From NCBI GenBank assembly GCA_914767715.1, contig OU612066.1:24776283-24840282 (forward strand): a stretch of 64,000 nucleotides of DNA, written 5' to 3'. Positions 1 to 64,000 of the stretch are shown one piece after another. The position numbers and the translations under genes are program-made. How positions within the stretch are numbered: the stretch's first letter is position 1; every line of letters starts with the position of its first letter. The DNA is from Membranipora membranacea (Eukaryota; Bryozoa; Gymnolaemata; Cheilostomatida; Membraniporidae). Under the pieces are notes generated by a model, which saw nothing but the letters and a program-made list of their open reading frames with translations, ran no database searches and was not told where the DNA came from.

Positions 1-1080
1 GTCACTGGCAAATTAATAAGACTTGCTTGCATAAGATTGTTTAATGCAACCGTTTTGTCTGAGCCTTCAAAGTATTGATCATTGGTGATATATCCATCTG
101 GGTAACTACTGGTATCAATAGTACTCTCTCTCTTAAAGCCTGGTATTGTAAGCAGCAACACGGGATATACTTAAAAGAAATGACACTAAAACATCACTAC
201 AAAATATTATTTCATGGAAAGTTTACACACCGTATTATCAATCAACTGAAAGCGAATCGATTGGTGATAGGAAGAATTATATGAAATTGATATGAAATTG
301 ATACTGGTTGCGAATTATCTCTCTTGGCCTAAAACTTTCCACCAGTGTAATCACATCGATCTACATTACCTTCATCTTTTCATTGTAACCATCTACTATT
401 ATAATTTACCTGTAAATAATATGTAGTTGACTTCAGTTTCCACTTGTTTTTCGATCTTCAGAAGTAAATCAATCTGGCCTCTGAAGTATTCCCTCTGTTC
501 TGGGCATGTTCCACTCTCAGTATTAGAAAATAGTGTTTTGTTCAACAGACAAGGATCCCTATTTGTTGTCTGATGGTTGAAGACAAGAACACAGTTTTTA
601 CATGAACCTTTAATATGGATCTGATGCAATCTCAGTTCGCTAAGGATTCCTGTAATCTTTGCTTCACAGTATCTTACTGAGCTTCCGTCTGACGAGCTGC
701 AAACCCCAGCTTTATCTAAATGGATTGTTCCCTCGTCCATCAGATTTCCTAAAACATTGCAAGATTTGTCAGAGCAATGACGGCCAAGAGCTTATTGCTA
801 TGAATAAACTTAACTGTTGGTTTGTGCAATATCATTCAAATGACAGGTTGAAGAAAGAGCATAAACAGCAAGTCAAGTTCTACAATCATCACTTAGCTAA
901 GACAATCTTGAGACCCATCCAATTATTTTCATTGAATAATTCATTTTGTCTTGATCTGCCGATGATGATGGTGATAAGGCTCATGACAAAATAAATCAGG
1001 ATTATGACAAACCTTGCGCAGATAAAACTCGGTAAAGGGCTAATAGTACTGTAAAACCTTTGACAATTCTGACGAACAAC
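1..1080 (-). CDS. U1: sushi-family receptor gene, 5' part (exons E1-E3), cut by window edge
   Basis: Three exons read on the minus strand: E1 1013-1080, E2 410-748, E3 1-169 (continues out of the window). E1 ends in CAAG/GTTTGT and encodes a hydrophobic signal segment ending LYRVLSAQ. E2 encodes the six-Cys domain (GVC...RYC...GSCKNC...DPC...GTC, then EQREYFRGQIDLLL), all open. E3 begins the Cys-free domain with the conserved SSYPDGYIT stretch. All junctions have GT/AG and phase 1, so the frame runs through. No ATG is visible in E1 in the coding frame; the start may lie in an upstream exon whose donor is at about 1263. The later exons are outside the window. Open as far as visible; the domains are not recognised beyond family conservation within this window. 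Confidence 0.7.
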
Positions 1081-1900
1081 CTGAAAATATTGATGAAATT
1101 TATTTAAGGTCCACCAAATAAAGCCATCTAATTATATAAATAATCTCTAGATGATCAATATATATACAAGATATGAAGAAAGAAGCTCTGTGAGAAATTT
1201 CAAAAAAATCATAGAAAATAAAAATAAATATAAATGGTTCAAATATTTTACACAACTACTCACATATCTAGCATAGGCGCAGCAGGGAGTCGGAAACGAG
1301 AGAAGCTTTAGGGTCAGAACTAAGAAGAGGCCGTTGTGTGAAAACTCCAGCCTATAAGCCTGCAGACAAATATGTAACTGACTTTGAGAGACATAGTATT
1401 TTGTATTTGTTTCATCATTCTGATGTTTTTGAAAAAGTTCAGAGCAATCAACAATGCGTAATTATCAGAAATCAGATTCAGAAAGTAACGTTTTTTACCT
1501 GTTTCATAACAATGGTTTTTCTTGTTTTCCTTGTTTAAATCATTGGATTATTAACATTAATCCCACCTGTGGTAACAGGTTCGTATTTTTTGTTCCCTGA
1601 GGAGTGAATTTTGAGCTGATAATTGCACTTTGTATAATTATTAAGCCTCTGCCTTACTCATCAAGCTAAACCTCCCTAGCACAGGGTGGTACAGTACATT
1701 GCAGTTTTTGACTGATTGTTGGTTGATTGTTTCCTTTGTAGGGACCAGGACATTTTCATATCATTTATTGTGTGAAGGGTCCTAAAGTTTTTTGAAAATC
1801 AAGGTTAAATTTGCTGTATCCGATTGTGCTTGATGCTGAATGTAAGTCAAAGGAAAGAAAAAACATATCAAGGAGGGGAGGATGTCAGATTAATTTCAAA
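1081..1900 (-). promoter_or_regulatory. 5' flank of U1 with a probable noncoding first exon
   Basis: This stretch matches, in the same orientation relative to E1, the flanks of U3, U6, U7 and U8. A probable first exon begins at 1264 and reads upward in coordinates, with donor GTGAGT in place of the GTAAGT seen in the other units. It contains the shared sequence around CCTGCAGACAAATATG at about 1360. It is probably promoter and 5' UTR; no core promoter motif is claimed. Confidence 0.45.
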
Positions 1901-2046
1901 AATGGAATTTTTTGCAATTAACAACAAACTGCTGTCAGACAGTGGTGACCAACTTTGTTAGCAGTAAAGACATCGATAAAATACTGCAATATTATAAGTT
2001 TAATAATAAAGATGGCCACTTGGAGTCTGACGGTAGCAGGGGATGA

Positions 2047-2130
2047 GTGAGTGGCAGGGAGGCGGGGAAGCGGGGAGGTGGAGAGGCGGGAAGGCGGGGT
2101 GGCAGGGCGGCAGGGTGGCAGGGTGGTGTA
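2047..2130 (+). repeat. G-rich low-complexity repeat
   Basis: Imperfect repeats of units such as GGCGGGGAAGC, GGCAGG and GGTGGCAG run for about 80 bases in otherwise AT-rich DNA. The many G-runs could form a G-quadruplex. It directly precedes a tRNA-like sequence. Open frames across it are low-complexity and not genes. Confidence 0.7.
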
Positions 2131-2192
2131 GTGGTTAGGATTCAAGCTTCTCAATCTGAGAGTTGCAGGTTCGAATCTCGGTCACTCCCCAT
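2126..2192 (+). repeat. tRNA-derived SINE head or tRNA pseudogene
   Basis: An A-box-like GTAGTGGTTAGGATTC is followed about 35 bases later by the B-box GGTTCGAATCTC, the internal RNA polymerase III promoter layout. The overall pattern resembles tRNA-Glu, but the acceptor ends do not pair well, so a SINE head is more likely than a working tRNA gene. Confidence 0.5.
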
Positions 2193-2199
2193 ACTGCTT

Positions 2200-3090
2200 A
2201 TGGAGGTGAGCACTTTATACACAACCCTAGCTTGCCCACCCTTACCTAGTAGAAGGGTAAGCTAAATACATAAGTTGTATCATGATTCACCGATCTTTAT
2301 GAAAGCATATTCTCACAGGCCATGAAACGGGCACTGAATAGCAAAAGAAAGAATGTAAAAGTTGTATTATATAGTGGTAATTGAAACGGGTTTTTTAATA
2401 TTGATCGAGAATAAGCTGACAATAAGGGTAATGGGATTGGATCAACCTGAAATCTGTTGAACCCGACTGCCTTTATTTCTATTCTAGGGCGTATTTGGCC
2501 ACCACAATACCTGTTACACTTAATATAAAGTGATTAATGATTATTACTTCCGTTGTAGAATGTCAGGCATCCTTCACATTATTTTATAATACAGATGATT
2601 GAACAGTGAAATCCCAAATAATTCCCGAAATATAGTTAACAGAATAGAATAGAATAATTCTCCCGTATCACTGTTCTGGCAGGGTTAACAAATGAGTCCA
2701 GGCCTCTCTCAGAATTCTGTGCTTATTTTTACGGGTAATTTTTTATTTTGAACATCAGTGCTGGGGAACAGCTCAATAATGAATTGAACTTTGACAACCT
2801 TTGGTACCCATCTCACCAAATCATTACTCTTTATTTTAATTTTTTTTCCCTAAACCCATAAGATTATAATAACAGTATCATGGTATACAAATTGTCATAA
2901 AAATTTTAAAGCCACTAAAATACATATTTTGCATGACTGCATGTATTAGCACATGAAAAATATTCCATGAATTAATGATCCTTTCAAGTAACAGTAGTTT
3001 ATCCAAAATAAGTCGCCGTGTTTATGGAAAATAATATTATGAAAATATGCGGCAAGAAAATAATATAACATACTACATTTTATGGACTTT
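2200..3090. other. No gene seen
   Basis: AT-rich sequence without long frames. It is where exons E4-E7 and the nested gene of U2 would be expected, but none of their signatures (sushi Cys pattern, TM run, YEVI tail) is present on either strand. Confidence 0.5.
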
Positions 3091-3099
3091 GGTTAAATA

Positions 3100-3500
3100 A
3101 AAGTATATAGATTGTATTTTACAATATGAATACACACCATTATATGATACAGAATATCGAAGGTTGGTAAGTCGTACTCATTGCGGTGAGGGATGTCCCC
3201 TCTAGAGTACAGGTACTGAGACCCATGGTACTCAGGCCGCGCCCTATACCCTTGCCAGCCGTCCGTCCGGCTACTCTTTTTTATCGAAGAGGCAGAGGGG
3301 GATATTTTTACTGCTGATGGGGTGTTCAAACACACAGTGGACCTCATGTATTATTAGTCTCGTTCCGCAAGGACCAGGCTAGGATAAATGGCACGCCAGT
3401 ACCAAATCAAGAATGACTGCCGGTACTGGGGATTGAACTTAAACCTTACAGATCTCAAGTCTGCACCCTTAACCATCAGACCACTCCTGACCCCTGAGGG
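3100..3500 (-). mobile_element. tRNA-Ser-like SINE in U2 intron 3
   Basis: On the minus strand the head at about 3500-3420 carries an A-box-like TGGTCTGATGGTTAAGG, an arm with loop CTTGAGA (anticodon TGA, serine-like) and the B-box AGTTCAATCCCC. The body continues to about 3100 and matches the SINE at 39345-39730 almost throughout. It sits at the same place relative to E3 as in U6, so it was inserted before those two units separated. Confidence 0.7.
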
Positions 3501-3608
3501 TGATAAAAGACAATTATATTTAGGTAGTCAAATAGCTGCTTCGCAGTTGCACAATGTTTGACATTCCCAGCTATGAATACAATTTTTAATAAGTACACTC
3601 ATACATAC

Positions 3609-4927
3609 CTGAGTAACTTATATGGATCTGTTCACCTTTCAAATCATATCCCTCTAATGTTTGATAACGAAGTGTGATAGGCTTAGATCCGTGAAATATA
3701 AATGGGCGATTTCTTTCATAATGCTTGCTAATATTGAAAGTACGGTAATCACTATAAAGGACAAAACTCTGAACTTTTGCTAGTGTCTCATTTAACTGAT
3801 ATATGTGCATGGTAAGAGTCCCTGCTGCCGGAAAATTGCTAAGTACTGCATGCATTAGTTTGTTCCATGTGACATTGTGGTTTAGCCCTTTTAAAGTTGG
3901 ATAGTTGGTGATATATCCATTGGGGAATCGGCTGACATCGAAATCATTATTGGAGTCTGACATTTTAAACAGCAACACAGGAAATTCTGAAAGAAATAAA
4001 AAAGAATGCATTGAAATTCATTGTGGTAAATTACACAGCAAATAATTAATCTGATGAAGACCAAAAGCGTCCTGGATAAAGGAAACTGACACTGGCAGGG
4101 CATCATCTCGCTGAATGAGCAAAGCCACCATCTGACAGGGTAGCAAGGCTTCAGAACCTTTATTTTTTCATTATAAGCAACGAACAATTAACATTACCTG
4201 CAAAATTGATGTTAATTTTAGCCTTGACTCGGTTTTCGAACCGCAGCAGTAAATCAATCTGTCCTCTGAAGTATTCCCTCTGTTCCAGGCACGTTCCGTT
4301 CTCTGTATTACTAACTAGTGTTTTGTTTAACAGACATAGACCGCTGTTAGCGCTTTTATGGTTGAAGACGATAACACAGTTGTCACAAGAACCTTTAATC
4401 CGGATCTGGCGAAATTGTGGTTTGCTTTCGACTCCTGTAATCTTTGCTCCACAGTATCTTATTTTGTCAGAGCCCTTGCCATCACTTCTGTCATCACAAC
4501 TGCAAACACCAGCTTTATCTAAATTAATTGTGTCCTCTGCAGTCAGTCCTCCTACCGGCAGACCTAAAACATTACAATTACTTGTCTGAGCATTTGATGG
4601 CAAAGAGGTTCTTGATAGTATTAGATTTTACTGTTGGTGAAAATGATATCAACACAGGACAGGGTGAATAAAGGGAATCGGAACAAGAACTGTTAGGTCT
4701 ACCTTAGTTATTTATTTTAGGCAATTATGAGGTCATGCAAATAATAGTTCAACATTTGTTATTTAATTCCATAAAATTATTCTTTTTTGCATTTTCATGG
4801 TGTTTATCAGTGCTATTAATGATCAGACTTATGACAAAATAAATCAGGATTATGACAAACCTTGAGCAGACAATACTCCGTACAGAGCTATTATCGCTGT
4901 AAAACTTTAGCAGTCCAAGCAAACAAC
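3609..4927 (-). pseudogene. U2: truncated receptor gene (E1-E3 only)
   Basis: Minus-strand exons E1 4861-4927, E2 4198-4563 and E3 3609-3986 have good GT/AG sites and open frames. E1 gives a signal segment ending IIALYGVLSAQ without an in-frame ATG. E2 has the six-Cys domain (KAGVC, RYC, GSCDNC, GLC, GTC). E3 is complete (SRFPNGYIT to HISYSG) with possible N-glycosylation sites NVT, NET and NIS. E4-E7 and the nested N gene are missing: intron 3 contains the SINE and then unrelated sequence. The upstream flank also lacks the noncoding first exon, as in U4. It could at most make a tailless secreted fragment; most likely it is a partial copy. Confidence 0.7.
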
Positions 4928-7900
4928 CTGAAATTATGATCAATGGGCTCATATAAGGTTATATCATGATGAGTTTAACTGTTTTTTGACAATAGTTTGT
5001 CACATCGATGAACTTCCATAAGTCACACAATGTGCGAAGAAAAATTTTGTTAACATAAGTATCACATTTATGAAGACAAGGCAATAGAATAACATTCCAC
5101 AACTAACGTTCACTTTGCGTCCGAAGACAGCAAGGTCTAGGTGGTGCAAAGATGCTTCTTTTGAATAGATTAGATAAAGACAGAAATAGGTGAAACACCT
5201 TGGCAACAACAGCTTACACAGGGATGTGAGTAACCTGATACTTTGTAAACAAACAGTAATTAAGAGGAAAAAAGGATGTTCAACTAAATATACTTTGGGT
5301 TTGAAAGTATTGAATTTCCTTGTTTAACAGTGCGGGTTCTTTGGTCACCCATATTGTTTTTTGTGCCCCCTTTGGTTTCATTTCGGGTTTCCTGGAAATT
5401 CAAATGCTTGCCGTACTGGTGTCTTTTCAGGTTCGCATGGAAGGTGATTCTCGCTGGTACGGGTTTCAATTAAATAAGTGATTAGGTGGATGCGGCCCGC
5501 CGGCATATCAGCATCGTTATTGTAAACTAAATCAAACAACATATCAAGATATATGTTATATATATATAATGATATTAAAATCATGCCTGTTAATTCTGTG
5601 CATAGTCCCCAACAATACATCCGGTGATGAAGAGGATCTCTGTAAAACCGTTGGTACAACAGCTGTGCTACTACGGTTCATCTAAAATGAAAACCAGATT
5701 GCCTCCCAGCAGCTTAGCAACACAAATGACTCATTCACAAGGCATCATCAATTCAAATCCATATTACCTAATACTTATCCTACAGCATACAAGGGCTAAT
5801 CTTTTCCTTGTGGCAATAAGGTACTTATCTTTTCTATTGTGGATGTGTAACCTTGTTGATCAAAAAGCCACCACAAACATAAAATAAATGATTTATTCAT
5901 AAGGATCTTTGATTAGACAGCCAGTGATAAAATATTATACAATGAACCAGAGATTGTTGTTGTCAATCATTGGCAAAAAACCTCTATTTTCTCCAGTGTC
6001 AGCCGTTGGGATGGGCAAACTTATTTCTGTGGTAATACTTGCCTCATTCTTTTGTTTCTTACCAAAATGGAGGCGCATGCACTAGCAATGGGATTTGATC
6101 CTAATCTCTTCCATTAGTACTTAGCTTTTTAGATAGAGGATTATTTAATAGTAAAATGGAAATACATCGCTATTTATTATTAACTTGAATCATGAGAAAG
6201 GACTACATAGATACGATTACGTTTTGCGTTGCCACATTCCCTCAGAATAATAATTATTATCAATTTTATTTGAACATTCAATCAAATTTCACCTTTTTAT
6301 AGGGATTTTTTACATTTTCATGTAGGGTTTTTATTACGTCATGCCATATAGCCTGTCTTGATAAGATTTGTTTGAAGCCTCTTATTTTCTGTAAGCAGGA
6401 AATACACAATTTTCTTCATATACGTAATGGAAACATTGAACAATCAAGCAGATGAATCCCAAGCAGTACAAAGGGGTTGCAGATTAGCAATGCCTTATAA
6501 TTAATCACGTAAATTGTAGAAAAGTCTTCATCTTAATTAATATTTTAAATCACCTACACAAAAAATGTACAACCTAATAAACACTGAGGGCTTCCTCAAG
6601 ATCACAACTTACAGTAAAGTACAGTGGTGGATTACAAATACATCAATCATCATTATACCACCTTCCTAGAATATCATAATACCATAGTCATAGTACCTAA
6701 CAGGGAAAGGTTTAGGATCAAGTAATATGGATTCTGAATTGATAATGCCTTCGAATGAGCCATTTCTGTTGCTAAGCTGCAGAGACAATCTGGTGTTCAT
6801 TTAAGACGAGGGAGTAGTAGCACAGCTGTTCTCTCCACAGTTTTACAGATATCCGCTTCATAACTGGATGTATGTTTATATTTTTATGATGGTTGATTAA
6901 GTTTACAATAACAAAGCTGATATTCAAATGGGCTGCATCTACCTTATCACTGCACTGTTAAACAAGAAAATTTGATGCTTTCAAACCCAAAGTATATTTA
7001 GTCGTAAATGTTTTTTTCCCTCCTTATTACTGTTTGACAGTGACTATTAAATAGCAAAGTGATCGTTGCCAAATATCAGGTTACTCACATCCCTTTGTTG
7101 GCTGTTGTTGCCAAGGTGTTGCAATAATTCTGTCTTTATTTACTTTATTTAAAAGAAGCGTTTCCACACCTCTAAGACCTTGCTGGCTTCTGATGCCAAG
7201 TTGATATTTGTTTTAAAATTCTGTTCCATTACCTTGTCTTAATCAACGTTACTTATGTTAACAAAATTGTATACCACTATTCAAAGACAATAGATGCTCA
7301 TTTAACTGATACAATGTCAACCTTTTAATCCAACTACTCCCTCCCCCTGACATGATTACCTGGTTTAAGAACTTGTCCTCTGCGAGAAATCATAAAGGTA
7401 TCATTTAGACCAGAATTTTTTTAGTGAACCTTAAAAAGTGTTAGGACTATTATCCTTCACATAATGATATGCAAATTTGAGTTCATTAAATAGAATACAA
7501 CCCAACCAACATTCGTGCAAAAAATTTGGTGTGCTATAACACCTACTATACTTGGGGTTTAGCTTGATGAGTAAGGGCAAGACTTAATAATATTACAAAG
7601 CACAATTATCAGCTCAAAATACACTTCTTGAGGAACAAAAAATACAAGCACGTTACCACAGGTAGGATTAATGTTAAAACCACAGATTTGAACAAGGAAA
7701 ACAAGAAAAACCATTGTTATGAAACAGGTAAAAAACGCTGATTTTTGAATCCCATTTTCCGATAATTACGCATTGTGGATTTTGCTGAAATAATTGAAAT
7801 AGATTACAATCCTGGAACAAATAGAAATGTTTGAGTCTCCCAAAGTCAGTTGCATATTTGGCTGCAGGCTTTTAGGCTGGAGTTTTCACGTGTCTGCCTA

Positions 7901-8152
7901 TTCATATCTCTGGAAATCATCTCTTTTTTCTGCTCTTTGCTACACTATACATGATATGTAAGTACTAATGTTCAATAATTTGTGTTATAAATATTCAGTT
8001 TGATTGCGTTTTTTAGGAGTTGCCGCCTTCGTAGCATTTTATCCGAATGCTGTGTGACCAACGGAAGTTCATAATTAGTTTGAATAAGAAAACAGAAAAT
8101 TTAATTCTGGTTTTGATGTTTCCTCATTTGAGTCCATTGATTTGAATTCCAG
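4928..8152. promoter_or_regulatory. Shared intergenic region between divergent U2 and U3
   Basis: Holds two facing 5' flanks. The right half (about 6690-8150) is the common flank of U3, with a noncoding first exon ending at 7957 (donor GTAAGTAC at 7958). The left half is the U2 flank, in which the first-exon region is deleted: the sequence jumps from a GTTAACAAAATT block to the block just upstream of E1. At about 6460-6680 lies a stranded copy of the E7 3' flank in reverse orientation. No coding sequence is supported here. The region recurs inverted at about 15540-18404. Confidence 0.5.
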
Positions 8153-11100
8153 GTTGTTCGTAGGGACTGCCAAAAGATTGACAGTCATAATAATGCTCAA
8201 CGGGATATTATCCAGAGTATTATCTGCTCAAGGTTTGTCATAATCCTGTTTTATTTTGTCATAAGCCAGATCATTGGGTGTGTAAATCTACCATAATAAA
8301 TTCTGATGTTATCGTATTGTTATTTCTTTCAGTATTTCCTGTGTTTCTGTTTACAACAACTGACCAAAGCAGAAATATTGATGCTACTCAATATCCAGAT
8401 GGATACATCACCATTGACCCAACCATCAAAGGAGAATACCACAATGTTGAAATGCAAGCACAGCTGTATAATTTGCCAACAACGGGGACTGTGACCTTAC
8501 ACATATATCACTTAAATGAGATACTAGCCAAAGTTCAGAATTTCGCTATCATCAACGATGCCAAATATTTGCCATTGACAAAACCATCAGACGGAAATCT
8601 TCCACTGATATTTCCTGGCTCTGCCGATATCACACTACATTATCAAACAATCCAAAGATATGATGTGGAAGGTGAATCGGTCCACATCAGATATTCAGGT
8701 AATTATGAATGCAATTATTTCGAAGTGCTATATTATATATCAAGTGTTACTCAATTTCTGAATATGTAGTGCGAAAGACTGAATTTATTTCTTTCTTTTC
8801 AAGTTTCTTTTTGGCAACGTGCGGACAATGATTTTGCTATAATTGCAAAAGTTTGAAACAATGCTAGCTGTATAATAATTTTTTACCACTATTCCTATTA
8901 TGTAACATATCATCATCACCTCATCATTGGCTGTCCTTCGAAGATGACTTCTTGTGAACCATGTCTCTCCATTGGCATCTGCTTCTGCTGAGGGATTGCC
9001 AGCTACCAACAGAAATATTTTTATCTTTGAGGTTTCTCTTCACCGTGTCCTTGAACCTCAGCCTAGTTCTGTCAATACCACGTACACCTTCCTTAAGCTG
9101 AGAGTACAGGATTTGTTTGGGTAGTCTTGAGTCATCCATCCTGTGTATATGACCAGCCCAGCTCAAGTTTCTCTGAACATATGATCATAATTATGATTAA
9201 TATACCACACTCCATTATTGCAAAATTTCTTAAATATTTTGTAGTACGGTCGTGTAATATAAACATACCACATCTAAACAGTGAGTTACAGAGGGATAAG
9301 TACAATAGATACACAGTCTCTTGTCTGTCTGGGTTTGAACTTCGCCACAACGTCAATACATTCAGCTGCAGTGGTCAACAATGGGAACCTCCGCTGGAAT
9401 GTGTTCCTCGAAAATCAAGTGGTCACACGCACACAACACAATCTGTTCCAGATGCAGGTACTACTGTCAAATTTCAATTAAGTTTAATGAATATCAATTC
9501 CCACACAACCCATTACCCTACAGAAATAGACTTCTTCTATTTGTAATGAACAACTTGAAGCCTTTACTTGAATAGAATTTTGATATTTGATAAAATAGCA
9601 CTTTGGCTTTCGTTTCATATATAAGACTATCTATCATCAATACTTTGCCTTACTTACAGTGAAACCTGACCCTAATTATGGGACAGAACAGAGGATTCAA
9701 AATAAACGACTTACAAAACACTTCACTGAATATGCTACCAATTCAGGAATGACATCTCTTGCCTCTATCATTTCAATTATTGGACGAACTCTGGGCATAT
9801 TAACAGTCATTGCTATGTTACTTATTTGGCACTACTCTATAGTGAGGTATGTGAATATTTTTCAGGGGATTGATACGTTTTTGCATAGACGGGGATGTGT
9901 AGACAAAACATTTGACCTTTAATTCCTCTAGATACAAAAAAACATATCTGAGTGATATGAGTTTAACTTTATTACCACACCCATTTTCACCAGCTTGCTA
10001 GGAGCTTCATAGCAGTTTTGTTTGCATCTTACTGCTACAGTTTTAATTTTACCAATATCCCTGAGAGGAGGTTTACAATAAGTTTATCAGTAGCGATCAG
10101 CCTGTGTTACCGGCCTTGACTGTCTAGGGGTAAAAACAAGTTAAAGTGAACTGTTTTGATGAAGTTACGCACATGAATTTATGTTAGTTACCTGAACCCT
10201 TGTATTTTCTTTTTAGGACCAGAGTTAAAGAATGTCCAGACCAAATAGAAACTGAGACGGGGACAGTGATTCAAGGTAGGTTTTAGCTGTCATTCTGCAG
10301 GGCCTTCCTTTGCAAACCCTTAAATTCTGTCATGGCCAGTCGTGACCACAGTACATCGCACATCATTGACATGCCAAAACTGAAGCACTGCACTGGCCTT
10401 TCACCTTTCAATATGCTGCTACAGATCACAGTATAATGTCAACTTCTAATAGCGGGTATTTGAAAAGAACTAGCTGATTTTATTTGGATTTGAATTCGAA
10501 AAAAACTTGACAAGTAACCTAGGAATGATTAGACCAACCAGCATATTGATAAGTAGTCTGAGACTACCTTTTTATTCTAACATTTATGAACAGTTTACAA
10601 AAATGTCATAACACCAGTCCTTCATTAGTTATAATCAGTCAAATTTGCTTGAAAATTGAATTCAAATCATGAGATGAAAAACTTCTGCATAAATGATGTT
10701 CACAGTTAATCCTTGTAGTTTGATGATCCCCCAAGCTTGCAGTAATATGCTATGATGTTAACCGGGAAGTAGTCTGTGTCTCTTTTCATACTTTGGTAAT
10801 CCCTGCATCCCATCTCCCCAAGTAACTGATTCAGAATGTCACCACGGAAATAATCTTCTGGACAAAGCCTGCAGCTGCAACTGCGATGGTCATCTGCTAG
10901 ATGCGAAAATATGTGTATCCCATCATAGCTGAACTGTTGACAAATATCTATGCATTCACGAATTCTTATTGTCTTTCTTGTCTGGGCCAACCAAAACATA
11001 TCTAAAAATGAAATAACAGAATGTTTTAAAGTCCATTTTACAATTTCTGAAAACCTTCAACCAAGAACAAAACTACTTAATCTTCGAAAGCTCATGCCAC

Positions 11101-12563
11101 CAAACTTTTTCGTATGATGAAACTATTACTAAACAACTCACACAGTGAAATGCTACTTTTACCAAGTTGCCTACCAGCTAGTAAACGTGAGTTCTTATTC
11201 AGTATGACTACTGATCTTGAAGGTAGACAACTCTCAGGGCTCATGATGATCAAATACCCAAACACGTCCTTCGTTGAGACCCTTAATTTATTTCCAAACG
11301 GCTGGTTTCCATATTGAGGCACTAGGTGATCTAATTCAGGCTGTATGCTGAAGATACATATGGATGCATCAACAACTTGCACATGCACAGATTGCTGATA
11401 AGGAGTTAAATTGTATCAGTGAATCACCCTGAAGGGTGGCTCAGGTCTCCATTTAATTAATTTTATTATATCATATATCTAATGCACAGCAAATTATGTA
11501 GCCTGAGTTCATCATACTGTAACGCTCACCTGGTTTTTCATGGTTGGGTGTTTTACATATTCGTATTCCATCAATATCCCGCTCTACAGCATGAAACGGG
11601 GCAATGAAGAGAGTAATCACTAAAATAAGACAAGCTCCCTTCATTTTCAAGCAAGGCTAGAAACCGAAGTAAATTACTACTTGTCAATGGTTGACCTTGA
11701 CAGATTCTGATTAACTGCCTCCACTTCATGAGTTTATATAACTGAACGCATAATCCGTTATCGTATCATGTATTGATTCATGTTCGTTGTGGTTTTGTTA
11801 AGACGGTTACGCATTTGTGGTTAACGAGTCAAGGATCTCAATTTTACTGAGGAATATTTGCCTGGTATAATGAGAGGGTTTGGAAATCATTCAGTTCTGA
11901 CGGTTTAAATCCCAAACACCTGTCTCCATACCTTAAGACTGTCAAGGTTGATCTTTGAAAATCTCAGGACTCACTTTGTTTTGTCAGACCGAACTTACCA
12001 ATGTGTTATTGAATGTAGATGGCAATGAATGCGATGAAGGCGCTGATGTGATCGAAGGACACGTTAATTCTGCATCAGATTATGAAGTGATAGAGCGAAC
12101 TGATCCTTATCTGGACTACTGTGAGATAAACGAGTACGACACAATGAGCAATGTGAATCCATGTCTCTCTCAGTGTGTCTCCAGGGAAACTGCAAGGAGT
12201 AAATCACCTGACGCCGAGTCTGAACACAGAATAACTGAAAACTTACCACATGCTTCATCAGATATGTTGGGATCAATTTCTCGGGAAATGAGAAAGAGAG
12301 GCATAGATTTGCAGGATAACATTTTCCCGAGTATGAAAACACTTAATTATGGCCCAAGTAGAAAGGCACCAAACACACCTCCAATGCCTTGCAGGGGGCC
12401 TCGGGGATTGCGAGTGTTTTCCGAAAGACAACATACAACTGAAGCTGAGGTGCACAGGATCAATTCTGTGGTGCAATGTGAAAATTTACATACGATACCG
12501 CAACCTGTTATGGTAACAATTCCCAAAACTTCTCACAGTAAAGCTTCCAAAAAGTTCAGATAA
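8153..12563 (+). CDS. U3: single-pass sushi-domain receptor with ITAM tail
   Basis: Exons E1 8153-8232 (ATG at 8193), E3 8333-8698, E4 9245-9457, E5 9660-9846, E6 10217-10275, E7 12019-12563. Coding bases total 1410, an exact open frame of 469 aa. E1 and the start of E3 form a signal-like hydrophobic stretch (GILSRVLSAQVFPVFLF). E3 is the Cys-free domain. E4 is a sushi domain (RSC, VSC, FSC, then QQWEPPLEC). E5 gives a Thr/Asn-rich stalk and a TM helix (IGRTLGILTVIAMLLIW). E7 carries YEVI-x8-YCEI (ITAM spacing; SDYEVI also fits ITIM) and YDTM. E2 is absent, but E1 and E3 share phase so the join stays in frame. The tail ends early by a frameshift relative to U4/U7; an out-of-frame remnant of the usual C-terminus (SVYQVYTLDND-like) runs to 12693. 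Intron 6 contains the antisense gene N3. This is the only receptor here that is open throughout. Confidence 0.75.
8915..9175 (-). mobile_element. RTE-like LINE fragment (reverse transcriptase C-terminus)
   Basis: A minus-strand frame encodes WAGHIHRMDDSRLPKQILY, then KDTVKRNLKD and WQSLSRSRCQWRDMV. This matches the conserved C-terminal tail of endonuclease/reverse-transcriptase proteins of metazoan LINEs (pattern WxGHxxRM...RxPKxxLYxxL...KDxxKxxLK...W). The rest of the element is absent. It lies in U3 intron 3. Confidence 0.75.
10706..11644 (-). CDS. N3: small secreted eight-Cys protein, nested antisense in U3 intron 6
   Basis: Two exons: A 11530-11644 (ATG at 11644-11642, donor GTGAGC) and B 10706-11001 (acceptor TTTTTAG), joined in phase 1 for 136 aa. 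The start MKGACLILVITLFIAPFHA is a clear signal peptide. The mature part has ICK, then CIDICQQFSYDGIHIFS, CSCRLCPEDYFRGD, GC and YYC: eight Cys, no TM. The CxxxC...FSYDGI...CxC pattern resembles PAN/apple or WSC modules; this is a pattern match only. It is transcribed opposite to the receptor that contains it. No lesion is seen. Confidence 0.8.
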
Positions 12564-12693
12564 CACCGCTCCAAAACTTACTCCTCCATCATCAGGTGCA
12601 AGCTGTGAATCGGAGGACGCTCTCAGTGTTTATCAAGTTTATACACTTGATAATGATGGTTTGGTAGAATTTTTTTATCGAGATTATGATTAA

Positions 12694-13560
12694 GCTGAAA
12701 ACGAGATACAAAGATATCGTACACTTTTTCTATTGCGCATATGTATTTGATTGATTGTTCCAAGTATTTGTAATAGCCATTATAGTATACATTTAGTATT
12801 TTTCTGACTCCAATGGTCGTTATATCAACCGGCTAGGAAGGTGGTATAATGATGATTGATGTCTTTATTAATCAGCACTGTACTTTACTGTAAGCTGTGA
12901 TCTTGAGGAAGCTCTCAGTGTTTTTCAGGTTTTGGCTTTTTTGTTTAAGTGATTGATTATAATAATGAAGCTGAAGACAATGCTAATCTCTTACCCTTTG
13001 TACTGCTTAGCCTTCATCTGATTGGTTGTTCAATGATATCATTATGTAGATGGAGAGAACTGCGCATTTCCTGCTCCCACAAAATAAGAGGCTTAGAATA
13101 ATCATCAAGGCTTTTACCTCAATCAAGGATTTCTACTCCAATCACCTTTATTCACTGAAATTTGAGCAGATGGCAACTTAAGTTTTTGTTACATTGACGT
13201 AATCATTGGTTTTACTGTCAAGTGTTTATGGTTGGTGTTATGGTGGTAACCTTAGGTGTAAATAAGGACACTTATATCTTTGTCGCTTACAGTTTGAAAT
13301 GACATAATACTATCACAAATGAAGTATTGCACTGCCTACCATATCAGTTAAAACCAGTATATTCAGTGAGCGATTCTGACCATCCATTTTTTTACATCTC
13401 ACTTTATATTCACTAAAGCACTCATATTTTGTATCAATGCATTGAAAATAATAATTGAAGCCATATTATAGTGACATTGTGGAGGGGGTTGATTCTGATG
13501 GTACGGGTCAGATTCCCTTTCTCCCATCCCTATCCAGGTTGATAGATCACACAATTCTGA
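12694..13560 (+). repeat. 3' flank of the receptor unit (duplicated family)
   Basis: The block beginning with CTAGGAAGGTGGTATAATG and running through GTGATCTTGAGGAAG and CATTTCCTGCTCCCAC follows E7 in U3, U4, U6 and, inverted, U7, and occurs alone at about 14540, 16800, 6460 (inverted) and 35000 (inverted). It is probably 3' UTR plus downstream DNA carried along in each duplication. No coding sequence is seen. Confidence 0.6.
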
Positions 13561-14359
13561 TTATGTACATGTGCTCCAATTTGGCGCCAATAACATCATA
13601 ACAATTTGTTAACATTTATAAAAAAGAATATGATGTCATATGTAGGACTCTCATAAACAATGCCCTATCAATCAATAATGACTGATTTACATTTAGCGAT
13701 TTTTCTCAGTAAATATTTAGTATTCTTGAGAATCATCATAGCTACACATTCCTCAACTATATTTGACTCTGCTGATATAGTTTTGAAACCTAATATTCTT
13801 TTTTTAAAAGAAAATTAGATGTTAAAAGTCTAGGAGTACAATAATTTTCAGTTCAGTTTATAGTTAAATTACAGTGTCACAACGTTTGTCAAAGCAGGTG
13901 CACTGCATGATATTGATTTTCTAATGCGTTATCAATCAATATATCATTAATCATCATGCTTTACGTTATTAAATATGGCTCAACGTAGCCTGTCTTGACA
14001 AGACATGCTACGCTCGATGTAATAACTGGGATGTCAAAAGATATTAGGATATAGTTTTGAGCATTACAAATTGGTGAAAGTAAGTCGCATAGCAATTCTT
14101 TTTCCCATATTATTACTCCCCGCACAAGTTGACCACTGTAGATGGACTACCGAGTCTCTATAATTAATGCTGGATCTGAATTTCAGTTACTATCGTGGAC
14201 TGATTCATTATCGTCATACTGCACAGCAGCTCCTGGTTGTTGCTCAATGTTGGAAGCCATCAAAAAAATTAATGCACACATTGAAGTTCTTTCAGCTCGC
14301 TGACAATTATGAAAATGACACCAAAATAGCACATCAAAATCATCGGCAGTACAATTTTG
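13561..14359. other. No gene seen
   Basis: AT-rich sequence with only short frames and no domain signatures or splice-framed exons that I can support. Confidence 0.4.
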
Positions 14360-15200
14360 TGTCACAGTTATGCAACGCATGGCTGATTTTGTAGAATTTT
14401 TCTATCGTGATAATGATTAAGCTGAAAACACATACAAAGATAATTTACACTTTCTCTATTGAGCGTGTGCGTATTTGATTGATTGTTCGAAGCATTTGTA
14501 TTGGCCTATATGGTATATTTACTATAAATCCGACTTGCACGGGTCATAATATTATGATGATGATCGATATCTTTATTAATCCAGCACTGTACTATACTGT
14601 AAGCTGTGATCTTGAGGAAGCCCACTGTGTTTATCAGGTTATGCCTTTTTTGTCTAAGTGATTAATGATAATGATTAAGCTGAGTACAATGCTAATCCCT
14701 TACCCTTTGTACTGCTAAGCCTTCATCTGATTGGTTGTGCAATGATACCATTACGTAGATGGACAGGACTGCGCATTTCCTGCTCCCACAAAATAAGAGG
14801 CTTAGAATGATCATCAAGGCTTTTACCTCAATCAAGGATTTCTACTCTAATCACCTTGATTCACTAAAATTTGAGCAGATGGCATCTTAAGTTTTTGTTA
14901 CATTAACGTAAGCATTGGTTTCACTGTCAAGTGTTTATGGTTGGTGTTATGGTGGTAACCTGAGGTATGAATGAGGACGCTAATCTCTTTGTCTCTTACT
15001 GTTGGAATGGCATAATATTGTCATAAATGACCTAATGTATTGCCTACCAGATCAGTTAAAACCAGTATATTCAGTGAGTGATTCTGACCATCCATTTTTG
15101 ACATCTTACTCTATATTCACTAAAGCACTCATATTTCATATCAATGCATTGATAATAATAATTGAAGCCATATTATAGTGACAATGTGGAGGGGGTTGAT
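14360..15200 (+). pseudogene. E7 tail remnant with its 3' flank
   Basis: At about 14381-14420 the DNA reads DFVEFFYRDND followed by a stop, the last codons of exon E7, then a full copy of the E7 3' flank. There are no upstream exons, so this is the stub of a deleted unit between U3 and U4. Confidence 0.6.
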
Positions 15201-15430
15201 CTTGATGGCTTGTAATTAAAGGCGCATTTTTAGTAATTTTGTTGACATTTTCATCTCAACTATGTTTCTTCCAGCTGTGTCAATTACATAGGAAAAAATA
15301 AAATACAAGAGGATAAAGACAAGGAGTTTTTGGTGCATATGAGTTGTTTAATAAAATACACAGCTTCTTAAGAGAGCTAAGATGTTGTGGGAGAGCGTTG
15401 AAAATAATCGCAATATAAGAAGGTGTATAG

Positions 15431-15509
15431 TTGGTAATTGAATCCATGCTATGGCTGCTACAATCATTCATAATGATTGTAGCAGCCATAGCATGGATTC
15501 AACTACCAA
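15431..15509. repeat. Near-perfect palindrome, 38-bp arms
   Basis: Arms 15431-15468 and 15472-15509 are reverse complements with one mismatch (15437/15503) and a 3-base loop. The left end of an inverted copy of the U2-U3 intergenic region lies next to it. One arm matches a single-copy site at about 45306 (GTTGAATCCATGCT), so the palindrome arose by inverted copying of local sequence. Confidence 0.85.
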
Positions 15510-15539
15510 AACATGATTGTTAGTGACAACATTATTATC

Positions 15540-18404
15540 ACTATAACAATGAGGCCTGCAGACAAATATGCAACTGACTTTGGGGGACTTAAACTTTTCT
15601 ATTTGTTCCAGGATTGTAATGTATTTTAAATGGTTCAGAACAATCCACAATGCGTTATTATCGGAAAATGGGATTCAAAAATCAGCATTTTTTACCTGTT
15701 TCATAACAATGGTTTTTCTTGTTTTCCTTGTTCAAATCGGTGGATTATTAACATTGATCCAACCTGTGTTAACTGGTTTGTATATTTTGTTCCTCGAGGA
15801 GTGTATTTTGAGCTGATAATTGCACTTTGTAATATTATTAAGTCTCAGCCTTATTCAACAAGTTAAACCTCCAGTACGGGGTGGTATAGTACACTGAATT
15901 TTTTGTCCGATTGTTGGTTGGATTGTATTCTATGTACGGAATTCAAATCTGCATATCATTATGTGAAGGATAATGGTCCTAATATTTTTGAAGGTTTTCA
16001 AAAAAAATATCTGGTCTAAATGATTCCTTTATGATTTCTCGCAAAGGACAAGTTCTCAAACCAGGTAACCATGTCAGGGGGAGGGATCAGATTAGATTAA
16101 AAGGTTGACATTGTTGTATCAGTAAATGAGCATATTGTCTTCGAATAGTGGTATACAATTTTGTTAAAAGAAGTAACATTGATTAAGACAAGGTAATAGA
16201 ATAGAATTTTAAAACAAATATCAACTTGGCATTAGAAGCCACCAAGGTCTAAGAGGTGTGGAAACTGAAAATGAAAATGAAGTAAATAAAGACAGAATTA
16301 TTGCAAGACCTTGGCAACAACAGCCAACAAAGGGATGTGAGTAACCTGATATTTGGTACCGATGACTTTTCTATTTTATAGTCACCGTCAAACAGTAATA
16401 AGGAGGGAAAAAAACATTTACAACTAAATATACTTTGGGTTTGAAAGCATCGAATTTCCTTGTTTAACAGTGCAGTGATAAGGTAGATGCAGCCCTTTTG
16501 AATATCAGCTTTGTTATTGTAGACTAAATTAATCATCATAAAAATATAAACACACAAAAAATCATGCCTTGTTAGTTTTTGCATAGGCCCCAAAAATACA
16601 TCCAGTTATGAAGTGGATATCTGTAAAACTGTGGGGACAACAGCTTTGCTGCTACTCCCTCATCTAAAATGAACACCAGACTGTCTCTGCAGCTTAGCAA
16701 TAGAAATGACTCATTCTCAAGGCATTATCAATTCAGAATCCATATTACCTAATCCTAAACCTTTCACTGTTAGGTACCTAAACCTTTCTCTGTTAGGACT
16801 ATGGTATTATGGTATTCTAGGAAGGTGGTATAATGATGATTGATGTCTTTGTAATCCAGCACTGTACTTTACTGTAAGTTGTGATCTTGAGGACACTCTC
16901 GATGTTCATTAGGTTATACATTTCTTGTCTAGGTGATTTAAAATATTAATTAAGCTGAAGACAATTCTAATCTTTTGTTTACGTGATTAATTATAAGGCA
17001 TTGCTAATCTGCTACCCCTTTGTACTGCTTGGGATTCATCTCCTTGATTGTTCAATGTATATGAAGAAAATTGCGTATTTCCTGCTTACAGAAAATAAGA
17101 GGCTTCAAACAAATCTTATCAAGACAGGATAATATGGCATGAGGTAATATAAACCCTACAGGAATAAATGTACAAAATCGCTTTAAAAAAGGTGAAATTT
17201 GATTGAATGTTCAAATAAGAGTGATAATAATTCTTATTCTGAAGGAATGTGGCACCGCTAAACGTAATCGTATCTAGGACTAGTCCTTTCTCATGATTCA
17301 CGTAAATAATAAATAGCGATGTTTGTCCACTTTACTATTAAATAATCCTCTATCAAAAAGGCTAAGTACTAATGGAAGAGATTAGGATCAAATCCCATTG
17401 CTAGTGCATGCGCCTCCATTTTGGTAAGAAACAAAGGAATGAGGCAAGTATTACCACAAAAATAAGTTTGCCGATCCCAACCACTGACACTGGGAGAAAA
17501 TAGAAGTTTTTTTTGCCAATGATTGACAACAACAATCTCTGGTTCATTGTATAATATTTTATCACTGGCTGTCTAATCAAAGATCCTTATGAATAAATCA
17601 TTTATTTTATGTTTGTGGTGGCTTTTTTATCAACAAGGTTACACATTCACAATAGAAAAGATAAGTACCTTATTGCCACAAGGAAAAGATTAACCCTTGT
17701 ATCCTGTAGGATAAGTATTAGGTAATATGGATTTGAATTGATGATGCCTTGTGAATGAGTCATTTCTGTAGCTTAGCTGCTGGGAGGCAATCTGGTTTTC
17801 ATTTTAGATGAACCGTAGTAGCACAGCTGTTGTACCAACAGTTTTACAGAGATCCGTTTCATTGCCGGATGTATTGTTGGGGACTATGCACAGAATTAAC
17901 ATGCATGATTTTTATACCATTATATATATAACATATATCTTGATATTTTGTTCGATTTAGTTTACAACAACGATGCTGATATGCCAGCGGGCCGCATCCA
18001 CCTAATCACTTAATCAATTTAAACCCGTACCAGCGAGAATCACCTTCCATGCGAACCTGAAAAGGCACCAGAACGGCAAGCATTTGAATTTCCAGGAAAC
18101 CCGAAATGAAACCAAAGGGGTCACAAAAACTGTTGCCAAGGTGTTTCACCTATTTCTGTCTTTATCTACTAAAAAGAAGCATCTCTGCACCACCTAGACC
18201 TTGCTGGCTTCTGACGCCAAGTGAACATTAGTTATGGAATTTTATTCTATTGCCTTGTCTTCATCAATGATACTTCTGTTAACAAAATTTTTCTTCGCAC
18301 ATTGTGTGACTTATGGAAGCTCATTGATGTGACTAACTATTGTCAAAAAGCAGTTAAACTCATCATGATATAACCTTATATGAGCCCATTGATCATAATT
18401 TCAG
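15540..18404. promoter_or_regulatory. Inverted copy of the U2-U3 intergenic region; 5' flank of U4
   Basis: Reading down from 18404, block order matches 4928 upward: the shortened flank, the GTACCAGCGAGAATCACC region, the CAATGATTGACAACAACAATC block, the stray E7 3' flank (16790-17050) and the flank with CCTGCAGACAAATATG at 15556. It is thus a roughly 2.9-kb inverted duplicate. The flank next to U4 lacks the noncoding first exon. Confidence 0.55.
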
Positions 18405-21400
18405 GTTGTTCGTTTGGACTGCCAAATGTTTGCAGCGATAATAGCAATGTACGGAGTATTATCTGCTCAAGGTTTGTCATAATCCTGATTTATTTTGTCA
18501 TAATTTTGATCATTAATAACACTGATAAACACCATAAAAATGCAACAAAGAATAATTTTATGGAATTAAATAACAAATGTTGAACTATTATTTGCATGAC
18601 CTTATCATTGCCTAAACTATATAACTAAGATAACCCTGACAGTTCTTGTTCGATTCCCTTTATTCAACCTGTCCTGTGATGATATCATTTTCACCCAGTA
18701 AAATCTAATACTATCAAGAACCTCTGTGCCACCAAATGCTCAGACAAGTAATTGCAATGTTTTAGGTCTGCCGGTAGGAGGACTGACTGCAGAGGACACA
18801 ATTAACTTAGATAAAGCTGGTGTTTGCAGTTGGGATAACAGTAGTGATGGCAAGGGCTCTGACAAAATAAGATGCTGTGGAGCAAAGATTACAGGAGTCG
18901 AAAGCAAACCACAGTTTCATCAGATCCGGATTAAAGGTTCCTGTGACAACTGTGTTATCGTCTTTAATCATCGGAGTACTAACACCGGCTCATGTCTGTC
19001 GAACATAAGATAGTTAGTAATCCAGAGAATGGAACTTGCCTGGAACAGAGGGAATACTTCAGAGGCCAGATTGATTTACTGCTGTGGGTTGAAAACTGAG
19101 TCAAGGCTGAAATTATCATCAAATTTGCAGGTAAATGCTTATTGCAGGTTGGTTATGATCAAAAAATAAAGATTATGAAGTTAAGCCTAACTACCCTATT
19201 GATCAATTCCTCTATTCAGCTAGATGATTTCCTAGCAGTATCCATTTCCCATAATAGCCCTACATTCACTTACCAAGTATACCTTTCATCAGGTAAATCG
19301 TCTGCTGTGAAAATTTACCATATTGAATTCCAATGCATATTTTTACTGTTATTTCTTTCAGTATTTCCTGTGTTTCTGTTTGCAATGTCGGACTCTAATG
19401 GTAATATTGATGCCAGTCGCTACCCAGATGGATACATCACAGGAAAATATTGCAATAACACATCAAACAATCTTATGTAAGCTGGAGTTATTAATTTGTC
19501 TGTAGCAGGAACTGTGACTGTATACACAGATGCGACATAAGCGAAAGTTCAGAGACTCAATATGTTCAGTTCCGATATTGTTTATGATTTAACTCAACAA
19601 TCTGACAGCGATCTCCAAGTTGAGCTTTTTGGCCCTTCCAACATCACATAGCATTATCAACCAGAGCAGGGATATGATATGAAAGATGAATTGATCCATA
19701 TCAGGTATTTGGGTATGTATTTGTGTACTAATTATGTCCGAGGTGTCAATGGGCTTAAAAATCAATTTGATTGACTGGCGGCTGCACCCCTAGGATTTTA
19801 GTGTTATGTAGCATCCAAGGATTAGAGCGTTTGAAAAATTCCAAGATTGTGCAATAATTTACAACAACTTTATTTATCATCATTCCATGTTGCTATACCA
19901 TCATCATATTCTTACTCTACCATACCACAAATCTAATCATGATTGATTGATTTTTAGTGAGGTCTTGTAATACCAACAATGCAAATCTGAACATGCGAGG
20001 GTTAGAATGGGAAACTGATCGGAACTACAGAGCCTCTTGTCTGCATGGGTTTGAACTTCAGCACAAAGCTAACACATTCAGCTGCAACGATCGGCAATGG
20101 GACCCGCCACTGGAATGTATTGTTCAAAACTCGAGTGCTCAAACACACACAACAGAATCTTCCCTTGGCACAGGTCCAGCCTTTTTATCTGCACGGTGTC
20201 TGTTTCCCTTTACCGTCTTAATCTAACTAAAAGTTAAACTGAAAACCAAAATGTTTTTGACTGCTTGGACAAAATCATTGCATTTTCGTAGATCCGATTA
20301 TACAGAATATATTTCTGTAGATCTTTTTTATGACAAGCTAGAAGCTCTTTTTCACTCCAGTTGTCTTACAATTCCCAAGTGTAAAGCCATCATAAATAAA
20401 TTGACTTGCTTTCAGGGACAACTTACCACATAGATGGTGGAGATCAGAAGCCCCAAAGTCTAGAACAACAAACCACTGGAAGTAGACAAACCATGACTGA
20501 GAAAACAGTTACAACCGATTCAACAATTATATGTACTTCGTCTATAATATCCATTATTGGAACCACTCTGGGCTTATTGACCATCTTTGCAATGTTACTG
20601 ATCTGGTACTGCACTACAGTGAGGTAGGTGAATATGCCTAAGTAGATTGATAGGTTTTTGCAATGATCGTTCTTTGTGGCCGAAAAGTTGGAACTAAATT
20701 TAATCTAAAAGCATTGGAACATTATCTTGACAACAATTTTCATAGCATTGTGTTAATATTACAGTGTAATTTGGCCACTGTCATAAGGTAGTTGTAAGTT
20801 TAAGATGATTTTTTCATGGTATGTCTGCGCATTGATTGACATTGGTCTAATTTTTACAACTTACAACTTAAAGTTGGCTACCTTAAGTGGGAATCTAAAT
20901 AAAAAAAACGGGTGAGTAAATATTAGCTAGGCTTTAATGTTGAATGAATGAGTGTTCAATCATTGGCAAAATTGTTACCTTTTTTTCTGCGATTAATTTA
21001 CTCTTCTAGGGTAATTAAACCCTGAAGCTCACAGTGCAAGCTCTCAATAACTTGAAGTGATTAATATAAATTTGCCTTATATATATAAAACACAATATAT
21101 TATAAGGAAAGGTTAAAGATGTCCTGTAAGCAAATAAACCACCTGCGTGACGGAGCTGCTCTAACTATGCTAGCTCCAAGCTGTTCCAAATAATGCATGC
21201 TTTTACCCTTTGATTTTTGTTATCTAGGGTTAGATCTGAAGTGTCTGCAAACCAAACGATCATCGAAACGAGAACTCCCATTCAAGGTATGTGTCAGCTG
21301 TCCATGATTGATATGGTGCTTATTTTATGGTAATTTACAAGTCTAGGGGGCTCAGACTAGTTTTTTAGATTAAGCAAGAAGTACTCCTTGGTTTAAGTGC

Positions 21401-23817
21401 TTAAAATCACAACCGGGATCTGACAGGTAAATCAATTGTAACATCATTGCTACTACACAATCTAGCGTTGTAACACCAGCAACAATAAAGTGCCTCACTT
21501 TATTTGGATAATATAGTGTCCTGTCTAGGTTTACTATTAAGTCTATGGTTTAAACCCTTTCATTTGATTTGATTCAAAGAGACTAACAACCTCAATATTA
21601 GATAGATCAAACAGGTAGTTTGTAATTGGTCATTCATGATTTATTTGCAATTACAAATGCTTCAACACCAGGCCCCTAAAATGTAGATTCAGTTAAAAAG
21701 GCTTAAATTCCAAAAGTAATTGGGCTCATGAGAAAAATACTCCTATTCAAAAACATTGTTTTCTGAAAAGCAGTTCAGTCCGATTGCCTGCAATAAAAAG
21801 AATGGATGATGCGACTATTCAAATACCATTTTCTTTTCATACTTTTGTGATCTCTGCACCCCATCAGTTCTAGTAACCGATCAAGTTGTTTACCACGGAA
21901 ATAGTCTTCTGGACAGAGCCTGCAGGTACACCTGGGATTATTTTCATCCAGATATGAAAATATTCTTATCCCATCATAGCTGAACTCTTGACAAACGTCC
22001 CTGCAGTCATAATACGACTTTATAGTTTCTGTTCGAGCCAACCAAAACATGTCTAAAAATAAAATACAAGGATATTTTACTGTTGAACAACAAAATCTGA
22101 AATCATTCACTCAGGGAGTGTAAGTCCTTAAACTACTTGTGTAAGACCACTGCAAACAGATTTACAAGTTTCAAAAGGGTTTTAGCAAAGAACTCAATAG
22201 GTCTGTATCATCTCTCTCATATCAGGGATAAATCAATTGTTCATATTTAAAATCTTTCAACAAATATTTACAAATGTAGACACAACGCAAAGAATCTTGA
22301 TGACCTCTATGGTCAAAATCAGGACTTAATTTGAAATGACCCTACCGTCATCATGTAAATACTATATTTGATGTTTAAGGTCCTAACGTTATCATGAGCC
22401 GCCAACTCTAACAATCTTCATGATTTTCATACATGGCTCTTAGATTTTCAGCCCAAACACATTTTACTTGGAGACTCACCTGGTCTTTCATTGTACGGTC
22501 GTTTACATGTCCGGACTGGGTTTTTTATTAATATATAGTCTCTAGCATGAATAGATGGAGTGATTACAAGAGTAACCACTAATATAAGACCTGCTCCTCT
22601 CATTATTAATCAAAGCTGCAGCTATAGATAGTAAATGCTTCTTGTCTATGATTGACCCAAACAAGTTATGATTCACTGTATCTCTTGTCATAACATTTAT
22701 ATAATTGGTGTCTAATCCTTGGTCGTCACTAATACCATGCAATGATCTAGTTGTTGTGGTTTTGTGAAGATGCTTACGCATTTGTGGCTGAAAAGTCAAG
22801 TATCTCAACTGCCCTCAGAAACACCTTGATTATGCCAAATATCATGAAAATACAGAGTTTAATGATGCATTGAATCATTTGGATATGGTGGTGCGACCTG
22901 AATACATACCTTACAACAAAAATTCTACATATTTGTCTTGCCCTTATGTCAGTGACTTATACAAGAAGTTGTATGAAAGTGGGCATTTTACTACTTGCAA
23001 GGTTAGGCGCAGCATAAGTTCCTGCTGTCATATAATTTTTGTGTAAAGGGAATGGTGTGAATAGCTGCTACTGTTGAACTATAGAAATGTTGATCATAAT
23101 AATCTTGTAATTTTCATACCAATGTATTATTTTATTTGACTTAGATGGCGATAAAGCTGCCGACGTGACAGAAGGGAACATTGATTCTGTGTCAGATTAT
23201 GAAGTGATCGAGCGAACTGATCCTTATCTGGACTACTGTGAGATAAACGAGTACGACACAATGAGCAATCTGAATCCGAGTCTCTCTCAGTCTGACTCAG
23301 AAGAAACTTCAAGGAGTAAATCACCTGATGTTGAGTGTGAACACAGATTAACCTCACAAAAGACTTCATCAGATTTATTGGGATCGAATTCCTGGGAAAT
23401 CAGTAAGAGAGGCATAGTTTTGCATAAAAAACAGGTTTCAAATTTCCCGAGCAAAAAGAGCCCTCGTTTCAGCTCGAAAAGAAAGATACCCACAACACCT
23501 CCAATTCCTTGCTAGGGGATCGAGGATTGAGAGTTTTCTCCGAAAGGCAACAGACAACTGAAGCTGAGTTGCGCAGGAATAATTCCATAGAGCATTGTGA
23601 AACCTTACATAAGGTAGTGCAACCTGTTTTGTTAACAATTCCTAAAATATCTCCCAGTAACACATCACTTCCAAAATGTTCAGATAACTCTGCCCCGAAA
23701 CTAGCTCATCCACAATTGGGTGCAAGCTGTGATTCGGAGGACGCTCTTAGTGTTTATCGAGTTTATACACTTGATAACGATGATTTTGTAGAATTTTTTT
23801 ATCGTGATTATGATTAA
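18405..23817 (+). pseudogene. U4: complete but inactivated receptor gene
   Basis: All seven exons are present: E1 18405-18471 (ATG 18426, giving the signal MFAAIIAMYGVLSAQ), E2 18766-19130, E3 19362-19712, E4 19958-20173, E5 20416-20623, E6 21228-21286, E7 23145-23817. E2 has a 1-base deletion near 19008 and a CGA-to-TGA-type stop near 19098. E3 has two TAA stops near 19478 and 19538. E7 has TAG at about 23513 plus a 1-base loss, after which the normal C-terminus (SVYRVYTLDNDDFVEF) reads to 23817. The sushi exon E4, TM exon E5 and the ITAM core are undamaged. Splice sites are intact. U4 is closest to U7. It carries the intact antisense gene N4. Confidence 0.85.
21775..22603 (-). CDS. N4: small secreted eight-Cys protein, nested antisense in U4 intron 6
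   Basis: Exon A 22480-22603 (ATG at 22603-22601, donor GTGAGT) and exon B 21775-22052 (acceptor ATTTTTAG) join in phase 1 to 133 aa. The signal is MRGAGLILVVTLVITPSIHA. The mature chain has TCK, CRDVCQEFSYDGIRIFS, CTCRLCPEDYFRGK, GC and FYC. It is nearly the same as N7, and fully open although the surrounding receptor gene is dead. Confidence 0.82.
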
Positions 23818-24350
23818 TTTTAAAGCGAGATACGAAGATATCTTAAACTTTTTCTATTGCGCATGTGTATTTGTTGAATGTTCCAAGTATTTGTAACGGC
23901 CATGATAGTATAAATATTTACTATGATTCTGGTTCCAATGGACGTAATATCAAACAGCTAGGAAGGTGGTTTAATGATGATTTATGTCTTTATTAATCCA
24001 GCACTGTATTTTACTGTAAGCTGTGATCTTGAGGAAGCCCACTGTGTTTATCAGGTTATGTCTTTTTTGTTTAAGTGATTAATGATAATAATTAAGCTGA
24101 AGACAATGCTAATCTTTTACCCTTTGTACTGCTTAGCCTTCATCTGATTGGTTGTTCAATGATATCATTACGTAGATGGAGAGAACTGCGCATTTCCTGC
24201 TCCCACAAAATAAGAGGCTTAGAATAATCATCTCAGCTCTTACCTCAATCAAGGATTTATACTCCAATCGCCTTTATTCACTGATATGTGAGCAGATGGC
24301 ATCTTAAGTTTTTGTTATATTGACGTAATCATTGGTTTCACTGTGAAGTT
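23818..24350 (+). repeat. 3' flank of U4
   Basis: Copy of the duplicated E7 3' flank, ending at about 24350 where it breaks off into unrelated DNA containing two TGACGTCA-like palindromes (24420-24445). Confidence 0.55.
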
Positions 24351-24779
24351 TTTTTTGGCATTTCTCAATCCACATGACCAAAGAAGTCTAAACCCAAAAT
24401 TTGGCGGCGTTACGCCATGACGTGACGTCATGACGAGACGTCATGACTCAACAACAAGTCAAAACCTATTGTCACTAACGTCCATATTGAAGGGCATTGC
24501 AAGTTCTTGGAGCAAAAAATGCAGTTAATACATAAAGACTACCCTTATATCATCCAGCCATAACAACAATAATGTTCAATGGTTGATTTGACTTGAATAA
24601 AATCGGCATTCAAATTCATATATTGATAGCTAAACCTTAAGTGTTGACAATGCTATAAAGATAGTGAGCTGTGTCAATTGCTGTCCAAGGTGGAGAAATG
24701 TGATTACCCTAGTGCCCTCACTAGCCCAGTGCTGACCAGTATTGATGAAAAAAAATTGATGTGCCAGTTGAATTTTGAA

Positions 24780-25259
24780 TCATCTTACTCCTAAACTAGT
24801 CAATTTTTTGACTAAAATGCCCCTTTGTTGTACAAAACGATGTATAAATATGTGAAAACAGTACTCAGAACGCAATATCTTTCCTGCTAGGGGCATCCTC
24901 CAAAGCCTTGGTGAGGGCACTACGCATTCATTTTGAACCAAATAAAATTTCCGTGTTGGAGAAGAGGTATAATAAGAATGCCCATCATTGAGTTTTCCAG
25001 AGGCAGGCTGTAAACTCAATATTCTTTTTGCCAGGCTATCTTCAAATAAAATATATATTGAGTGAACAATTGCATGGGAACTCCCTACAAACAAGTTCCA
25101 TATCAAAATCTCTACTCGAATTGAAATAAATGCCTCATGAATACAGAGGAAAATCCAACCATTTATGGTTTTTTGCCTGATATATTTCTGTACCAGATTT
25201 GGCGTAGTAGTATAAGTCTCTAAAATCCAGTCATTTTGGTGCATTTTACAACAGTTCAC
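24780..25259 (-). other. Uncharacterised 159-codon open frame
   Basis: This open frame is long for AT-rich DNA and starts MNCCKMHQNDWILETYT. No family is recognised, it has no clear signal peptide or TM segment, and no splice-framed neighbour exon is evident. It may be a relic of a mobile element inserted between U4 and the duplicated block at 25320-25560. Chance is possible. Confidence 0.2.
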
Positions 25260-25319
25260 AAGCTGGCTTATTAATTCCTGTCTGTTATTATAGAGCTTTC
25301 CTTCTCTAGTACTTGCATT

Positions 25320-26040
25320 GCTAAAGCTAAGTAGTCATGCAGGACTTTAGATAAGGTTTTAATCAAGTTGTTGGAACTCTAAAAATTATTGACAAATATT
25401 ACCACAGAATTAAGTTTAGCCCTTCTCATTTTACGTCAACACACCATGTAACTGTGGAAAGAACGGTACCATATCTCTTTGTATCTTAATACGTTTTTTT
25501 TTGTCACAAGCTGTTTGGAGACCCTCATGAATAAATTATTAATCCTGTCTTAGTGGTGGTTGTTTTTCAAGAGGGTTACCTATCAGAGTGGGAGAGATAA
25601 GTACACAATTTCCACAACGTAAAGTTATGTAAATCAAAGAGATTTTCTGTTGTGCTAAGCTGCATTGAGACACCCTGGTCTTTATTCTAGATAAAACAGG
25701 AATCAGCACAGATTTTGGACCCAAGTTTTACAAAGACCCTTCTCGGTCCAAGAGAGTGGTTTCGCTATTATAGACTAAAAAGCCATAATTCTTTATCATG
25801 AAAAATTTTATATATATATATGTGTTGTTATTTGGAGAGCGATATCAGCAACAAAAATGACTCATTCACGAGGCATCATCAATTCAAATCCATATTACCT
25901 AATCCGCATACGAAAGCATACAGGTTTAACTTTTCCCTGTGGCAATTAGTTACTTATCTTTTCTACTGTGAGCTGTGTTACCCTGTTGATAAAAAAAACC
26001 TACCACTAACATAAAATAAATGATTTGTTCATGAGGATTA
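25320..26040. repeat. Duplicated intergenic blocks
   Basis: About 25400-25530 (with CACACCATGTAACTGTGGAA) recurs at about 49600-49700. About 25540-26030 is a degraded copy of the receptor 5' flank block seen at 5620-5900 and 32320-32600. No gene is seen. Confidence 0.5.
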
Positions 26041-26279
26041 TTGATTGGAGAGCAAGTGATAAAAAGCTATAATTATTAAGATATACAACTTTGCAAACTT
26101 TGCAGCTGAAGTTCAGACCTTTTCAGCAGGAGGCTGTGTAGTTTTCAGAGAATATCTCTCTAGTCCTTAGATGTTAAATGTATGTGTAGCTGTAGCATCC
26201 GTATTAGATTACCAGACCAAGACTATACTATTATTCAAGTATTGTTATGTAGTTGAGATTTGTTCCCACATGTATACTT

Positions 26280-27640
26280 GTTAATACAGCTCCTACACAG
26301 GAAGTGTAATATTAGCCATCTTGAACCATACTGACATGCAGACGATGGTCACTTTAGTGAGCAAATAGAGTAATATATTCACACAATCAATGAGATTGCA
26401 TATAAAACAACGGCAATTTGGGTGAGATTTACAAAACAACCAAAAAGTAGAAGATAGAAAATATTCTTTAATAAACTGCAATACTCACTAAGCTGTAGAC
26501 TTAGTACCAGGAACTACTACTCAGGAGTAAAAAGACAAATACATCTCATTGTTGAAAGAGCACAGTCATAACCTGATGAGTTGTCTGAATCTATATGAGT
26601 AAGAATTTTGTTTCAATGTCAGCTTTGATAATTAGTCAGCTCTGGACTTTAGGAGGCCTAAAAAAATTGGTGATGAAAAATTTGTATCAGACACAAAACC
26701 TGTTAACATTAACTTCTACTACTTCTGTGCCCCATACCATCCTTTGTCGCAAAAGAGAAAAATCTTCAAATGCAAAGCTACAATATTCACCATTTATTTC
26801 ACAAGATGATATTAGGAGCCGAAACAAAGAGTATATTATGTATTTCATCAAGTTGCAGGACTTTTAGATTTCCAGCAGCAGCGACCAGGAGCAACCATAG
26901 ACTTACTAATAAACCTAGACAGGACAATATATACAGCTGAAGTGAGGCACTTAATTGTATGGGAGGTAACGACATTGGAAGATGTAGTAGCATTGGTGTT
27001 ATCAGTGCCTCAATGCTAATGCTCCATATTGTATCCTGTCTAGGTTTATTATTCAGTCTATGGGAGCAACACACATTGTAGCTGAAGTGCTCAAACATTG
27101 CCCGGGTTTTCTTTAATTTGCATTTTATTATCAACCCTTTCCCACCAAGGTGGTCGATAATGAAATGCTACCACCATATTCCCAAAGTATATGAGTCCCG
27201 ACCAAAGCATAGATTTACCTATCAATACTACTGATGAGGATTAGCAGTTTACTAGTAGTTTATAATGATAGTACAAATAACATACTTATTTTCATCATTA
27301 TGTGGCTTTTAAATGTTATAAAAGTTGTTGAATTATGTAATATTTTTTCCAATTTTTATTCCCTTTTATGAAAAAAATCACATTGCCTGCAGTGGAGTCA
27401 CAACTGGTCTTTAAATATGACAGTCCTTCTTTCATGAACGATGAAAAAACATCTGTTATTTCTCCCTTGACAACTGGCGTGGTCCCTTTCTCTATAGGCC
27501 TCACGTCAACATTGGGCAACTTTTAACCTTGTATACCGCCTCACTTTTGTTTCATACATACTCAACGATGGATATGGTTTCAGATGGTATGGAAGTATTG
27601 AATCAATGAATTATGTATGTGACCGTCAGGCAATCAACCC
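26280..27640 (-). repeat. Conserved paralogous segment A (unknown function)
   Basis: This segment matches segment B (33710-34830) in the same orientation and segment C (60600-61560) inverted. It contains a conserved CCCGGGCAATGTTTGAG block, CTCTTTGTTTCGGC and, at the end near 27520, a peptide-like frame (LPNVDVRPIEKGTTPVVKGE, minus) also seen in segment B. It is interrupted by the inverted-repeat element at 26896-27062. It may be a fragment of a gene or an old repeat; no known domain is recognised. Confidence 0.45.
26896..27062. mobile_element. 167-bp inverted-repeat transposon (MITE) with 8-bp target duplication
   Basis: The ends are imperfect inverted repeats starting CATAGACT and containing AATAAACCTAGACAGGA. 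The flanking sequence GGAGCAAC is repeated exactly on both sides (26888-26895 and 27063-27070). The paralogous segment B lacks the element at 34040. An 8-bp duplication suggests the hAT group. A related copy lies in U4 intron 6 (about 21480-21550) and in U7 (53045-53110). Confidence 0.85.
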
Positions 27641-27964
27641 TCTCCAATCCTCATTAGTCACTACATAGCTTCATTTACAACCTCTATCGATACAAAATAT
27701 GAGAATTTTAGAGAAAAGCGTGATGTAAAAAAATACAAAGCGATAATCACTCGCAGAATCTACTGGCTTTCTGATAACTCAGTAGTAGGCAATATAAAAG
27801 AGTTATTGGCAACAGTATAATGTCACAGAGTAAGGATATACAGAAGGGACACTTCAATGATCGTTATAGTGCCTGCGGTTTTTGAGCTACCGGGAGAAAA
27901 TCATCATCTGGCCACCTGCCAATTTCCAACTTTTTTGAAATGTCCAACCTTCAAGCTATACACC

Positions 27965-28192
27965 ATATTGTTGTCATTTTTTGCTAGGATACATAGGCTA
28001 TGAGTTATATGGGTTTTTAAAATTAGTTATATCGTATAGATTAACAAGCGCTTGGGTCAGTACACGGATATTTCCTAATTTGGATGACCAGCCATCCATC
28101 AATTGTCACATGTAAATCTATATTGAAAAACTCATTTTAAAAACCCATATAACTCATAGCCTATATATCCTAGCAAAAAATGACAACAATAT
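27965..28192. mobile_element. Inverted-repeat element with roughly 55-bp arms
   Basis: The left arm begins ATATTGTTGTCATTTTTTGC and the right arm ends with its near reverse complement (GCAAAAAATGACAACAATAT). The arms enclose about 115 bases. It is a likely MITE, located just beyond the truncated end of U5 exon E7. Confidence 0.7.
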
Positions 28193-28385
28193 GTGTCACG
28201 GCCTCAGAAAGCAGGGATAAGTAGGAAATCAAAAAAATTGAGATTCTTCTTTCATCTTGTACAGAATTTTATGAGCTTTTCAACAAAAAAAGAAACATGT
28301 CTTTAGCTCAAATAAATTTGAAGTTTGAGAAAAAAATTTGCGGGCCCGTCGGCCCTGTTGTCCATTCCATCTAGCTGAGAAAACG

Positions 28386-31300
28386 ACCTTCAAAGTTTAC
28401 AATCCCAGTGGCCCCCTGCACGGCATTGGAGGTGTGTTTGGTACCTTTCTATTTGGGACATAATTTAGTCTTTTCATACTTGGAAAATTGCAATCCTATC
28501 TTTTATGCATATCAATGCCTCTCTTACTTATTTCCCTAGAACTCGATCCCAAAAAATCCGATGACGCATGTGGTAAGGTTTCGGTTAATCTGTGTTCAGA
28601 CTCGACATCAGGTGAATTAATTCTTGCAGTTTCTTCGGAGTCAAACTGAGAGATACTTGGATTCACATTGCTCATTGTATCGTACTCATTTATCTCACAG
28701 TAATCCAGATATGGATCAGTTCGCTCGATCACCTCATAATATGACACAGAATCAACGCTTACTTCGATCACATCAGCGCCTTTGTTGCATTCCTCGCCAT
28801 CTACATTAAATAGCACATCAGCTAGTGTCACAAAATCACGGCTTTAGAGGATGCAGAACTCTACCTTCAAAGCCATCCTCCCTTAATGGATATAGAGACG
28901 TTACGTTTAGGACTACAACACCTTGATTTGTATGAAATCATTTTTCTAATTGTAACAATAAAAGCGCCTCATGGAAATTTTTATTTCCAAACTTTCTAAT
29001 TACCCCAGGCAATTATTCCTCAGGAATACTGGAGGCAACTGTCTCTGAGGAAAATTGAGATACTCGACTCTGTAACCACAAATGCGTAATCATCTTAACA
29101 AAACCACAACCAACACAGATCAATGTAAGATACTAGGGACAATCTAGGATTAGACCTCCAGTTACATTAGTTATATAAACTCATGAAAAGGGACGCTGTA
29201 AATCAGAACTTGTTGAGGTCAATCAATGGCAAGAAGCTTTATTTTCCTTCAGTCTCAGCTTGGATTAAGAATGAGGGGGGCTTGGCTTATTTTTTCAATA
29301 ACTCTCTTCATCTCTCCATATCTTCATGCTACTAGCTATGAGTATGACGCCGATAATATACGAATATGTAAACAGCCCTACCCTAAAAAACCAGGTGAGT
29401 TTTAAATTGCATTCAGGCTGCATATTTTCAGTGTGTGCCAGAAGCAGAAGATGTTAGTTGTACATTTGAGGAATTCGATGAGACATCCCATTATAATTCA
29501 ATGTTTTTCTCCAGACTCAGTAAAATGAGTGTGTTAACTTTTGTAATCTCTTACTCAGAAAACATTATTAGGTCAGATAATGCTGGTTGGTTTTAAAGAT
29601 TTGAAATGGCTGTTTAGTATAATAAGTAAAATTGTACTCATTTTGATGATGATGTAAGGTTGAATCAAAGTTTCAAATATAAGCTCTCATTTCATTTCAG
29701 ACATGTTCTGGTTGGCACCAAATAAAACGACGATAGACCATTTTGACTGCAGGGACACTTGTCAGGAAAAGTTCAGCTATGACGGGATACAGATATTTTC
29801 TAACCTAGCACAGGATGACAGAAGTTGCAGCTGCAGGCTCTGCCCGGAGGACTATTTCCGTGGCGATAAACTTAAGCTGTTACTTAGCCTTATGGGATGC
29901 ATGGATTTCGAGAGTATGAAACGAAGATGGTATAAGGATGATCGAGTGCTCCTAGCTTATTATTGTAAGCTTGGGGGGTCGGTAAACTACAAGCGCTATG
30001 GGTGAATTTTGTTCGTACAAGTTGTGTTTCATTTCATTTTGTTAAGCCTTCAAACTCGGCGTGCTCAATTGACTATGCTCATAACCGATGCCTTGACATT
30101 TCTATTTTTTTCAAGAATGCAACTATGTTTGAAAGCAAATCCAATGAAAAATTATGGTAAATAAAATAATTATAATAAAATTGAATGACTTGTTGGTAGG
30201 CCATTCTATGTGTTTATACCAAGGCTATTTGTTTAGTGGCTTCCGAACAGCTATCTTTAACATCCAATCTGATCAACACGGTTTTTGTAAAATGTGTCTG
30301 CCTAGATATATAGAATTTGAGTCTCCACTGGTCTTACGCTGAGAGTTGCTAGTCCTGTTCCCAATTCTGGCGACCCTATTGAAGCACTCAGGCCTTAATA
30401 TCTGAACTTTATCAGGTGATGGTGCAGTCAGTGCTTCAAATTCCTCGGTATAAAACAATAGATATTTCTTAAGCTTTGATGTGACTATTTTATTAAAAAA
30501 TTTCTCCAGCTTTTCTGAATGAAACACTTGCGACAATACTACTTATTTGGCAGTGTGAAAGCATCATGATTGGCTACTACATCATAACTGCCCAAGAAAT
30601 GCTCAAATTGAACAATTGACGAAGGCAGGTCCAAAAGAAATATTAAATACACTGACATGGACTGCCAGCACATACCTTCTACTGTTGCTACTGTTGCGGT
30701 TATTATTTGGTTGGCAGACACCTTTCCTCTGACCCTAGATAACAAAACACAGTGATTGATATACCAGGTATTAATTGGCGATTTGAAACAACTTGCTATA
30801 GGTAGTAGTTTGTGCAACACTGTCACACAGAAGGGTTGAATTGGCAATATCTCGCTGATATTTTAACTAGTTGAGTTGATTAGAACATTATTGAGATTTT
30901 TTAACTGAGTTTTTTTGCCTTCATTTCTGTACAATTAACCTAGTCGTGATGATGGATTTTCAAGAAATGGCAATAAATGAAACTTGAGATAAAAACTGAA
31001 TTCTCAACATTCCAATTGCCATGGTGATTAAGTAGCAGATCAATGATCATATTATGTTGTTTTCTACGCAGATTTATCTATGCGAGAAAATCATTAAACT
31101 ACTGCCACATTTATTCACTATAGTGCAGTACCAAATCAGGAGCATTGCTATGACTGTCATTAAACCCAGAGTTGGTGCAATGACGGATACAATGGATGCA
31201 GCAGATGTTATTGTTGAATTGGGAACTGTTCCTTTATTCTCGGATAGTAGATCTCCATTTTGAGGCCCCTGAATTCCACCATAGTTGTGGTCAGCGCTCA
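28386..31300 (-). pseudogene. U5: truncated receptor gene (E5-E7)
   Basis: Minus-strand E5 31117-31300, E6 30676-30734 and E7 28386-28800. E5 encodes the stalk and TM (TLGLMTVIAMLLIWYC), but the donor site after the final GTG has been deleted. E6 is normal (VRGKVSANQIIT). E7 keeps the ITAM core (YYEVI, YCEI, YDTM), then has a TAG at 28496 and is cut off after MPCRGP near 28386. E1-E4 are absent: sequence past 31300 runs into unrelated DNA and then a 5' flank copy. U5 is closest to U6. It carries the intact N5 gene on the opposite strand. Confidence 0.82.
29271..30005 (+). CDS. N5: small secreted eight-Cys protein, nested antisense in U5 intron 6
   Basis: Exon A 29271-29394 (signal MRGAWLIFSITLFISPYLHA, donor GTGAGT) and exon B 29701-30005 (acceptor TTTCATTTCAG) join in phase 1 for 142 aa. 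The mature chain has ICKQPYPKKP, CRDTCQEKFSYDGIQIFS, CSCRLCPEDYFRGDKLK, GC and YYC, ending NYKRYG. There is no TM. It is very close to N6. Intact although U5 is reduced to three damaged exons. Confidence 0.83.
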
Positions 31301-33700
31301 CTGTAGGCAAACCAGAGTATTTCAATGCTGAATAAAAAATTTCAGCATGACACACATGAAATCAAAATTAACGGTCTCATACATGATGCTAACAGGGTTA
31401 TTTTTTTCGTAATTATTCTCAATAAAACTAACAAAACCTACTTTACTAACTTACTCACAAATAATATAACATTTTTTTATTTCAGTTTCAGGGCAATCAA
31501 TCAAAGGACTGGTCATTCTTAGATTTCTCACAGTTTACTAGACATTGGTCACATTAGTTCCTTATGGCAAACAAAAGTGGTAAACTATGTTGGAGTTGCC
31601 AAAGCTTTCTAGAAGTTCGGAAATGCGATGATTTACTCATACTTTGTTTTGGATTGATTTCAGTCTAAGAATTAGCTTTAGGAAAGTTTGAGATTTACAT
31701 AACATTTCATAAATTCATCTCGCGTTTATTCCTCTAAACACAATGTGTATTAAAAGGCATAGGATTGGAATAGTGGTGAAAAATTGTATTGAGATAAGTA
31801 CCATCGATGAAGACACTGCAATAGAATAAAATTCCATACCAAATGTCCACTTGTCGTCAAAAGCCAGCAAGGTCTAAGAGGTGTGGAGACGCTTCTTTTA
31901 AAAAGAGTAAATAAAGACAGGAATAGGTCAATCCTTTGGCAACAACAGCTAATAAAGGGATGTGAGTAACCTGATATTTGGTACCGATGACCTTGCTATT
32001 TTAATCGTCACTGTCAAACAATAATAAAGAGGGAAAAAAACATTTACAACTAAATATACTATACTATACTAGCATTGAATGCCGTTGCTTAATCGCTTGG
32101 TTCCTGGACATTTTAAAGTGCTGATGTCTCTTCAGGTTTGCATAGAAGGTAATTCTTGCTCATTTGGGTTCAAGTGATAAAATGATTAGGTAGACGCAGC
32201 CCGCTCGCATATAAACATCGTTATTGTAAACTAAATCAAACATCATAAAAATATAAACATATCAAATGTGAGAATCATGTCTTTTTAGCTTAGCATAGCC
32301 CCCAAAAACACTTTGGGTGATGAAACGGATATATGTAAAACTGTGGATACGGCAGCTGTGCTACTAGCCACTCATCTAAAATGAATACCAGGTTGTCCCT
32401 CTGCAGCTTAGTAACAGAAATGATTCATTCGCGAGGCATCATCAATTCAAATCAGTATTACATAATCCTTATCCTACAGTATATTTGGGTTTAACTTTTT
32501 TTGTGGCAAACAGGTACTTATCTTTTCTTTTGTGAACTGCATTATCCTATCGTTAAAAATAAACCACCACAAACATGAGATAAATGATTTATTCATGAGG
32601 ATCTTGATTAGACAGCCAGTGAAAAAAGTTATATCGAGCGATACAGTGAATCAGAGATTGTTGTGGTCAATCCATGGCAAAAATTTTTATGTTTTTCCAG
32701 TGTCAGCCGTTATTTAGAATGAGGGAGGGTCAAACTTATTTCTGTGGTAATACTTGCCTCATTCCTTTGTTTCTTACCAAATATGAGGTGTGTGCACCGA
32801 CAGGAGGATTTAAATCCTAATCTCTTGTATTAGTACTTAGCCTTTTAGATGGATGATAATTTAACCAAGGAGTAACAGGGTTATACTCCTTGATTTCACA
32901 GTAGAGCCGGCATACATCACTGATCAATAGTTACGTGAATCACAAGAAAGGACTACGTAGATACGATTACGTTTGGAGTTGCGTCATTCTCTCAGAAGAA
33001 TAATTATGATCACTTTTACTTGAACATGCAATCAAAGTTTACACTTTTCATAGGGATTTTCTACATATTCATGTAGGGTATTTATTACCTCATGCCATAT
33101 TATCCTGTTTTGATAATATTTGTTTCAGGGTTGGACAAGAAACTAAGAAAACGATGCCGCTGTGCAGGGAGTTCAGGAGAATTCTCTGCCAGTATTGGAA
33201 AATTAAAATCCAGTAATCTTAGATTGAGATGAGTAACCAGCTAGTAGACTGGATTTGTATGCCTTGCTTGTCCTCCTTGCTCTGAGTCACTTAGATAAAG
33301 GATCACAACCTACGCCTTGTTTGTGTGTACAGGGTGTTTAGCTTGCCCAGGCTAAAGGATGTTTATAAATCAAGAAATCAACTTTGCTCACTGGTAGTTA
33401 CGGTCCATCACCTCTATTTACTTCCCCATTGCTTTACATGATTCTGCTCTTCCATATTGGTGACTATGGGTTAAAAATTTGTTGTCAGAATTTTTCAGCG
33501 GCCCCATATATAAGAACATTGTATTTTTCACACATTTCGGGTCTAACTTTCATTAGCCCATCCGTATGCACTGATCTTCCTAAAGTGATTTTGCAAAAAG
33601 AATTTCAAACTTTAAAACAATAAATTTCCATTGCAAATACACCTGAAAATAATAACTGACAGTAGTGCTTTTGAATTGGCTACAGTCTCATTTGTCATCA
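31301..33700. other. Intergenic: degraded 5' flank copies
   Basis: From about 31800 to 33120 the sequence follows the duplicated 5' flank blocks (TGTCCACTTG..., CAGCCAGTGA, CATGAGGATCTTGATTAGAC), as around 17100-18200 and 5300-6400. 31301-31790 and 33130-33700 show no supported gene. Confidence 0.45.
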
Positions 33701-33709
33701 GTCATACTA

Positions 33710-34830
33710 ATCAATTTGTTATAACCTGGTGAGTTGTCTAAATCAAATGAGTATAAATTTAGTTTTAATGTCATTTTCGGTGATTAGACAGCACTGGACT
33801 TGAGTAGCCTGATAAAATTGGTGATGAAAAGTTTGCATTAGACACAAAACCTGTAGACATTCATTTCTACCACTTCTGTGCCCCAAACCATCCTTGATCT
33901 GAAAAGAGAAGAAAAATCTTCAAATGCAAAGCTACTGTATTTAACATTTATTCCACAAGACAATATAAGGCTCCGAAACAAAAACTATGTTATATATTTC
34001 ATCAAGTTACAGGATATTCAGAGCTCCAGTAGCAGCGACGACAACACACATTGTTAGTATTAGTGCTCAAACGTTGCCCGGGTTGCTTGTATTTGCATTC
34101 TATTAGCAACCATTTCCACACAAGGTGTCGGATAATGAAACGCTGCCACCATATACCCAAAGCATATGAATACCGACCATAGCTTATAGATTCAACTCTC
34201 AATACTGATACGGATTTGCAGTTTACTTGTACTTTACTAAGTTAGTACAAATAACTTATGAGTTGCCTTCTTAATGACAATGAGCAAAAAACTCTCATCA
34301 TTTCTGAAGAAGACTTTACCCACACCGATGGCCATTATAAACCTATTAACTTACATTACAATAATGGCTTTTAAATCTTGTGAAGATAACCAAGTTATGG
34401 AATTTTCATTTCCTTTTATGGAAGAAAATCACATTGCCTGTAGTGTAGTCACAACTGGTCTTTAAACATGGAATTCCTTCTCCCATCAACGGCGAAAAAA
34501 CATCAGTTATCTTACCCTTGACAACTGATGTGGTTCCTTCCTCTATAGGCCTCATGTCCACATTGGGCAACTCGTAACTTTGTTTATCAACTCACTTTTT
34601 GTCATATATAATCCACGTTGAACATGGTTTTAGATTGTATTGAAGTTTTGAATCAATGATTTATGTAGGTGACTGCCAGGTAGGTGATGTCTGCCCCGAC
34701 ATCTTCGAGCCATCAAATTTCTCCACATTGTCCCTATATAGATTCATTTACATCCTCTAGCGATACAAAATTTTAATGCTTTTAAAAATGGTGTGATGTG
34801 AAAAAAAAGAAAGCCAGAATAACTCACTGA
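33710..34830 (-). repeat. Conserved paralogous segment B (unknown function)
   Basis: Matches segment A without its 167-bp element. It keeps CCCGGGCAACGTTTGAG, a pyrimidine-rich CTTCTCTTTTCAG that could be a splice acceptor, and the peptide-like frame beginning LPNVDMRPIEEGT near 34571 on the minus strand. Conservation of that frame between A and B hints at former coding sequence. Confidence 0.4.
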
Positions 34831-34979
34831 ATATACTAAAAGGGAATACAATGGTTCACTCCCAGGTCTATTTAAACAGTACGGGACAAAGATAAATTAG
34901 CATCCTCATCCAAAACTTAAGGATACCACCAAACAACCGACCGTAAACACTTGATTGTGCAACCAGTGCTTACGTCTAT

Positions 34980-35460
34980 GTGACAAAAACTGAGTATGCC
35001 ATCTGCTCAAATTTCAGCGGATAAAGGCAAGTAGGAATTTCAATTTGAGGTTAACCCTGATGTTATTCTAAGCCTTTTATTTTCTGTAAGCAGGAAAAAC
35101 GCTGTTTACTTCATCTCCGTAATGGAAACATTGAACAATCAAGCAGATGAATCCCAAGCAGTATATAGGGGAAACAGATTATAAATAAACACATAAACGA
35201 AAGATTAGATTCGCCTTCAGCCTAATTATTATCATAAATCATCTAGGCAAAAGATATACAACCTAGTAAACATCAAGTATCCTCAAGATCACAACATACA
35301 GTAAAGTACTGCACTGGATTACAAAGACATCAGTCATCATTTTACCACCTTCCTAGCCAGATCGTTTGATATTATGACCTGTGGGAGGCAGAATAATAGT
35401 AAATATACCATATAGGCCAATACAAATGCTTGGAACAATCATTTAAATACACACACACTC
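34980..35460 (-). repeat. Stray E7 3' flank
   Basis: Reverse-oriented copy of the E7 3' flank (CCACCTTCCTAGCC at 35347-35360), with no E7 coding sequence beside it. It is another mark of a lost unit. Confidence 0.5.
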
Positions 35461-36185
35461 AGTAGAAAATATATGAAAGCTAGAAAGATCAGAAGCAATG
35501 AATGAAGTAAAATGCTGAGCAAAACCCTAAATTCTCAATAGTCGATGCACCATTTTTCATACAAATGCTGCAGACCAGAAGCATCGATATCATAAGTTGT
35601 TATGGCACGGAGAATATTTGATGGCATGGTATGCTGATCACATTTTTTATTTCATGTATATATGTTCTGTAAAATTCATCGGTTGTACCCAGTTTTAGTG
35701 GTCATATCTAGAAAGAAGAAGGTGTTTTATTCATACGTTACATATATGTGGAGATAACTCCTATTCTGACCTATGCGATACAGTGAAAAAGTGAATAGCG
35801 CAGTGACGTTGCGTCACTGAATTAGAGAGGACGCTCTAGGCCTGTAGTTTCCTGTCTAGAGTATTTATATGATAATGGTTGGTAGTCTCAACAAGACTTA
35901 CCACTACAACCAAAGACTATGAACACAAATTAGCGCAGCATCGAGCACTGAAGCAAAAATTGATGGAATAGGAAAAGCACTGTCATGTCAGACAACAGCA
36001 GAGGCAGGATAGATCAGTTTCACCTGATTGAAGCAATGAATACGAAGCAGCTCTGCAACAGTTACCAAATTTTAAAATATGGCCACGCAGATGGAGAGAG
36101 CTAACTTTATGAGTTTACTAAATTAGGAATGTCTGATATTTGATGAAAACAGAATCAGGCCAGTGATGGAAAACTGTCATCTAAA
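35461..36185. other. No gene seen
   Basis: No duplicated block, domain or convincing exon is recognised here. Confidence 0.4.
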
Positions 36186-37913
36186 AAGTTAAGTACTAAT
36201 GCAAGAGATTAGGATTATATCCCATAAGAAACAAAGGAATGAGGCAAGTATTACCACAGAAATAAGTTTGGCCCTCCTCAAACTAGAAGAAAGTAGAAAA
36301 TGTAAGGAATGTCGATCTGAACTGATGATGCCGTGCGAAAGAGTCATTTCTGTTGCTAAGCTACAGAGAGACAATCTGGTATTCATCCTTGATGAGTGGG
36401 TAGTAGGGCAGCTGTTGCACCCACAGTTTTACAGAGATGCGTTTCATCACCAGATGTATTTTTTGTGGCTATGCATAGACTTAACAAGCATGATTTTTAT
36501 ATCATTATGTATATAACATATATATGCTGTTTGATTTAGTTTACAATAACGATGCTGATATGCCGGCGGGCCGCATCCACCTACTCATTTAATCAATTGA
36601 ATCCATACCAGTAAAGAGCAACCTTCTTTGCAAACCTGAAGAGACACCGGCACTTGAAAATTTCCAGGAACCTGCAATAGAACCAAGGGGTGCACAAAAT
36701 ATTCTGCGCTGTTAAGCAAGGACATCTAATACTTTCAATCCCAAAGTACATTTAGTAGTAAATGTATTTTTGCCCCATTATTACTGTCTGACAGTGACGA
36801 TTAAAAAAGTAAGGTATCCGCACTAAGTATCAGGTTACTCACATACCTTTATTAACTGTTGTTGCCAAGGTGTTGACCTATTTCTGTCTTTGTTCACTCT
36901 ATTTATAAGAAGTACCTCCACACCTTTTGGACCTTGCTGGCTTCTGAGGTCAAATGGACATTTTTAAAAAATTGTGTTCTATTGCCTTGTCTTCATCAAT
37001 GTAACTTCTGTTAAGAAAATTTTACACCACTATTCAAAGACAATATGCCCATTTATTGATACAAAGTCAACCTTTTAATCTAATCTGATCCCTCCCCCTG
37101 ACAAGGTTACCTGGTTTAAGAACGTGTCCTTTGCATAAAGGTATCATTTAGACCAGACAACTTTTTTAAAACCTTTAAAAATGTAAGGACTATTATCCTT
37201 CACATAATTATATGCGAATGTGAGTTCCGTACATAGAATACAATCCAGCCAACGATCGGGCAAAAAATTTAGTGTACTATACCACCGCGTACTAGGAGTT
37301 TAGTGTGTTGAATAAGGCTCAGACATAATAATATTACAAATTGCAATTATCAGCTCAAAATACACTCCTCTAGGAACAAAAAATACAAACCGTTACCACA
37401 GGTGGGATTAAAGTTAATAATCCACTGATTTAAACGAGGAAAACAAGAAAAACCATTATTATGAAACAAGTAAAAAGCGCTGATTTTTGAATCCCATTCC
37501 CCGATAATTACGCATTGTGGATTGCTCTGAACCATTTCAAATAAAATTTCAATCCTGGAACAAATAGAAAATTTTGAGTCTCCCAGAGTCAGTTGCATAT
37601 TTGTCTGCATGCTTATAGTCTGGAGTTTTCACGCGTCTGCCTCTTCATATCTCTGGAAATCAACTCTTTTATTCTGCTCTTTGCCACAACTATATATGAT
37701 ATGTAAGTACTAAAGTTCAATAATTTGAGGTATGAATACTTACTTTGCGGTTTTTGAGGAGTTGTCTCCTGCGTCGCATTTTCTTTGCATGCTGTGTGAC
37801 CAAAAGAAGTTCATCTATATGACTAACTGGTTTGAATTAATAAACATACATTGTCAAAAGGCGATTAAACTTCATGATATAATCTTATATGAGCCCATTG
37901 ATCATAATTTCAG
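36186..37913 (+). promoter_or_regulatory. 5' flank of U6 with noncoding first exon
   Basis: Full-length version of the shared flank, ending in a noncoding first exon whose donor (GTAAGTAC) starts at 37703. E1 follows after about 210 bases behind the acceptor ATAATTTCAG. Confidence 0.5.
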
Positions 37914-39344
37914 GTTGTTTGTTTGGACTGCCAAAAGTTTGCAGCGTTAATAGCAATGTACGGAGTATTATCTGCTCAAGGTTTGTCATAATCCTGATTT
38001 ATTTTGTCATAAGTCTGATCATTAATAGCACTGATAAACACCATGAAAATGCAAAAAAGAATAATTTTATGGAATTAAATAACAAATGTTGAACTATTAT
38101 TTGCGTGACCTCATCATTGCCTAAACTATATAACTAAGATAAACCTAACAGTTCTTGTTCCGATTCCCTTTATTCAACCTGTCCTGTGATGATATCATTT
38201 CACCAACAGTAAAATCTATTCCTATCAATAACATTTTTGCCACCAAATGCTCAAACAAATATTGCAATGTTTTAGGTCTGCCGGTAGGAGGACTGACTGC
38301 AGAGGACACAATTAATTTAGATGAACCTGGTGTTTGCAGTTGGGATGACAGATGTGATGGCAAGGGCTCTGACAAAATAAGATACTGTGGAACAAAGATT
38401 ACAGGAGTCGAAAGCAAACCACAAATTCGTCAGATCCGGATTAAAGGTTCTTGTGACAACTGTGTTATCGTTTTCAACCATAAAAGCACTAACAGCGGTC
38501 CATGTCTGTTAAACAAAACACTAGTTAGCAATACAGAGAACGGAACGTGCCTGGAACAGAGGGAATACTTCAGAGGACAGATTGATTTACTGCTGTGGGT
38601 CGTAAACCGAATTAAGGCTAAAATTAACATCAATTTTGCAGGTAATGTTAATTGTTTGTTGGTTATAATGACAGAAAATAAAGGTCCTGAAGCCTTGCTA
38701 CCCTGTCGGATGGTGGCTTTGCTCATTCAGCGAGATGATGCCCTGCCAGTTTCAGTTTCCTTTATCCAGGGCGCTTTTGGTTTTCATCAGCTTAATTATT
38801 TGCTGTCTAATTTTCCACAATGAACTTCAATGCATTCTTTTTTATTTCTTTCAGTATTTCCTGTGTTTTTGTTTAAAATGTCAGACTCCAATAATGATAT
38901 CGATGTCAGCCGATACCCCGATGGATACATCACCAACTATCCAACTTCAAACGAGCTAAACCACAATGTCACGTGGAACAAAATAATGCATGCAGTACTT
39001 AGCAATTTTCCGGCAGCAGGGACTCTTACCATGCACATATATCAGTTAAATGAGACACTAGCAAAAGTTCAGAGTTTTGTCCTTTATAGTGATTACCGTA
39101 CTTTCAATATTAGCAAGCATTTTGATGGAAATAGGCCATTTATATTTCATGGATCTAAGCCTATCACACTTCGTTATCAACATTAGAGGGATATGATTTG
39201 AAAGGTGAACAGATCCATATAAGTTACTCAGGTATGTATGAGTGTACTTATTAAAAATTGTATTCATAGCTGGGAATGTCAAACATTGTGCAACTGCGAA
39301 GCAGCTGTTTGACTACCTAAATATAATTGTCTTTTATCACCCTC

Positions 39345-39730
39345 AGGGGTCAGGAGTGGTCTGATGGTTAAGGGTGCAGACTTGAGATCTGTAAGGTTTA
39401 AGTTCAATCCCCAGTACCGGTAGTCATTCTTGATTTGGTACTGGCATGCCATTTATCCTAGCCAGGTCCTTGCAGAACAAGACTAATAATACATGTGGTC
39501 CACTGTGTGTTTGAACACCCCACCAGCAGTAAAAATATCCCCCTCTGCCTCTTTGTTTAAAAAGAGTAGCCGGACTCCCGGCTGGCAAGGGTATAGGGCG
39601 CGGCCTGAGCTCCATGGGTCTCAGTACCTGTACTCTAGAGGGGACATCCCTCACCGAATGAGGACAACTTACCACCCTTGGGTATTCTGTATCATATCAC
39701 AGTGTGTATTTATATTGTAAAATACATATA
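39345..39730 (+). mobile_element. tRNA-Ser-like SINE in U6 intron 3
   Basis: The head has TGGTCTGATGGTTAAGG and B-box AGTTCAATCCCC (39401-39412), with an arm whose loop reads CTTGAGA (TGA anticodon position). The body matches 3100-3500 in reverse. Short open frames on either strand inside it are not genes. Confidence 0.72.
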
Positions 39731-41194
39731 CTTTTATTTAACCAAAGTCCATAAAATGTAGTAATGATTGATTATTTTGTAGTGCGATCATGTAATATGA
39801 GTGTCACACATCTGAACATGCATAAGTTAAGGAGAGTCAATCCTGAAACGTATGAAGCCTCTTGTCTGTCTGGGTTTGAACTTCGCCACAAGGTCAATAC
39901 ATTCAGCTGCCAAGGTCAACAATGGGAACCTCCACTGGAGTATGTTGCTGAAAACTCTGCCCCTTATGCAGGTACCACATTTTAATTTGTTTCCATTCCA
40001 TTCCTAGCAGTTTTTTGGGGTCATTTAACTCAAAAATTGTTGAGTAGAATTCCATGAAACATGAAACACATAATACTTCTCAGACAAGAAATGGCAAAAT
40101 GAAAATATGAAATATTATGTAATATTTTACATTATCTGTTAATTACAATAATTAGTGAGAGGTGATTAGGTTCTGAGAAAAGCATCGGGTACGACATTGT
40201 TATTTTGATGTCAGATGACCTCGAGATTCAATATGACCAATTGACAGTAAATCACTGCAGATCAACAGTTCTTATCATGATTGAGTTAAAACTCAGAATA
40301 CAGGGGTTATGACATCTTATAACTTCACACTTTTGCAATCTCCAAATATTGCCACCATAAATAGGATGTGGCTGCTGGCTAGTAGTTTCTGATCATGCGT
40401 GACCTCAATATGCAAGATGGCTCATTGTATGATTTTACAATATTAGCTCTCAAATATTGGCCTCGTGTAGGTTATTCTTGGATTTTTCACCCTTGTTCTG
40501 TGAAAATAAGCAAGCAGTTTATGTTCAGCATTAAAATACTTCGGTTTGCTTACAGTGAGCACTGATGGCAACTATGGTGGAGACCAGGGGCCACAAAATG
40601 GAGATCTACTAACCACGCATAAAGAATCAGTTACCGACTCAACAATACCATCTGCTGCATCCATCATATCCATCATTGCAACAACTCTGGGTTTATTGAC
40701 GGTCATAGCAATGTTGCTGATTTGGTATCGCACTATAGTGAGGTATGTGAATAGGCATCAGTGGTTAAATGATTTTTCGTATAGATAAATCTGTGTAGAA
40801 AAAAACATAATGTGAGCAACGATCTGCTACTGCATCACCTTGGCAAGTGGAATGTTGAGAATTCAGGTTTTTTCTCCAGTTAGATTATTGCCTTTTCCTC
40901 AAAATCCATCATAATTACTAGAATAATTACATTGAAATAAAGGGAAAAAAAACCCCTATATTAGTAAAAAAAATCATTCTGTCTCTTTGTGGTCCTGCAC
41001 TTATTTGGGCGGTATCAGTCAATTATAACTTTACAAGAGGATGGTATTTTTTTATTGGCGTAATGCACAAGTGAAGAGGACGATCATTGTAATGTGACAT
41101 TTTGATGAATTGGTCTTAATGTTATACTTTGAGCAGCGATAGTTTGTCAGGTTATTCATTGTGATTTTCTGCATCTGTTTGAATAATGCAGCGC

Positions 41195-41549
41195 TTGTGA
41201 ACACTGCTTAGAACAAGTTTAATCCAATTGCCTGTATTCCTGTTGCTCCCTTCCACTGGTCACGCCGCAGGACTAGCGGATCGGGATCGACTATAAATAC
41301 AGGTGAATGGACCAAACTTGATCTAACACTGGTTTAAGCTCTACTAGTTAACACACCAGCTAGACATCACCAATTCAACCCTATACTCGATTTTCAAGTT
41401 ATCTCTGTGTAGCAGTGTTAGACCAAGTTTGGTCCATTTGCCTGTATTCCGAGTCGATCCCGATCCACTAGACCTGCGGCGTGAACAGTGGAAGGGAGCG
41501 ACAGGAATGCAGGCAATTGGATTAAACTTGTTCTAAGCAGTGTTCACAA
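41195..41549. mobile_element. 355-bp element with roughly 135-bp inverted terminal repeats
   Basis: The left end TTGTGAACACTGCTTAGAAC and the right end are reverse complements; the match continues through TCCCTTCCACTG, CGCCGCAGG and GGATCGGGATCGACT to near CTAACACTG. A short related piece occurs at about 43025-43062 (GAATGCAGGCAAACTGG). It sits in U6 intron 5. No clear target duplication is seen. Confidence 0.75.
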
Positions 41550-42306
41550 ACTACGGCCCAAAGAAAGCTGTTTCAAATGATCGAACGATACCTGAATATT
41601 AATCGCTGTATTTTGTTATCTAGGGTCAGAACAAAGGTATCTGCCAGTCAAACAATAACCACAGAAGCATCAGTAGAAGGTATGTGTCAGCTGTCCATGA
41701 TTGTCATGTACCACATTTCCAGCGAATTATCTATTTTTTCTATTGGCCCTGCCTTTGTCAACTGTTCAATTTGACCATTTCTCAGGGAGTTATTAGCACA
41801 GCAGCCAGGCATGATGCTTTCATCTTGCATAATAAATAGTTTCACTAGTGTTGCATTCAGGGAAGCTTGAGAAATTTCCATTAAGATAATTGCATCAAAG
41901 CTTAATAAATTTCCACTTAACAACACATGAGGAATATAAAACACTGAACAGGTGTAACAACTCTCAAGATGCAGTGTAAGAGCAGTGAAGTCAAATTCTA
42001 TATACCTTTGCAGAGCTATTTTACAAACGCTGTTGATCAGATCAGATGTTAAAGAGATATGTTCGAAAGCCACTTAACAAATAACCTTGGTATAAAAGGT
42101 AGAATGGCCTAACAACAAGTCATTTATATTAGGATTATTATGATCATTTTATTTTCCATAGTATGTCATTGGATTGATCTTCATACATGAAAGCATTTTA
42201 GAAAACTAGAAATGTTGTTAGCATTGTTTATGAGCATACTCAATTACACAAGCTCAGTTGGAAGGCTATCAAAAATTAATTGAAACACACCTAATTTGAA
42301 TAGAAT

Positions 42307-43291
42307 TCACCCATACCGCTTGTATTTTCGTGGCCCCAAATTCTTGCAATAATAAGCTAATAGCACTCGATCGTCCTTATACCATTTTCGTATCATACTA
42401 TCAAAATCCTTGCAGCCCATAAGGCTCAGTAACAGCTTAAGTTTATCACCACGGAAATAGTCCTCCGGGCAGAGCCTGCAGCTGCAACTTCTGCCATTCT
42501 TTGATAGATTAGAAAATATTTGTATCCCGTCATAGCTGAACTTTTCCTGACAAGTTTCCACGCAGTCATAATAGTTTATTAACGTCTGAGTCGGTGCCAG
42601 CCAAAACATGTCTAAAAATGAAAAGAGAAAATAATTAACACCTATATTTGATACCTTACATAATCAACAATATGAGTATTTTATGATAATACAGCCATTT
42701 CAAATGTTTAAAAATCAGTGAGAATTATCTGACATAATAATATTTTCTGAAGCCTGTAAGCGATATAGACAACAAAAGTTTACAGACTCTTTCTACCGAG
42801 TTTGAAAAATTATGAACAGAAGAGTCTTGAGAATTTTAAATGACGAGTGGAAAAAATTACAAATGTAGAGGGGGATAGCTACGTGCTGTTAAACTCCTAC
42901 TTTTCAGAAACTGCCTCCCTTGACATCATTGAGTTTTTGAGGTACAATCTGCTGGTATGGGCTTTAATCCTGACAATCTCAATGGATTAGGTGCTTATTC
43001 TGGATCACTGTTTGCTTGCGGGAAACCTGAATGCAGGCAAACTGGATCAAACTTGATCTAATGATTAGGCTACTTTGACTTATCAATCTGCAAAACTTCT
43101 TGCATGGCCGCCGGCTGGCTCTCACTTGAAAATATGCAGCCTGAATGCATTTTACATAAATTCTCACCTGGCTTTTTTGGGTAGGGCTGTTTACATATTC
43201 GTATTCCCATGAAATCATACTCATAGCTGGTAGCATGAAGATATGGAGCAATGAAGAGAGTTATCGCTAAAATTAGCCGATCCCCCCTCAT
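42307..43291 (-). CDS. N6: small secreted eight-Cys protein, nested antisense in U6 intron 6
   Basis: Exon A 43168-43291 (ATG 43291-43289, signal MRGDRLILAITLFIAPYLHA, donor GTGAGA) and exon B 42307-42611 join in phase 1 for 142 aa. The mature chain has ICKQPYPKKP, CVETCQEKFSYDGIQIFS, CSCRLCPEDYFRGDKLK, GC and YYC. A longer upstream in-frame start exists at 43309, but the signal peptide and the other copies favour 43291. Intact. Confidence 0.82.
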
Positions 43292-44431
43292 TATTAATCC
43301 AGCTGACACTGAGGGAAAAATAGCTTCTTGTCAATGAATGACCTCAGCAAGTTCTGATTTACAGTGCCTCTTTTCATGAGTTTATATAAGCAGTGTAACT
43401 GGAGGTCTAATCTTGATCGTCACTGGTATCTGACATTGATCCTTGTTGGTTGTGGTTTTATGAAGGTGATTACGCATTTGTGGTTAAAGAGTTAAGTATC
43501 TTAATTTTCCTCAGAGACACTTGGCTCCAGTATCCCTGAGGAATATATGCCTGGAAAGATAAGAAAGTTAGGAAATAAAAATCGCATGAGGCGCCTTCTT
43601 TGCTACAATTAGTCAAAATAATTTCATACAATTCAGAGTGTTGTAGTCCTAAATATATCTCTTCATATCTAAAACAATTGAGGATGGCTTCGAAGGTGGA
43701 ATTCTGCGTCCTTATACTTACTGATGTGTTATTTAATGCAGATGGCGGTGAATGCGGTGAAAGTGCTGATGTGAACAAAGGACGCATTGATTCTGTGTCA
43801 GATTATGAAGTGATTGAGCGAACTGATCCTTATCTGGACTACTGTGAGATAAACGAGTATGACACGATGAGCAATGTGAACCCAAGTATTCGTCAGTGTG
43901 ACTCCAAGGAAAGTGCAAGGAGTAAATCACCTGATGCCGGGTCTGAACACAGTTTGACCGAAAACTTACCACAGACTTCATCAGACTTGTTTGGATCGAT
44001 TTCCCGTGAAATAAGTAAGAGAGGCATAGATTTGCATAAAAAACAGGTTCCCAATTTCCCCAGCATGAGAAGACCTTATTATAGCTCGAAAATAAAGGTG
44101 CCTAAAACACCTCCCATGCCTTGCAGGGGGCCTAAGCGATTGAGAGTATTTTCTGATAAACATCAAACAGCTGAAGCTGAGGTGCACAGGAACAGTTCAG
44201 TAGAACAATGGGAAACTTTACACACAATAGCGCAACCTGTTTTGGTAAATATTCCTAATATTCCTCACAGTAACGCATCACTTCGAAAAAGTACCTCAAA
44301 CAAACACAGAAAAAATAAAACATCCACCATCAGGTGCAAGCTGTGATTTGGAGGATGCTCTCAGTGTTTATCAGGTTTATACACTTGATAATGATGATTT
44401 TGTGGAATTTTCTTATAGTGATAATGATTAA

Positions 44432-45400
44432 GCTTAAAATGTGATACAAAGACATCTTACATTTTTTCTATTGCGCATGTGTATTTGATCGATTGTTCCA
44501 AGTATTTGTAATGTCTCCAATGGCCGTTATATCAACCGGCTAGGAAGGTGGTATAATGATGATTGATTTCTTTATTAATCCACCGCTGTACTCTACTGTA
44601 AGCTGTGATCTTGAGGAAGCCCTCAGTGATTATCAGGTTATGCATTTTTTTTAAGTGATTGATTATCATAATTAAGCTGAGGACAATGCTAATCTCTTAC
44701 CCTTTGTACTGCTTAGCCTTAATCTGATTGGTTGTTCAATGACATCAATACGTTGATTGAAGAGAACTGCGCATTTCCTGCTCCTAAAAAGTAAGAGGCT
44801 TAGAATAATCATCAAGGCTTTTACCTCAATACAGGATTTCCACTCCAATCGCCTTTATTCACTAAGATTTGAGCAGATGCCATCTTAAGTTTTTGTTACA
44901 TTGACGTAATCATTGGTTTCATAATCAAGTGTTTATGGTTTGTGGTTTGGTGGTATCCTGAATAGCAGTTTCTTTACCTCTTACTGATGGAAATGACGCA
45001 ATATTGTTATAAATGAACTATTGTATTGGCTAACTTGGTTGCGTTAAAACCAATATATTGAGTGAATGCTTCTGGCCACAATTCACCAAAGTACTCGGCA
45101 TATAAATGAAGCCATGTCAAGGTGACAATGTGGAGGTAGTTGATTTTGATGGCATGTGATATTTTGGGCATTTTTTTCAGTGATTTTATTGTCATTAAGA
45201 TGTTGAGGAAGACAATCACAATATTGATGCGCAAAGCATTATTAATTAGCAGGTTCGATTTGCAGTTGTAGTGTAGTATCTTGATCAGCAATTTAAATTA
45301 GCATTGATAGTTGAATCCATGCTGTGTCTGCTACTAATATATTATCACTAACAATGATGTTTAAATTCTACAATGCAGGTAGCTTAGTACTCCAGCATTG
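44432..45400 (+). repeat. 3' flank of U6
   Basis: Another copy of the E7 3' flank, running to the site whose inverted copy makes the 15431-15509 palindrome (TAGTTGAATCCATGCT near 45308). Confidence 0.55.
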
Positions 45401-46260
45401 CATGGGTTGATGGTGGCAGCATTTCATTATCAACCAACCATTATTGAATTATCTAGCAACATCATTTATATTAGGAGCTCACTTGGATAATAGGCCGAAT
45501 TTTAACCATCATATTGATACAGTCATATAAATGGCAACACATAACTCTTCCTTATGAGAAAACAGAAGACAATTGGACTCAATGTCAATGGGCTGAAGAT
45601 GTACTACATATCCAACATGTGATCTATCATAAGAGATGCTGCTCCATCATGGTACACTATCCTATCTGACAAAGACTAGAATCAATCCAATCCAATCTTC
45701 CCGAGTTCAGCTATGAAAAATCATCAATTGCTCTTGATATGCCATCTATTAGTCTGAACCCCCAGACTTTTGCCCTCGCACGACGGCACCCCAACTATCA
45801 ATGATTTTATTTTCAACTTGCTGATTTCCACAAATTTTTAAATGATCCTACCCACTTTTACATAATAGAAATTTTTTTAATGACTCAACACGAGTCTCTA
45901 CTCATACAGTCAGCAATTTAAGACCAAAGTGATGCCGCACTTAAAAGAGACGTTTTAGTCTCTTTGATTTTTTTCATTTAAGACCGTGACAACATTTCTT
46001 TGAAAGCTTAAAGATTGTTGGTACTGTCTTTACCCAGAGCGCCGTGATCGATTTTTATTATCACATCGTAAAATTGAATTTGATGATAAACTAAACTAAA
46101 ACTAAAATCTGAACTCAAACCACATTGGCGGGGGTGGAAGGGGACGTGATTGATAATAAAATGCCTAAAATATCATATCATCTTGGTAGGATAAATGGTT
46201 ATAATTGTAGCTTTGCAGTTGAAGCTTGTCCTTTTAACAGTTGGAAGCAATTAATAGGTA
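45401..46260 (+). repeat. Interrupted conserved segment D
   Basis: GGTGGCAGCATTTCATTATC at 45413 and GGATAAATGGTTATAATTGT at 46189 correspond to two parts of segments A-C. About 740 bases of unrelated DNA separate them. No gene is supported. Confidence 0.4.
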
Positions 46261-46299
46261 ATCACTTTCACTTTCATCGCTGCTATTTGGAAATAGGAC

Positions 46300-49120
46300 T
46301 ATAAAAAACTCGTTAAAAATATAGATCCTGGATTACTACGATCTAGAAAGCGAGGTAAGCGTGCTGGTGTTCGACTTAAACATAGCCTCGGGAACTGTAA
46401 AGTACCACTACCTGCAAAAGTGCTCACCAACGGTCAATCAATACTTAAAAAACTTGATGAACTCCATGGATTACTATATACTAAACGACTGCAGAACCAA
46501 TCTCAACTAATATGTATCACTGAATCTTGGTCAAAACCGGATATCACCAAGGACCGTACTGAACTAGATGGATATGATCAATTCCGTAATGACAGAACTC
46601 TAGAAGAAAGTGATAAAACTAAAGGGGGTGGCATTTTCGCTTACATCGATAGAAAGTGGTCACAAACAATCAAATTGTCCACAACTACGCTGATAAAAAC
46701 TGTGAATTACTAACTGTCAAATCTCGTCCACACTGGCTACCTCGTGAGTTTACTTCCATCATATCTGTATGGCGCTATGCCCCATTCACTGGACAATCTA
46801 GACTTGAACAAGACGCAACAAACACTGCTAAATGCATCACATCACATGTTAATCAACTTGAAAGGAAATACCCTAATTCTTGTATTCTTGTAATGGGAGA
46901 TTTCAATCAGCTTAAATTTCGACTAAATGGATATTATCAAACTGTTACCAAACCGACCAGAGGAACCAAGACACTCGACAAATGCTTTACAAGGATCAAG
47001 GGTGCCTACAGTCAATGTCATCAATTAGCCCATCTGGGCAGCTCTCACCATTACATTATGCATCTCTTGACATCCTATAAGCCTTTGTCTAAATTAAAAC
47101 CTAAAATTACAACTCGCAGAACATTCTCTGACAGTAATGTCGATAATCTTCAAGCATGCTTAGATACCACACTTTGGGACAATCTCACAGATACCAATGA
47201 CAACATCAACCAGCGGACTGAAACGATAACTGACTACATTAATTTCTGCACAGACCTATGCATACCACCAAAGGAAGTTAAAAAATATGCCAACAAAAAG
47301 CCGTGGATTACAAAGCGCATTCTGGATATGAAAGATGAGAAAAATGACGCCCACAATAATGGAAATAAAAAACTCTACCACAAACTCAAAAAGCAAGTCT
47401 CAAAAGAAGATAAAAAAGCCAGAAAAGAATATTCCCTAAAAATCCAACAACATTTAGCCAGTGATCCTGCTAACGCTTGGAACGACATTAAAAAAATTAG
47501 CGGACTTCCAACCAACAACTCCAAGTCACAACCAGATATTAACTTCCAACCTGAAGAACTCAACAACTTCTTTGCCAGATTTGAGAAACAAGACACTCAG
47601 CCACCACAACCTGCTTACAAAAACCTAACTGCTCCTCTCTGCAAAATAGATGAAAAATCGGTTCTGATACAACCCAAACACCTCAACTCTAGAAAGGTTG
47701 CTGGACCTGTTGGTCTGATACCAAGAGCATTAAAACTCTGTGCTGACCAACTAGCGCCTGTAATTACGGATATATTCAACTTCTCTCTAGACTCTCAAAC
47801 AACTCCTAATATATGGAAATCGGCCATCATCAAACCATTGCCAAAAACTGACAAGCCAAATCAACACTTCCGACCAATAGCCCTGACAAGCTGCTTATGT
47901 AAAACAATGGAACGTCTGCTGAAAAGCTATATAGTTGAAAACACTCCTCTCGACAATCACCAATTTGCCTACCGAGCTCAAAGATCAACCCAGTATGTAG
48001 TATTATGCCTTATTACCACAATAACTAGATACATTGACCTTCAAGCTGCCAAATGTGCAAGATGCCTATTTCTCGACTTCTCGTCTGCATTTAACACCGT
48101 CAGTGTCAGTAATCTCCTCACAGAACTGCAACATCTAGACTCCAGAGTTACAAACCGGGCGTCGAGTTTCCTGACAGGCAGAACACAAAGAACAATAGTA
48201 AACAATATTCTCTCAACATCAATCACCACCAACACAGGAACACCCCAGGGTTCTGTCCTCAGTCCTCTGTTATTCTCAGTGTATACAAATAGGATTAGGT
48301 CAGAACAGAGCAATATAACCATTTTGAAATATGCTGATGACACTTGTATTGTTTGTTGCATCTCTGATAATAATGACTTGTCTAATTATTATAATGAGAT
48401 CAATAGAATCTCTGGTCTATGCAAAGAACTCGACTTATAACTTTATCTTTCTAAAACCCAAGAGATGCTTTTCTCCACTAAGAGAGATAAACATGACAGT
48501 CCTACTCTAGAATTAAATGGTGTAAAAATTTTTTTGACAATGTTAAATATTCGGGAGTTCTCTTTGATAACAAATTGCGTTTTGAAGATCATGTCAATAA
48601 TGTTGTATCCGAAGCAAATCAGAGAATGTTTGTCATCAGAACCTTTAATTATCAGAGTACAAAGCCTTAAGCCTGCATGTAATTTAAAAGTATTATTGTA
48701 TCCATTCTAACCTACTGCCTACCTATTTTGTTCACTAGTATTTATTCACGAGACAAGAAAGCTCTGCGAAAGTTTTTTAAGCAAGGCGACAGACTAGGTC
48801 TTGATATTGGGGACTTAGATTCAGTCATATCAAAACGTACAAAGAACCTGGCCTTGCAGATAATACATGATGACAAACATTTTTTTAACAATTTTCTTGA
48901 GAAACTCCCCTCAGGCAGATATCGCAGCCTTAAATACAGAACTGCCTGGGGTAAAGACTCATTCTTCAGACACTTGATTTTGATATTACAAGATATTTTT
49001 TAATCCACTAGAAGTCAGACTTTACTTTACTCATTTTGTTTATGTTTCTTTTTGGTATTCCTTACTCATTTAACAGTATAAACACTCAATCTCGCAGCAT
49101 ACCTAATGTTTGTGACAAAA
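46300..49120 (+). mobile_element. Degraded CR1/L2-like LINE (endonuclease and reverse transcriptase)
   Basis: Overlapping frames 46420-46713, 46656-48440 and pieces to 49003 encode one broken ORF2. N-terminal endonuclease motifs include ITESW, KGGGIFAYI, MGDFNQ and a degenerate GSSHHYI where SDHN-type residues are expected. The reverse transcriptase has FRPIALTSCLCKTMERLL, CLFLDFSSAFNTV, TGTPQGSVLSPLLFSVY and the catalytic YADD. A stop at 48438 and frameshifts near 46700 and after 48440 separate the parts; the C-terminal frame (FKQGDRLGLD...WGKDSF) ends at 49003. The 3' end is near AAATAAACCAACCAAC (49116). The clade is inferred from motifs only. Not active as it stands. Confidence 0.85.
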
Positions 49121-50696
49121 TAAACCAACCAACAAGCCATGCTGCTCTGTATGTTTTTGTTTAAAATTGTGATCGATTGTCGTCGCGAACAAATTCAAGG
49201 TGTTGTTGAATTTTGTATAAATATATTATATATACAATATATCACTCAGTAAAACATAGGAATATAGGTTACTTCATTGAAGAATTACTTGCACTGCTAG
49301 CCTGTCTTTTGGAATGAAGATCGGCATAATATCCATTTCACAGGATAAGGAGTAAAAATCACAGTTCAAATGGTGTACTATGATTGAATGATCAAGTGGA
49401 TGCAAACCACAAATATAATCTTGTCTAATTAAAATTGACCAGCTATGCATTTGGGCTTTATTGTTGAAACTTTTACTTATGAAAAGGCCAAGTAGCCATG
49501 CAGGACTTTAAATAAGGTTTCAATCAAGTTGTTGGATCTCTCAACTTTTTTTGGTAAAAGACAAAGGAATGAGGCAACTATTACCGCAGAATAATATGGT
49601 TTAGCCCTTCTCATTTTATGTCAACACACCATGTAACTGTGGAAAGGAAGGTACCATATCTCCTTGTATTTTATTATGTTTTTTTTGTATCAGTAGCTGT
49701 TCAATCGAAGACACTCATAAATCAATCCTATCCTATACTATCTTAGTGGTGGTTTTATCAGGAGGGTCAAACTGGCGGGCAAATGAGGGGGTGCACGGGG
49801 ATTAATCATGTGTAGTGACAGCCAAGACCATTGGCTGATCAGTATAATTAGAGGCGGAGACTGGCCAATCCAAGTTGGATTTGGGCTTTACATGTCAAGC
49901 ACTTGACATTTTTCTCAAGTGGTCAAGTGTGTTATATAAGAAATTATGATTTGCAGACACCTATAAATCAAGTTTATAATATGGCTTCAATTATTATTAT
50001 TATCGATGCATGATACAAAATATGAGTGCTTTAATTAATATAGAGTGAGATGTCAAAAAATGGATGGTCACAATCGTTCACTGAGTATACTGGTTTTAAC
50101 TAATCTGGTAGGCAATACAATAGTTCGTTTATGACAGTATTATATCATTTCCAACTGTAACAGACAAAGAGATTAGTATCCTTATTTACACCTTAGGTTA
50201 CCACCATTACACCAGCGTAAACACTTGACAGTAAAACCAATGATTACGTCAATGTAACAAAAACTTAATATGCCATCTGGTCGAATATCAGTGAAAAAAG
50301 GTGATTGGAGTAGAAATCCTGGATTGAGGCAAAAGCATTAATGATTATTCTAAGCCTCTTATTTGCTGGGAGCAGGAAATGCGCAGTTCTCTTCGATCAA
50401 CGTAATGATGTTCATTGAACAACCAATCAGATAAAGGCTAAGCAGTACAAAGGGTAAGAGATTAGCATTCTCCTCAGCTTAATTATTATAATCAATCACT
50501 TAAACAAAAAGGGCATAACCTGATAAACACTGAGGGCTTCCTCAAGATCACAGCTTACAGTAAAGTACAGTGGTGGATTAATAAAGACATCAATCATCAT
50601 TATACCACCTTCCTAGCCGGTTGATATTACGTCCATTGGAACCAGAATCATAGCAAATATTTAGACTATCATGGCCATTACAAATACTTGGAACAA
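49121..50696. other. Intergenic, with 3' flank of U7 at its right end
   Basis: 49490-49740 repeats the block at 25320-25560. 50050-50640 is the inverted copy of the E7 3' flank belonging to U7. No gene is seen. Confidence 0.5.
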
Positions 50697-53600
50697 TCAA
50701 AAAATACACATGCGCAATAGAAATAGTGTAAGATATCTTCGTATCTCGCTTTCAGCTAAATCATTATCACGATAAAAAAATTCTACAAAATCATCATTAT
50801 CAAGTGTATAAACTTGATAAACACTAAGAGCGTCCTCCGAATCACAGCTTGCACCCAATGGTGGATGAGCTAGTTTTGGGGCGGAGTTATCTGAACATTT
50901 TGGAAGTGATGTGTTACTGGGAGATATTTTAGGAATTGTTAACACAACAGGTTGCACTACCTTGTGTTAAGTTTCACAATGCTCTACAGAATTATTCCTT
51001 TGCAACTCAGCTTCAGTTGTCTGTTGCCTTTTGGAGAAAACTCTCAATCCTCGAGCCCCCTTGCAAGGCATTGGAGGTGTTGTGGGTATCTTTCTTTTCG
51101 AGCTAAAATGAGGGCTCTTTATGCTCGGGAAATTTGAAACCTGTTTTTTATGCAAATCTATGCCTCTCTTACTTATTTCCCGGGAAATTGATCCCAATAA
51201 ATCCGATGAAGTCTGTTGTGAGGTTAATCTGTGTTCACACTCAACATCAGGTGATTTACTCCTCGAAGTTTCTTCTGAGTCAGACTGAGAGAGGCTCGGA
51301 TTCAGATTGCTCATTGTGTCGTACTCGTTTATCTCACAGTAGTCCAGATAAGGATCAGTTCGCTCGATCACTTCATAATCTGACACAGAATCAATGTTCC
51401 CTTCTGTCACGTCAGCAGCTTTATCGCCATCTAAGTCAAATAAAATAATACATTGGTATGAAAATTACAAGATGATTATGATCAACATTTCTATAGTTCA
51501 ACAGTAGCAGCAATTCATACCATACCCTATACACAAAAATTATATGACAGCAGGAACGTACACTGCGCTTAACCTTGCAAGTAGTAAAATTCCCATTTTC
51601 ATACAACTTCTTGTATAAGTCAATGACATACAGACAAGACTAATATGTAGAATTTTGGTTGTAAGGTATGTATTCATGTCACACCACCATCTCAAAATGA
51701 TTAAATGCATCATTGAACTCTCTATTTTCATGATATTTGGCATAATCAAGGTGTCTCTGAGGCGAGTTGAGATACTTGACTTTTCAGCCACAAATGCGTA
51801 AGCATCTTCACAAAACCACAACAACCAGATCATTGAATGGTATTAGTGATGATCAAGGATTAGACACCAATTATATAAATGTTACGACAACAGATACAGT
51901 GAATCATAACTTGTTTGGGTCAATCATCGACAAGAAGCATTTATTATCTACAGCTGCAGCTTTGATTAATAATGAGAGGAGCAGGTCTTATTTTAGTGGT
52001 TACTCTTGTAATCACTCCATCTATTCATGCTAGAGACTATATATTAATAAAAAACTCAGTCCGGACATGTAAAGGACCGTACAATGAAAGACCAGGTGAG
52101 TCTCCAAGTAAAATGTGTTTGGGCTGAAAATCTAAGAGCCATGTGTGAAAATCATGAAGATTCTTAGAGTTGGCAGCTCATGATAATGTTTGGACCGTGA
52201 ACATCAATTATAGTATTTACATGATGATGGTAGGGTCATTTCAAATTAACTCCTGATTTTGACCATAGAGCTCATCAAGATTCTTTGCGTTGTGTCTACA
52301 TTTGTAAATATTTGTTAAAAGATTTCAAATAAAGACAATTGATTTACCCCTGATATGAGAGAGAGATGATACAGACCTATTGAGTTCTATGGTAAAACCC
52401 TTATGAAACTTGTAAATATGCTAGCAGTGATCTTACACAAGTAGTTCAAGGACTTTTACTCCCTGAGTGGATGATTTCAGATTTGTTGTAAAACATCCTC
52501 TTATTTTAATTTTAGACATGTTTTGGTTGGCTCGAACAGAAACTATAAAGTCGTATGATGACTGCATTGACGTTTGTCAAGAGTTCAGCTATGATGGGAT
52601 AAGAATATTTTCCTATCTGGATGAAAATAATCCCAAGTGTACCTGCAGGCTCTGTCCAGAAGACTATTTCCGTGGTAAACAACTTGATCGGTTACTAGAA
52701 CTGATGGGGTGCAGAGATCTCGAAAGTATCAAAAGAAAATGGTATTTGAATAGTCGCATCATCCATTCTTTTTATTGCAAGCAATCGGACTAAACTGCTT
52801 TTCAGAAACCGATTTTTTTGAATAGGAGTGTTTTTCTCATGACCCCAATTACTTTTGAAATTCAAACCTTTTTAACTGAGTGTACATTTTAGGGGCCTGG
52901 TGTTGAAGCATTTGTAATTTTTCAATTCATGAGTGACCAATGACCAATTACCTACAGCAAAATAAAAAGATTTTCTCGAATTCGGTTTGCAGGCTGTTTG
53001 ATTTATCTTTTATAGAGGCTCTTTGAATCAAATCAAATGAAAGGGTTGAAACCATAGACTTAATAGTAAACCTAAACAGGACACTATATCCAAATAAAGT
53101 GAGGCACTTTATTGTCGCTGGTGTTACAACGCTGGATTATGTCTAAAAGACTAAAGACTAAAAGAACAAAACAAGTGGTACTGCGGAACTAAAAAACTTA
53201 CAATGGTGATAAAAATAGTCACTCAGCAGCTGTTATCTGCCATGTAAATAGCTGCCCAGTGAGTTAAGTGCAGTCAAAGGGTAGTTAAAGGGCAACCAAG
53301 GTTTCGCAGCAATGCATTAATGGGTAGCAAATAATGTGCTGGGCAGCATCAGCTTTGTGCATTACGCGATGCAAAACTCAAAGTAGTTGCTGACTCTAAG
53401 CTGGGTAACACTTCAGTTTAGGGGAGGTTCCAAGACTTTGCTGTAATAATTATAGAGCACAGGCTAAATAATAACAGGAACAGGAAACTGCTATGTGGTA
53501 TTCTCTTTTAGCTGAGTTTGAGTGCCTGATGGAAGAAATGTTTCACAAGAATTCTGGCTGAATAATCATCTGAATTATATTTTGTCTTTTTCCCCATGCA

Positions 53601-56196
53601 GAAGGTGCAATCTGCTATTAATCAATGGCCATCAATGAGAAGTTGTTTGAAACCTTGGTTGCACTTTAAGCTTACACCTATGTTATGACAGACAGTTGAT
53701 TATCTTTTTGTATAAGGAAGTGGCCAAATTACACTGTAATATTAACACAATGCTAAGAACATTGTTGTCAAGATAATGTTTTAATGCTTCTAGATTAAAT
53801 TCAGTTCCAACTTCTCGGCCACACAGAACGATCATTGCAAAAACCTATCAATCTGCTAAGGCATATTCACCTACCTCACTGTAGTGCAGTACCAGATCAG
53901 TAACATTGCAAAGATTGTCAATAAACCCAGAGTAGTTCCAATAATGGATATTATAGACGAAGTAGATATGATTGTTGAACTGGTTGTAACTGTTTTCTCA
54001 GTCAAGGTTTGTCTAGTTCCAGTTGTTAGTTTTTCTAGACTTCGAGGCTCCTGATCTCCACCGTCTATGCGGTCAGTTGTCCCTGTAATCAAGTCAAATT
54101 ATTGATGATGGCTTACACTGTGGGAATTGTAAGACAAGTAGGTAAAGAGAGCTTCTAGCTTGTAATAAAAAAAAAACTACAGAAATAGTTGTAAAATTGG
54201 TGTCTAGGAAAATGCAATGATTCTATCCAAGCAGTCCAAAAACATTTTGGTTTTCAGTTAAACTTGTAGTTATAATAAGACGGTAAAGGGAAACACACAC
54301 ACTGTACAAATAAAAGTCAGAACCTGTGTCTGGTGAAGATTCTGTTGTGTGTTTTTGAACACTTGTGTCTTGAACAATACATTCCAGTGGTGGCTCCCAT
54401 TGCCGATTGTTGCAGCTGAATGTGTGAGCTTTGTGCCGAAGCTCAAACCCTTGCAGACAAGAGGCCCTGTATTTCCGATCAGTTTCCAACTCTAACCCTT
54501 GCATGTTCAGATTTGCAATATTGGTATTGCAAGACCTCACTAAAAATCGATCAATCATGATTATATTTGTGGTATGGTAGAGTAAGAATATGATGTTGGT
54601 ATAATTTACTGCCAACTGGTAAATAAAGTTGTGGTAAATTATTTTAATCACAATGTGCAAAAACTTGCACATTATCAAAACCATGACAGTGTAATGGTAG
54701 ATGGAATATTCTTTGCTAATGATATGATGTTAGTAGCAACCGACTTCCAGTAATATGTGTGCTTCACAGTTGCACAATTTTGGAACTGTTCGATCGCTCA
54801 ATTCCTCAGATGCTACATAACACCAAAATCCTAGGGTTGCAACATCCAGCCTATCAAACTCCTTTTAAAACATTGGACACTTCTGATATAATTAGTACAT
54901 AAAATACATACCCGAATACCTGATATGGATCAATTCATCTTTCATATCATATTCCTGCTCCGGTTGATAACGCAGTGTGATATTGGTAGGTCCAAAAAAC
55001 TCAACTTGTCGATCGCTGTCAGAATGTTGTGTTAAGTCATGAAAAACTTTGGAGCTGGAAATTTGGAGTTTCTGAACTTTTGCTAGTGTCGCATCAATGT
55101 ATATAGTCACAGTTCCTGCTACTGGCAAACTAATAAGTCCCGCTTGCATAAGATTGTTTGATGTGATATTGCGATATTTTCCTGTGATGTATCCATCTGG
55201 GTAGCGACTGGCATCAATATTACCATTAGAGTCTGACATTGCAAACAGAAACACAGGAAATACTGAAAAATAACAGTAAAAATATGCATTAGAATTCAAA
55301 ATGGTAAATTTTCACAGCAGACGATTTACCTGATGAAAGTAAACTTGGTTAGTGAATTTAGGGCTATTATGGGAGATGGATACTGATGCTAGGAAATCAG
55401 GGTAAATAGGCTTAACTTCATAATCTATATGTTTTGATCATAACCAACCTGTAATAAACATTTACCTGCAAATTTTATGATAATTTCAGCCATGACTCGG
55501 TTTTCAACCCGCAGCAGTAAATCAATCTGGCCTCTGAAGTATTCCCTCTGTTCCAGGCACGTTCCATTCTCTGGAATACTAACTAGCGTTTTGTGCAACA
55601 GACATGGGCCGCTGTTCGTACTCTGATGATTAAAGACGATAACACAGTTGTCACAGGAACCTTTAATCCGGATCTGACGATACTGTGGTTTGCTTTCGAC
55701 TCCTGTAATCTTTACTCCACAGTATCTTATTTTGTCAGAGCCCTTGCCATCACTTCTGTCATCCCAACTGCAAACACCAGGTTCATCTAAATTAATTGTG
55801 TCCTCTGCAGTCAGTCCTCCTACCGGCAGACCTAAAACATTTCAATTACTTGTCTGAGAATTTGGTGGTGAAGAGGTTCTTGATTGTATTAGATTTTACT
55901 GTTGGTGAAAATGATATCATCACAGGACAGGTTGAACGAAGGGAATCGGAACAAGGACTGTTAGGTTTACCTTAGTTATATAGTTTAGGCATTGATGAGG
56001 CCATGCATACAATAGTTCAACATTTGTTATTTAATTCCATTAAAATATTCTTTTTTGCATTTTCATGGTGTTTATCAGTGCTATCAATGATCAGACTTAT
56101 GACAAAATAAATCAGGATTATGACAAACCTTGAGCAGACAATACTCCGTACAGTGCTATTAACGCTGTAAAACTTTTGGCAGTCCAAACGAACAAC
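50697..56196 (-). CDS. U7: receptor gene, open ectodomain and TM, no E6 found, late stop in tail
   Basis: Minus-strand exons E1 56129-56196, E2 55466-55831, E3 54912-55262, E4 54324-54539, E5 53875-54082, E7 50967-51430. E2 to E5 are all open: six-Cys domain; Cys-free domain; sushi (RSC, ASC, FSC, QWEPPLEC); stalk and TM (TLGLLTIFAMLLIWYC). E1 gives a signal ending LIALYGVLSAQ with no in-frame ATG. No E6-like exon is visible between E5 and N7; 53140-53690 is unrelated DNA there. E5 and E7 are not in compatible phase, and direct splicing gives a stop within four codons. E7 keeps the ITAM core but has TTA-to-TAA at 50967; the same frame then continues with the usual C-terminus, whose own stop is also lost. 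It may make a tailless receptor, or be decaying. Confidence 0.65.
51972..52793 (+). CDS. N7: small secreted eight-Cys protein, nested antisense in U7 intron 6
   Basis: Exon A 51972-52095 (signal MRGAGLILVVTLVITPSIHA, donor GTGAGT) and exon B 52516-52793 (acceptor AATTTTAG) join in phase 1 for 133 aa. The mature chain has TCKGPYNERP, CIDVCQEFSYDGIRIFS, CTCRLCPEDYFRGK, GC and FYC. It differs from N4 at only a few residues. Intact. Confidence 0.83.
53140..53690. other. Unrelated sequence where U7 exon E6 should be
   Basis: Flanks on both sides match U4 intron 5/6 sequence, but this interval does not. It contains no E6-like frame, no clear inverted ends and no recognised gene. It may be an insertion/deletion replacement. 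Confidence 0.45.
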
Positions 56197-57400
56197 CTGA
56201 AATTATGATCAATGGACTCATATATAAGGTTATATCATGATAAGTTAAACTGCTTTTTGACAATATATGTTTGATAATTCAAACCAGTTAGTCACCTCTA
56301 TGAACTTCCATTGGTCACACAGTATGCGAATAAAATGTGACAAAGGAGAAAACTCCTCCCAAACTGCAAATTAAATATTCATAGCACAAAATAATGAACA
56401 TTAGTACTTACATATCATGTATAGGTGTGGCAAAGAGCAGAAAAAAGAGATGATTTCCAGAGATATGAAGAGGCAGGCATGTGAAAACTCAAGCCTAAAA
56501 GCCTGCAGACAAATATGCAACTGACTCTGGGAGACTTAAACATTTCTATTTGTTCCAGGATTGTAATCTGTTTCAATTATTTCAGAACAATCCACAATGC
56601 GTAATTATCGGAAAATGGGATTCAAAAATCAGGGTTTTTTACCTATTTCATAACAATGCTTTTTCTTTTTTTCCTTGTTCAAATCGGTAGATTATTAACA
56701 TTAATCCCACCTGTGGTAACTGGTTTGTATTTTTTTTTCCTAGAGGAGTGTATTTTGAGCTGATAATTGCACTTTGTAATATTATTAAGTCTCAGCCTTA
56801 TTCAACAAGCTAAACCCCCAGTACGGGGTGGCACAGTACACTGCAGTTTTTTGCCCCATTATTGGTAGGATTGTATTCTATGTACGGAACTCACATTTGC
56901 ATATCATTATGTGAGGATAATAGTCGTAACATTTTTAAAGGTTTTCAAAAAGTTTTCTGGTCTAAATGATACCTTTATGGTTTCTCGCAAAGGACAAGTT
57001 CTTAAACCAGGTAACCATGTGAGGGGGAGGGATCAGATTAGATTAAAAGGTTGACATTGTATCAATGAATGGGCATATTGTCTTTGGGTAGTGGTGTAAA
57101 ATCTTTTTACAGAAATAAAATTGATGAAGATGAGGCAAAAGAATAGTATTTTGAGACAGATGTCCACTTGGCGTCAAAAGCCAGCAAGGTCTAAGGGGTG
57201 TGGAGACGCTTCTTTTAAATACAGCTAATAAAGTGATGTGAGTAACCTGATACCTGGTAACGGTGACCTTGCCATTTTGTTTGTCACTGTCAAACAGTAA
57301 TAACGAGGGAAAGAAATATTTCCAACGAAATATACCATGGGTTTGAAAGCATTGAATGTCCCCGCTTAATTAAGGTTACGATACCAACGTTGACCGATTT
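56197..57400 (-). promoter_or_regulatory. 5' flank of U7 with noncoding first exon
   Basis: Full-length shared flank. The noncoding first exon begins at 56412 (donor GTAAGTAC reading down) and the flank continues through CCTGCAGACAAATATG (about 56500) and the CACCCCGTACTGG-type block near 56820. Confidence 0.5.
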
Positions 57401-58239
57401 GGACATTTTCTATATCATTGTGTAAAGCTAATCGAACACTGATTCCGAAAATATTAATTTTAGCATGGCCTCATGTCATGGGGTTATGCTATTTTGATAA
57501 AAGGCATGATATGCGTCTTTGAGGAGGACTACTTAGAACGATGTGGTGCAGTTACAATGGTTCATATCCAACTTTCCACTGAATAATGTTTACAAGACAC
57601 ATCATAATCACCCATGAGGGACAATTTCTGGTTCCTGTGGCATTGCGCAGGAGTGGGAAAAAATCTTTTATGCATCCAATATTAGCTAATTTAGGTCGCT
57701 TGGGTTAAATAGATGTGGCTCCAATGTGATGCAAACCACATGCTGTGGGTAGTCCCTATGCTACATGTCATGACAAATAAATAACATTTATATCAATCGT
57801 ATTAGAAATCCTACAGTGGGAGTAAACAAATTCACCGATCATGAAGTCTGATGGGTATAGTGGTGGACACAAGGTGAAAAGGTTTACATCATATACCCTA
57901 AATTCTAAATATATAGGTTGTAGGGTTTGACAGAACCAAATTTCAAGTTTATTCCATCCCAATGCCCTGATTATGAGCTTACTCTCCATTAATATCAAGA
58001 AACCTTTTCAACTACAACTCAACCTCTGCGGTCACCTAATACAGAGAGGTCAAACTCATTCATTAAACCTATTATACAGCCGTATCTTTATCAATGTCAC
58101 CACTGCAAGTTTGATAACAGTTTGTTAGTTTGTTGGAAAAAGTCAAGCCTTTAAATCAATCTGTTCCCCTTCCCTCCCCTCCCCTCTATGACATGAATGA
58201 TTTCATTGTAGGTCATTTGCCTGAATTTTTAGAGATTTT
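57401..58239. other. No gene seen
   Basis: No duplicated block or convincing exon recognised. Confidence 0.4.
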
Positions 58240-59400
58240 AGGAGTTTGTAACCCCCACATAATGAATGATATTATGCAAATGTGAGTTTCGTACATGAAA
58301 AACAATCCAACCAATCATCGGGCAAAAAATTCAATGTATTATACCACCCTGTACTTGGGGTTTAACTTGTTGAATAAGGCTGAGACTTAATAATATTACA
58401 AAGTGCAATTATCAGCTCAAAATGCACTCCTAGAGGAACTAAAATACAAACCTGTTACCACAGGCATGACTATTGTTAATAATCTCATGATTTAAACAAA
58501 GAAAACAAGAAAAACCATTGGTATGAAACCGGTAAAAAATGCTGATTTTTGAATCTAGTATTCAGATAATTATGCATTGTAGCTTGTTCTGAACTTAGAA
58601 TGATGAAACAAATAGTACAGAAACTTGATATGAAGGGATGGAGTGATGAAGGGATGAATCGCAAAAATGAGCTCTTATCATCCTTAATCCAGGTTTGCAC
58701 CGAAGGGAATGAATAAATGTTTCTTGTCAATTATTGACCAAAAAAATATTCGGATTTACTGCTTCACTTTTCATTTATGATTGATCTGTGTTCGTTTCGG
58801 TTGAAGCTTTGTCTCTATGGTTAGTCCATTTTGGTTTGAAAGACACTTATCTTAATTATCCTCAGAGGCACTTAGCTCCAGTATTCCTGTGAATGCATTG
58901 TCTGGTACGAATAGAACCTTTACATTACAAAATGCGAGGATTTTGCAGTAACCTATCACTTTTAAGAAAGTGCAGATCACAATGTTGCTCAAACAAACAC
59001 ACCAAAACAAACTTATTCACCAACAGGTGAAATCTGCGATTTCGAGACGCTCTTAATGTTTACCATGTTTATAAACTTGATGATGAATCTTTGTATAATT
59101 TTTCATCTGTGACACAATATAAAGATATTTTTACATTTTTTCTATTAAGTTTGTGTGTATTTGATTGATTGTTCCAAACATTTGTATTGGCCTATATGGC
59201 CTATATGGTATAGTTATTATGATTCTGTCTCCCACAGGTCATAAATATCAAAAGGCTAGGAAGGTGGTATAATGATGATTGATGTCTTTGTATTGTATTG
59301 TAGTTAAACATAGATGTGATCTTGAGGATACTTGATGTTTACTAGGTTGTATATGTTTTGTCTACGTGATTTATGGTAATAATTAAGCTGAAGACAATTC
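58240..59400 (+). pseudogene. Remnant of a deleted receptor unit
   Basis: A 5' flank piece (58240-58590) is joined directly to the sequence that lies upstream of N genes and before E7 in other units (58700-58920, with CTTAGCTCCAGTATTCC). A degraded E7 C-terminus follows at 59020-59110, then the E7 3' flank. Everything from E1 to E6 and the N gene coding exons is missing. Confidence 0.55.
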
Positions 59401-59441
59401 TAATCTTTTGTTCACTTGATTAATTTTAAGGCAATGCTAAT

Positions 59442-60059
59442 TAGTGTTGTATTCAGAGTCGAGTTTGGGTCATGTTAGGGTCAAGTCGGGTCAGAGGTCT
59501 ACATCCTTCCGGGTTTCAACTACTAGTAGTGATGGCCAAAATACTGGATATCTGGATTCTGGATTCGAACCTGAGACGTAGTGCACTACAGTCCACGATC
59601 TTAACCACTATGCTATGGATTTTAGGTGATGACTTTGGAAATAGAGACTATATGATCATAAAACATATAGCTATTAGTCATGCTTTGGCTGTGATTATTA
59701 TGAACGGCTTACAACACTACATAAAGCTTTCTTCAGACATCTATAATTCAATAAATACTTGACAGAATTCGATGAAACTTGGTCTCAACATAGTTAATTA
59801 TGTCTAGATGATATATTACAAACTGAATCAAACTTAACATATACTATTAGCTAATTGCACTAGTGATTAGTGGATGAATATCCATCTTTCTTTTAAATTG
59901 TGATATCTGAAGACAGTGTAGGAGTAGGACATCGACTTATGAAGTCGTAATGTAAATCCATTTCACGGCTCTTTTCGACTCAACCCGACTCGTACCCGAA
60001 TTTAGGGAAATTTCAGTGGCTCGGCTCATTTTCATTTTTGCTGGCTCAATACAACACTA
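59442..60059. mobile_element. 618-bp non-autonomous hAT-like element
   Basis: The ends are inverted repeats TAGTGTTGTATT and AATACAACACTA. Flanks ATGCTAAT and AAGCTAAT form an 8-bp target duplication with one mismatch. The element interrupts a copy of the E7 3' flank. It contains a tRNA-like sequence on the minus strand. A similar internal sequence recurs at 63920-64000. No transposase frame is seen. Confidence 0.75.
59560..59640 (-). repeat. tRNA-like sequence inside the hAT-like element
   Basis: Minus strand: A-box-like CATAGTGGTTAAGATCG and B-box GGTTCGAATCC about 35 bases apart, followed by no matching acceptor stem. Probably a SINE head captured in the transposon. Confidence 0.5.
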
Positions 60060-60599
60060 AAGCTAATCCTTTGTACTGCTCGGGATTCATCTGATTGATT
60101 GTTCAATGTTTTCATTTACGTAGACAAGGAAAACTTCATATTTCCCTCTTACACAAAATAAGAGGCTTAGAATATCAAAAGGGTTTACCACAATCACAAA
60201 TTCCTACTTCTATTGCCTCCATTTGCTAAAATTTGAGCAGATGACACATACTCATTTTTTGTAACATTGACGTAATCATTGGTTTCACAATCAAGTGTTT
60301 ATGGTCTGTGGTTTGGTTGTGGCTGAAGCTGTGAATGAGGATGCTAATATCTTAGCTACTAAAGGAGGATACGATGTCTATATAGAGAAATTGCGGACAA
60401 TATTAGCTGTTAAAAGAAAATTAACATATTACTTTTAGCCTTGATGGAAGAAACGAAGGCCATATTCAAAATAGCAGTTATGACTCAACCGCAGGCAATG
60501 GGATTATTTTTCATGAAGAAAAGAAAAATTTGCAAATTACATAATTCAATTAAATTGATTATCTTCATAAGATTAAAGGATAGGTCATGATAAGAGTTT

Positions 60600-61560
60600 T
60601 CTACTCATTGACATTAAGATGACAACTCCTAAATTTTTTGTACTACCATTATAAAGTACTAGTAATTGTATCAGTATTGATAGCTGTATGGATACTATGG
60701 CCGGTATTCATAATTTCAGGTTGGTGGTGGCAGTGTTTCATTATCAAATACCCAGGGGGGTCTTTCAATTAGAATCAGCCAAAATCACAATCTTATCGCT
60801 CACTCAGTGAGTGAGCGATACCTGCTAGGGGTATCGCTTTCATATGGCTCAGTCACTTGACGGAACTATATACATTTTGAGTGGGCGATTTGGGAGCGAT
60901 TTCATCTAATTGAAAGACCAAGTGAGTGATAATTTTGATAGTGATAACTTGCTTTAGTAAAGGATCACTCTTTCTAATTGAAAGACCCCCCAGTTGGGGT
61001 TGTGGCTGATAAATATTTCCTAATACTAGCAACCCGGGCAATGTTTGAGGACTTGACTGTATGTTGCTCCTATAACATACTCTTTGTTTCGGCGCTTGAA
61101 GTCATCTTGTGGGATAAATGGTGATAATTGTAGCTTTGTGGCTGAGGTTTATCCTTCTCTTTTTCAGATCAATGATGGGATGGTGCAAAGAAGTATTCTA
61201 AAGTTAACAAGTTTTTTTCCTGATTCAAATTTCACTAAATTTTTAGGCCTTCTTAAGTCCAAAGGCTGATCAATTACCAAAACTGAGCTCCAAACAAAAG
61301 GCTTACTAATAAATATTCATGCAACTCACCAGGTTAAACTGTGCTCAAACAGTAATAGAATGTAGATACTACTCTAGTAGTAGTTTTTTTTACTCCTGAG
61401 TTAGTTCTTTGTGAATCCCACCAAATGATTGCCATTATTTTGTATGAATATCTCACCTCACTAAAGGTGTGTAAATATTGCTCTATTTGCTCACTAAAGT
61501 GACCATCGTCTGCATGTCAGTATGGTAAAAGATGGCGTACAATACAATTCCAGTGTATGA
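60600..61560 (+). repeat. Conserved paralogous segment C (unknown function)
   Basis: Inverted counterpart of segments A and B: GGTGGCAGTGTTTCATTATC, CCCGGGCAATGTTTGAG, CTCTTTGTTTCGGC, then a possible splice acceptor TCTCTTTTTCAG near 61168. It ends with CACTAAAGTGACCATCGTCT at about 61493, matching 26340. Interrupted by the element at 60755-60991. Confidence 0.4.
60755..60991. mobile_element. 237-bp inverted-repeat element
   Basis: The ends GGGGGGTCTTTCAATTAGAA and its reverse complement are perfect for 20 bases. Another internal copy of CTAATTGAAAGACC is at about 60906. The middle holds a CACTCAGTGAGTG palindrome. It is absent from segments A and B. Confidence 0.75.
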
Positions 61561-63180
61561 GTTGTCTTAACAAGCTTCCATGTGTGCAAAAAATCTAAAC
61601 TCCTTAACAAAGATTGCATGATAGTGTGTAAGTTAGTCCTCTACAGCCTACAGACTTTGTTCAGTCGGGGGGGGAAGGCAAAGCTTGTCAACTCTTGCGA
61701 GGGAGCTATCAAGAAAAGGATTGTCCTCTCTTCAGATCGTAGAAAACTCTATTAAGTCCTTGGGTAAATTTGTTTCTCCTCCCTCCTAACAAAGCTTGTT
61801 AAGACAAGCCAGGTAATCTTATACAAATGCTACACACACATCTAAGGGCTGGAGAGAGATTCTCTGAAATACACAGCCTCTTGCCAAAAAGGTCTGAACT
61901 TCAGCTGTAAAACTCGCAAGGTTGTATATCTGTGTATGATTTTATATCACTTGCTGTCTAATTGGAGAGTGTCATGAACAAATTATAGAAGATAATGTGG
62001 GTGATAAAATATCCTGCTCTGTAAAGTAAGGACATACTATGCTTTCAAACTCAAAGTATTTTTAGTTGTAAAAGCTTTTTTTCCCTTAATATTACTGTTT
62101 GACGGTGTTGATTAAATAGCAAGGTCACCGGTACCAAGTATCAGGTTACTCACATTCAGTTATTAGCTGTTGTTGCCACGGTTTGACCTTTTCTGTCTTT
62201 ATTTACTCTATTTAAATGAAGCGTCTCCACATCTCTCAGACCTTGCTTGCTTCTGAGGCCCAGTGGACATTTGTTTTTAAGTTCTATTCTGTTGCCGTGT
62301 CATCGTCAATGTTACTTCTGTTAACAAAATTTTAGACCACTATTCGAAGACCATACCCATTTATTGATACAATGTCAACCTTTTAATCTAATCTGATTCC
62401 TCCCCCTCACATGGTTAGCTGGTTTAAGAACTTGTCCTTTGCAAACAATCATAAAGGTATCATTTAGACCAGAAAACTTTTTTAAAACCTTTAAAAATGT
62501 AAGAACTATCATCCTTCACATAATGATATGCAAATGTGGGTTCCGTACATAGAATACAATCCAACCAACAATCGGGCAAAAAATTCAGTGTACTATACCA
62601 CCCCGTACTGGGGGTTTAACTTGTTGAATAAGGCTGAGGCTTAATAATGTTACAAAGTGCAATTATCAGGTCAAAATACACTCCTCGAGGAACAAGATAT
62701 ACAAACTGTTACCACAGGTGGAATTAATGTTAATAATCCACTGATTTGAACAAGGAAAAAAAGAAATACTATTGTTATGAAACAGAAAAAACGCCGATTT
62801 TTGAACCCCATTTTCCAATAATTACGCATTGTGGATTGTTCTGAACCATTTGAAATACATTACAATCCCGGAACAAACAGAAATGTTCAAGTGTCCCAAA
62901 GTCAGTTGCATAAATTATTTGTCTGCAGGCTTATAGGCTGGAGTATTCACGCGTCTGCCTCTTCATATCTCTGGAAATCATCTCTTTGTTCCTGCTCTTT
63001 GCCACACCAATACATGATATGTAAGTGCTAAAGTTAAATACTATGAATATTTACTTTGCGGTTTGGGAGGAGTTTTCTCCTTCGTGACTACTGGTTTGAA
63101 TTAATAAACATATATTGTCAAAAAGCGGTTGAACATATCATGATATAACCCTTATATGAGCCCGCTGATCATAATTTCAG
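61561..63180 (+). promoter_or_regulatory. 5' flank of U8 with noncoding first exon
   Basis: From about 62020 on it is the full-length shared flank; the noncoding first exon ends at 63020 (donor GTAAGTGC). 61561-62019 has no supported feature. Confidence 0.5.
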
Positions 63181-63840
63181 GTTGTTCGTTTGGATTGCCA
63201 GGAGTTTTACAGCGATATTAGCACTGTACGGAGTATTGTCTGCTCGTGGTTTGTCATAATCCTGATTTATTTTGTCATAAACCTGATCATTTATAGGACT
63301 GATAAACACCATGAAAATGCAAAATAATTTTTTTTATGGAATTGAATAACTATTGAACTATTTTTTGCATGACCTCACCATTGCGTAAACTGAATAACTT
63401 ATGTAGACCTAACAGTCCTTGTTTTGATGTCCTTTCTTCAACCTGTCCTAAGATTATATCATGTTCACCAACAGTTTAATAAATTCCTATGAAGCTCTCT
63501 GCCGCCTAGAGATCAGACAAATAATTGCTATGTTTTAGGAGGTGTAACTGTAGAGGAAAAAATTAATTTGGGTCAAGCTGGGGTTTGCAGTTGGGATGAC
63601 AGAAGTGATGGCAAAACCTCAGACAAAATAAAATACTTTGGAGCAAAGATTACAGGAATTGGAAGCGAACCAAAATTTTGTCTGATCCTGATTAAAGGTT
63701 CCTGTGACAACTGCGTTATCGTATTCAATCATAAGAGTGCTAACAGTGGTCCATGTCTGTTAAACAAAATGTTAGTTAGTAATACAGATATAGGTACGTG
63801 CCTAGGGGTAAAACGGGTATCATACCCGTTCCACCCCTAA
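63181..63840 (+). pseudogene. U8: start of a receptor gene, E2 broken by a palindrome
   Basis: E1 63181-63248 (signal-like LALYGVLSA) and E2 from 63540. E2 reads QAGVCSWDDRSDGK, then IKGSCDNCVIVFNH and GPCLLNK, but one conserved Cys is Phe (KYFGAKIT for RYCGAKIT). The frame runs into the palindrome at 63783 and stops at 63838. The rest of E2 (EQREYFRGQ...) and later exons are not in the window. It is most likely dead. Confidence 0.65.
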
Positions 63841-63859
63841 GCACGTACCTATATCTGTA
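63783..63859. repeat. Palindrome with 38-bp arms inside U8 exon E2
   Basis: Arms 63783-63820 and 63822-63859 are reverse complements with three mismatches and a 1-base loop. The left arm starts in normal E2 sequence (AATACAGA...ACGTGCCT), so the exon itself was partly copied in reverse. Confidence 0.85.
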
Positions 63860-64000
63860 CCTATATCATACCCGGAACTGAATCTCGGGTTTGTTATCTC
63901 GGGTTTGGCACCTAGTTATTAGTCATACGGCTAAGAACACTACATGAAGCTTTCTTTAGGCATCTACATTTCAAAATTACTTGACAGAATTTGATGAAAC

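What the first reader, a model, noticed from the sequence alone, without database searches (positions are those of the whole stretch)
8153..56196. An antisense secreted-protein gene nested in intron 6 of every receptor unit
U3, U4, U5, U6 and U7 all contain, between E6 (or E5) and E7, a two-exon gene on the opposite strand for a small eight-Cys secreted protein. The pairing survived every duplication and inversion. A secreted protein locked to a signalling receptor suggests a linked ligand/receptor or decoy pair, or a regulatory antisense arrangement.
Basis: partly seen in the sequence, partly recalled or inferred. Interest (0 to 1): 0.9.

Follow-up and report, generated by a model that had tools for sequence, protein, structure and literature searches.

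The report
Secreted-protein gene nested in receptor introns
In an unidentified animal's genome, members of a large family of immune-type cell-surface receptors carry, inside one intron and on the opposite strand, a small gene for a secreted protein; in the cluster read here the small gene is intact even where the receptor around it is broken, which suggests an old linked secreted-protein and receptor system.

Summary
All five units U3-U7 carry an intact two-exon antisense gene (N) for a secreted eight-Cys protein of 133-142 residues, between the TM/E6 exon and tail exon E7. In the surrounding 200 kb, 12 of 12 N genes lie this way. Genome-wide, 94 of 110 tail-exon loci (weak hits included) on 10 of 18 contigs have an N on the opposite strand just upstream; three control placements give 0, 1, 2. 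N looks like a real gene: TATA box in 23 of 23 copies, purifying selection (pN/pS 0.39). The receptor has CUB-like and sushi domains, a TM helix and a tail with ITAM-spaced tyrosines.

A ligand, co-receptor or decoy role is plausible, unproven. Closest precedent: v-Themis nested in s-Themis (PMC7018956), same geometry, different proteins. Organism, expression, polymorphism and binding are unknown.

The parts
8153..8232 (+). U3 receptor E1: signal-peptide-like exon with an acceptor in front (so an earlier exon is expected)
   Evidence: boundaries read from sequence
8333..8698 (+). U3 E3: CUB-like domain exon, phase 1-1
   Evidence: fold
9245..9457 (+). U3 E4: sushi (CCP/SCR) domain exon, phase 1-1
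9660..9846 (+). U3 E5: stalk and transmembrane helix
10217..10275 (+). U3 E6: short juxtamembrane exon
10706..11001 (-). U3 N exon 2 (seven Cys), antisense in the E6-E7 intron
11530..11644 (-). U3 N exon 1 (signal peptide, first mature Cys)
11733..11740 (-). U3 N TATA box, 96 nt upstream of the ATG
12019..12563 (+). U3 E7: cytoplasmic tail with YEVI-x8-YCEI and YDTM; a 5-base deletion shifts its 3' part (homologous frame 12577-12690)
18406..21288 (+). U4 receptor E1-E6, broken (three stops in E3, frameshift in E2)
21775..22052 (-). U4 N exon 2, intact
22480..22603 (-). U4 N exon 1, intact
23129..23814 (+). U4 E7, frameshifted
28340..28825 (-). U5 E7, premature stop
29271..29394 (+). U5 N exon 1, intact
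29701..30005 (+). U5 N exon 2, intact
30674..31301 (-). U5 E6 and E5 (E5 donor altered; E1-E4 not found)
37915..41681 (+). U6 E1-E6 (one-base deletion in E3)
42307..42611 (-). U6 N exon 2, intact
43168..43291 (-). U6 N exon 1, intact
43717..44428 (+). U6 E7 (one-base insertion in 3' part)
50760..51446 (-). U7 E7 (late stop)
51972..52095 (+). U7 N exon 1, intact
52516..52793 (+). U7 N exon 2, intact
53874..56195 (-). U7 E5-E1 (stop at the start of E2; no E6 found)

Best explanation
The thing is an old composite unit. The outer gene encodes an immune-type receptor: signal peptide, an optional Cys-rich E2 domain, a CUB-like domain, a sushi domain, one TM helix, and a tail with an ITAM-spaced tyrosine pair. 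Its last intron holds a complete two-exon gene N on the opposite strand, head-to-head with the tail exon, with its own TATA-type promoter elements, encoding a small eight-Cys secreted protein (read from sequence). The unit has been duplicated, inverted and dispersed to at least 10 contigs with N mostly in place (shown by position). N is under purifying selection and, in the C2 cluster, stays intact where its host receptor decays, so selection acts on N itself. Inferred: N works in trans as the soluble partner (ligand, co-receptor or decoy) of receptors of this family in self/non-self or immune recognition, and nesting keeps matched variants on one haplotype, as in Ciona's v-Themis/s-Themis.
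For: Pairing: 12 of 12 in the C2 cluster; 22 of 22 N copies read with flanks; 94 of 110 tail loci on 10 contigs with controls 0/1/2. 16 of the 21 N loci found only fall in the slot. An N too diverged for the first query sits in the same slot on C3 (by eye; then).
N as a gene: intact ORFs in 12 of 12 cluster copies; TATA 23 of 23 against 8% in shuffles, ACCACA 22 of 23 against 8%; pN/pS 0.39, P 4e-18 over nine pairs; 0 N lesions against 26 in receptor exons of the cluster, Poisson P 0.001.
Precedent: PMC7018956 passages.
Against: No binding, expression or polymorphism data. The partial Mantel test for N-ectodomain co-divergence beyond linkage is not significant. By eye at most about 3 of 12 cluster hosts look codable, so most units are not working pairs in cis. 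N is not intact everywhere: L004 is frameshifted and 11 of the 63 hits hold an in-frame stop (two of these show none against a closer query), against 27 of 86 longer tail hits, so genome-wide the contrast between N and tail is modest. The U4/U7 pair alone gives pN/pS 1.30 on 12 changes. Nested genes can persist passively. 36 of 130 N loci had no tail exon detected; whether these stand alone or lie beside diverged tails was not tested.
Confidence: 0.45

Rival explanations
1. Passive carriage. N entered the last intron of an ancestral receptor gene long ago and is copied whenever the unit duplicates. It has an unrelated secreted function (for example antimicrobial or effector) and no interaction with the receptor.
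For: In the C2 cluster N stays intact when the host receptor is broken. N divergence tracks the adjacent non-coding spacer (r 0.97) and adds nothing significant with the ectodomain once that is controlled. PMC3933685 passages show nested pairs copied by duplication in vertebrates.
Against: Among roughly 100 copies, with several partial duplicates in the C2 cluster, 16 of 110 tail loci lacked a detectable N, at least one of them degenerate. In PMC3933685, 19 of 63 vertebrate nested pairs had lost host, nested gene or both in frog or chicken. Passive carriage does not by itself predict persistence across dispersal to 10 contigs.
Confidence: 0.35
2. Cis-antisense regulation. Transcription of N across the last intron interferes with elongation or splicing of the receptor, making receptor and N expression mutually exclusive or limiting tail inclusion.
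For: N is oriented against the receptor in 22 of 22 read copies and has a conserved TATA box inside the intron, so transcription of the two would collide.
Against: Protein-level purifying selection and Cys conservation in N show that the product matters. The mature mRNAs would not overlap. In the C2 cluster N persists in units with a dead host.
Confidence: 0.12
3. E7 is not the receptor tail but the first exon of a separate gene sharing a bidirectional promoter with N, so N would not be nested at all.
For: The N start and the E7 hit are head-to-head 373-645 bases apart in the 12 cluster units. In U6 the open frame upstream of E7 holds an in-frame Met codon.
Against: An AG acceptor precedes E7 and joins in phase to the E6 donor (by eye). 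In U3 no Met precedes the tyrosine motifs in the open frame. The tail carries tyrosine signalling motifs expected behind a TM helix.
Confidence: 0.05

Closest known systems
v-Themis / s-Themis self-sterility pairs of Ciona (PMC7018956, passages read)
   Same: A gene for a protein outside the cell lies in an intron of a receptor gene on the opposite strand; linkage is thought to stop recombination between the two.
   Different: There: pairs A and B are nested in the first intron (passages; the title names three pairs), a polycystin-1-like sperm receptor and an egg-coat ligand (fibrinogen-like: recalled). Here: about 94 slots, last intron, CUB-sushi-ITAM-type receptor and a Cys-rich protein without Pfam match; no functional or polymorphism data.
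Fester / fester co-receptor (FcoR) families of Botryllus (PMC12065747, passages read)
   Same: Large, haplotype-clustered type I receptors with signal peptide, sushi domain, TM and (FcoR) long tail with Yxx(I/L/V) motifs, encoded next to a partner gene.
   Different: FcoR has Ig domains; here E3 is CUB-like and E2 is unplaced. In Botryllus the partners are two membrane receptors side by side, not a nested secreted gene; a term search for intron, antisense and nested in that paper's main text gave 0.
LRRTM genes nested in alpha-catenin introns (PMC3933685, passages read)
   Same: An opposite-strand nested gene copied together with its host by duplication.
   Different: Three nested pairs, host is not a receptor, nested gene encodes a membrane protein; partner loss is documented.
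Complement-type CUB/sushi proteins (C1r, C1s, MASPs, factor H)
   Same: Domain kinds: CUB fold and sushi.
   Different: Here a membrane receptor with a signalling tail; no protease domain in the exon model.

Membership tests
Themis-type nested ligand/receptor pair | secreted-protein gene inside an intron of the receptor gene, opposite strand | tested here: met
   (last intron, not first)
Themis-type nested ligand/receptor pair | host is a polycystin-1-like receptor | tested here: not met
   E3 CUB-like, E4 sushi, single TM, tyrosine tail
Themis-type nested ligand/receptor pair | nested product is fibrinogen-like (recalled) | tested here: not met
   no Pfam match for N: 1 protein; 19 exon-2 sequences; only chance-level hits
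Themis-type nested ligand/receptor pair | multi-allelic, co-inherited N and receptor variants | not testable with these tools
   one assembly only
Fester/FcoR receptors | sushi domain, TM, long tail with Yxx(I/L/V) motifs | tested here: met
Fester/FcoR receptors | Ig domains in the ectodomain | tested here: inconclusive
   E3 is CUB-like; E2 was not folded
CUB domain (E3) | CUB fold | tested here: met
ITAM/ITIM receptors | YxxL/I-x(6-8)-YxxL/I in the tail | tested here: met
   9 of 9 tails given to (copies without an early stop were chosen); phosphorylation untested
Known secreted Cys-rich families (for N) | profile or fold match | tested here: inconclusive
Nested gene | whole gene within one intron of another, own splice sites and promoter | tested here: met
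   by sequence only; transcripts not available

The most novel reading that the evidence does not exclude
A polygenic recognition system of nested ligand/receptor cassettes: about a hundred units, each able to supply a soluble recognition protein from one strand and an ITAM-type receptor from the other, in which units with dead receptors remain as ligand donors. Haplotypes would differ in which ligands and receptors are live, giving individual identity by gene content.
Probability: 0.25. Interest if true: 0.93.

Novelty: new variant of a known kind. Interest (0 to 1): 0.76.

Why it matters
An opposite-strand ligand gene inside a receptor intron is known from Ciona self-sterility (pairs A and B in the passages read of PMC7018956). 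Here the same geometry is the rule in a family of roughly a hundred receptor loci with signalling tails of immune type. If N binds the receptors, this would be a multigene recognition system whose ligands can be read directly from the receptor introns, making the search for ligands of orphan receptors directly testable. If it does not, it is still a striking case of a nested gene kept by selection while many of its hosts decay.

Tried and rejected
N as a known family: no Pfam hit above chance, no PDB sequence relative, no fold match (exon 2 only), no protein homologue in the large database (one candidate, none scored). A resemblance to PAN/WSC Cys patterns was considered from memory and not supported by any search.

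Ligand-receptor co-evolution: raw Mantel correlations looked striking (N-E3 r 0.94 against N-E7 0.67) but were rejected as evidence after partial tests (10 units only). Tail exons seem homogenised among units.

E7 loci without N: one search left 27 of 76 unpaired. Reading L045 and two further N queries filled most. 16 of 110 remain, partly weak or partial tail hits. 36 of 130 N loci remain without a detected tail: C2:24.10-24.29 Mb (13), C9:13.25-13.42 Mb (9), C3:26.74-26.86 Mb (6), C8 (5), C4 (2), C6 (1); not followed up.

Organism: a planned tunicate marker search (Pfam PF01341) did not complete. Animal origin is inferred from domain types only.

Papers: searches (the last listed 10 of 219) showed no report of a nested gene in every member of a receptor family; that is a statement about those listings only. 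Passages were read of PMC12065747, PMC7018956 and PMC3933685; the others were seen as listings.
Full report
WHERE. The window is C2:24776283-24840282 of an unnamed assembly of 339 Mb in 18 contigs. Domain kinds suggest an animal; the species was not identified.

THE OBSERVATION. Mapping exon translations back to the window gives five units, U3 (+), U4 (+), U5 (-), U6 (+) and U7 (-), with N exons on the opposite strand between E5/E6 and E7. N exon 1 encodes a signal peptide and the first mature Cys; exon 2 encodes seven Cys in a fixed pattern (19 exon-2 sequences; Cys 17, 21, 42, 44, 47 and 88 invariant, Cys 66 nearly so). In 200 kb around the window (L021-L040) 12 of 12 N genes are intact, with ATG, GT-AG intron and a 133-142 aa ORF. 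Of ten further loci, L002, L010, L015, L016, L017 and L042 gave full ORFs. In L003 the script took a later donor. L004 is frameshifted near its end. In L018 and L019 the script found no G|GT donor; an A|GTAAGT donor is visible by eye.

FAMILY-WIDE PAIRING. Flanks of ten dispersed N copies show E7 head-to-head in all ten: nine, and L042 (the locus of L020, where 1.5 kb was too short) with E7 about 1 kb off. A C9 unit (L043) has E2, E3, E4, TM, antisense N and an open E7; its E1 and E6 were not clearly found. Genome-wide tail hits and N hits were matched by position. With the first queries 49 of 62 N loci and 49 of 76 tail loci paired within 4 kb. One apparent exception, L045 on C3, proved by reading to hold an N too diverged to be found. 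Adding the second N query gave 63 of 76 tails, controls 0, 3 and 4. With three N queries and two tail queries, 94 of 110 tail loci and 94 of 130 N loci pair within 2.5 kb, on 10 contigs, with 347-1878 bases between hit edges (median 1027). Same-strand upstream 0, opposite-strand downstream 1, same-strand downstream 2. Several of the last N and tail hits are short and weak (E up to 0.1), yet 16 of the 21 N loci found only fall in the slot.

N LOOKS LIKE A GENE UNDER SELECTION. A TATA box lies 72-100 bases before the ATG in 23 of 23 copies (8% in shuffles). ACCACA, which from memory resembles a RUNX site, lies further upstream in 22 of 23 (8% in shuffles), in 13 of 23 twice at a spacing of 28 bases. 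Nine pairs, each copy used once, give pN/pS 0.39 (P 4e-18), though the U4/U7 pair alone gives 1.30 on 12 changes. Median pairwise dN/dS in the C2 cluster: N 0.34; E2 0.43, E3 0.51, E4 0.40, E5 0.58, E7 0.42.

HOSTS IN THE CLUSTER ARE MOSTLY BROKEN. E2, E3, E4 and E7 copies hold 26 stops or frameshifts in 18.6 kb (17 of 46 exon copies); N holds 0 in about 5 kb, expected 6.9, Poisson P 0.001. This count includes stops that follow a frameshift, shared lesions, and two fragments without N (F, U2), and some lengths were rounded, so P is approximate. Further losses: E1-E4 not found in U5, E1-E3 in U9, E5 in A, E6 in U7; E5 donor altered in U5. By eye, only U1, U3 and, if E2 is skipped, B could encode a receptor with an ITAM region. 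Assembly error cannot be excluded for single-base lesions. Outside the cluster the contrast is weaker: 11 of 63 N hits hold an in-frame stop (two of them none against a closer query), against 27 of 86 longer tail hits, and L004's N is frameshifted.

CO-DIVERGENCE. Distances of N correlate with E3 (0.94), E4 (0.87), E5 (0.85), more than with the nearer E7 (0.67). At protein level N correlates 0.97 with the N-E7 spacer, and N-E3 given that spacer falls to 0.18 (P 0.16). So there is no sign of ligand-ectodomain co-evolution beyond linkage, with low power (10 units).

MECHANISM. Shown from sequence: nested antisense gene, its own promoter-like elements, protein-level constraint, family-wide slot. 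Inferred: N acts in trans as a soluble partner in a recognition system signalling through tyrosine motifs. Passive carriage is the main rival and is not excluded.

KNOWN SYSTEMS. The Themis pairs share the geometry but not the protein families. FcoR shares sushi, TM and tail motifs but has Ig domains; no nested gene is mentioned in the passages read. N had no recognisable relatives.

The genome-wide stop counts for N, the 4 kb controls, the weaker Foldseek result and the Met codon in U6 were added; the Themis pair count was mended.

Noticed in passing
window 3418-3491 (-) and 39349-39422 (+): A tRNA-Ser(TGA) prediction lies 116 bases downstream of E3 in U2 and U6, same strand as the receptor; none was predicted elsewhere in L021-L043.
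   Followed up: partly
window 46297-49003 (+): Long ORFs that look like a LINE-type retrotransposon (endonuclease/reverse transcriptase, by eye) between U6 and U7.
   Followed up: no
window 18172-25500 and 49501-57216: U4 and U7 are inverted copies, 87-91% identical over their three main blocks.
   Followed up: partly
window 3607-4926 (-): U2 is a receptor fragment (E1-E3) without TM, N or tail.
   Followed up: yes
G000:C2:24871207-24885766 (L039-L040): A degenerate unit (X10) with a partial tail exon about 0.6 kb after E6 and no N between.
   Followed up: partly
G000:C2:24098364-24286535: Cluster of 13 N-like exon-2 hits, all on + strand, with no tail exon found nearby; a further receptor subfamily or free-standing N genes.
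   Followed up: no
upstream of N, e.g. U5 at -196 and -168 of the ATG: Two ACCACA motifs exactly 28 bases apart in 13 of 23 N upstream regions, on C2 and C9.
   Followed up: partly
E7 3' part in U1, U3 and U6: Different frameshifts alter the tail end after the tyrosine motifs, leaving the motifs in frame.
   Followed up: partly
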